NCBI GenBank assembly: GCA_964019135.1 | Contig: OZ025265.1 | Location: 20,435,143 to 20,499,142 of the forward strand | Direction of reading: 5' to 3' | From: Arenicola marina | Taxonomy: Eukaryota; Annelida; Polychaeta; Arenicolidae | Length of the DNA: 64,000 bases | Shown: in pieces, positions 1 through 64,000 of the stretch | How the letters are laid out: every line of letters starts with the position of its first letter | Position numbering within the stretch: position 1 is the first letter of the stretch | Made by a program: the position numbers and the translations under genes | Notes under the pieces: generated by a model | Seen by the model: the letters and a program-made list of their open reading frames with translations, nothing else | Told to the model about the DNA's origin: nothing | Databases searched by the model: none

Positions 1-282
1 ACTGGTGAAATTCCACTGTAAATTCCACATGGTGACGTCGCTCCATTGTTCTCTCACGACATTATTTTTCCGTAACATAAGCGACGTGGATTTGACATAG
101 GTTAATGTTCTCGGAAAACGGCATTACCTGATAACAATGTTATTATTTATTGTCACGGCCTGTATATCTAACTGTATATTATCATTCCTACTCCCATTGG
201 CTGGATTTCACCGGAAGCGTTGTGAATATACAACCAACCAACCTGTTTATGGTAGATAACTATATCTTGCTGTGTGATCCAG
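1..282. other. Intron end, with SINE-A tail remnant
   Basis: This is AT-rich non-coding sequence before the first recognisable exon. Positions about 190-242 resemble the last 50 bases of the SINE-A family (CCCATTG... then AATATACAACCAACCAAC). The stretch ends in the acceptor TGTGTGATCCAG at 282. Confidence 0.6.
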
Positions 283-506
283 ATTCACCTTCGAGTGCCG
301 TCTGGAGTGCGACTCCTCGGCGCCCCGGATCGAGTGGTTCAAGGACACGCTGCCGATCCAGACTCCGGATTACGAGACTACATACAAGGACGGTCTCTGC
401 AGACTGACCATCGAGGAGACCTTCTCCGAGGACTCCGCCAAGTGGACCTGCAAGGCCACCACCGACAACGGTGTGGCCGAGACGTCCGCTACACTCAAGG
501 TCAAAG
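283..506 (+). CDS. TTN: Titin exon: C-terminal two thirds of Ig domain 1
   Basis: The exon enters in phase 2 and leaves in phase 1 at AAAG|gtcagt. It starts in the B strand ([19 protein letters not shown]), contains the core Trp, then EDSAKWTC and ends in strand G (ATLKVKG). The A strand must lie in an exon upstream of the window. SAKWTC replaces the usual SGxYxC, so the Tyr-corner tyrosine is a Trp. It is followed by a 1.4-kb intron. Confidence 0.85.
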
Positions 507-3500
507 GTCAGTCACGTGTGCTATATATAGATCTGTAATGGGTTTTTGTATTTTTTTTCCAAAGTAATTGTCTGACTATTAAAACTTTTTTTGGGAGTAT
601 CATGTTAAAAATATTTTTTCATTATTTTAGTTTTTTTGGCGTAGGGGGGGGGGTGGGGGCGATATTAAATCGGTGTCATAGAGTCTCCGCCCTCGTTATG
701 CATCATGGGTGTTATATTGGGCGATAAAGACACTTCTGTGATGAAAATTTGAAAAGCCAGCGTCACGACCTTGTGTAGGCTCATCATGTTCCATCATGGG
801 CGTGATATCAATATTATACCCTTTATAGTCCCAATGGAGTTATCTGCTTTCGGCATCGGTATCAGTGGTGATGGAATAGGACTTGTGGCAGTAGGGGGTT
901 TGGTAGCGCTTGGTTAGCACCAATTAGTTGTTAATTAAAGAGCCACGTTTGTAACGGAAGCGATCTGTGTTGTATTGTCTCTGGTGTCCTGACTGCTGGG
1001 TACAGTTCTGGGTACAGGGCATGGTTGTACGTATGGTGTACGATAGACCCATCACCGCTTTACATGCGTATGCATCACTGATGTCAATACGCGTCATAAC
1101 GCCACAAGGAGCGCTTTTATTTATTCTCACGGCCTTATATTCGATCTGAAAAATGCGTTCGACTTGAAATGTGTTCAACGACTTGAAATGCGTTCGACGA
1201 CTTAAAATGCGTTCGACGACTTGAAATGCGTTCAACAACTTGAAATGTGTTCAACGACTTGAAATGTGTTCAACGACTTGAATTTAACGACTTGAAATGT
1301 GTTCAACGACTTGAAATTGCGTTCGACGACTTGAAATGCGTTCAACGACTTGAAATGCGTTCGACGACTTGAAATGTGTTCAACGACTTTAAATGTGTTC
1401 AACGACTTGAAATGTGTTCAACGACTTGAAATGTGTTCAACGACTTGAAATGTGTTCAACGACTTTAATGTGTTCAACGACTTTTATATGTTAAACGACT
1501 TGGAATGCGTTCAACGACTTGAAGTGTGTTCAACGACTTGAAATGCGTTCAACGACTTGACATGTATTCAACGACTTGAAATGTGTTCAGCGACTTGACA
1601 TGTGATAAGAAACGTGACACATTTCATGTTTGACTCATCTTTGAAGGGTTAAGATAACAAAATTTGACCTCATTTTTTTGGAAAGGTTAAGTCTCAAAAT
1701 TTAACCGACTGTTTGAACAGTAAAGATCACAAAATTTACCTCCTGTTGAAAATAAATAACGACGCTCCGTGTGAACACAGCGAAAGCACAATCACTTTTC
1801 CTATCGGTGTTGGGTTCTTATTATCACCTCTCTTCACTTGAATCACGCCCCCGCCCCCCCCCCATCCCTTCCTCCCATCCCACGCACCACTCTAGAAACC
1901 CACAAGAAAATCGTGCCGCCGGACTTCTCCAAGCACCTCAAGTCGATGGATTTCCCGGAAGGCACCTCGTTCGTCTTCGAATGTCACGTGACCGGGATCC
2001 CGTCTCCGAGCATCTCGTGGTACAAGGATGAGGACAGCATCGACAACTCTCCGGACTACGTCATCACCCAGATTAACGGCACGTGCTGCCTGAAGATCCG
2101 CAAGCTGACCAAGGACCACAGCGCGCGCTACACGTGCAAGGCCACCAACCCCGGTGGGGAGGCCTCGTCCAGTGCCAGACTCAACGTCATCAGTAAGCAG
2201 CGACCCCCAGCGGTGGATTTTTTTTTTTTGTCTTTCGGTGTGAAGAGTGGTTTTTCGCGTTGATCAACCCAACCCAACCCAACCCAACGGCAGTGGCATG
2301 GTGGCTGATGATATGAAATGCATGTTTGTGTCAATGACGTTTGGAGGTCATCAACAAACGGCGATGGGTGTCTTCATTGGAACTGATTCCCGGCGAATTG
2401 TTTCCACGCGCATGTTGTCCATAATGATGTTTCAATGAAATGTCACCAAAGGCGTCAATTTCATGTCTTAAGAAATTAACGACATATGTATTTCTATGAT
2501 GTGGCATGGATATGTTTACCTGACTCCTTCTTGTTCAGTTTTGTCCGAAACAACTACTCTGAGGTGAAAAAGGCACTGGACATTGATCTTGGGGATCAGT
2601 GACAAGTAATGCATGGTCAATAGCACAAGCATGGTAGGGCCGCCCCGATAGCTCAGTGCTCAGTGAGCTGGAGCGCTCGCATTGAGTGCTCTGGTCACCT
2701 GAGAGTCTAACGGTACGTGGATCCGGGCTTCGCGCCCCGCTGTGGCCATGTCTGTATGGTCGCAGGATAAGGATCCCATGTCCTTCTTCGCAGAGAGTAG
2801 GGTGTTACCCTGGGGACATGGCTCCATTCTTCCTTTTCTTCTCCCATTGACGCGGTATGACCAGAATTGGTTAAAACGTCCTGAATATATAACCAACCAA
2901 CCCAAGCATGGATTTGTTTTACCCATCATTAAGGATGACATCGGAAGAGTCATGGACTGATTTACGAACCCTCTTCAGCACTTATTACGATAATACAATG
3001 CCTGTAATTGTTGATGTGTTTTCACTAATATACCATTATGATTTGACGGGAATACCCGGTTACTTTTACTTGCGCTTGGTAATAAAATTATCTGTTTTTC
3101 ATTAAATCCTGTCGCGTCGAATGTTTTATTTGGCGCATGCACTCAATCTGAGGTAGAAATATGCTGTGTTAATTTGCCACTTACTCTTAAGCATGTATAT
3201 TACACCCTTATGTAAGTGATGCTGCGAATAAATGTCACAGTATTTGTGAGTAAGTTGAACTGAATTGTGTGAACAATTTGACAACAGTTTGACTGGGTGG
3301 TTTATGGGTGGAACGATTACTATGTAAATCCTACCTACCCACGGACGATATGTTTACCTTCCTTGTTTGTTTTCACTACGGCGATCATCAACTATACTTG
3401 AGCGAAAATTGGGGGACACAAAGCAAGTTTTGCAAATGAAGCTATGTATGGTTGCAGATCGTTTTTCCTTCCCCGTTATCATATGATGAACTGGAAAATC

Positions 3501-6500
3501 GGTGTTATTCTTAGTGTCTTTATCATTATTGCTGTGATCTTGACCTTAGTATTTTTCCATTTTAATATAATATCTTTTTTTTTTCCCGTTATCATATGAT
3601 GAACCCGAAAATCGGTGTTATTCTCAGTATCTGTATTACCATTGCTGTGATATTGACCGTGGTAGTTTTTGTCCCCTCCCCCCCGCCCCGCCCACCTGCA
3701 GCTGTCCAGAAGCCCGCCGTGACCAAGCCGCTCACCAACATGGCGGTAGCCGAGGGTACCAAGAACGTGAACCTGACGTGCCAGTTCTCCGGCGAGCCCG
3801 CCCCGCAGGTGCAGTGGCTCCGGAACGACCAGCCCGTCATGCCGTCCACCGTGTTCAGGGTGAGTCAGCCAGCCCCACACGCCGCCAGCTCCACTCGCCG
3901 CTCACAACATCGGCCAGTGTATGTTTACCCCACGAATATACATAAATGTATAGTATATGTCTAAAACACCCATCCAGCGACCGTTATGCCCCTCCACCCT
4001 CTCAACCCCGGCCAGTGTATGTTTACCCACCATACATACATATTAATATAAATGTATATGCCTGAAACACCCACCCAGCGACCGCTGTTCTTAACGAATC
4101 TCAACTTTCCGGTTTCCAGATCATAGTGGAGACGACAATTACTACGCTGGAGATCCGAGAGGTGTTCCCGGAAGATACGGGCACCTACACCGTCATCATC
4201 AAGAACATAGGCGGCGAGACCCGTACCTCTTGTCTCCTCACGATAGAGGGCGCTTACTCGACTGGCGGCGAAGAGCTGCACGAGCCGATGGCGCCTAAGT
4301 TCGTCCAACAGCTGCAGAACAAGGAGGTGTCCGAAGGCAGCCGCGCGCGCCTCGACTGCGTCATCGTGGGATACCCGGAACCGGAAGTGAGTCATCGTGG
4401 CGTCTCTTCTACTATTTGTCGTAATAGCCGGGGCCGCCTCGATAGCTCAGTGGGTTAGAGCGCTGGCATTCAGCGCAGTTGCCACCTGAGAGCCTAACGG
4501 CACGTGGATCGGTGGGGTTCGTGCCCCGCTGTCGCCGTCCCTGTGTGGTCGCAGGACAAATATCCCATGTGTTTCTTCGCAAAGAGTAGGGGCTTACCCC
4601 CGGGGACATGGCTCCATTCTCCCTTCCTTCTCCCTTTGACACGATATGACCAAAAGTGGTTAAAGCGTTCTGAATATACAACCATCCAACCAATTTATGT
4701 GTCATCTTGAAATTATCGGTTGGCGCTGAGAAATACGTAAAATGAGTGCCAAAAAACCCGCAAATATGTTGTTAATTTTCAAACCGCGGTTTAAGATATT
4801 TTTTTGGATAAAATGTTTATTACTACACGTACAATAACATATCTGTTGGTAAATAAATACATAACATTTACATAGCACTACAAATTAACGACGACACCAC
4901 GTCGTACAACAGTTTTAAGACGCCGTTCGGGGACGATTTCCAAGAGCACATGGATGGATGACCTTTTATCTTGATTTTGTCTGAATTTATTAAATTCTAA
5001 AGAGGGTTATTGGCAGGGTTAGCTGTTGCTCATTATTATAATTCATTGTTCCGGTTTCTTGGTGGCTCAGTTTGAGTCTTCATATGCACAGAATGTGGCC
5101 TAAAATGCTGAAAAATCTGTTATTTCTCCCCCCCACCTCTCCCCAGGTGATCTGGTACCATAACGACCGCCCCGTGAAGGAGTCTAAGGACTTCCAGCTG
5201 CTGTTTGAGGGTGACCGCTGCTCCATCATCATCCGCGAGGTGTACCTGGAGGATAGCGGCGAGTACCGCTGTATGGCCAGGAACCCCCGCGGTCAGGTGG
5301 AGAGCAAGGCTCGCCTCATGGTCGAACGTGAGTAGCCATCCCATGACCATCCTCTACACAATGACGTGTGATGTATTTGTCTGGACACCTCCTCAGTCCG
5401 AATCAGAATTGCTTTCTTCAGCCAAGCATTCATAACAGAACGAAACGAGGGCCGCGCCGATAGCCCAGTGGGTTAGAGCACTCACGTAGAGCTATTTGAC
5501 CATTGTCAGAGAACAGTAGAATGGGTTGCTTGACCGAGGAGAGGATAGGGATCAATTACGACTTGAGTGGCTTCCAGAATGTTTGAAATGATATCCTGTG
5601 TGGATTAATATTATATATATTTAATGTGAAAGATACTGTAATACTGTAAAGACTTGGGTTGTACTGCAATACCCACCTACTTTTTTTGCCAGTTTGGTAC
5701 ATTTTCTCTGCGCTTGACTTTCAGCTCTGAGCGAGTTGAGCGACGTCTCGGTTGGAACGGCCGCTGACGTTGTCCCGCCCAAGTTCACCCAACTCCTCAA
5801 GGACATCGAGAGTCCTGAAGGTCAAATGGTGGTGTTTGAATGCCGTGTCATAGGTCACCCGGCGCCCGTCGTCAAGTGGTACCGAGGTCGCCAGAAGATT
5901 GAAAACTCAGCCGACTTTAGGGTACGTGTCATTTTACGGCGGAGCTCACGTATTACTTATTCGCAAGATATAGGGTTAGCCCCGAGGACGTGGATTTGCT
6001 CTACACTTCATCGTTCCCATTTACGCGATATGGCCTTCGTGGGCTTTTAAAATATCTTTGTCAACATTACCACCCAACCCATTGCATGCCTAGATCTCCA
6101 ACGTCTATTTCCAATACAAAAAACTTGATTGTTTTTTTTATGGGATAGTTTTAAATACCGATTTTAATGCCCTATTCCCCGTTACACATATTATTGCCCA
6201 TTTTTCTGTTACACATTTTAATGCCCTATTTCCTGTTGCACATTTAATGCCCGGTTTACCATTTACACAATGGATTAAGTATCTGCCTTTGCGCCTCCAG
6301 ATCACCTACTCCCGTGAGCTGCACACGCTGACCATCCCTGAAGTCTTCAAGGAGGACGAAGGGAACTTCATGTGCAAGGCCACGAACAACGCCGGCGAGG
6401 CCAAGTGCTACGCCTCACTCTCCGTCAAGCAAACCTCGGAGAAACACGTGATGAAGACGAGACTGGTCGAGACTTCGCACTCCACGACCACCACCACGAC

Positions 6501-9500
6501 AATCTCTGGTCACTCGCCGCCCGAGTTCAAGACGTTCTTCAAGGACATGAGGGCCAAGCCAGGGTCACCTTGCAAGTTCGAGGTCATCATCGTCGGGGTT
6601 CCCAAGCCGCGGGTAAGCAAAATGTTGTATAATCATGTGACCCATAATTTAAAGGTGGAATATAACACATTTAGCAAAAAAAAAAAGTTGTGTGTTGAGA
6701 GACAGACGCATTTAGACGCGACCGATCACTAAAGCCTGTTAGAACATTGGACGGTTGTTTAATAAAACACCCAAAAATCGATTTGCGGATAGTAAAAACT
6801 ATCTGATAAAAAAAATGTCGCGTCTCTGAAAAGTGTGGTCCTTCCCACGGTCGTCACTTTTTGATGAAAAGTCGTATATCTTAATTTGTGATTGTATGAT
6901 TAGTAAACACGATGTGATGCTTTGAGCAATCGTTCTAATCAGCCAAAGGGGAGCTTCGGTGAGTATCGAGCTTCAGATCACCTGACACGGGTTCCATCCC
7001 GGCTATGGAGATTAATATAACGCAGCTCTCATTCCATGGTCACTGCTTTCATGTGCACTAAGATGGCCTAAAACACCCACTGGGGCCGGCGCGACAGCTC
7101 AGTGGGCTAGAGCGCTCGCATTGAGTGCTCTGGTCACCTGAGAGCCTAACGGCGCGTGGATCGGTGGTTCGCGCCCCGCTGTGGCCATGTCTATGTGGTC
7201 GCAGGATAAAGATCCCATGTCTTTCTTCGTAAAGAGTAGGGGGTTACCCCCGGGGACATGGCTCCACTCTCCCTTCCTTCTCCCATTGACGTGTTATCAC
7301 CAAAAGTGGTTAAAGCGTCCTGAATAACCAACCAACTAAAATACCCACCTATTTCATTTCCTGATCCCAATTATTCCTGTGGCCCGGCTTGACTTACTAA
7401 TGTGGCCTTCCTTCCATCCTTCAGTTCCGTGTTATACCAATCCAAGCCACTGATCATTTGCCTCTACTGTCTTTGCAGGTGCGTTGGCTATTCAACAACG
7501 AGCCCGTGGTGAGTCCGGACTACCAGATCTCCACGCACGGCGACACCCACGTGCTCTACATCCCGGAAGTGTTTGACGAGGACGCGGGTCGCTTCTCCAT
7601 CATGGCGGAGAACGACGCCGGCAAGGCCACGTGCTCGGCCCTCCTGGTGGTGGTGGACGAGGCCCAGGGCCTCCCCGGGGACGGCTCCCCGCCCGAGACC
7701 CCCAGGATCACCACCGGATCCCCCTTCAAGGCCTTCGCGCCCGTCGCCGCGCCCATGCCGCGTGCCGCACCTCCGCCGCCGCAGGCCTACAAACCGGAAA
7801 TGACGAAGCCTGTGCAGAGAGCGCCCGCCGTGTATGCGCCGCAGCCGCCGGCCGCTAAGCCCATCCCGCCGGCGCCGTCGCCGACCTTCCAGGAGCAAAT
7901 CCGGAAGCCGGCCCAAGCGCCGCCGCCACCCCCGAAGGCGTTCACGCCGCCGCGAGAGCAGAGCCCCGTGGTCCAGGCCCCGAGACCGTCGGATATCCTG
8001 AAGCAGCAGAAACCCGCGCAGATGTTCCAGCCGCCAAAGCCGACCCCGGCACCACCGGCACCTGCGCCGCCGTCCCAGTTCCAGCGCATGGACGTCAAGA
8101 TGGAGCTTCCGGTTCCGCCGGAATTCATCCAACCGCTGAAGAACCTGGCCGCGCAGCAAGGCACGCGCGTGACCTTCGAAGGCATCATCAAGGGCAAGCC
8201 GGAGCCGACTATCAAGTGGTACAAGAGCGGCAAGGAGCTGTCGAGCGGCGCCGACTTCCAGATCAGCTACAGGAACGGACGCGTCGAGCTCACCATACCG
8301 GAAGTCTTCGAGGAGGACGCCGGGAGATATGTCTGCGCTGCCGAGAACCCCGGCGGCCGGAAGGAGTCGGCGGCCGAACTCATCGTCAAAGGTAAGCAGC
8401 CTCGATATGGCGATCGCAATCGGTCTCCTATGTTAACGTGCGCTAAACCGAGTGTCGCGGCTAGAGCGCTCGCATAGAGTGCTCTGGCCACCTGGGAGCC
8501 TAACGGCACGTGGATCGGTGGTTCGCGCCCCCGCTGTTGCCATGTCTGTGTGGTCACAGGATAAAGATCTCATGTCCTTCTTCCCAAAGAATAGGGGGTT
8601 ACCCCCGGGGACATGGCTCCACTGTCCCTTCCTTCTCCCATTGACGCGATATGACCAAAAGTGCTTAAAGCGTCCTGAAGATATACAACCAACCAAGAGA
8701 TTGCCGGTTGAACTGCCACGTTATAGTTGGCAGCGCACTCCCTAGGCGTGGTCCAGATTTGGAGAAATCGGTTCCAACCCCACCTGTGTCTGATGCTTTT
8801 GGGGCCCCCCGAATGGTTTAGCGGTGGCTGATGCCACGTTTGCGCTAACATAGGAAAACGGTTGTAATGCCCTTTATCGTATTAAATTGGTCATTTAGTT
8901 ATAGTTTCTCAAATGCTTCAGCGTAAACCCAAATCTTTGCGAACAAGGTAATATTGGAAATTTCGTATTTCGTTTTTGATATCAAAAGTTTGAGAATCGT
9001 CTGGATTTCCTATAATCCCGGGATTTTTTGTAGTTTACACTGGACTAAACCATATAGGGTAGACTACTCGACCAACCATCTCAGGAAATTGAATTTGAAA
9101 TATTTTGAAGTATTTGATGTAAACGCAAAGATATGGGTCCTTTTCACTAGGAAAGTATGTAAGTGTACATTTTGTTAGGTACTTTACGTATATAACGTGT
9201 GCTGTTTTTGTGTCCCCTCTCACTGACACTCCTTTTGTTTACCTCATCATCATAATGTTAACAGTGCATGTTACCCCGCCACTGTCTGCTCTCTGGTGGG
9301 GTAAACGTCTGGTATAATGCTAGCAATCAAGATATTCGCGCAAAAAGCGATTGTTTAAGAAAGATTATCTTTACTTTTTTGCCGTTATGCTAAGACAGCA
9401 AGCTTGATATTTACCTGCATTGATAATCATTGGGAATTATGATTTTTATGTTATCTACGGATAATATTTGCCGTTTGGGAGGTCTGTAGTACTATGACAT

Positions 9501-12500
9501 GATGGCATACCATAACCTTGCAAACCACGTTTGAGTAATGTACCAGTACTATCCCCGATGCAAGTGTTTCATGTCTCAGATCCACGCTTGGGTCTATTCT
9601 GAAGATCAGATCACACTTCGTATTACTTAGTTCTGCGGTTCGCGCCTCCTTGTGAAAGTGTCTGACTGGAGATAAATATGTCATGTTCTTCGTAAATATG
9701 CGGGAATTTACCCATGTACCATATACCATTATGGTACTTTAGGCCTTAGAAATGTCCCTACAGTATCCAACCATTGCTACATACACATGGAAAGGTATTT
9801 TGAACAACGTCTCTCTTTGACCGGGATATTTATTTTGCCGACGGACACTGGAGGCCTTGTTTTTATCGGAATTAACCCGCCTGACTCGATGAAATGCAGA
9901 TAGACGCCATAGTCAGTTTGTGTACTATTTGATCAGACCGCATCACCGCCATTCATTTCGGCGGAGGTATATCCATACGCCTCCAGGTGTTTTATCTACG
10001 ATCCCCGCCATTCGAGGCGGGTAGGGGAATCCGATAGCGTATCACAAGAAATGATCCACCCGGCGAATACTTCACTGGGAAAGGCAGGTGCATGCGTCCG
10101 AAGCACTGTGAGGACGTCGCGCGAGAAATGATGGCCCCTGTAGAAATCTTTCCCGGCCTAGACTCCGGAGCTGTACTTTGTCAGGCACATGTTCGCACCT
10201 TGTAATAAATCAAGGAGGGGGGCGGGATGGCTGGGGAATGGGGGGGTGGGGGCGGGGGGCTGGGAGAGGAGATGGGCGTACTCACCCGCCGAGTGTAGAC
10301 GTTATCACTCCCGCCGCTGGGATCCGTCTACGGGAACATCGGTCCAAGCCGGAATGGGTTTTTAGTGGACGATAATCTTTACGCGATATGGTTACTGACT
10401 CTATGGCTTGGCCATTTAGTATAGGGTATCCGAGTGCAGATGCCTTTCGCCGTATCATCACCATGCCTTCCTCCATCGTTACTTCATACTGAATACTTGT
10501 AGCATTATGGCAGTGATGGAATCTGTATATTGTGTATTACTCATCAGTTCGGGTTACGTATCGTGTAGAAGTGTTGTTCATTAGGTAGCCAAGTCTGGTC
10601 AATGTACACTTCTGCAAAGTCTATATTAGCATGTGAAAAAAAAACCTGTTTAATTTTTCCTAGACATCCCCAAAAAAAGGAACTTCTGTTTAGAAGTTAG
10701 TAAGTTAGGTTTGGAAAAGGACTTTTTATGTTATCTTGGAAAAAAACCCATCTAAATTATGCTGTAAAAAGATACCCTACATAAGGTATATTTAAGAAAA
10801 AAACCCACATCAATTTTACTCGAAAAAAACAAGCTATATAAATTATGTTCGAAAAAGCCTATAAAACCCGATAAAGTTTAAAATGTATAGTGGGAAGAAA
10901 AAGTAATGGAAACCGGGGCCGAAGTTATGTCCCAAAGACCAGGAGTAACTGCGAGTGTAACTTTTTCGATAATAGGACATCAGTTAAAGTGATGTTGGTC
11001 AGCCCACACCTGGGGCAACGACAATACTAAAAGTACATCGTCCACTCGCCCCCCCCCCCTCCCCCCACATACACACATACACACACTTCACCTCCCTGAC
11101 CTGGCTACCTGCCGCTCCATATCTCTATCCCCGAATCAATAAGCGTCTCGCACCTGCCCAACCAGCTGCAGTGCTGTACCTATTATATTTCCCATCGGCG
11201 CCAAATATGGCGGCCGTATAGACCCGAGGTGGGAGTAGACGTCTGGACGCGGCGAAGGGTGTGGGCGGGAAGGTGGGAGGGGGAGATGCTGTGGGGCGGA
11301 GTGAAAGCCGGGCGGGACGGGGCGGGCAGGGTCAGAGCTGATCTGGCGGGAGGCCGAGCACCTTTGTGTTATACATCAAACCCCGGGTCCGACTGGGCCG
11401 CCGACTCGCGGGAACGCGCTGCTCGGGGGGCGCAACATGTGTCTATGCGATATATCGGGACTCCCCGGGGAGATCCTGACGGTGAATGTGTGGCTCCGGC
11501 GTGTGCCGGACGGGCTGCGCCGCTACGTACGTACGCCTGCCATCCATGGCGAGCCAGACGTCCTTTCGTCGGCTAGCGTAGCGTGTAGTCAAACCTGGTG
11601 GGGGTCCACCCCCCCCCCTCCTCTCAGCCGCCCCGCGTCCCCGCCCGCATGCCCACCTCTGGATCTGCATCGTCTTGGGTATAGGCGGGGATGGGGGCGG
11701 GGGTGGGGGGGGGGGGGGTACGGAGCCCCCGGTCCGGGTTCCGGGTCATCTTCTGCAGCCCTTCGATGGCGTAGCCACTCTGGCTGACTGTGTCTAGCCT
11801 TCTATCTGTCTCTCGCTATCATTGGGTGTATCTTCTTCCCCGTAAATCTTTTCCCATTGGTCTTTGTTTGCTCTGCTCTCTTCCGCTTGTTTACATTCTT
11901 CTTCTGTCATTCTTCCCGGCCTACTTTGTGCTCTACCTCTAAGCTATATGTTTACCTTTCCTTCGGCGTCACTCTCTCTGTCCGTCCCCCACACTGTCTC
12001 TCTTCGCCGTCTCTTGCCCTCCTCCCCTGCTCCACACGTCCCTGTCCATTTGCAATACCCCCCGACAGGTGTACATATGTTCCGCGTCGCTTGCTGGTGC
12101 GAAGGAGCGAGGAAGGAAATATAGCTCTGAAGACAGGCAGACCAACAGCCAACCTTCATAGGTCTTCCAGCCTCACCCCCTCACCCCCCCCCCGTCGGCC
12201 GTCCTCCCCCTCACTCTCTCCCACCGCCTCCAACTCCTCCCCTTTCCTTCCCCGCCTCCAACTTTCTTCTCCATTCCTCCGGCCGCCTCTACTCTCTTCC
12301 ACCTCCTCCCCCCACACCACACAGCCTGCAACTCTTCTCTCCCTTCCTTCCCCCGCCCCCGCCCCGTACTCCCCCACCCCACCCCACCACCACCACCACC
12401 CCGTCGAGCATTGCTGTGTGGTGGCTTCGAGTGGATATGTTGTTGTAATGGGGCCGCCACGGTTGCCATGGGTATCCGGCGCGTTGCTACAACAACATAG

Positions 12501-15500
12501 GTTCATCCGCGCGCTGCCGAACACACTTCTCCTTGACCGACTTGCGTAAACCATAGCAGCCCCTCTCCCACACCCCCTCTCCCACTCCCCCTCTCCCTCT
12601 CCCTCACCCCTCCCACCCTCCACGCTTTCCACTCTCTCGGCCTTTCTCCCGCCTCTTGTCTCATGGGTCGCTATTTTTACCTCCGATACTTACACTGTTC
12701 CATTGTATCTGCTCTTTAGTAGCAAAAATGTAGTCCAGACTTATATGTAAATGGTGCATTTCTTGGTAGCTTGGCAGCAGATTTTGTAGCGTTAATTTGC
12801 TCGAATATACTTACCAGCGTAAAATGGTAAAACGGTCCAACTAATAATTCCTTATTATAATACAGTGAATTATATATATAGTGACGAGGATCATTAAAAA
12901 ATAGCATTAGTTAAGAAGAAGAATCTCAATTTCAAGATTTACCGCTGCGAAGTAAAAGAACGTTTACCATATGATACTGCTTAGGAAAGCAATGTCTGTC
13001 CCGAATAATTACCCCGGCATTCTTCCCCGCTAGACATGTAAACCCTAGTTCTCTGTTCGGCCGCCAGGCGGATCCGTCTTCTCCATGACGACAAGCGGAT
13101 GAGCAAGATAACGAGCCAAAAAAACCTAAACCAGACGCTTTAATAACCGACGGCTGGTATCTCAGATGAAAACAAACAAAGTCGTTAGGACGTCCGCCAT
13201 TTTTATGACTTGCAGCAGCGCCCCCTGTCTGGTGGAAAGTACGCATAAAAGCAGACGATATTTTTTTCCCGCCACGCGACTTTGTGTTGGTATCGGCCGC
13301 TGTTCAATTCTGCGTCATGTCTCATCCATTCCTTCGCCGACCCCGGCAGTGCAATCAATACCGGATTCAGGATTCGGGATAGGGCGGGCTCTGACTTCTC
13401 CAGAAGAGTAATGCCGCCGATGAGGGATCCCGATCGTGTCCCGGAGCCTAGTGAGGCCGATGTACCCGGATAGGATGAGGCCCAGATTGTCGTCGCACCC
13501 GTTAGGACTTGATCCGCTTTTGTCTGGCAGATCTTTGACCGCCGTCCACCGCCATAATGTTGTCAGAACATCATCTTTACCTGGCGCCTTATTTTATGTC
13601 CAATACCTGAAAATGGAATTCTCTTGCGTTTAAACTACATTGGTATTCATTTAATTTTATAGCTGATAATACCGGCATTAAAAGCAAAGATTTGCAATAG
13701 AAAAGATTGCGTGTCGACAATTTGGCTTTTAGCGCCTTTATTGAGTGACGTAACCAATTTCATTACCTTGGTAATGACCTATTCCACAAGTTACTGCTTT
13801 ATGGCGTCTTAGGCCATTTTGGACGGGTTGATTGTTTATGGACGGTAGGTGGATAAACGAGTGCGACATTGGGGTATCAGTGATTATTACCTGTGAATGG
13901 TTTGAATAAGTGGATCAGTGGCTGAAAATAATTTTTTTTTTGTATTTTTCCCCCGAATGATTAGCTGAAGTCTGAACTCTTTTAGCCTCTCACGGCACTG
14001 CGCCTAGCCGTTTGCTCATGTGACTGGCGGTAATGGGCGTCAAGTCAAGTCTCATAAAACTGTTTTTTTGCTGCTAGCGATGCTTTCTCCAGCGGTCTGA
14101 CTGGTCGTACAGGGCGTAGAGGCAGTTTATCGTCCCATAACTGTTCACTTTGAGCTTCGAGTCTCATATTGGAAGCGTCTCCCGGTAATTAACCGGCAGT
14201 CTTCCAATTTGAATTATTGTCTATTTATGACAAAACGAATTACAGATACGTTGTTTACTGCAGTCCGTCCTCAATGATTCAGCCACAGCGTGGGCCACTA
14301 GAGGGGGGGGGGGGGGGCGGAGGCGGGGTGGTTCATTTACTATAGAGTTATGATAGAGATTACTCATGCCCCTCTACTGAGAGGGTACGAGGAGGAGAGG
14401 GGGTAGAGGGTACCCCTCACTAATGAGCGATAGAGATGGTTGTTGCGCTGTTACATATAGTTGAGTGTTCATACTTGAGAGTTCACGCGTCGGTTTTAGC
14501 AATGGATGAGAGAACAGGGTCTATGTAGTGGAGGGTTGCGTACCGGAGCACGATGGATCTTCTCAGCGAGGGCATTCCCGAACTATCATAATCATCTCTG
14601 GACGACGAGTCTTCTGACATACCCGAGGATAACCCGTAAATGTCGATGCATAATAATTATCATTTATTGAAATCAGTATTTTGAATTATTTAGAGTGTGC
14701 TACTGTTTCCAAATTACGGTTAATTATTTAGTGGATATGCCGGCAACAAATTATACGCGGCGGTCGATCGTGCTCCGGAACTCAACCCTGTGCTCCACAA
14801 CGAAAACACTACCGCCCACCTTGCCTGTGGTATTGTCTGAGACAATATTCCCGACAAGCTCTGTTTGTGCGTTCAGTAAGCATCATTAGGTGGATGAGTG
14901 GATGGGATCAGGGGAGGTGGGGAGGTGGGGATGGATCATGGGGTGGGGTTACCACAACCAGCGCTTAAGTCTGTGTAGTGGTTAGCGCACTAGGCCGCGG
15001 ATCAATAGGTCGTGGGTTCGAATCCGGGCGTGGGGGCCTAACTTTGGGTATGTTTCATCCATTCATCTTTCAGGGTCCCGGGAGGTTCCTTGGCCCAGTT
15101 TAGCCCTTATGAGCGTAAAATTGTCTTGAAACACCCGTTATTTTCTTTTCCTCCCCCCAGTGTTGTGGGAAGTGACCTCAGAGGCATCTTTGGAGAAGTA
15201 AAACTGCGTTGGAGGCGGTATATTATATTTAACCCCAGTGTGGCTCTCGGGAGGGAGCTGACCGGGGAAGAAACTGTGGCGTTCTTCGTCCCGCTTGTCA
15301 TACATGGTTCAGGGGCTGGTCATCAACACCTGATGTACGACTGACACCTTGACAGCGCTGAAGTGGCCGGGGCAAAAATTAGCCATCTAGATGTATGGGC
15401 CCAGGTGCCCCTCACTCGGTGAAAGCAAAAACAGGTGAGAGTTCGGCAATCCGCACGAAAACACCCCGGAAAGCTGTCAAGATGGCGGCGGCGCAGTGGG

Positions 15501-18500
15501 CATGATACTCGTGTTGTACGTGCGTAGAGAGCCGTAGAGCGAGGATAAATCATCCTAGTCATTAAGGGGCCGCCTCGATAGCTCAGTGGGTTAGAGCGCT
15601 GACATTTGGAGACAACCTGGGAGCCTAACAGCACGTGGATCGGTGGTTCGCGCCCGCTGTGACCATGTCTGTGTGGTCGTAAGATAAAGATCCCATGTCG
15701 CAAAGAGTAGGGGGGTTACCCCCGGGGACTTGGCTCCGCTCTCCCTCCCTTCGCCCAATGACGCGACATGACCGCAAGTGGTTAAAGCGTCCTGAATATA
15801 CAACCAACCAAGCTAGTCGTTGGTGTAAAGTAAAAACTTCTTAGTCGTTGGTGTAATGCCCCCGCATCGAACATGACAAAGTTTTATTGAAATGAAAATA
15901 ATGCGATTTGTAATATTCATCAAACAGGGAGTAAAAGCTTACTTCGAAATGGTTCAGACGTTTGTTGAGAGTCGGCTCAGTCACCTGCTTGTCTGACAGC
16001 AAGCGGACGGGGAGTGGTTGGCATGTGGAAATGTCAGTTGAAAGGAAAGTAAGAGAGCGCGTAAGAGGTTACTGTATGGTAGGGGGCGGCGGGGAGGAGG
16101 TATGATAGGTGACTGTCCAGGAGTGACACCTTTGAAGAGTTCCGGATTGTCCCCGCTCCCCTTGAGGACGTTGGCAGCGGGAAAATGGATGGTAACGGGA
16201 ACATGATGATGTGTTATAGATACGGTTTAAAAATAAGGTGTTGGTGTGTAGGCCACGTCCATGGAGGCAAAATTAGACGAAGAAAACTCCCGCGACATTG
16301 GATAAATATTGTCCCAGATGGTGGGTGCCAGGGTTCAAACCCACGACCTTGGCTAAAGCGGAGGTGGGATAATGAATTGAGAGCAAATAATTTGATATAT
16401 ATCTATTATCTGTGATATGCAGTAGTAGTAGGGAGACCGTTTTAATAAAATGTGGGATTCTTACTCATTAATAATATCTATAGCATAGATCAGTGCCTCT
16501 CGGGGGAGACTGCAAGCTCCTCGCACGGTGGCGCTACGCAAGCTCCGATTATAATGGACCCCTAGCGGAGTGAGTCGAAGGCAGAGAGTGGGGAGACGGT
16601 TCTAATGACACGTGGTGAGATCCGTGCTCGTTAATACAGCCGTTGCAACGAACCCGAACCGCGTGTTTCTCCATTTAATCAGTTGCAAAATCGTTGGTGG
16701 CGGGTGCAAGTTGGTATCCATGACAATGCGGGGGATGGAAATTCCAGAAACATGACCCCAGGCATGTCTGGATCCAGTCCCCGGGAGCTCGCAGTACCGC
16801 TGTGTCAGTTAATGCTTCGCTAATTTCTCCGGATCACGGCCATAGAAATCTCGCATTTCTCGGGCGTCCGAGGAGGGAATGGACTCCAGCGTGTTTTTCA
16901 GTGATTAGTCAGAGTTGGAGTCGAGTTGTGAGTGGTTGTTTGAGGCTCGAGCCGAGCTGAGTCGGGTGCAGAGAGCTGGTTCGCTTGCCTCGCTGAGTGT
17001 GGCCGACTCTGCGGCGAGCTTCGAAGGCCGTAGATAGCGAGCGACTCAGGCATTAAAGGGTTAAAAAGTGCCCGGAAAAGCGGCCCTATTGTTTGTTTTA
17101 AACCCGCGGGAGGGGAGAGTTGTGGGGTGGTAGTGCTTTCTGGACAGGGATTATTCGGGGGTGGACTTTGGCTGGGATGGATTCGGAAGCTGCCGCCGTG
17201 GGGTATGATGTGGTGGGAGTTTTCCTGGCAGTTAAGCGGTAGCGCCTGGGAAGGTGGACTTCTGATATCTTGGTCTAGTACTGCAAACAGAAGGAGCCCC
17301 AAAAAAATAATGGCTCTGGCTGGTTGGCTCGTCGGAACGTAGACGATGCTCGCCCACAACCGTAGTGCGCTCACGTCGGCATTGGCTTACGGTGAGCGTT
17401 CCGGGGACACTGAGGTGTGCAGTGTGTGTGTTGGGGGTGGGGGGGTGGGGGGGGGGCGCTCATACTCCGGCTCTTCGCGGATCCGGATTCTAGGCTTCCA
17501 TGGAGACAAGGGGTGAGGCGAAACACAACGTGTGTGGGTGGAGGGTGGATGGGTGGCGTGGGGTTGGGGGGGGGGGGGGAGGCGGGTAACTACGGGGGTC
17601 GAAGGATAAGGTGTGAGATGCGGAGAAGGGGGGGTGGGTGGTGGGTGTGCGGGAGGGGTCGGTCGGGCCTGGGTCAGGGTGGGTAGGGGGGTATTTTAGG
17701 GAAGGCTTCGGGGAATGACTAGTCCCTCAGGGTGGCTAAAAATATCCTGTTCTGTGCTGCTGCTTCTGCGGCGGCGGCGGGGGTAACAGCTGGGGGTGAG
17801 GGGATGTGTGTGGGGAGGGAAGAGGGGTTACCCCCACCCCCTTTCTCGCTTTCATCCTCTCTGCTAGCCCCCCAATGGCCGTAACCTTTGACGGCGGGCG
17901 GCTCGAAGAAAAAAAAGACGTACCTGAGACCTGTCTATCGAGAGAGGAGTGGGTGGGAGGTGGCGTGGGGGGGGGGGGGGGCGGAGGCGTCTAGCCGATT
18001 ATCAAGGTGTTGGTTTGGTTGGGTCTGTGTCGGGTGCGGGCCAGGGGGATGGAAGGAAATAAGGGAATGGGTATAGAGGAAAGTAGCTTGAGGAGAAGGA
18101 GGGGGGGGGGGGTACTTTGGAGTGGGAATAGGATGACTATGCCAGGTTTACCATGTGGTTAAGGTAGGCTTCTTCGCGGAAGGGGAGTAGGTGGGGCGGC
18201 GGGGAAGGGGGAGGGAAGGAGAATATTTAGAAATATGTTTGAAAGGGGTGGAGGTAAGGGTTGGGGGTTAGAAGCGAGCAGACATAAAGAGTGTAAGATG
18301 GGGGAACCTTCTGCGAGGTACGTCTGAGTTGGCCTGGAAGGTGGGGGTGGGGAGCGGGGGGATGTGATTGGGGGTGAGTGTGAGGGTGCCGATGGGGGTG
18401 CCTTTACTGGGCGGCACGGTGGGTTACATCGACGGCTGCCGCTGGGAGATACGTGTAGTGAGGTGGTGGGGTGGGGGGGTGGGGGGGTGGGGGTGAGGGC

Positions 18501-21500
18501 CGGGGTAACTGAGTGAAGGTAGTCGCTTTTACAAGCATCAGGATAGCGAGGTGGGGAGGGAGGGGGGGGGTGCTGCAAGCAAGCATAAGATAACGGGGCA
18601 TGGGGGTGGGCCGGAGGGGGGGGGGGGTGCGGCAGGGAAGGAAAGACTAGCACCAGCGTGATGGGGTGAACGGAGTACGTGGTTGGGGGGGGGGGTGGGT
18701 AGACCTGGGAGTGAGATGAGAGGGGATGGGGTGTCGAGGTGGGGGGTGGGGGTAGCGTTCTTGGTTGGGACCCCCGCTACATACAGCGATGAGGCGCCGA
18801 GCCTGCCTCAGAAGACCAAGCAGGCGAAGACAAGAACAGACATGGGCCTGCCTTCAGGGGTTGCTTCCAAAATTTCGACGACAACGACAAACAAAGCGAT
18901 TGTGATATTATTAACGACATAATATCATTACTTTACCCACCATTCGACGCAACGGAAATATGAAGCCGGAGCCCATTATTGCGAGGATTCTACGTTTACC
19001 GCTGTTGCGCCGAGGAGTACCGAAGGAGAACTTGGAACTATATTTTGTATACAACGCGTTTTTCAACTTTTATTTTCTATAAGCTTATACACGAGACTTT
19101 GCTCAAGAGACGTACGTGCGTACAAGTCCCCCACTGTTAGTACACCACACGTTACTGAGCGAAGAGGGGCAAGCTTATACACCATCGCAGCAAGGATTAC
19201 GAAAATATATATATATCGCTTTATATATATATTTATACGTGAAACGAGAGCAACAGCGACTATTACTATTGCAACCAATTTCGAGAGTACTGAGACCACG
19301 GCATAACCATGGCCGGGTTCTTTATGCACAGGAAGCGAGGGAAGTACTTGGAGGAGGAAGGTAAGCCCGTGACGTCATCATGTCCTCAGTGACGTCATCG
19401 TCATGATGCTGACCGAGTATCGTTGTTCCGACCTTAGCCTCGGGTGTCCACCTGACCTTAGTGGGTGTATGTCCGTGGGGCAATTTGCTCGTTGTTTGTT
19501 GATTAGTATCGGCAGCGGAAAAGCCGAATGTGGGGGGTCGATTCCCCAGTGTGCCAACTATTGTTCACGTTCGGTATGGATACCAAAGGGAAGTTTTTAA
19601 GGCTATATAGCTTCGCATTTGTGGATTAATTAATTGGCTCTTTAAAGATTAACAATACTGTTAGGACTGCACGAATGAGAAAATACAGTCATAGTTGTCG
19701 TAGGGATGAGGGTAAGCCTAGACTGGGCTGGTATAGCCCTGGACAAGGATCCCCATATCAGTGGCAGGATAACTTTATAATTCTAAAATATTGGTGGCTT
19801 ACGCCGCTTTGGCGCATAACAAATAACTGCATTGAGCTCAGAAACTACCTGGTAAAACTGATGGATGAATTTAGTTCCAGATGGAGGTGTCCAGACTATA
19901 TATGACTGAGCGAACGAGTCAGGAAGTGTATGAGTTATAGGAGAAAGCTGGCAGGCCGTTCCGTCCCTCCCCCTNNNNNNNNNNNNNNNNNNNNNNNNNN
20001 NNNNNNNNNNNNNNNNNNNNNNNNNNNNNNNNNNNNNNNNNNNNNNNNNNNNNNNNNNNNNNNNNNNNNNNNNNNNNNNNNNNNNNNNNNNNNNNNNNNN
20101 NNNNNNNNNNNNNNNNNNNNNNNNNNNNNNNNNNNNNNNNNNNNNNNNNNNNNNNNNNNNNNNNNNNNNNNNNNCTGGTCTCTGGATCTCCCTTCCCCAT
20201 TCGGGATAGCAATGGGCCGGGCCCTGTCGGCAAATCCCGCCAGTGCCTTACTGGTCTCTGGATCTCCCTTCCCCATTCGGGATACCAATGGGCCGGGCCC
20301 TGTCGGCAAATCCCGCCAGTGCCTTACTGGTCTCTGGATCTCCCTTCCCCATTCGGGATAGCAATGGGCAGGGCGCCTGTGTCTAGGATTCCCTACATCC
20401 GGGGACTGGTTCCCATGTTATTAATTGCATCACCCCAGGGTCTTCTCTAAGTCTCGGGATTGGTTCCCATGTTATTAATTGCATCCCCCCAGGGTCTTCT
20501 CTAAGTCTCGGGATTGGTTCCCATGTTATTAATTGCATCACCCCAGGGTCTTCTCTAAGTCTCGGGATTGGTTCCCATGTTATTAATTGCATCCCCCCAG
20601 GGTCTTCTCTAAGTCTCGGGATTGGTTCCCATGTTATTAATTGCATCACCCCAGGGTCTTCTCTAAGTCTCGGGATTGGTTCCCATGTTAATAATTGCAT
20701 CCCCCCAGGGTCTTCTCTAAGTCTCGGGATTGGTTCCCATGTTATTAATTTCTCTCGGTCTAGCCTATTTGTGGGCACGAAGGTGGCTTAACATTCCATC
20801 CGTTCCACCCCCACTGAGTATTCTCGAGTATGAAATCCAGGTTCTGTTTTACCGGCGTATAATACATTGTTCTACAGGTTCTCCAGCAGTTCTGTGACTG
20901 GATATTGATGCCATACATACTACACCAATGGGCAATTCTCCCGTTTGTCGGAATACAATATTCGTACACGTCACAAGCCAACTATCGAATGCAGTACTGT
21001 TCCCAGTTTTTTTTTCGTTAGCGTTGGTCACCTACCACTTCCCTATCTTCCTACTCTCCCTCCCCCTATCCTCTCTCCCCCCCCCCCCCGCCCCCCTAGC
21101 GCGCTTGTGCTATACAGTCATAGTGTTACTATATATAAATCCCCAGCATGGTGGACTAAGTTCCACAGCTAAATACCACAGTCTCCCTGGACCTAGGCTA
21201 AGGCTGCATCGGAGCCACGCCAGGAAACGCATGGAGCCCGGATGTAGAACCGAAGAAAAGCACTTCTTTTTATGCTCAGAACGCCGGGGCGTATCGGGAT
21301 ATGACGTCACAATTGATATTGCCTTTCCCCGGATCGCGTCGGCTATACGTGTTTATACCCAGTCTCTCCGGATCCGAACGCCTCGCCCTAGCTCTGTTGT
21401 GTATCGCGTCCATGATCCCGAGATCGGGATCCAATGTTGTTCCAGCAGCCTGTCCTTCTCTGGGATCGCGGGACGCCCCCCCCCCCCCCCTCCTGCTCTC

Positions 21501-24500
21501 TCTCATCGAACCCGGTCCCGCATGCTATTCGTAAGGTATTGGCGGGCTCTCAGTCTTTGGATCCCTTTCTTCTGGATCTGTCGTGTAGGCTTTGATTTTA
21601 GCCCCATCTTCATCCGGGCTGCTTCTCCCATCACGGGGGAGCGATTGGCGGTGGGGGTAGCGGGAGTTGGTAGTGGGGGCTGGAGGGGGGGGGGGGGGCT
21701 TGTAATCCCGTGACCTAGTGGGTGGTGGACTCGGCTTACATGGATTGCCCTCCAAGTCAAGAGGAAGCCGCAGTGATTGGGAGATGGAGAGAGAGAGAGC
21801 GCCCTGGATCCGATGCCGGCCTACTAGACGGTGTGGGTTCAAACCCCACCTACCGTTGAGGCCTTTTTAACTCTTTCATGTTCTCGGGTTTCCTGGCCAG
21901 ATTTAGCTTTACTAGGCATAAAAGCGGCCTGGTGTCTGAGACTACTTCAGTAGAGTCCTGTAGATGTAATCCGTGTTCTCTCACTACCCAAAACTGCTGA
22001 AGATCAGACAGAAAATTGTGTGTGGTATATATATATATATACATATATAATAATAATAATAATATCATTCTTTGACTGACGATGATACAGCAAATCTGGT
22101 GTTGCATATACACATTGTAATGAATAGTATCCCCTCACTGCCGCAACGTGCTGCGGGTTTTTCGCCATCCCCTTTACAATAGTTTGGAGGACCCGGGTAA
22201 TTTCGCTCGCGTCTAACGTTTACACCTGATGCTAGTTTGGCGCTGCGTATGTTTTTGTAAGAAAAAGGCGACACGGCCATGGTAAATGATGCTACAGCGG
22301 GGTATCTTTGTCTGCCAGCCTGACGTCAAACTCAGCCGTCTGGCTCTGCTGTGAGGCCAACGAACATAGATGAGACTAATTCCCCCCCCCCCTCATACCC
22401 CTTCCGACCCCCCCCCCCCCCCGACCATAGCCCCACCCCCCCTACTGCCCCCTTTCCCCAGGACCTTAACCCCCAGCCCGTTCCAGAGCCCCCCCCCCCC
22501 CCTGATACCGCCTCCTTCCGACCCACCCCTATCATAGCCCCTCCCCCCTACCATAACCCCCCCCCCTACCGCCCCCTTCCCCCAGGACCTTAGCCCGCCC
22601 AGACCGCTCCAGACCCCGCCTCCTCTCGGATGTGCTCATCAATTAAGCACTTACTCATCGTTTGTTAACTAGAAACAGTTACGCCACCCTGGGCCAGACT
22701 GTAGACGGAAGCTTAAATATATACCCCAACACGTGGGGTTCGCCAAACCTCGGCCTATCACATCACATCACACAATATCACATCTTAGTAGCATATATTT
22801 TGACTCTAGTTGCAAATCATAGAGCCCACTCTGGGTACTTAATCATACAACCACTTCTTTGATCCCCGTGAGGTACTCCCCTTGTCCCAGGTGCTAGCGT
22901 ACACACCGGAGCGCACACGTTTAAGTTGGTGTCGAGCTCAGATCTCCATGTCCTCGGGTCTATTTTGGTGCACGGTGGTTCTCCATGGAGTGTTCCTCAC
23001 CAACTGGTGACTTTATCATAAACTATATTGACTTGGTGCTTTGTGCTTTGTGCCACCTTTATGCACAGATAAGCTAAAATCAGACCGATAATTCTCCCGA
23101 TGTAATGAAATATACAAGGGCAATAATCAGAGCATGATATAGAGGCCATATATACGCCAGGCACCTTTGTCCTGCATAAAGGAGTATAAAACTCACCCAC
23201 TAGAAAGAATCTCCTAAGCTTTTACCCTCGATCCGTATATAAGCAGATAATGATTATAATCAGACTGCGGTGTGTGGAAGACATGGAGGATCGTCTTTCG
23301 ATTTCTTTTTCTTGCGTTTCCCCCCATATTAACCCAGCACCTGCGACTTGGAGCGAGTCAGCCAGCTTGACTCATCGTTTTGCCCGCTTTGCCCTAAATA
23401 CGCCGCAAATATGTCTGACATTTGTTATCCAAACGGGAGTATTTTCGTTTACTTTTCCTGGCTAAATATAACGCCGACCAGGTGTTATGCTTATAGAGGC
23501 CGCTGTCGTGTTATCATTGGTGTAGGGATAGGGGAGGTGTGTGTGTGTGTGTGTGTGTGTGTGGGGGGGGGGTTAATCAGATCTGGGAGGAATCCCGCTG
23601 TTCGTGGCTTCAGTCTGCGACTAGGCAGTGCCTTTGGGTCTCTCCACTGGAGAGTGAATCTCTTATTTGCATATATGCAGCCGCTAGATGGCGACACCGC
23701 ATAGTAGGCGCATGGCTAGATTATCAGGCTCTCCACTGAGCTAGCGAAGTCATGATAACACTACAATACGAATGCATGATACCACTGTAATGCAGGGTCT
23801 CAAGCCGAAACAGTTTCTACCGATTGCCCTCTGTCTGGACAATTGTCTACTTTAGCGCGTGTTTGCACAAAGGGGATCTCCAACTGACAACGGGGCCGCC
23901 CCGATAGCTCAGTGGGTTAGAGCGCTCGCCTTGAGTGCTCTGGCCGCATGAGAGTCTAACGGCACTTGGATCGGTGGTTCGCGCCCCGCTGTGGCCATGT
24001 CTGTGTGGTTGCAGGATAAAGATCCCATGTCCTTCTTCGTAAAGAGTAGGGGGTTACCCCCGGGGACATGGGTCCACTCTTCCCTTCCTTGACCCATTGA
24101 CGCGATATGACCTCAAGTGGTTAAAGCGTCCTGAATATACAACCAACCAACCCAGACTATCCTCTTGTCCCATTCCCTATGCGTTATCACGTTATTAAAC
24201 CATCTGTGCATTATTAACCCCATATATTTTCCGTTGCAGCCTCCATACTTTATCATGTTATTACCACCCAGATTCTCTCCTTGTCCTATTCCCCATACGT
24301 TACCACGTTATTCAGCCCATACCTTTCTCCCATTGCAGCTTCCATACGTATCATGTTATATAAACCCTCTATAAGCGTTACCACGGTATTCAGCCCCACA
24401 CCTTTCTCCCATTGCAGCCTCCATGATCCCTCCGGAGTTTCCGGAGAGGCTTCACAACAAAGCAGTCAAGGAGGGCGACTCTGTGCGGTTTACCGTGCGC

Positions 24501-27500
24501 GTCCAGGGACAACCAGCCCCAGACGTCACGTGGTACCGAGAGGGTTCACAGATCGTCAGCTCACCGGACTTCGAAATCCTCCAGGACGGAAATCTTCACT
24601 CGCTCTACATTCCCGAAGTGTTTTGCGAAGACTCCGGAACGTTCTCGGTCAAGGCCGAGAACCAAGCCGGACTGCAGTCATGTACTGCTGAGCTCAAGGT
24701 GCAGGGTGAGTATTGGAAGTGCTTCCCGTGCTAGGGGATGGCCGTGTTTAGGCCAAATGAATGGGATGAATCATCCATCTATGCATCCATGCATGCAAAC
24801 ATCCATCCATCTATTTATCCATCGATCCATCCAGTCATTTATCCACCCATCCATCCATCCATCCCTCCCTCCCTCCCTCCCTCCCTCCATTTATCCAACC
24901 ATCCACCCATCCGTCCCTTCATCCATCTAGTTACCAATCCTAAAAACAGAAGACATGGAACACTTTTTGAGAGAACAACCATCGTGTAAACAGTTAATAT
25001 GAGTAAGTTACTGCTGTACCGGTATTTATACGGGAAACCCTTGGAATCATGATCCACAAATGTGTTTATTCTTTAATCTGGTGAGGGGCGCGTCTCGCTC
25101 TCAACATGAGTGTCTGTGTCGCTCCGTACCTGTCTTTGTAATACCGACCCCCCTGCTCATCCGCCCGAAGAAAATGAAAAAAAAAGAGTCCTTGACATTG
25201 ACCTCGACTCCCGCGTCCCTCTCGACCTAGCATCCGGGAAGTCTGTCATTAACTCTTGAGCTTACCGTCTTTTTGCTTTTTTCTTCTGCGAGATTGTCCC
25301 ATTGAAAAATCGTAAAATGTTCATTGTGGAGCGGCTATTTGTTATGCAATGTGAAGTTCCTTCTGATGTCACTAACTCCTTAAAAACCGTTAGAAGCAGG
25401 AAATTATATATGTAACCTACACTTGTACTATTCTCTCTCCATACATTTATCGTCCTGGGAGGTTCGTTGAGCCAGTTTCGCCCTTGTTTGCAAAAAAGCG
25501 GCCTGAAGCACCAATTCGTTGCATTTCATCTCCTTTCATTATTTTTCTCAGTTCATTTCCTTTCATTATTTTGATTATATCTTTCATTTTATTTCATTAT
25601 TGTTCATTTCGTTATTTTTCGTTTCATGTCATTATGTTCCTTTCATCTAATTTCATGTCATTATGTTCCTTCCATCTAATTTCATGTCATTATTTCCATC
25701 TAATTACGTGTCATTATTTCCATCTAATTACATGTCATTATTTCCATCTAATTACATGTCATTATTTTCCTTTCATCTAATTTCATTTCTAATTTCTAAT
25801 TTTATGTCACTTTCTTCCACCCCCCCAGGGCCAGCCCCCAAGCCGATGGCCCCTGTGACGAGGAGCCCCGTGACCGCCGTGATGGACAAGCCCAAGCCGG
25901 CTCTCTACACGCCGCCCAAGCCCAGTCCAGCGCCCCCGGCACCCCGGGAGCCCACCCCGACCTGGAAGCCCCAGGTGGAGCCCACCCCCACGTGGAAGCC
26001 GCAGGCCGCTCCTCAGACGGTCGAGCCCGCGCCCATGTGGAAGCCACAGCCCATCCCGCAGGCTAGGCCTACGCCACAGTTCACCAGGGTAAGTGTATGG
26101 TCTAAGGCCCCGATTCAACCAGATTAAAATATGCATTTTTTGCTTTTTGGTCTGTTGTTTTTAAAACATTTATTTCATGCTTGTATGTGTTTTTCCGTTT
26201 TTTCTAAATATTATTTTTTTCTGATGTAAAATGCTAAATATAAAGATTGTAAAACAGCTATGGTTACACTTTTAAAGGGGTTGCTGTGTCATGGGGTTAT
26301 GTTACGTGCCAATATATATATATATATATATATATAATAATAGTAAAGATATGGAGGCAAAGAATTCATATATATATTCCTTGCATATCGTATTTTGTCA
26401 AATTGTCAAATTTTTGTCAATTTTTTTTTATCTCGTATCAAAAATCACACGCCTGTAGATTCATCTCATTTTTCTCTTCCTACGAGACTTGGTACCTACA
26501 TATGGGGCATCCAACCCCATTTTGCTGTCCCAGGAGGTCCAATTTACCCTTCAGGTGTACCAAAAAGTTGCCTGAAACACACAAAAAAAGTAATATAATT
26601 TCATTCCATGTTTTTCTCACCTCTCTCAGCCACTGATGGACAAGACGGTGAAGGAAGGAGAGCGCGCCACGCTAGAGTGCGCCACCATCGCCTTTCCGGA
26701 GCCGGAGCGCGTCCAGTGGTTCCGCGACTCCGTGGAGATCCACAGCTCGGCGGACTACCAGCTGACCTACGGCAGCGGCGTCTGCACGCTCACTATCGCC
26801 GAGGTGTTCCCCGAGGACTCCGGCAACTTCTCGTGCACCATCACCGTCAACGGTGTCAACAACAGCACCACTATGTACCTCAAGGTCACTGGTAAGTCGT
26901 GCGGGGCTTGTCGCTAGTATGGTATGGCGGCTAGATATCATGGTTTATGGGGTGTATGTGGTCCTTAGTATGGAAACGTATATTGGTGTCTGTGGTGACT
27001 TGCTATGGCTAGGTCTAATGGTATATGCGGTATCTATGGCTAGATTTAACGCTATATGTGGTAACTATCGCTAGATTTAATGATACCTGTGATGACGGTT
27101 GTCGTTAGTATAGATATTTACTATACTGGTATTTTTTATAAATCTTTGGCTGGGTCAAATGATGTCTGTGATAGATATGGCTAAATCTAATGATATCTGG
27201 GATAAATATGGCTAGATCTAATGATATCTGTGATAAATATGGCTAGATCTAATGATATCTGTGATAAATATGGCTAGATCTAATGATATATGTGATAAAT
27301 ATGGCTAGATCTAATGATATCTGTGATAAATATTGCTAGATCTAATGATATCTGTGATAAATATGGCTAGATCTGATGATATCTGTGATACATATGGCTA
27401 GATCTAATGATATCTGTGATATCTCTATGACCAGATCTAATGATACCTGTGACACTCTCTATGGCCATATCTCATGGTTTATGTTCTGTGGTAACTCTCT

Positions 27501-30500
27501 ATGACTAGATTTGTGATATCTGTGACACTCTCTATGGCCATATCTCATGGTATATGTTCTGTGATCACTCTCTATGGCCGTATCTCATGGTATATGTTCT
27601 GTGATCACTCTCTATGGCCATATCTCATGGTGTATGTTCTGTGATCACCCTCTATGGCCATATCTCATGGTGTATGTTCTGTGATCACCCTCTATGGCCA
27701 GATCTAATGATACCTGTGACACTCTCTATGGCCATATCTCATGGTATATGTTCTGTGATCACTCTCTATGGCCATATCTCATGGTGTATGTTCTGTGATC
27801 ACCCTCTATGGCCATATCTCATGGTGTATGTTCTGTGATCACCCTCTATGGCCAGATCTAATGATACCTGTGACACTCTCTGTGGCCATATCTCATGGTA
27901 TATGTTCTGTGATCACCCTCTATGGCCATATCTCATGGTGTATGTTCTGTGATCACCCTCTATGGCCATATCTCATGGTGTATGTTCTGTGATCACCCTC
28001 TATGGCCAGATCTAATGATACCTGTGACACTCTCTATGGCCATATCTCATGGTATATGTTCTGTGATCACTCTCTATGGCCATATTTCATGGTGTATGTT
28101 CTGTTATCTGCAGCGGCCCCGCCGGCGGCACCCCGCAAGCCGGACAGCCCACCCATGTTCGGCATGGGGCTCACCAATCAGCCCCTTCACCCGCACCAGA
28201 CAGCACACTTCGAATGCAAGGTGGACGGCCACCCGCCGCCAGAGATCCTCTGGACCCGGCGCGGCCACCCCCTGGTGGACAAGACTCGGTCAGTAGCCAG
28301 GCGCGCGCTCTGATTGGTTAAAATAGTTCACGGGATATTCTCACCTCAAGGCCCTGATCTCTCACTCTGTTGTTTATAAAACCAAAAATGTAGAGCGATT
28401 CGGGCTTCGCTTGTGTAAGGTTGATATGGATAGATATACAATGCTGCATGATTTGGATATTAGGGGTCTGGAAGGGATAAATGGCGACACGCGACATTGA
28501 CCCCCAAACTCCGATACTGAGATCTGAAAAAAGCCACATCGACACAGATTTTTGAAAAAACGACACTTAGCCAAAAAGCGACACGGAAGGTCGTGAAAAT
28601 TCGACATTCAACATTCGACACTGAGCATTTTGAAAAATCGACCCTGGATGCTAGACCCCCTTTCCAAACCTCTGATATTATCAAAACTATATGCAATGGA
28701 GTGAAGTTGCGAACTAGATCTATTTATATTTTTTTTCTTTTTACGAACTACATAATGCAGACATTTGAGTTGACACTGAAAACCAATTTGACCCATTATT
28801 TCTCTACATATGAAGTGTTCATCGTACTTTATTGGTGGCATTCCAGGTACAAGTCAACCTACGACCAGTACACGGGCACCACGACTCTGACGATCCTGGA
28901 CCTGCGCGAGGAGGACGAAGGAGAGTACACGTGTACCGCCATCAACAGTCGGGGAGAGGCCTCCACCTCCGCCCTGCTGCTCGGACACGGTCAGTATATA
29001 GATATATATCATATGCCTTCTTATATTGATCCGGCAGCTTGCATACGCCAGTTGATAGCCAAATCGGTTGAATATAAGTCTCTTTTTTGTCTTGCAGTAT
29101 ATTTAAAAGAAAATGGGAGAGTCATTTTTTGTCTTGCAGTATATTTTTAAAAAATTGGGAAAGTCATTTTTTGTCTTTTAGTATATTTAGAAGCAAATGG
29201 GAAACCCTTTTTTTGTCTTGTAGTATATTTAAAAGCCAATGGGAAAGCCTTTTTTTGTCTTGTAGTATATTTAAAAGCAAATGGGAAACCCTTATGTGTT
29301 AGGTAAATGATATTTAGTGATGGATGGATGTCATTCCTTCACTGTATGGGTCTGATACTTCTTCGATCTACTTTTGCATTATTATATATATACATATATA
29401 ATTATTTTTTTCTTGACTCAACACACATTCAACACATCAACACAAACATTGAATCCTATATATATATTTGTTGACAGAGCGTTACCAGGACTGGCTCCGT
29501 CAGCAGCCCGGCTACGTACCGGAGAAGGCGCCTCCCGTGGCCGCGCCGGTGGCTCCCCCTATGCCGCCGCCCAAGGCCCCGCCGGTGGCGCCCCCTGCCG
29601 AGCCTATCAAGCGCACCCCGACGCCCACGCGCACCAGCCCGTTCTACAGGCCCATGTCTGAACGTGTCTTGGACAAGCCGGCCGAGACGAAGCTCTCCGA
29701 CTACGAATCGGATGGCACGGATGGCGTAAGTAGATTTTTGTAAATGGGTCGTGAATCGGTCGTCACATATTGCAAAATTATATATATATATATATGTTTC
29801 CCTCCTTTACCAAATAAACCACATCCACCACAACCACAACCACAACCCTCGCAGGGATTCAAAATATCTAGCGCCAAGGTTGTGCACTATGTTTGATTTA
29901 ATGAACACATTCCCCTTATAATGCCATGGATTCAAAATGCCCTGCAACAAGACTTTGCACTTGTTTTGATTTAATGAACATCCCCCCCCCCCCCCTTATA
30001 ATTCCAGGGATTCAAGATACCCAGCCCCAGAACCGTGCATAATGGTTGATTTAATGAACACGTTTTCCCATTGTTATTGCAGAGCTTCAAGGTGTCCAGC
30101 TTTGAGAAGCGCCTAATGAAGGAGGTTGACTTCCGCGAGGGTCGCGTTGACCCCAAGCACCACGTGCCTGAGGCTCGCGAAGCCTTCGACGTCAACCTTC
30201 CCCTGGACCAGGCCTACGCGCCGCGCTTCGAGCAGAAGCCAAACAACTTCAAACTCATCGAGGGATCGGACGCCACCTTCGTGTGCAAGGTCACCGGCAG
30301 GCCGTCCCCACATGTGAGTAGAACGTTTGATATATCCGTATCGTGCAACGCTATGAGAAGAGGAGCGTGGGGTGTCGTGGGGCGGGGTCCGGGGGGGGGA
30401 GAGGGAGGGGGAGTCTGGTATTTAGTTACGGTGTGGTAGGGTTGGGACTCATTTTATTGCGAAGCTAAGCAATTTTTCGCGATCGAAGGTCACGTGTAGG

Positions 30501-33500
30501 TCGTTCCCATATGTGTGTGGAGGGGGTGTAGGGTGCTGACTGTAATCTTGGGGGGTCATATTCTAAGCGGAACCGCTTACACGCACATTGCCCATGTATC
30601 CATGGCCTCAAGATATATGTGTTATCGCACACTAAGTACATTTTAGCTATGTTTTTTTTATCTCATTGCCTCTCTTGCATTTACCCCGCACTAAGTTGGT
30701 AAACGGGCTCAACTGCAGAATAAGAGGCCTCGAGGTTCGAACCCTGGTACTTGCATCTGGGTCATCTTTCATCCAGCTCAATTCCACTGTCCCGGGAGGA
30801 AAGTTGGCCTGCAACACAAACATTTCCCAAATCGTTTCCTTTTCTTACCTATAATCTTTGGCCTTTGACCGTTGACATATAAACTTTGACCTTCAGATCA
30901 CATGGTACCACTTTGACCGTTGACCTATATTACCTTTGACCTTCAGATCACATGGTACCACTTTGACTGTTGACCTATAATAACCTTTGACCTTCAGATC
31001 ACATGATACCAATTGGCCGTTGACCTATATAACCTTTGACCTTCAGATCACATGGCACCACTTTGGCCGTTTACCTTCAGATCACATGGCACCACTTTGA
31101 CCGTTGACCTATTATAACCTTTGACCTTTGACCTTCAGATCACATGGTACCACAATGGCCGCCTGATCCGGCCGTCGAACCGCTACGAGATAAAGCTGAC
31201 GAAGGACGGCTACGTGTCTCTGAGGATCCGCATCGCCTTCCCTGAGGACGGCGGCCATTACACGTGCTGCGCCACCAACGTGGTCGGCCGCGACACGTGC
31301 TCCTCCGAGCTCTACGTGGAGGGCGGACAGATCGACCAGACCTCCTACGTCGAACCGGGCACGCTCATGAGGATGCTCCAGAGGTAGAGCTATGGGACCT
31401 GGGGCGCCGGGGTGGGGCGCTGGGGCTGGGCAGCGGGGCGGTAGGGTTGGGGCGATGGGGTGGGGCGCTGGGGCGGTGGGGTTGGGGCGCTGGGTCTTAA
31501 GGCGTTGGGGTTGGGGCGGTAATAAAATTATTGGGCACTGAGTGATATATTTAAATGTTTAATTTAAAGTATAATTCTAGGTTTATAATGGTTACACTAC
31601 TTCCGTATTTCTTCCGCTTCTGTGGCCTCCCAACTTGCCTTCCGTTTGGAAGCGCTATTGTATTATAGCTGAGGGCAAAATATAAATGATAATATTAACA
31701 TTACCCTTTCTCCCCCACCCCTTCCCCCATCAGCCCGGACGACGTGCGCGGTGACGGCGAGCCCGGCGGTGTCTCTGAGAAGCACTTCCGGCCGGTGTTC
31801 CGCAAGGTGCCCGAGGACAAGGACGTCCAGGAGGGGCTGATGGTGCGCTTCGACTGCATCGTGACGGGCCGCCCGGCGCCAGAGCTCTTCTGGTACCGTG
31901 ACGGTACCCGGGTGTATGACGACAGCCTCCACAAGATCGTTATCAACGAGAGCGGCATCAACTCGCTCATCATCCACGCCGTTGCCCGGGGCGACGCGGG
32001 ACAGTACGTCTGCGTGGCTAAGAACAGAGCCGGCGAGGATTCCTTCAAGGTCCATCTCAACGTGACGCGTAAGTTTTGTGCATATTTAAATTTTTGGGAA
32101 TTTGGATTTTCCAGCATAATTGAAATAGCGAGGTGTATTATTCTGACCTCTGTCCCGTGTGGTAAAGTGTATTATTCTGACCTCTGTCCCGTGTAGTGAA
32201 GTGTGTTATTCTGACCTCTGTCCCGTCTAGTGAAGTGTATTATTCTGACCTCTGTCCCGTGTAGTGAGGTGTATTATTCTGACCTCTGTCCCGTGTGGTG
32301 AAGTGTATTATTCTGACCTCAGTCCCGTGTGGTGAAGTGTATTATTCTGACCTCTGTCCCGTGTGGTGAAGTGTGTTATTCTGACCTCTGTCCCGTCTAG
32401 TGAAGTGTGTTATTCTGACCTCTGTCCCGTGTAGTGAGGTGTATTATTCTGACCTCTGTCCCGTCTGGTGAAGTGTATTATTCTGACCTCTGTCCCGTCT
32501 GGTGAAGTGTGTTATTCTGACCTCTGTCCCGTGTGGTGAAGTGTATTATTCTGACCTCTGTCCCGTGTGGTGAAGTGTATTATTCTGACCTCTGTCCCGT
32601 GTAGTGAGGTGTATTATTCTGACCTCTGTCCCGTGTGGTGAAGTGTATTATTCTGACCTCAGTCCCGTGTGGTGAAGTGTATTATTCTGACCTCTGTCCC
32701 GTGTGGTGAAGTGTATTATTCTGACCTCTGTCCCGTGTAGTGAAGTGTGTTATTCTGACCTCTGTCCCGTGTAGTGAGGTGTATTATTCTGACCTCTGTC
32801 CCGTGTGGTGAAGTGTATTATTCTGACCTCTGTCCCGTGTGGTGAAGTGTATTATTCTGACCTCTGTCCCGTGTAGTGAGGTGTATTATTCTGACCTCTG
32901 TCCCGTGTGGTGAAGTGTATTATTCTGACCTCAGTCCCGTGTGGTGAAGTGTATTATTCTGACCTCTGTCCCGTGTGGTGAAGTGTGTTATTCTGACCTC
33001 TGTCCCGTGTAGTGAAGTGTGTTATTCTGACCTCTGTCCCGTGTAGTGAAGTGTATTATTCTGACCTGTCCCGTGTAGTGAAGTGTATTATTCTGACCTC
33101 TGTCCCGTGTGGTGAAGTGTATTATTCTGACCTCTGTCCCGTGTGGTGAAGTGTATTATTCTGACCTCTGTCCCGTCTGGTGAAGTGTGTTATTCTGACC
33201 TCTGTCCCGTGTAGTGAAGTGTATTATTCTGACCTCTGTCCCGTGTAGTGAAGTGTATTATTCTGACCTCTGTCCCGTGTAGTGAAGTGTATTATTCTGA
33301 CCTCTGTCCCGTGTGGTGAAGTGTATTATTCTGACCTCTGTCCCGTCTGGTGAAGTGTGTTATTCTGACCTCTGTCCCGTGTAGTGAAGTGTATTATTCT
33401 GACCTCTGTCCCGTGTGGTGAAGTGTATTATTCTGACCTCTGTCCCGTGTAGTGAAGTGTATTATTCTGACCTCTGTCCCGTGTGGTGAAGTGTATTATT

Positions 33501-36500
33501 CTGACCTCTGTCCCGTCTGGTGAAGTGTATTATTCTGACCTCTGTCCCGTGTAGTGAGGTGTATTATTCTGACCTCTGTCCCGTGTGGTGAAGTGTATTA
33601 TTCTGACCTCTGTCCCGTGTAGTGAGGTGTGTTATTCTGACCTCTGTCCCGTGTAGTGAAGTGTATTATTCTGACCTCTGTCCCGTGTAGTGAGGTGTAT
33701 TATTCTGACCTCTGTCCCGTCTAGTGAAGTGTATTATTCTGACCTCTGTCCCGTCTGGTGAAGTGTGTTATTCTGACCTCTGTCCCGTGTGGTGAAGTGT
33801 ATTATTCTGACCTCTGTCCCGTCTGGTGAAGTGTATTATTCTGACCTCTGTCCCGTCTGGTGAAGTGTATTATTCTGACCTCTGTCCTGTGTCGTGAAGT
33901 GTATTATTCTGACCTCTGTCCTGTGTCGTGAAGTGTATTATTCTGACCTCTGTCCCGTGTCGTGAAGTGTATTATTCTGACCTGTCCCGTGTAGTGAAGT
34001 GTATTATTCTGACCTCTGTCCCGTCTGGTGAAGTGTATTATTCTGACCTCTGTCCCGTGTGGTGAAGTGTGTTATTCTGACCTCTGTCCCGTGTGGTAAA
34101 GTGTATTATTCTGACCTCTGTCCCGTCTAGTGAAGTGTATTATTCTGACCTCTGTCCCGTCTAGTGAAGTGTATTATTCTGACCTCTGTCCCGTCTGGTG
34201 AAGTGTATTATTCTGACCTCTGTCCCGTCTGGTGAAGTGTATTATTCTGACCTCTGTCCCGTGTAGTGAAGTGTATTATTCTGACCTCTGTCCCGTCTAG
34301 TAAAGTGTATTATTCTGACCTGTCCCGCCCTCTCGCCACCCCCCACAGCGCGTCAGACGACGCAGGCCCCCCGCTTCACGGAGCGCATGATGAACCAGAC
34401 TGTGCCTGAGGGACAGGCTGTCGCCTTCCATGCGCACGCCACGGGAGTCCCCGTACCCATGATGTCCTGGCAGAAGGACGGCAAGATGATCGACCACGAT
34501 GACCACTACAAGGTCAGTCAAACGCTAAGCACAAGCGATTTCAAGGTCAGTAAAACTCTTAAGAATAAACGATTTCAAAGTCAGTCAAGCGCTAAGAATA
34601 TAGAAGTTTTTAAGGTCAGTAAAGTGCCAAGTATAAACGATTTGAACGTCAGTCAAGCGATAAGTATAAACGATTGCAAGGCCAGTCGAACGTCATCTAA
34701 AACGCTTATAATGCCAAGTCAAATGCTGATAAAAAATTCCAATGTCAGTTAAACGCCACCTCCAACGCTAATACTTAACTATTTCTTTTGGACCAGTTTA
34801 CTGATTTCTTTTCATTTACCGAGCTATTTCCAAATGGGCACGTTATTCCCGCTTAAATCACACTGTGATTTAGCAAATCTGTAATTGTTGAGTTCCTTTT
34901 TCCGTCGCCAGGTGGAGACTGAGGGCGGACGCTGCTCTCTGTACATCGCGCAGACGCGACCGGATGACAATGCCTGGTTCCAGTGCACCGCCGCCAACGT
35001 CGGCGGCACCGCCTCCAACAGGGCCAGACTGATCGTGCAAGGTGAGAGTCCTGCTAGCATACATAACAGCCTCATGCAAGGTGAGAGCCCTGCTAACATA
35101 CATGGCGTCCACATTGTGTCCACGGTTCTCCCCGTCATGGGTATGGATCGCCTTTGTAATGGAAAGTGGATCCGATACTGTGATGTTGCTCGCGAACCTC
35201 ATGGCTTGCTATGCTATGACCGACAATTCAACTGAATTAAACATTTCCAGGCGGGTGGCTTAAATATAGTAAATACTTAAAAATTCTTAATGGTTAGACA
35301 TTAGCAGATGTGAATTCCAACCATAAAGGAGATAAATATATATATATATGTCCAATTGTCTTGCAGCGCGAAAACGTACGTAAAATGCGACATCTATATG
35401 TTTCTTACGTTTTCGCGAAAACTAATAAAAACCTAACCTTGGTGACATTGAATATAAGAACTATACATATACCACATGTTACCTAGGTCTTCGCGCTGCA
35501 AGACAATATTGGAGTGGTTGGGCGAACGTAAACCTATGTGAGTCAATCTGTATGTCAATGTATCGCCTTGGCTTTCAGTTGAAGCGCGCAAGCCGAGCCC
35601 CGAGAGACGGCTCAGCATACCCAAGAGGACCATCACTACACCGTAAGTGTATAGCCTGCTTTCCTCGGGTTTGCCTCCAGTTTCACCGAAAACATGTTCT
35701 TTGATGGATGGAAGTAAAACAATTTTCGCGTATGCATATAAAAGACACTCGTCCCTTCGCTCTAATAGAGTCGCTTACCGGGTTCCTGCTAGTATCATAT
35801 AATATGACATAAGTATCTTGGCGAACATCGCAGTTGCTGTACCGATGCCTTATACTGTAAGACGGTAGGACTCCCTTTGCTGGCTTTCACCTTGTTCGAC
35901 GTCCGTATAGGATGAGAAAGGCTTCAGAAAATATTGGGTCTTCAATTATTATCCATAACTTGGGTCAAAGACGTCTTTGGTTATGCGTTTTGTTGTGGTG
36001 ACATCAATGTTTGCTTTATAACTTCAACCCCCCCGCCCCCGCCCGCCATCCCACCTCACCCCACCCCACCCCACCCCACCCACTGACCTGCCCCGCCAGA
36101 GTTCTGTACGACCAAGTCGGCTACTCCGACACTGTACAAAGTGGGGTCGTCCAAATATATCGCACTGGAAGATCAGGATCCATGTAAATATCATGCTCGC
36201 GCATGATTGGTTAAAATTTCGACTTTGAGATAACGTTGCATACTGCTTCCCCCGTTTCTTGGTCTGTTCATATAGCGAGGTTTCTTGGTTAAGATTGGTT
36301 GCGTAGCCTGGAATGGGGCCGAGTTTCTGGGTGATATTCCAATAGAATTTGCTGCTGTATATAGTGTATATATATATATATTATATATGTGTGTATTGTG
36401 ATTACTTATTTAGTACGGCCGATGGGTGATAAATAACCGACTGGGCGAAAGAAAATTCTTGCAATCCTGCCTATTGCAAAACCTGATCATAATATTAATT

Positions 36501-39500
36501 TGAATTAAAATGTTGAAAAATAACAATTTGTAGTTTTTTGTCCTGAATTCGGTCCATTGCTTATTTTGTCAAGTCAATTATTTTTAGTTATTTTTTAGAG
36601 AATATCCGAACCTTTTTGAAATCCTGGGTCATTGCATATATAAAGCGCTACATTCCAGACCGGCCAAATCCCTTCTTGATATGAAATGTAGTGGATCTTT
36701 TAGAGGATCTCGTTCATTTCCTTTTCTTGATCAATCCCTTCATTTTTTTGCCCACGATGGTTGGTTATCTCAGGTCACATAGCACTTGTGTAGCAATCAC
36801 TTCATAGCATTGTAGGTAACACGTAGTCTGAGTATTGCATGTAGAATAGATGAGCACAGTCACTATATGCACCGTAGAAGAACAGTTGAACAGTGTGTGT
36901 GTGTGTTCAATCTGTGACACATAGAAATTGTATGACCTGCCATGATAGATTCCTTCTGCTGCGTATGTGGACATTTTTCTGTCTTGCTGAGACGTTCCTT
37001 CGTTCGACCCTATTTTGTGAAATATTGATGAAACGGGACTACCGATCTATGGCGGATATCATGAACGCACTTTAGCCGGCCACGGGGCTTAGACGGCTAA
37101 AGTTACCATGTAAATGATGGGCGATTTTAGCCCACTAAGCCCCGTGGCCGGCTCAACGATGTACGTGAAGTAGGCCATTAGTCTCCACTGTCTCGTTACC
37201 GTAGTCTAAAGCACGTCCATACACCATTAGTTTTAGAGGCATTGTCTGTATCGTTCGGTAGTGATGCAAAGATCTTCTACTATATCTGTTGTCCGTCATG
37301 CATTACGTAGATAGCCGTGTGGAGATTCACTTTATTTACAACCTGACGCCAAAGTGATTCCTTGCTGTGTAATGGGTGTGTATATGTATTGTTAGATGTA
37401 AGCCGTGGCAGCACTATTGTAATAATAATACGTCTAATATATAATAGATCATTTTAAGATCGACAATGTCAGCCTGGATATGGTTTATGCCGTAATCTTA
37501 TCTATAATTTATTGTTATTTACAAAACATTTTATGGCATCTATCGCTGGTCAGGAATGGGATCGTAAACCACTGGTTGGCATAACGGCGGTACCAAATTC
37601 TGTGAGATCAGTCAATATTTTTTGCCGCATAATTTGTTACGTAAATCTGCCATAATCCGGCGTAAAATTCTCCTCCGTGGTTTATGAGTCCAGTGTGTGG
37701 GTTTATATAATACGTAATACTACGTCTTAATTAAGCTGTGTTATGTCAACCGCGAGGGAGTGGGAGTGGATCGACTCTGGCGTACTCTGGTTTAACCGCG
37801 TGATGTGTTTCCGTTACAGTCCAAACGCTCCAGTAACCCAGCCCCCCTCCACCCTGCCTCACGCCGCTCCCATGCGCGTGTCCTCTACCCCACCCCCCAG
37901 GGGTCCATGGGCATCGCCTATGCACCAGGAAGTCGCCAGGTGCTTATTGCGTCATTTCTCTTGGCGCATGCGTAGTTAGACCCTTCTTCGCACAATATTG
38001 TTCTTGTTGTGTTGTCGACTTTTTTTTGTCGTTGGGAGAAATTAGTGATATGTATAGGTGAAGAAGTACTTTTACATTGTGAAATGTATTTATAGCCAAT
38101 AGTTTAACATGGAGTAACTGTAGCCATGAAAGATTGTGATCATATCGGGAAAGGGAATGCGGGTAATTGTAGTGATTATTTTTATTTTTAAGTCCACTAC
38201 CTGATTGTTCGTCCCTTGTCCTGAGTGGAAGACATTTAATCTTTACGTAGATAATCACTATTTAATCGTTATCTTTCTAGCATTATTTTGATGTAATACT
38301 TAGAAACGAAGAACTGTCAGTCACATTCTTCCTGCGATTCCCTGTTACACCGTTGCACTCTTAGTTTCACTGTCGGAATGTGTCTTTTTCCAGACCTACC
38401 CCCCTGTTTGTGACTTCTCAGTCTGTAACCTCAACCCCTCCCACCTTTGTACCACCAAAGCAAGTTTTTCAACCTTTTGGTCGAGTTTCTACCGCACCAC
38501 CCTTGGAAGAAGTGGCGCCTGCACCACATCGGCCCGCTCACTTCACCCCGGTGGCGCCCGCGGCGCTCAAGCCCTTACCGCCACCAGCGCAGCAGGCGTC
38601 GGTGCACGAACACCACGTGGCGCCTGCGCCGCCGCAGATGGCATATCCGGCGCACCCGATTATGGCACCACGTGCCTCACCAACGTTGCCACCACGTGCC
38701 TCACCAACGTTGCCACCACGTGCCTCACCAACGTTGCCACCACGTGCCTCACCAACTATGGTACCACGTGAATCACCAGTTATGGCACCACAGGCGCCAC
38801 CAGTTATGGCCCCACGTGCGCCACCACTTATGGCCCCACGTGCGCCACCCGTTATGGCACCACAGGCCCCACAGGCGCCACCTGCGCCGTCGGCGTTCTT
38901 CTCCCCAGCCGTGCTGCCAGTGGCGGCCTTAAAGCCCGTTGCTCCCCGCCAACCCATGGCGCGGCAACCCCGGCCAGAGCTGGCCTCGACACTCCTGGGG
39001 CAATTCCAATTGCCCACCCTAAAACCCGTCTCCCAACCCCTCCTCTATCCTCGCGACGAGCCGGACAGGTGTGTGGTTTACCCCTCTTGGTGTTCACCCT
39101 CTGCATGATACCATCGATGTTTCTCCTGAAAATAGACTTTCTTGTGATGGCTACAGCTATTTAATGGCTCCTATCGAAGAAGCCTCTGTGGAATCGAGAT
39201 GCATATGATTGATACCGGTATTGTAACATGGCCTGGCGTGGAGGCTTTGACCTTCGTATCATAGATACCTTTTTCTATTATCAGAATTCCTCGGAATTTG
39301 CTGTAATTTGCTAAATTTTTGCAAACGATTACATACCTTTGCTAGAATCCAGTTCCAGTTCCAACAGCATCTGGATTCCATAAAGTTAAAATTACGTCGA
39401 TGTGCGTAGAACTTGGTTAAGTGTATTTGAGATGAGATACTCATGTTGCGCTATGGTAGATTATCGACCACAGATGTTCTAGACTGGTTGTAGATCAGTA

Positions 39501-42500
39501 TGTTGTAGATAGACGTAGATAGACGTACATTGTATTAGAAACTGCTTATTCCTCAGTGCTGATGCCGTGATAGTTTGTAAACGTACTTTATGTCATGCAT
39601 GTATGATGAGAACAATGATGAAGATCATGGTCACATACATGGCATGACATTAACGGTTAGTCCGCCTACTAACAGACAACGGCTTCATATATGTTGAAAG
39701 AAAAGGTGAAAGAAAGTTTCAAAGAATGTTTAAAAGAAAGTTTGAAAGCTTGCCAATTGATGTATTAAGAATGGTGAGGTACAGCAGCGCACATTTATTT
39801 ATTCTTCTAAGACTTTGCCTCAGTCCCACACTGTAACCAATGCTGGAAGTCTACAATAATTTACCAATTGATATGTGAAGACCTTCGCTGGAAGCTACAA
39901 TAGAGATCGCGAGAAACGTGTGAATTATTTGTACCTTGACGCTGAGACTGACAAATATGTGAAACTGTCCGCTCTCTCTGTGTGAGTGATAAGTAACTTT
40001 AACATTTAAAATCCTGAACAATATCAGCATAATAATGTTCGTGTTAAAACCGTTTTACAGGACGAGTGATATGACTGCACCAGTCGCGGCAAGGTGATTA
40101 TCTGTTTGTTACATTGTTAACATTGACTAACATGTGTGGGTCACCTTATATGCGGTTGCCTTGAAGGTCAAACTATAGTGTGTATTCATTCATAAGCACT
40201 TCGAGCATGCGTACTTAAGATTTATTTTCACCACCCTTAATAACGCTAACGGAACACGTGGTATATTTTTTAGCTCCAACATTTTGTTTCCTTGAGTTCT
40301 TTGTTTTAGTACTCTGAAAATAATATTATACGTTCGATAGTGATTGACACAATACATTAATGTCGCGTTGTAGCTAACCCGATCTCGCTTCTTTGTGTGT
40401 GTGTCTTTGGTGCTATAACACGGAATGTGTCCCATGTTTCTCACAAAAAATGCTGGCGTTTTCCGCCCATTTACTCACCCTTAGTGGAGGTTATGGCGTA
40501 TCACTGGTGTTACTATAACATTGCTTAACGGAACACTCATATAACAATCTCGCTGTAACACAAAGTATGATGCATGCTACTGTCAACCTAATTTGTGTAA
40601 TTGTGGAAAGCTAATCTGTTTTGATTGGTACTCATTATATGTGTATTTACTAACTTTAGGTGTTAAAAGTTAATTACTTAGATATTATTTCATTTGTTTG
40701 TTTCTTAGAATATGCGGATTTTCTCTGTTAAGCACGTTGGAACGCATATCATTGTGGCTATATTGCTTGAGTAGGGCCTATACCGGAATGTCCTGGTCAC
40801 GGTTACATTATATTACGACATTTGAACCAATTGTAATTATTTCTGTAAAATTGTTTAAGTCGCTGTTAAGTATTACGCACATAACTCGAGAAAGTATTCC
40901 ACATGAATTACGAGAATATGGATAAGTACATATTGAAAATATTGAAAACTGAATTATATTAAAGACGATTATTTAAGGTGAAGTGAGAAATACATCATAT
41001 CCCAGCGTATAACACGGCGTGCCTCACCCTCTGTAATGACCCGACCCCGATCACCGCTACAGACCCACCTCGGAGCCCGTCAAGGCCCCTCCCACACCGG
41101 ACTACAAGTCCCGGGCGGACATCATGCTGTCGCCCACCCCGCCGCCCATCAGGGCGCCCACGCCGACCCAGGTGTGGAAGCACGTGGACCTCCCCAAGTC
41201 CCCGGTGGCGCCCGTCGTCGCGGCGGCGCCCACTCAAGCCGCCGCGCCATGGCAACCGGCCCCCACGACGCCCATCGAGATCAAGTCGATTGCGACGGCG
41301 CCGTCGCCCGTGGTAACGCGCCCCGAGCCGGTGCGCCCCACGCAGGCAAACATCCAGTTGTCTCGCCCGGTGCAGGCGCCGCACGCCCCGCCCAAGGAGT
41401 CGGCCCTCGCCAAGTACATCCAGGACGAGGACAGGTGCGGAGCCCTGTGTGGCCAGCCACTCATCGCATGCTGAGTGTCTTGTGTTGTTTATAGTGGTAT
41501 CACTTCCCATTTTCCATACTGCCCGAGAGTGTGTTTGTCACACAAACCCCATATATATATTGCCCATACACACATTGGCATGAGTTCCTTCCCTGCCTCC
41601 AATGGAGGGCCCCTCTGATGATGGAGTAGTTAACGATGGAGGGGTTAACCGCGGACCGAAATAGGTCCCGGGTTCGAATCCGCGCCCTGGCACCTAATCT
41701 TGGACGTCCCGGGAGGTTCCGTGTCCCAATTTAGCCCGTGGGAGCACAAAAGCGGCCTACACCACCTGATGCCATGCTGGCTGTTACATAGTTACATAGT
41801 TACGTAGATGTTACGTACATGTGTTTTATGAGTGATGCGCACTTCCCTCACGTTGTCATCGACACAAATTTAACGTTTGTAGACATGTGATCGGCATTTA
41901 CGGAAATGTGGGTTTGGCACTTTTGCAAATGTACCGAAGACCACGTCACGATTTGTTTTCCATAAGTAAACGTGTGTTTTGTTGTGTCACTCTATGTGAA
42001 ATATATCCCTTATGTGTCGTATTAATCAGAAGGAAGAAGTCGTTAGATCCATATCTGCAGTGAAATGTTCTTCTGTCAATATAAGCATGTCGATATGTAT
42101 CTGTATGTGTACATCTGTCGATATGTATCTGTATGTGTACATCTGTCAATGTACATTGGAGTGTGTATCTGTCAAGAGTGCATCTATGAAATATACATTT
42201 CAGTATTATATGTGAAATGTACATTTCAGTGTACATCTGTCAGTGTATATCTCTCAGTACATCTTTCAGTGTACAGTGTACACATGCGTGTATGTATTAG
42301 TCTTTGCACCGTAGAGCTGTGTACATATCAGATAGCCCCCCCCCCCTTCCCCTGTCCCTGGTGGCGTACATTTGGTCAGTTTGCCCATGGCTGTGACTTT
42401 CTTCCAGCGCCAAACCCAAGGATGAGGTCGACGACTCCGTCAAGCCCGAGGACAGGTGTGGACACATTTGTGCATGTGGCCCCATCTAGCGGTTCTGTTA

Positions 42501-45500
42501 CACATTTTAGCCACCCTTCCTTTTCCTGCCATGGCATCAATACTAAAACACGGGAAACAACTCTCAGGCGCTTAACCCCCAATTCTGTGTGCTATTGTTA
42601 ATTAATATAATTACGGAAAAGAACTACTTAGCTATAATAAATAGAAACAAAAATCGCGTTAATTTCTTTTAATTTTGCGGTAATTTTCAATTAATCTAAT
42701 ACTTACTAACATAGAAACTCAAATGGCTTTAGACTTATACCTGCGTCAACAGTAATAAAGGCATTATGATAAAAATGAAAATACATTCTCATGAAGCACT
42801 GACACGTTGCTTTGTCCGCTGAGGGGGCTGACTAGTGTATTTAACCAGACTATACACCTTTCATATAAATGGTTAGCCTAGTATGGTCACTAATATGCTA
42901 CAATTCCCCGAATCCCCCTCTTCCATTTCACGACTGCCCCGTGGAGCTTGTTCTTGTTGCAGACAACTAGATGTGTGATCAGAATGAACATCTGATGATT
43001 ATAGTTTACATTTATTATTATTATTATTTACATGTTATTATGGTACTGTTTTGTTGCTAGTGCATGTAATAACGCTGTTCTCTCTTGTGGCTTCTATCTG
43101 TAATGATCATTAACTTGATACAATAATGTCTTTATAACCACATGCGACTCGTTGAAACTTAACATGTCCAGATATCCAGGTGCAGTTACTGCAAAGGATA
43201 TTATGTTTCCATAATTTCCGCCTCTGTAACTATACCATTGATAGCTGATCTTCCCCTGGGGAAATCTTTGTCGTAGGTGGGGGGATTCGTTTGAAGAGTT
43301 TTTATTGGTAGCCATGAGTGACAAACAGAACCGCCTTCAATCTGTGCTTTTCCCGATTCTATCTCCCCTGATTGGCAAGTTTTTAGGACCGACTGATATT
43401 TCACGATATAAGTACATGTGTTACGCCTATTTTGTGATAACAGGGAACCAGCCTACAGGCCTACCGCACAGGGCATGTCATCTATTCTTACATCTTACGC
43501 ATATCTTCCAATAACAGGGAACCAGCCAGCAGGCCTACCGCACAGGAAATGCTATATATTGTTACATCGTACGCATATTTTGTGATAACAGGGAACCGGC
43601 CTACAGGCCTACCGCACAGGAAATGGTCCAGCGCGGACCGGAAACGGAACCTGACGCCGCGGACATGTTCAATCGCGACAACCCGCGACCTCCCAAGTTC
43701 AAGACCCAGATCAAGCCGCAGCTCGATGTGCAGGAGGCCGAGCCGGCCCACTTCGAGTGTCGCCTGGTGCCCATCAACGACCCCGACATGGTGGTCGAGT
43801 GGTACAAGGATGGCAAGCTCCTCAAATCAGGTCAGTGGGTCGTTGGTTGGTTTAAAAATACAATATGTTTCATAATAGGACGCTTTAATGTTCATAGCTG
43901 CGTGGGTGGGTTGTTGGTTGGTTTAAAAAGACGATATTTTTCATAAGAGGACGTTTTAAGCTTCATAGCTGCGTGGGTGGGTTGTTGGTTGGTTTAAAAA
44001 GACGATATTTTTCATAATAGGACGTTTTAGTCTTCATAGCTGCGTAGGTGGGTTGTTGGTTGGTTTAAAAAGACGATATTTTTCATAATAGGACGTTTTA
44101 GTCTTCATAGCTGCGTAGGTGGGTCGTTGGTTGGTTTAAAAATACAATATGTTTCATAATAGGACGCTTTAAGCTTCATAGCACGACAATGGGTAGATAG
44201 GGGTCATGTTTCCTGGATTAAGCTTCTTTGCGAAGAAAGGCATATAGAATATTTATCCTGCACAAAGATAGACATTTGCACATGTGGGGTTGGGTTCGAA
44301 CCACGCACCGGCCGCTTAGAAGTGGTTCAGTTATTATGGGAATCAGTTATTGGGACGTTATCTGTATAATTATTTTCACTTACTAATTTAGGGAGGCAGA
44401 CAAATTTTACATATCTAGACAAATAAAGTAAGAATAAAGTAACAATCCTGCCATGCATTAATATCTTTCTGTGCATGTTTAGGACATCGCTTCAAGCCGA
44501 TGCATGACTTCGGGTTCTGCGCTCTGGACATTCTGTACACGTACCCAGAGGACAATGGCGTCTACATGTGTCACGCCAGCAACAAGTATGGAACTGACTC
44601 CACAGAGGCGGTTGTCAGATGTGCAGGTAACGGCGGGAGCCTTTCACTGAAATAATAGTTTATCTCCTACATTATTCACTTATCATTGCTGCAGTTACTG
44701 GTCAGTTACGCAAGGAAACACATTTCGGCGGTTGGATGTCCCCTGTAGCATTTCCACAGCCACGACTCAATTCTAAATAATAACTGGTAAATAATAAGCA
44801 ATATTCACAGGCATTATTGTAAATCATAAGCATTGGTGCTAAATTATAAAAAAAACATAATGTTTTGTTCGGCCCCTTTGGACTAAATTAGGCCAAGGCA
44901 CCTAAACCATAAGCATTAGTGCTAAATAAGCAGCAGTTTTGCCAAACTTGAAGCGGCCATCATGCTCCATTTCAAGCAATTGTGTTGAACCCCAGGCATT
45001 TGTTTACTATAGTGATCATTGTGTGTGTTTCACAGGCAAGATCTCTGTGATCTACGCCAGCCAGCTGCCCGAGGGCGACAAGAGCATGCGGGTGATCAAC
45101 GCCATGGAGGAAGGCATTCGCAGGTTAGTTTATATGCTTTCTTGTAAGTCCCTCTAGAAAAACTTCGCAGGTATTTTATATGCTTTCTTGTAATTCCCTC
45201 AAGGAAGGCCTCCGCAGGTTAGTTTATATGCCTTCTTGTCATTCCTTCTGTGAAGGCATACGCAGGTTAGTTCATATGCCTTCTTGTCGTTCCCACTATG
45301 AAGGCAGTCGCAGGTTATGTCATATTAATCAGAGTCTGTAAAAGCTAATTCAGTGTACATCTTTTACTTGCAGTTGATTAAGCAAAAAAAAACAACACTC
45401 GCATTTGATGTCATCGCCGGCATTTTGTTACATATCACGCATGGTGCTCTTTTGCAGAGATCAACTGAAGCATGAAGAGCCAGAGACTGGCCCGGAGCCC

Positions 45501-48500
45501 GGCGCTCCCCTGTTTGACCTGATGCCCGAAGCGGTCCAGGTGGAGGAGGGAGATACCGCCAAGTTCATGGTCAAGATCGGAGGTCATCCGCGACCCCGAC
45601 TCACCTGGTGGATCAACGGAGCCATCGTCGTCAATGTGAGCTCCATTTTCCAGTTTCGGTTTCGGTTCCGATATCAATACGCCAGTGCCATTGTTGCCTT
45701 GAAACAGTTTTGGTATTTTTCAATTTAGCCATGGTTTATCCGACGTTATGGCCTTCGTAACCCATACCCGGCAGCATGCCTTGCTCCATGAACAAACACT
45801 CAACTCATGGACAATTCAACTGCAGGTCAGCAGGTCACTGTTTTGGGTTCTGACACCTGCATCATCTGGGGCCCATGTGCATTACACTATCCCCGGGGGT
45901 GTTCCGTGATTTAGTATTGCGTTTATGTACACAAAAGTGGCCTAAAGCTAAAAATCGCCTTTCGGTTCCACCAAACAGAGTCAGCGCTTCCAGCTGCATT
46001 ATGACGGCATGATCCACGTGCTGGACATCCCCAAGGTCCGTGACTACGACCAGGGTACCATCAGGGTGGTTGCTAAGAACCCCCTGGGAGAGGCCGAGTG
46101 TTCGACTACCCTGACCGTCCTGCCCAGAGAGGACTGGAGGTCCAGGTTAAAGCAAGCTCCCAGATGTGAGTGTGGTCTACTCATGCGTCGATAACGATTT
46201 ATGCAATTATGAGTATCTAATTCTAATCAGATGTTGTGCCTGTCACGGAGCTAATTTTATGACATTTATTAGTTTATATATATGTCAACTAGTGTCAACT
46301 AGTCAACTAGTAAAGGACCATATGTCGAAATCGAACCGAAACAAATTCATCGCGTGTGTAAATAATGTATATTCAGGCAAATAAATGTTGCGTGTGTAAA
46401 TAATTTATATTTAGAGAAATAAATGTAGCGTTTGTAAATAATTTATATTTAGGGAAATAAATGTAGCGGTTGTAAGTAATGTAAATAAGCGTGTGTAAAT
46501 AATATATATAAAGTCAAATAAACGTAGCGTGTGTAAATATTTCATATTTAGTCAAATAAATGTGTGTAAATTATGAAATAAAGTTTCATCCAAACATGAT
46601 TGCAGCTACGGTGGAGGTTGAGCTTGAGAAGAAGAAGAAGGTGGAGCTGAGGACTATTGAGCTGGATGTGGCTCTCAGGAAGCCCAAGACCACAGTGATG
46701 GAGCTCAGAGCGCTCGAGAGATGTGAGTACCCGTCCTGGGGAACCTGGGGCCGGCCCGGTAGCCCAGTGGAGCTAGATCGCTCGCCTTGAGTGCTGTGGC
46801 CGCCTGAGAGCCTAACGGCACGTGGATCGGTGGTTCTAGCCCCGCTGTGGCCATATCTGTGTGGTCGCAGGATTAAGATACCATGTCCTTCTTCGCAAAG
46901 AGTAGGGGGTTACCCCCGGGGACATGGCTCCGGTCTTCCCCTCTCCCATTGACGCGATATGACCAAAAGGGGTTAAAGCGTCCTGAATGTACAACCAACC
47001 TTTCGCTCCGAAATTCCCTCCATTTTCGGGCCTATAACCTTCACTTTTAAGTGTCCATTCCACGGTTGTTCGTCAGTTTGCGTGTTATGACCAGTGAGTG
47101 TTTTGTAACAATAGTTGTATGTTGTATGTTAATTGCCATATATATCTATACATATCCACGCTCGTTCCCCAAGGGAGATAGTGTTAATTATTTAGGTCCA
47201 CTGTGCTGTATTTATAACTGGATACGACGAAGAACACTTAAATGATCAGAACAATACTCAATATTTGTAGGTGCCGCCTGCATTGAAATATTTCATAATT
47301 TGTGTTTTCTATGCTTTCCCTGCGTCCTTTCCTAACCCCCGTTTTCTTCCGCAGCCAACCAAGAGCGCGCGCTGAACTACAAGGACGAGGAGGTGCAGCG
47401 CGCTACCATGGAGATGAACCTGCAGCACACGCAGTTTAAGCGCGTGCAGCCCGGCCGCGTGCTCAACGTGTGGGAGCCGACTGCCCACGTGGACAGCGCG
47501 GTGCACATCGCTCGCGCCAGGGCCATGCTCCAAATGCCCGACGACTACCAGCGCACGGAGCACAAATATGTGGTCGAAAAGACGCTACCCGGCAAGAGGG
47601 AACCGCCCACGTTCACCAAGCCGCTGGCCAACATACCCGCCAAGGAGGGACAAGTCGTCAGGTGAGTGACGTAGCAGAGGTTTAAGTTAATTTCTGGGTC
47701 CGATTTTTTTTAATTACCTAGCGTTCTATCGACATTTGACGCTCAATTTGTCGTTTTTTGGTGCGACGTTTTACTGAAACGTTACTTCACAACTATAACT
47801 ATAAATACCAGTTCAGTATTTTCCTCATGTACTACGATTGATGCGTAAGTCGTAGGGTATAGATATAGCATCAATATGATATGGAGTTTCCTTTCCCCAT
47901 TGACGCGGTATAACCATAAAGTGATCAAAGCGTCCTGAATATTCAACCAATCCCATTTTCTCCGCGTCCCAGGATGGAGGTTCTCTACACGGGATTCCCG
48001 ACTCCGGACATCCAGTGGTTCCGCGAGGGCGTGGAGATCCAGCCGTCACGTGACTTCCAGATCAGCACAGCCAACCAGAAATCGTTCCTGGTGATCCCGG
48101 AAGTGTTCATGGAGGACGCCGGGACGTACACCGTCCGGGCGTACAACCAGTTCGGGATGGCCGAGTGCCGCGCCGTACTGACCGTCCAGGAGGACACCAA
48201 CAGGGTCAAGGATGCGCCGCCAGAGTTCCGGGTCCAGATGCACGACATCTCCATCCGGATCAGGGAGCCGGCGACCTTCGACTGCCAGATCACCGGCCAC
48301 CCCAGGCCGGAGGTATACTGGGTCAAGGTCAGTGTCAGTTGTCTATATATATATATCTATCTAATAGTATATATATATTATGTATGTATCTTTATGTATA
48401 TTAATGATAAGCTTTATCCAAAAGACCTCAGGCCCACAGTACAACATGAAAACATATATGTAATAGGTAATATGACTCTATTTGTGGGAGCGTTTATTAT

Positions 48501-51500
48501 ATAAAACGTATTTTATTAGTTACATTTAGTCATTCACGACGTGTTTTTGCCATACCGGAAGTGACGTGACTTGTGACGTTACATGCCAGAATACCAATCT
48601 GGTATTTAGCTTTTTATAATACGGATTCCCTACACGTGTCGCACATATATATATCGATGTGGTGCCGGTTTATCAATTGATAAATTTGACTTCGGTGGCA
48701 ATAAAACCTGTGCTGGGGCTGTTTTTACTTCATTTCATCTAAACAACCTCGGATTTTCATGCTCATGTGTACGCTAAACTGGTTTGAAACACCGACCCAG
48801 CCTCCCTAACTGTAGGACCTTAAAATGATCCGCTTCCTATGATTAACCTGTTTAGAATCCATGGCTAGTCGATATCCTTTGAATACCTCGGGGTTGTATT
48901 TTGTAACAGGATGGCCAGAGAATGACCGACAGCACTCGCTGGAAGTTCATCGTGGAGGAGGAACACGTGACGCTGCTTATCTACGAGGTGCGCCCCGCCG
49001 ACCAGGGTGTCTACGAGTGCAACGTCTTCAACAAGCTGGGCAAGGCAACATGCACCGCCAGGCTCAATGTCGAAGGTGAGATATTGGTGATACTTTTGTT
49101 TTCTTTCATTCAGATATTGGTGATACCTTTTTTTGTGGTGAGATATTGGTGATACCTTTGTTTTCTCGGTGGTGGTGGTGGTGGTGTGTGTGTGTAGGGG
49201 GGGGGGCATCTTGGAATTAAATATGTGCCAAGCAACTTGTAATACTGCAGACATGTCGAAGGTGAGATGCAATACAGGGAGGCAGACGGGAGGGTAAGGA
49301 TTTTCATTAAGATATTGGTGATACCTTTTTCTTGGTGAGATATTGGTGATACCTTTGTTTTCTCGGTGGTGGTGGTGTGTGTGTGCGTGTGGGGTGGGGG
49401 GGGGGGCATCTTGCAATTAAATATATGCCAAGCAACTTGTAATACTGCATACATGTCGAATGTGAGATGCAATACAAGGAGGCAGACGGGGTAGGGATTT
49501 TGCACCTACATATAAATCAAGTGACTGTCACATACAACTTATAATAAAGTTGTGTGTAGGAACTGGTTTTTGTGTGTCATAATATAGTTTGTTATCCTAT
49601 GTACCGGTATATCATTTTTATATTTATATAGTTATAGTTTATATTTATATACATAGCATATCCTTACGTTTATTATTTATATATCGCTGTGTCTGCAATA
49701 TAAAGTATCCCGAGATTAAAAAGAGAAAAAAAAAAAATACATATATGTATATATATATATATCCCGAGAGCCACGTAGTGAGTGACGTCACGTGTCTGGT
49801 ATTCTTGGTGTTGCAGGCCAAGTGGAGCCGACCAAGCAGCAGCCTGTGGCCACACAGCCAATCAGCCACAAGGCCCCGCAGCTGATCGAGCCACTGAGAG
49901 ACCAGCATATCAATGAGGGCGAGTCCCTGACCTTCTCCTGCAAGGTCGTCGCTCAGCCTGGTGAGTTCATATTGGAGTCTATGGGGTACCGTTTAACCAT
50001 GGCAACGACCTTCCAACCCGTGCCTCTAATTCACTCCTGTCAATCCGATGTCATGGTATTATGTTCTTCGCTTAGTATTATTTAATATGGCGATTTGCTG
50101 TCACATGCTGGTCTCATTGGAAATCCATTTATTATTAAAGTATTATTTCATCAGTGTGACCTTATGTAATAATAAAATGATAAATAATACACTTATTATC
50201 CTTAATTATTATTTCACAAATTCAATATCCTATGCAATGATAATAAATACTATTTGAAAGTTACATTACCGGTACGCAATGTTTTCATAACATTCTGTCA
50301 TTTATAGAATTATTACTTATTATGTTAATTTTGAAATTTAATTTGTTCACCTCACATATGCATCCTTTCGAAATATAATCATGTATAATTTGTCAATTTC
50401 TCACTTGTTTCCGCCTACCGCAGAGCCGATCATCCAGTGGTACTACAACAACCAGGTCATCAAGCCGTCCAAGTACTTCCAAATGCAGTCTGGTAACGGC
50501 GTCCACTCGCTGAGCATCGCCGGCGCCTTCCCCGAGGACGAGGGCGTCTACAAGTGCACGGCCAGGAACCAGGCCGGCGAGGTCACCTGCATCGCGCATC
50601 TCAGGGTTACCCGTGAGTCCACAACCTTGGATATTGATTTCACCTTGTCCTCAGACCAGCAAGGCCGCTCCGATAGCTCAGTGGGTTAGAGCGCTCGCAT
50701 TAAGTGCTATGGCCACCTGAGAGCCTGTAACGGGCACGTGGATCGGTCGGTGGTTCGAGCCCCGCTGTGGTCATGTATGTGTGGTCACAGGATAAAGATC
50801 GCATGTCGTTCTTCGGAATAAGTAGGGGGTTACCCCCGGGGACATGACTCCACTCTCCCTTCCTTCTCACATTGACGCGATATGATCAGAATTGGTTAAA
50901 GCGTCGTGAATATAAAACCAATCGTCAGTGGCAATTGTTTTGGGGGAGTAATTTTTATTTAGTTGTTAGATTTGGAATACGTTTCTGATTAGTCGAGCGG
51001 GAGATTACTACTTTTGTATTACTAAATTGTGCTTTAATATTTGCTGTAGTGGAATGTCGATAAGAAACGGCGCTGCGTTTTGAAGAAACTAGAGTATGGC
51101 GACCATAATGACAGGATCGTTATGTTTATTGCTGGCGCAGTTTAGCCCTGAGTGTGCGCAAAACGAGCCTAACACCCCAATCCTGTTCTCTTACCTTCAT
51201 CACCTTCTCGTGTGGTCTTCCAGCAACCATGGCCAGCGAACCTGAGCTGGACCTTCACAAGAACGTCGTGCCGCCAAAGTTCGTGAAACCCATCAACGGA
51301 CTGGACGTTGTCGAGGGCAACCAGGCCGTCTTCGAGGCGGTCGTTGCCGGGCAACCGCCACCGGAAGTGACGTGGTTCCGCGAGGGCCACCAGATCCAGC
51401 ACAGCGAGGAGTTCCAGATCGTGCGCGATGGCGACAAGTGTCTCCTGGTCATTAAGGAGGTCTTCCCCGAGGATTCTGGGATCTTCACCTGCCGCATCAG

Positions 51501-54500
51501 TAACCCGGCCGGCGTGGCCGAGTCTTCAGCGGAACTCTACGTCGAAGGTGAGTCAGTCAGTTTAAGCGGTTCCCGGCTAGCTGGGTGTGTTCCCCTCCCT
51601 CGCATGGTATTGTTAAATGGCTCCCCTTCCTGGATAACTCCAGGCCCAGGAGTTATTACCGCTATCTGCTTTTACCTGACGGGCGATATGATAGCGATAA
51701 ATGGGCTTGATATACGTGATCCATGCGTGAGCTCGGGGAGTTGAGCGATATTATAGTCGCTGTGACTATACATTCAGTGTTTTTTTTTTTTAGAATGCTG
51801 ACCCAGTGTGATTTGCAGTTATTATTAATACCAGTTACAAAAAGTTAATTCATCCATGCATCATTTTCATTTGAGATAAAAATCCTAAAATATATATAAT
51901 ACCTAAATTATTTATGACAATCGAATGCAAGGTGACAATCCCTCACTCCCTCCGTTCACATATAGTGTCGCGTTCTGCGCCGTTTCGTATCATGATATGC
52001 ATTTTAAAGTTCCATCTCACATAATCATTCCAACTTGTGATACCCCATGTTCATTCAAATACCGACATTGACATAATTCGATCTCATCCCTTGTGTGCCT
52101 TCATCCTCTGTGTGTGTGTGTGTTTGCTTGTGAAAAGACGAACCGTTCATGTTATGACCTAATAACCTCCATCTTTCAAATTTCAGCTTTTGCATGATGC
52201 ATGAATTATCGCATACCTTAATGTTATCTTGATCTTATGCACCGCAATTTTTCAAATCAGGAAAAAAAGAAATTGTTCGTAAAATGGTTTCTGCTCTAGA
52301 TATGGTCTGGGAAGAAAGTTGCGGTGTATTTTCTATTTTTTTCAGGCTAACTGATATGTTTGCATCCAACGTTTTTTCCACTAACCTCGAAATGAATGTT
52401 GATGTGTTTTTGTCCCCCCGTGTTTGCGATAACGAGCTTAGTTTCAGTCTAGTGCCCGACCTGTGGTTTGTGTTGAGCATGACGCTACGTGTCTTGACTG
52501 CCATGGTGAATGACGTCATACCCAAGTGTGAGCATTATAGTGTGGTAAGTGGGACTCACTAGAAGAGTCATATAATACAGAATAGTTATTGCCCATATAG
52601 GTTCCTGATATCTTTTTGCTCCCTGTTTATGAAAACGTCTTAATAAGGTTAATAAGGTTAATAAGATATGTAGACCGCCTGACATGGTAATGTATTTAAT
52701 CTTCGATACGTAGTTCAATAATAATAATAAAACAAAAACCTGTATAAGACTTACTTGCATCTTTATGTGACATCATTAAGTTCAAACACTCGTCGGTTTG
52801 ACCAACGGAATTTCTGTTGTTTCCTTCTCGTTTAATGTCTAGGGTCAGTGATTGAAATAGAATACAGCTGAAGTTTCTTTAGAGTGAATGAATTAGTTTA
52901 TTGCAGAAAACGGCCCCCGGGCAAAGTGCATACATAGTGATATTCTGTTGTGTGTGCTCATTGTGCGTGGGCTGTAGGACAAATATAATATACACACAAT
53001 TCAGCTAGCTTCCCCGAATGTAAACATATTATGCACAAAAGCAGCCAGTTGACAGATTAAATCTGTTTCTTTATTGGTTTATTATAATAATGATAATAGT
53101 AGTAACCCACACGAATAGCACTCAAACCCCACTTGCAGATAAAATGATAATGACATGTCCACCATTGCAACAAATTGTGATTACTATCTATCACGTGTTA
53201 GACATCACCGTTCACTTGATTATTAGCTCTTTTAAATTGCTCCATTGCTTGTCCGAGTGAAGGAACGCTCTTCCATGTTAGATCGAACCATTGTTTCAAC
53301 ATAACTCACGTATGACTCACGTCTACTATTTACTAAAATAATCCGTTTCGTGGGCTCCTAACATCTCATGAACCGAGGGAATGTATATATTATGATTCCT
53401 ATGGTTCAAACATACCATGGAAGATGGACAGAGTGAATATATTAGATAAAAAAATGACGATTCCTATGGTTCTAACATCGCACGGCAGATAGACCGAGTG
53501 AACATGTCTATATATTATGATTCCTAATGGCTTTCCTCACTGTTTGCAGACCCCACAAAGGTCTCTGCCGCCCAGGTACAGCTGGCCCAGCCCACCAAGG
53601 CGGCGCCCCCGGCCTCCGCCGAGCTCCGGGTGAAGCAGCCCGAGCGCAAGGCGCCGACCATCATTAAGGCCCCGTCCCCCATCAGGGACGTGGCTCCGGG
53701 ATCGGCCACCAAGTAAGTTCTGGAGACATATTCTATATATATGTATATTATGATGTTACATAGTTATATTGGATCCGCCACCAAGTAAGTCCTGGAGACA
53801 GATATGTATGTATATTATGATGTTATATTGGATGGGCCTCCAAGTACGTCTTGGAGACATATCCCGAGCCAGTCTTTTAAAGTAATTTACAAATGTGTAT
53901 ATTATGATGTTATATTGTTATATTGGATCGGTTACCATGTAAATCGTGATGACATCTCCTTGGCCAGTGGTGTGATTTTTCATCCATATCCATTTCATTG
54001 TTTCGGATAGTATATCTGCCTTATTCAATATCTCATCATTTGAGTGCATGGTGTGTACAGCGGTTGGCTAAAGACTTACCGTTGACATAAATATATAACC
54101 TACAAATCACGCTTGATTTTCCTTTCAGACTGACTGTGGAGATCCAGGCCAACCCGCCGCCCAAGTTCGCGTGGTTCACCAACGGCCAGCAGATCAGGTC
54201 CTCTCAGAGGCACAAGATCAGCTTCGAGCAGAACGTGGTGACTCTGCTGATCTTCAACGTGCAGCCCCAGGACTCCGGAGAGTACCTGCTGAAGGCGAAG
54301 AACGAACTGGGAGAGGTCACCTGCAAGACCGTCCTTAACATCAAGCGTAAGATATGATAACTTGTGGTCTTACGGGCGGTCCCTGAGGTGCATGGGCGGA
54401 TCCAGGGGGGCGTCCAGGGGGTCCGGACCGCCCCCCCCTTTTGTTTTGAGGAAGCATGCTCCCCCTCCCCCTTCAATTTTCAAATTCCTGGATCCGCCCC

Positions 54501-57500
54501 TGAGGTTTTTGGGGGTTTGGCGCGCCATTTGTTTACGGGTGATCGCGCGAAGTGATTAATGTCAGCGGGGTATATATCAAGGTGATGCTTCAGGAGTATG
54601 AGAAGCCGTCGTGTGGATTTCTGTCAATGGTTCGATTGGCGGATTTGTCGGCGGTTTACTCCACACGTGGGATGTGGCTTCATGGTTCAGTTTAAGAATA
54701 TATAATCAAAATTATACACATATTTCTTATTATCTACTATTTCGCAAATACCTTTAGGGAGTAATATCTATTCAACGTACATGGCATCCTTAAGGAATAA
54801 TATCCATTCAACGTACATGGCACTACCTGGCTTTGTTAAAGGAGAAAAGAAAAATGAAATTTGTTGAGAGAGAGAGATATGATGTCGGTTGAAATATAAT
54901 TTCTGTATTCCTCCCTTTTACAGCCACGGAAAAGGTTGTCCCGTTGCCAATGGATACCCAGGACTTCACCGTGACCGCCACGAGAACCGAGACCGTGACG
55001 TCACAGACGACGGAGACGACGAGGACCAGCTCCACCAAGGATATGGTTCCGACCTTCACCCAACCCTTGTTACAGGAAGTCAGGGTCAAGGAAAACAGTG
55101 TCGCAAAGTAAGACATTCTAGCGTTTGGGCCTTTTTACGGCATAGGTGTGTCTACGCGATAAGCGTTTTAATGGTGGGTTGCGAAACTGTCACTTATCTC
55201 ATAGACGATTCTGAGATGATTCAATATGGGAGGAAGTGAAATGATTTTATGGTAGTGATTTAAACCAATCTGGTATGGGTACGGTACGAACTATTATGAA
55301 GTTACCTAGCATCAAGACAAGCTAGATTTATAATTAAATTATACATTATAACGCAAAGTTACATTGGCAAATGGCTTCGTTTTATTAAACATGATCCTTT
55401 GACATGGAGATTACTACAATGTATTGATCCGGACCATGGGCTTCCGTCATTGACATTTTCTATGGCAAACATGTCATTTCACTTATTGTTGTATAACATA
55501 CCATGGAAGAGAATCATATACCTTAACACAGAAACTACCATTGAATTTACCATTTCTGTTCACAAGGTGATATATTTCCCGGTTATGCACCAACGCAGCC
55601 CCCGACAACCCCCATCCATCCACCATGCACCATCATCACCATTACACCATTCATCTAACGAAAAATTAACCTTTAACCATTTTATGTAAATATAACTACA
55701 GTGGAACCCCGCTTTAAGACCACCCCGCCATTAAGACCACTTTTTCCCAGTCCCGAATTTTTGACTATACTTTAGCATTGGCCTGAACCCCGCTAATCCG
55801 GTATTAAGACCATTAAGGCCAGACCCAACCAATCAATTTCAATGGAACTCAACCCCGCTAATACGACCACCAAATTTTCGAAACAAAGAGTAACAGCTTA
55901 CGACACGGTCCCGGGCTCTGTCTTTGTTGTCAGTGACATGTTTATTTTACGGCTTAAAGAATGCGGATTATCCTCTTGCCGAGTGATGTACAGTATAGAT
56001 GGTGCTGTATATGTGAATATAACTACGTGTTTTTTCCAGACTGATGTGCCAGGTGGACGCGTACCCCGATCCGGACATCACGTGGCACGTGAACGGAGTT
56101 CAGATCGAGGCTGGGCCGCGCTACATGATGGGATTGGAGGGCCAGAAGAGCTTCCTGGAAATCCAGAACGTGAAACGGGAGGATACCGGAGTGTACACGT
56201 GTCGCGCCGTGTCCGAGCTGGGCGAGGCCGTTACCAGCACGACGCTCTACGTCATCGGTGAGTCCATTGTGACGTCATCATAGAGTCTGGACATGACCCG
56301 TATTAGGATCTTTATTTCTGTATATTATTGTTAATATTTTATTTTATGTAATTTTTTCATTGTTTTGACTTTGTCGAGATTGTTCATTATTTGTTATTTA
56401 TTCAAATATTAATTTCTATACGTCATTTTGCCATGTCCCATGTTTGAAGGAATTTGTGGACATAAGCTTATTGTTGAATCTTAGCGCGAAATATAACTTT
56501 TTTATAGGATCCTAAACGAAATAGTATTTCTGTAATATTTGAACTTGAAATAATCACTGTCTTTCCTGAAATTCATGTTTCATGTGTTGGTAACGGATGT
56601 GAAATCATTAGTAACATATGACAGAGATTTCCTTCCACCTACATGTAATAGAATATGTCGCACGTGTCGCTGAGCATGTTTGGTTTAAACGTATTTTTAT
56701 TTGGCAATTGGAAAGCAGGCAAAGCCTATACAAATTCCTCTTGCTTGAACAATAAGAAACATATATTACTTGAAAAATAAGAAACATATATTACAGGCAA
56801 TCAACTTAATTAACTTGTAGAATTAGTTCACTAAATGACACACTGCGATGGAATTTATTGGCTCTCTCTGTGAGTCGTAGTATGGCAAAAGGAAAGAGAG
56901 TTCGTAAATATACGCGTTCCAACAAGCGAAACTAGGTGTTAAAACGCCTTGTCTTTTCAATATACACATGTACAGCTTTAAATATTTCTAAATTTTCTTG
57001 CAAAGTTAAGTTGGCATTCCCGAATAAAATGGTTCCGAGTGTAAAACTTGTAATTTTCATTACACTTTGCAATAATCTGTCGCGTATGATAGTATACATC
57101 GGGCATTCTAAAAAGTAGTGAGTGGTATCTTCACGAGGTGCGCCACAATTACATTGTTGATCGTTAATTATACACATATCAAAAAGATGAGCCCTTAACT
57201 TACTACAATTCATTCTCAGTCGCGAGTGTACAACGTTCGTGCCGCGCCGGCCAAAGTTAAATAACTTGGAGGTCTCCCTCTTATGACAAATATCCTTATT
57301 CACTAAGGCCTGTTTGAAAGTTTTATGGTCGCACATGGATCTTATATTGATAGGTAGTTCATTCCAGAGCCTTATCACACTTGGTAGAAACGAGTTGTAA
57401 TAAGAAGAAAGTCGCGCCTTAACGGTCGTGACGTTCAAAGGCAGAGCATTACGAAGCGCGTAGTGTGTTCTTTGTGTTACATTTTGAGGTAAAATATCGC

Positions 57501-60500
57501 ATAAATAACTTGGGGCGTTCCCATAAAACATCTTGTGAAACACTAACATGCTGAGCATGTTTGATGTCTGTGTTAATCTACAACGTCGTTTCTCCTTAAC
57601 CCTTCAGTGCCTGAGCCGGTGCCACAACCCCCGCGGTTCACCGAGCCGCTGGCGAACGTGACCGGGTCGGACGGGACGGAGGTGACCTTGACCTGCGTGG
57701 TCCAGGGGTCACCACCGCCCGAGATCTCGTGGTTCCATAACCACAAGTGCATCGACCGCTCGGAGGACTTCGTCATCAACTACAACCGCGAGACCGGCCG
57801 GATCGACCTGGTCATCGTCGACTGCCTGCCGGACGACCAGGGACTCTTCAAGTGCATCGCCCGCAACCCTGCGGGCCAGGCCATCACCGAGGGCTCCCTG
57901 ACCGTCACCGTGGCCCCGCCACCGCCCACCGCCGAGCCCCCGCCGCAGCCCACGCTGGAGCCCCAGGTGAAGACCGAGACGGTCATCACCGTCAAAGAGG
58001 AGCCCGTCGTGGAGCGCAAGGCCTCCGTCGAGGTCGTCGAGAGGAGGTTCTCCAAGGACGACGAGGTGAAGGTCACGAAGAAGGTGGTGAAGCGCGTGAG
58101 CGGCCAGCCGCCGCGGTTCACCAAACCCATCCAGCCGTGCGTCGTCAAGGAAGGCGAGTCGTGCACCTTCTCGGCCGTCGTCACCGGCGCGCCCGAGCCG
58201 GAGATCGTCTGGCTGAAGGACAAGCAGGACATGAAGTTGACCGAGCGCCACGTGCCGACCTTTGACCCCGCCACGGGCACCTGCACGCTGACCATCACGA
58301 ATGCCAACCCGCACGACGTCGGGGTGTACTCCTGCCGCGCCCAGAACCCCGCCGGCCGAGCCACGTGCACCGCCAACGTTGTCGTCGTCCGTAAGTCACG
58401 TGACTTTTACTTTACTGATGCTAAATTATTACCCACCATCACATTTTTTTATATTTTCTCATATTCACTTCGTTTTTCACCTTTGATCTTAGCCACATGT
58501 CATATTTTTTTTTATTACCCCACTGTGCTTGTCACTCGTTGAGAAACATGCACTCACGCCATCACACAGTACTGTTAAGTCATGACTAAGTAATATATTA
58601 TGCCTACATTTACGCCTCATGATGCGTAACAATCCCAATACCATATTACTTCATTTAATGACCGTAATGAAATTTATCGAATATGCACTATTCTATTTCT
58701 CAATTTCTTCTTGGTAAACATTTTGGATTATTCACCTAAAGGGCCACTTAAGGCGACTTATATCCACAAACATTATGGTGGTTATAAACTTAATTATCGA
58801 TTATCAATTAGTGTTATTATCTAGGACATACAATGTGCATCGTGTAGCGTTCTGTTACCTGTCTTCGTATCTTAAAGCAGGACTAATTTAGCCTTCGCTC
58901 CGCGAGCGAGTGGCTAGGTAGCCTCTTTATGTTGTCTTAGTCTTCTCAATATGTTACTTATTGTGTTTCAACTTTAATGTATTTCTAGGCCATATTTGTT
59001 TTTAAATTTTATATTTTAAATTTAGTCGGAGTAGCTTACTGATGGGTTCATTATAGTACTTTTCCTGCATTCCACAGAAGACGATAGTCATTACCGAGCC
59101 ATTAAACATGAACTGGGAAAAGGCCGATAGCTGTAAATTGTATACCCACTCCGCAATATAGCTATCTCCATTTTCATGTGATATAATGCCGTGTTTAGTG
59201 TAACGCCCAAGGTGGTTGGTTTAACCCATATCAGTATCTTAACATTTGAGTCCCCCACTATAATCGGTTAGCTTCCCCACTCATTGTCCTTACTATACTC
59301 TGGCTGAATCCGGCCCCATGTTTCGAACCTTCTGATTTTGTTTTGAGATCTTAACGGGTTTGGGTTAGTATGTCGCCAATTCTGAATTATTAATTATTTG
59401 GCGGGGAGTCCTATTTGCGATCAATAGCTGTAACACACAATTAGGCTCATTATCGCTCATGGATTGTTTACGTTCGTCACGTTAGTTCGTCAGATAATCA
59501 TCCATTCTTTTTTTTGTGGAACGGTCAACACATCAGCTCTTTTATTTTATGAGAAGACTGGTCTAGACATCATTTATTTTATTTCTTTACTTAGCCTAGA
59601 CATAGATCAGCATCAACATAGATCTGTCTTTGGTTGGTTATTGTGTCCGTTTTGTGTGAGCCGGTGTGGTTCATTTCCAAAGTCTTGGGCTGAATGAACC
59701 ATGCTGTGAAGTTGTGCGGCAAGGCTGACATGTTCGCCACGTGGTCGCCACGTGGTCGCCACGTGTTTGCCACGTGTGCACCACGTGTTCGCCACGTGTT
59801 CGCCACGTGTTTAATGTCTTCAGATAGATGTTATCACTGTTCTCTGTTGTGTGCAGTTTTACTTGAATCTCCACATATATATATATATCGGTTTCTTTTT
59901 GTATTCGCCTTGAATTAGTTTCGAATCTGTGACCGAAACCGGGCCTCGCAGGTCTCTCAATGTCGTTTCTCCCAAGATGTTTTGAGTGATTTTGTTGTCA
60001 TTACAACTTGAGTTTCTTAGGTTCTTTACATGATACAGACGCGGATGTTACTTTTCATAATACTTCTTTCGTTCAACTATTCACCTTGTCTCAGTTGAAA
60101 TCTCTACGACCTCAGCTGACTAGGCTTTCTCTTTGGTATCATTTGTGTCCTAGATATGTGGTGTATGTTATTGATGTTGTGGGGCACTTTGCATGGGTTT
60201 TATTATCACGTGTTAGTTCTTCGCACGGCGTTGCAAGTGACCATCCAATATATGAGGTCTTTCTGTATTGTTATGTACAGAGATGATATTTTTTTGGGTA
60301 GCGTAGGGGTGCGGGGGGGGGGAGGTGGGGGCATATAGCTTATATAGCTTAAAAACGCGGTTGAGTTCTGACTTTGCCCTAATGGGTTGAGTGTCATTAA
60401 TAATTATTTACACGACCTTCAGGATAGTAGCATCATATCTATGGACACGAATTTGTCCACTCTGTCCAGATTTTCGGGACAAATAGACCTGTTTATCGTT

Positions 60501-63500
60501 AATCAATAATGATAGGATGTTCATAGACTTATAAATATTTCATGATTTATTTTAAAGTAAATATGTAGCGTCAGTCGTGAGAAAGACCTTTCATATATGG
60601 GATGACGCTGGGCCGTATTAAGTGAAGACACCAAGGTACACTATGCACATCTGACGAGTGAGTGGTACACGGATTGACAACTGCACTCTCTAAAATTCAT
60701 GTCGGACTCACTCACTGTGGCACTGCTCAGCCCTACCTGACTGCTGGATCACCTGCTCTACTCACCACTACCACTGTCACCACCGCGTGTTTCTGGCCAT
60801 CCACGAAGAAGACTCTGGAATCTCGATTCACTGGAATGGATGGACATCAACCAGTCGTGTTACCATGCATGGAGGATTTCTTCCCTTCCATGCCTCCGAT
60901 GCCCTGTCTAATATGGACCATCATCTGGGACATGTTCCTACCGGGCACAGATCCTCATGATGTAGGTGTTGCCATAACAGCATGGAGTGAAAAATATTTG
61001 CCCTCGTGACCCTTCTGAGGCGTCCGTGTGACCTTGCCCGGATACACGTGACTCCGTGTCACGTGTCTCCCGAGGTAAGCATGGCAACGATTGCCGGGCA
61101 TGTTGCATGATCGAGCCGTTTTTGACGCACCCACAACGCTGACTTCCGCGTTGATAATAGGGAAGGCCGTAAACATTGTTTCCAATGGTGGTGCATTTTG
61201 TTTTCGTTTAACAGCGCCAGGTGCGGAAGTCCTACCGATGGAGACTGGCTTAGAAGGGATGGAACCCCCTTCCTTCCTGCTACCTCTGCAGCCAATTCTG
61301 GCCATCGATGGTCAGCAGGTGGTATTTAGTTGCCAGGTGACCGGCAAGCCCATGCCGACCCTGGAGTGGCTTCACAACGAGAAAGATATCACGAGTTCGG
61401 AGGAATACGTCATCAGCTGCGACCCCGAAACCGGAACCTGCGAGCTTGTCATCATCGAATGCTTCCCGGAGGACGCCGGCATTTTCCGCTGCATCGCGGC
61501 CAATCCCGTGGGAGAGGCGGCGTCAACCGCGGAGCTGCTGGTGACGGTGCCGTCGGCGGAGAGGAGTCCGGTCACGCCGCTGGAGGCCATGGAGGTGAAT
61601 GAAGATGCCATCACCCCGAAGCCCACTGAGAGTCAACGCGTGCCCAGACCCGAGGAGGAACCCATGGAGAAGGAGCAATCACCTCCCGAAGCCCACTCAA
61701 CGGTTACCATGGATACGGAAGCGGTTGCCGCGGTACCGGAACATCCGGTCGCGGAGGAGGAGCAAATCCAGATGCAGGTTCGGGACACACCGGGAAAGGA
61801 AGAGCAGATCGTCGCCATGGATACCCCATCCGAGAGGCACCCGAAACCGGAAGAAAAAGAACCTAGTCCAGAAGAGGATCAACCGATCGTATTCGTCGCT
61901 CCGGAAGTGACTCCGGAATCCGCTCAATCCGCGGAAGAAGTCCCAGAAGAGTCGATCCAGATGGTCCTGCGAGAGGAAGGAGCCGCAGTGGTTGTCGGCG
62001 AGGGGGAGATAATCCCGCAGGATCAAACCGTTGAGTTGAAGCTCCAGATGGCTGTGGTGAAGGAATCCAGCCCCCCGGAGGTGTACTCCGAGGTGTCCCA
62101 GGATGCCGTGGATGCCACGATCACCGTTCCGGACGCCGCCGCGACCGTGGCAGAGGAAACGATCCAGATTCAACCCCGGGAGAGCGGCGCTGCGTCCCTG
62201 GAGCTGCAGATCGCCGCTGACGCCACCGCCATCGGCGGCGAGGCGACGGAAACAATCGTCATCGATAGGCAAGTGACGACCACCACCGTGACTTCCACGG
62301 ACGAACCCGCCAAGTTCCTCCAGCCAATCAAACCCCAGGTCGTCCATGAGGGGGAAACGGCAACGTTCGCCACCAAGGTGTCCGGGAAACCCACGTGCAA
62401 AGTCACGTGGTTCAAAAACCACGAGCCGCTAGAGCCATCGGAGAAGTTTGCGATCACGCACGACGAAGCCACCCAGGAAGCCACTCTAGTGATAACTCAG
62501 GCTCAGCCGCAAGACTTCGGCAACTATACATGCGAGGCCAGTAACCCGGCAGGAAGGGCTAAATGCACGGCTAACCTTGTAGTTGTCCGTAAGTATCACT
62601 CAGTCTCAGTACAGTTCATCACAGTGATATCGGGTCTGAATACGTATATATCAGATAAGGAATGTGCCTTATTGGTTTGGCCTGGACGTATCTTACTCCT
62701 GGTTGCTTCCACGTCCATGTTGTACGTTTTGCCACAAAATGAGTGACAAGCCAGTATATCGCTGTCATGTTCTTGTGTGTGTGAATGGGTGTGTGTGTGG
62801 TGGGTTTGCACTCTGAAGGATGATGGATCTCTCACGTCCTGGGGGTTGCGACGTCTCGTTGTTGGTCCAGTGTGTCTTAGACATATGGTTGGGTCGCCAT
62901 GGTCAATGTAGTGGCCAGTTCGTGTCACTCTATTAGAGTCACTGGCTTGATATTCGTGGTGATGACGATTATTGTCGTCGTATCTATGTCTTCTGTAATG
63001 TGGATTCCACTCCACATTGGATCCATTGTGGTTTCTTCATTTCATTTCATCTTTGGATTCTTTATGATCTGTCTCTCATTTATGTGTTTATTAATCTCTG
63101 CTGCACTATTTTACATTATATCGATGATATTTATTTTATGTTTATAACCGACATAGCACATTGATCATAGGCCACGATTTTATTTATATTTTATTATATT
63201 TTTATGTTTTAAACATACATTGATACATAATACATAATGTAAAAAATATGTTATAACCGCCGACAAGATAGCGCACTGCGAAATGCGATTGGATAGAATG
63301 CTGACTGAATGAAGGAATAATGCTTTCTGAACACGGATTTGCTTGATTGAGAAAATCCTACGCCAGACTCCTGGAAGTAGGATTTTGTACAACATATTTC
63401 TTCTGCTGATGGCATCTACGCAATCAATTACAAACCTCTCGAAACACGAGAGGATTGACTAAATTGTTTGCCTTATCAATAGTCATGTTATGAACTACAT

Positions 63501-64000: not shown

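Follow-up and report, generated by a model that had tools for sequence, protein, structure and literature searches.

Degenerate tandem copies of an exon end and its splice site lie in the adjoining intron at 9 of the 80 splice junctions of a titin-like gene in the window (i.e., the whole stretch of 64,000 nucleotides analyzed here). A sequence-only reading of the window had claimed repeats across the junctions of at least eight introns; all nine coordinates that it named are junctions of our 41-exon model, each with intronic copies, and the tandem copies across these junctions are confirmed exactly at those places. We consider it probable (roughly 70%) that they are mirage-type minisatellites, i.e., ordinary tandem duplications, arising at the DNA level in a genome rich in repeats, that chanced to straddle an exon-intron border. 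The observations on which this reading builds are the copies, their intronic position, a dense background of intronic repeats, and the scarcity of such repeats in exons. Donors and acceptors are both affected, namely, acceptors 24418, 30083, 31139, and 43592 and donors 34512, 35041, 45123, 49075, and 53712. Six of the nine junctions are clear, 49075 is compound, and 34512 and 30083 are weak. The features are as follows (exon bases are those common to the intronic copies, trimmed except at 30083).

283..62588, + strand: titin-like I-set gene; 41 curated exons, 40 in one frame.
24150..24424, + strand: acceptor-spanning array at the exon start 24418; 7 exon bases; acceptor copies at 24240 and 24339.
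29849..30100, + strand: diverged acceptor-spanning array at the exon start 30083; about 18 exon bases; clearest copy at 30008.
30877..31161, + strand: acceptor-spanning array at the exon start 31139; 23 exon bases; acceptor copies at 30897, 30947, 30998, and 31047.
34509..34687, + strand: 33-bp array from 4 bases inside the exon ending at 34512; weak, as the exon bases equal the splice consensus.
35036..35103, + strand: donor-spanning duplication at the exon end 35041; 39 bp, two copies, 6 exon bases; donor copy at 35080.
43421..43625, + strand: acceptor-spanning array at the exon start 43592; 74 bp, 34 exon bases; acceptor copies at 43444 and 43518.
45108..45325, + strand: donor-spanning array at the exon end 45123; 48 bp, 16 exon bases; donor copies at 45170, 45217, 45265, and 45313.
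49068..49497, + strand: compound donor-spanning array at the exon end 49075; junction copies at 49261 and, altered, at 49461.
53699..53942, + strand: donor-spanning array at the exon end 53712; about 59 bp, 14 exon bases; donor copies at 53784, 53843, and 53938.

The unit size is 33 to 78 bp in eight of the arrays, and the compound array at 49075 has units of 28, 62, or 200 bp. At that junction, the copies contain 9 exon bases under the loosest threshold and a single one under the others, and at position 49261, 16 bases of the junction recur unaltered (ATGTCGAAG|GTGAGAT). The copies at 30083 were detected at the loosest threshold only (18 exon bases, untrimmed), and 34512 is borderline because its shared motif, CAAG|GTCAGT, is also the donor consensus. 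Some changes are common to the intronic copies and absent from the exon copy (both copies at 43592 and three of four at 31139). When the 30-mer of each junction was compared with its own intron and the other 39 under three exon:intron splits, the own intron was the best of all at 6, 7, and 5 of 40 donors and at 3, 5, and 3 of 40 acceptors, with about 1 expected each time. These winners include junctions beyond the nine (43830, 30313, 57608, and 61292), and local repeats likewise cover 30313 (M of 18 to 19) and 8391 (M of 18).

The gene model lies on the + strand, and its 41 exons were reduced by hand from 89 raw predictions. The gene finder scores codon use and splice-site matrices and is blind to repeats; its seeds were 24 exon spans read by eye with the finding already in hand. 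Joining 40 of the 41 exons (283 to 58390) yields a single stop-free frame of 3397 codons, and the phases clash between 58390 and 61292, where either an exon is missing or the last exon begins elsewhere (61215 in a rerun of the finder). Six of eight exons tested passed the Pfam I-set cutoff, one fell slightly under it, and one had no match; the nearest Protein Data Bank chains to the exon 24418-24705 are titin. In the rerun, 38 of the 41 exons came out identical; the exceptions were 31139-31383, 44483-44626, and the start at 61292, the first of which begins at one of the nine junctions. Many further immunoglobulin and fibronectin-type exons, judged by eye, occur in the 200 kb beyond the window.

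It is highly improbable that the arrays are an artifact of wrongly assembled repeats or wrongly modeled junctions. Arrays are hard to assemble, a run of N adjoins another array near 20 kb, and the junctions were predicted from DNA alone, with the exon at 31139 missed in the rerun; against this stand the long open frame over 40 exons, the I-set domains, the mutual differences among the copies, and a junction at a dynein locus (L025; see below), where the resulting protein follows a Protein Data Bank chain of DNAH2 colinearly for 198 residues.

The sequence-only reading also held that the repeats flood the gene with decoy splice sites, and many of the copies do resemble usable sites: of the 28 copies aligned in the window, 25 retain GT or AG, and 17 exceed the 10th percentile of the scores for real sites. 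These figures, together with four decoys (34545, 34614, 34647, and 35080) that would add codons without a stop, are what could be cited for functional copies, which selection would maintain as alternative or recursive splice sites, for instance, to produce titin isoforms. We nevertheless find this explanation very unlikely. Retention of GT/AG in the window was not clearly higher than that of other dinucleotides of the unit (19 of 24 versus 14.5 expected; P = 0.089), and it was not higher in a second test (40 of 50 versus 41.0 expected; P = 0.695), so there is no clear selection on the decoys, and that candidate was rejected. Moreover, 22 of 26 decoys tested (hand-picked, with the site intact) would lead to a premature stop, and in L027 the AG is lost in six of seven aligned acceptor copies. 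A column profile of the decoys that peaks at the splice motif was set aside because the decoys were hand-picked and anchored there. Mirages are also characterized by their splicing; in the gene model, the copies fall within introns, and an open frame results when the exon-proximal sites are used.

The nine arrays had further been judged far more numerous than chance would allow, a view that tests by position do not bear out. Local repeats covered 6 to 11 of the 80 real junctions (11, 9, 8, and 6 at M of 18, 19, 20, and 21), against 13.7 to 20.0 of 80 points drawn at random from the same introns (20.0, 17.5, 16.0, and 13.7, respectively) and 20.7, 18.4, 16.3, and 13.8 of 80 points lying 30 to 150 bases from a junction. 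Exon points in the window were covered in 2.5 of 80 cases (M = 19). Expressed as cover of 24-mers at the same setting, local repeats reach 14.7% in introns, 7.3% across junctions, and 2.9% in exons. In the repeat-density profile of the window, no position at the borders rises above the intronic level; a small bump on the donor side (10.5 to 12.0% at 0 to +18 versus 7.9% at +18 to +42) stays below the cover further into the intron (13.5 to 21.4%, to +210). Since such tests weigh long intronic arrays heavily, they could mask a preference for starting at borders.

Counting arrays gave results that depend on the definition. With the lengths of arrays and introns taken into account (M = 20, m = 4), 7 of 34 window arrays cross a junction, where 6.16 are expected with the period as the unit and 4.41 with the run length (P = 0.13 to 0.42), and at M of 19 to 21 the crossings are about as array lengths predict. 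The minimum P over all settings was 0.010 (M = 18, run mode; 12 of 47 versus 6.55), from a script that counts any overlap of array and exon and gives 12 where the founder script has 8. Under the founder-unit null, in which a unit is placed randomly within 5 kb (about 700 placements per setting), 4 to 8 crossings were observed versus 1.7 to 4.9 expected (P = 0.0014 to 0.66 by setting); in run mode with m = 4 and M of 18 to 20, the figures were 7 to 8 versus 2.2 to 2.4 (P = 0.0014 to 0.0043). Junction repeats are thus in excess relative to exons and in deficit relative to intron interiors, and by array count the excess ranges from none to about threefold.

The overlap of repeats with junctions, which the earlier reading had proposed to score against other positions, was compared in two further gene sets as well. 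The first was downstream titin, where 53 introns were kept from 180 predicted exons after cuts on score, phase, length, and region. Repeats covered 3 of its 106 junctions, versus 9.2 points in introns and 3.4 in exons at M = 19 and 12.4 and 8.7 at M = 18; the last figure, which exceeds that for junctions, is probably inflated by neighboring homologous domains. By array count, 6 to 7 of 18 to 21 cross a junction versus 3.9 to 7.9 expected (P = 0.066 to 0.84), and at M = 20 four of six crossings are matches between neighboring domain exons 386 to 655 bp apart. The second set consisted of four 10-kb stretches around dynein heavy-chain matches, selected blind to repeats among 60 listed matches; the four came from eight stretches initially picked, and their 28 exons were hand-picked after the tandem repeats of all four had been seen. 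Here, repeats covered 7 of 56 junctions versus 10.7 intron points and 3.3 exon points (M = 19). Over the three gene sets, 19 of 242 junctions were covered versus 37.4 intron points (M = 19), or about half, so junctions are less covered than intron points.

By array count, the dynein set differs from expectation: 7 to 8 of 13 to 14 arrays cross a junction versus 2.2 to 3.4 (P of 0.012 or less), including one doubtful crossing (L028, reverse strand at 2759, a run of 17). The most striking arrays are those at the dynein loci. In L025, the unit comprises the last 48 bases of a DNAH2-like exon and 8 intron bases, with 20 intronic copies, 14 of them with GTGAGT and 4 with GTAAGT. In L028, 15 copies of a 103-base unit can be aligned, the unit taking in an exon end of 72 bases and the donor; this array, at 4577, stands out clearly when aligned, but the 24-mer test overlooked it.

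These dynein arrays and the run-mode founder results in the window are the evidence that splice borders might be mutational hot spots, at which an R-loop, paused transcription or replication, or AG/GT microhomology seeds tandem duplications. We hold this to be unlikely, given that junction cover is under the intronic level in all three gene sets, that the window titin arrays cross about as their lengths predict, and that downstream titin shows few covered junctions and no consistent excess of crossings. A mechanism seeding repeats precisely at borders, as the sequence-only reading had suggested, is therefore not supported for titin, where it is superfluous once the intronic background is counted; the dynein excess by array count could speak for it in those genes, and a slight preference for junctions may exist.

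Under the preferred reading of chance duplication, duplications would arise more or less anywhere. Those lying wholly within an exon would alter the protein and mostly be purged, and those straddling a border would survive because the exon-proximal site stays in use and the extra copies become intron. The arrays would then grow and homogenize by slippage or unequal exchange, with selection fixing the exon copy. Changes common to the intronic copies only, as at 43592 and 31139, are as expected for a homogenizing interior beside a frozen exon. The decoy splice sites would be passengers in neutral decay.

The analogy with the mirage minisatellites of amphioxus, drawn in the sequence-only reading, is apt. 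The units combine bases from the exon side and the intron side of a single border and are of minisatellite size. In amphioxus Adh3 (Canestro et al. 2002, as summarized in citing papers), border-spanning units of 10 to 72 bp provide extra intronic splice signals, with length and somatic instability and with normal splicing reported. Both systems consist of tandem units across an exon-intron border with splice-signal copies in the intron, whereas the present arrays occur in other genes, probably of another phylum. The occurrence at both donors and acceptors had been offered as new, but amphioxus globin mirages, in the excerpts available, already span 5' and 3' borders; their units are about 150 to 160 bp, compared with mostly 33 to 78 bp in titin, and they undergo concerted evolution from which border copies are excluded. 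The globin mirages have RT-PCR support, whereas the titin arrays are known from the DNA sequence of one haplotype. Repeats spanning splice sites are also described in lancelet PGBD5, with TnC cited in the same excerpted report (PMC3902484); those are lancelet genes, and the present repeats belong to a probable annelid, at its titin and dynein loci.

In potato RdRp, a tandem duplication copied splice sites, as in titin, and according to the accessible part of that report (PMC4974935) a new intron was born, which is the case only there. The birth of introns from arrays by tandem duplication (Rogers model) was rejected here: an ungapped match of donor and acceptor flanks over 40 introns reached at best 16 of 40 bases, with no intron having duplicated-looking ends. 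Among annelids, earthworm metallothionein introns contain large minisatellites, with extra exon copies absent from the transcript; although likewise intronic, these are not described as spanning splice junctions in the portion of the article available (PMC12783039). Among the papers listed in literature searches, which covered few subscription journals, none reported junction-spanning minisatellites in annelids.

Mirages are probably present in titin and dynein genes of a host outside the cephalochordates, where they were described, and on the present data are no longer a cephalochordate curiosity, being seen in unrelated genes of, probably, a second phylum. The duplicated splice sites, whose order is known, form a natural set on which to study how the spliceosome stays with the copy nearest the exon. 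A broader claim appears doubtful to us: that several per cent of junctions in unrelated genes of this probable annelid bear splice-site arrays, some with about 20 near-identical copies, that duplications in some genes start at borders beyond expectation, and that these arrays continually provide material from which introns and exons can change.

The genome that contains the window comprises 867,369,267 bases in 762 contigs, one of which (C762; 15,942 bases) reads as mitochondrial. The host assignment draws on the mitochondrial gene order, which we take to be that of an annelid, probably a clitellate, and unlike that of amphioxus, which was rejected as the host. All genes lie on one strand, in the order F-E-P-T-nad4L-nad4-C-M-V-L-A-S-L-nad1-I-K-nad3-S-nad2-cox1, continuing with N-cox2-D-atp8-Y-G-cox3-Q-nad6-cob-W-atp6-R-H-nad5. 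Protein genes were named by eye and tRNAs were called with ARAGORN (3 of 25 calls, which were doubtful, were dropped), with rRNAs left out. The genetic code does not discriminate between hosts, as the long mitochondrial frames are identical under tables 5, 9, and 24.

The strongest mirage minisatellite (an array spanning an exon-intron border, a kind known from amphioxus) found in the present analysis lies in L025, one of four 10-kb stretches around dynein heavy-chain matches in the same genome. At L025:2384-3551, a 56-bp unit consisting of the end of a DNAH2-like exon and its donor is present in 21 copies (20.9 by TRF), of which 20 are intronic; most copies are separated by 1 to 3 edits.

The titin-like gene also carries tandem repeats that do not cross its junctions. 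An array at 32133-34321 (64.5 repeats of a 34-bp unit; 95% matches) occupies almost all of a 2,280-base intron and touches neither junction, and the proline-rich exon 38394-39068 includes an in-frame 24-bp tandem repeat (38660-38863) that is entirely exonic. In the 200 kb directly downstream of the window (G000:C20:20499143-20699142), near-identical exon blocks recur at a spacing of ~5.7 kb, which suggests a recent segmental duplication:

238559, 244199 and 249905 (window-based numbering), near-identical exon blocks

A 35-base motif occurs in six plus-strand copies in the window (2756, 7195, 8550, 24005, 46861, and 50781) and seems to be a piece of a longer dispersed repeat, perhaps, as a guess, a tRNA-derived SINE; ARAGORN (bacterial code) detected no tRNA. 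The antisense intronic open frame at 56935-57603 (minus strand; 223 codons), which had only weak, sub-cut-off Pfam matches (FAM198, E = 0.022; zf-RVT, E = 0.038), is possibly, again as a guess, a retroelement remnant. The inverted repeat at 35355-35507 (53-base arms; 79% complementary) is possibly a small transposon, and a spurious 9-base exon from the first gene-finder run falls at this repeat.
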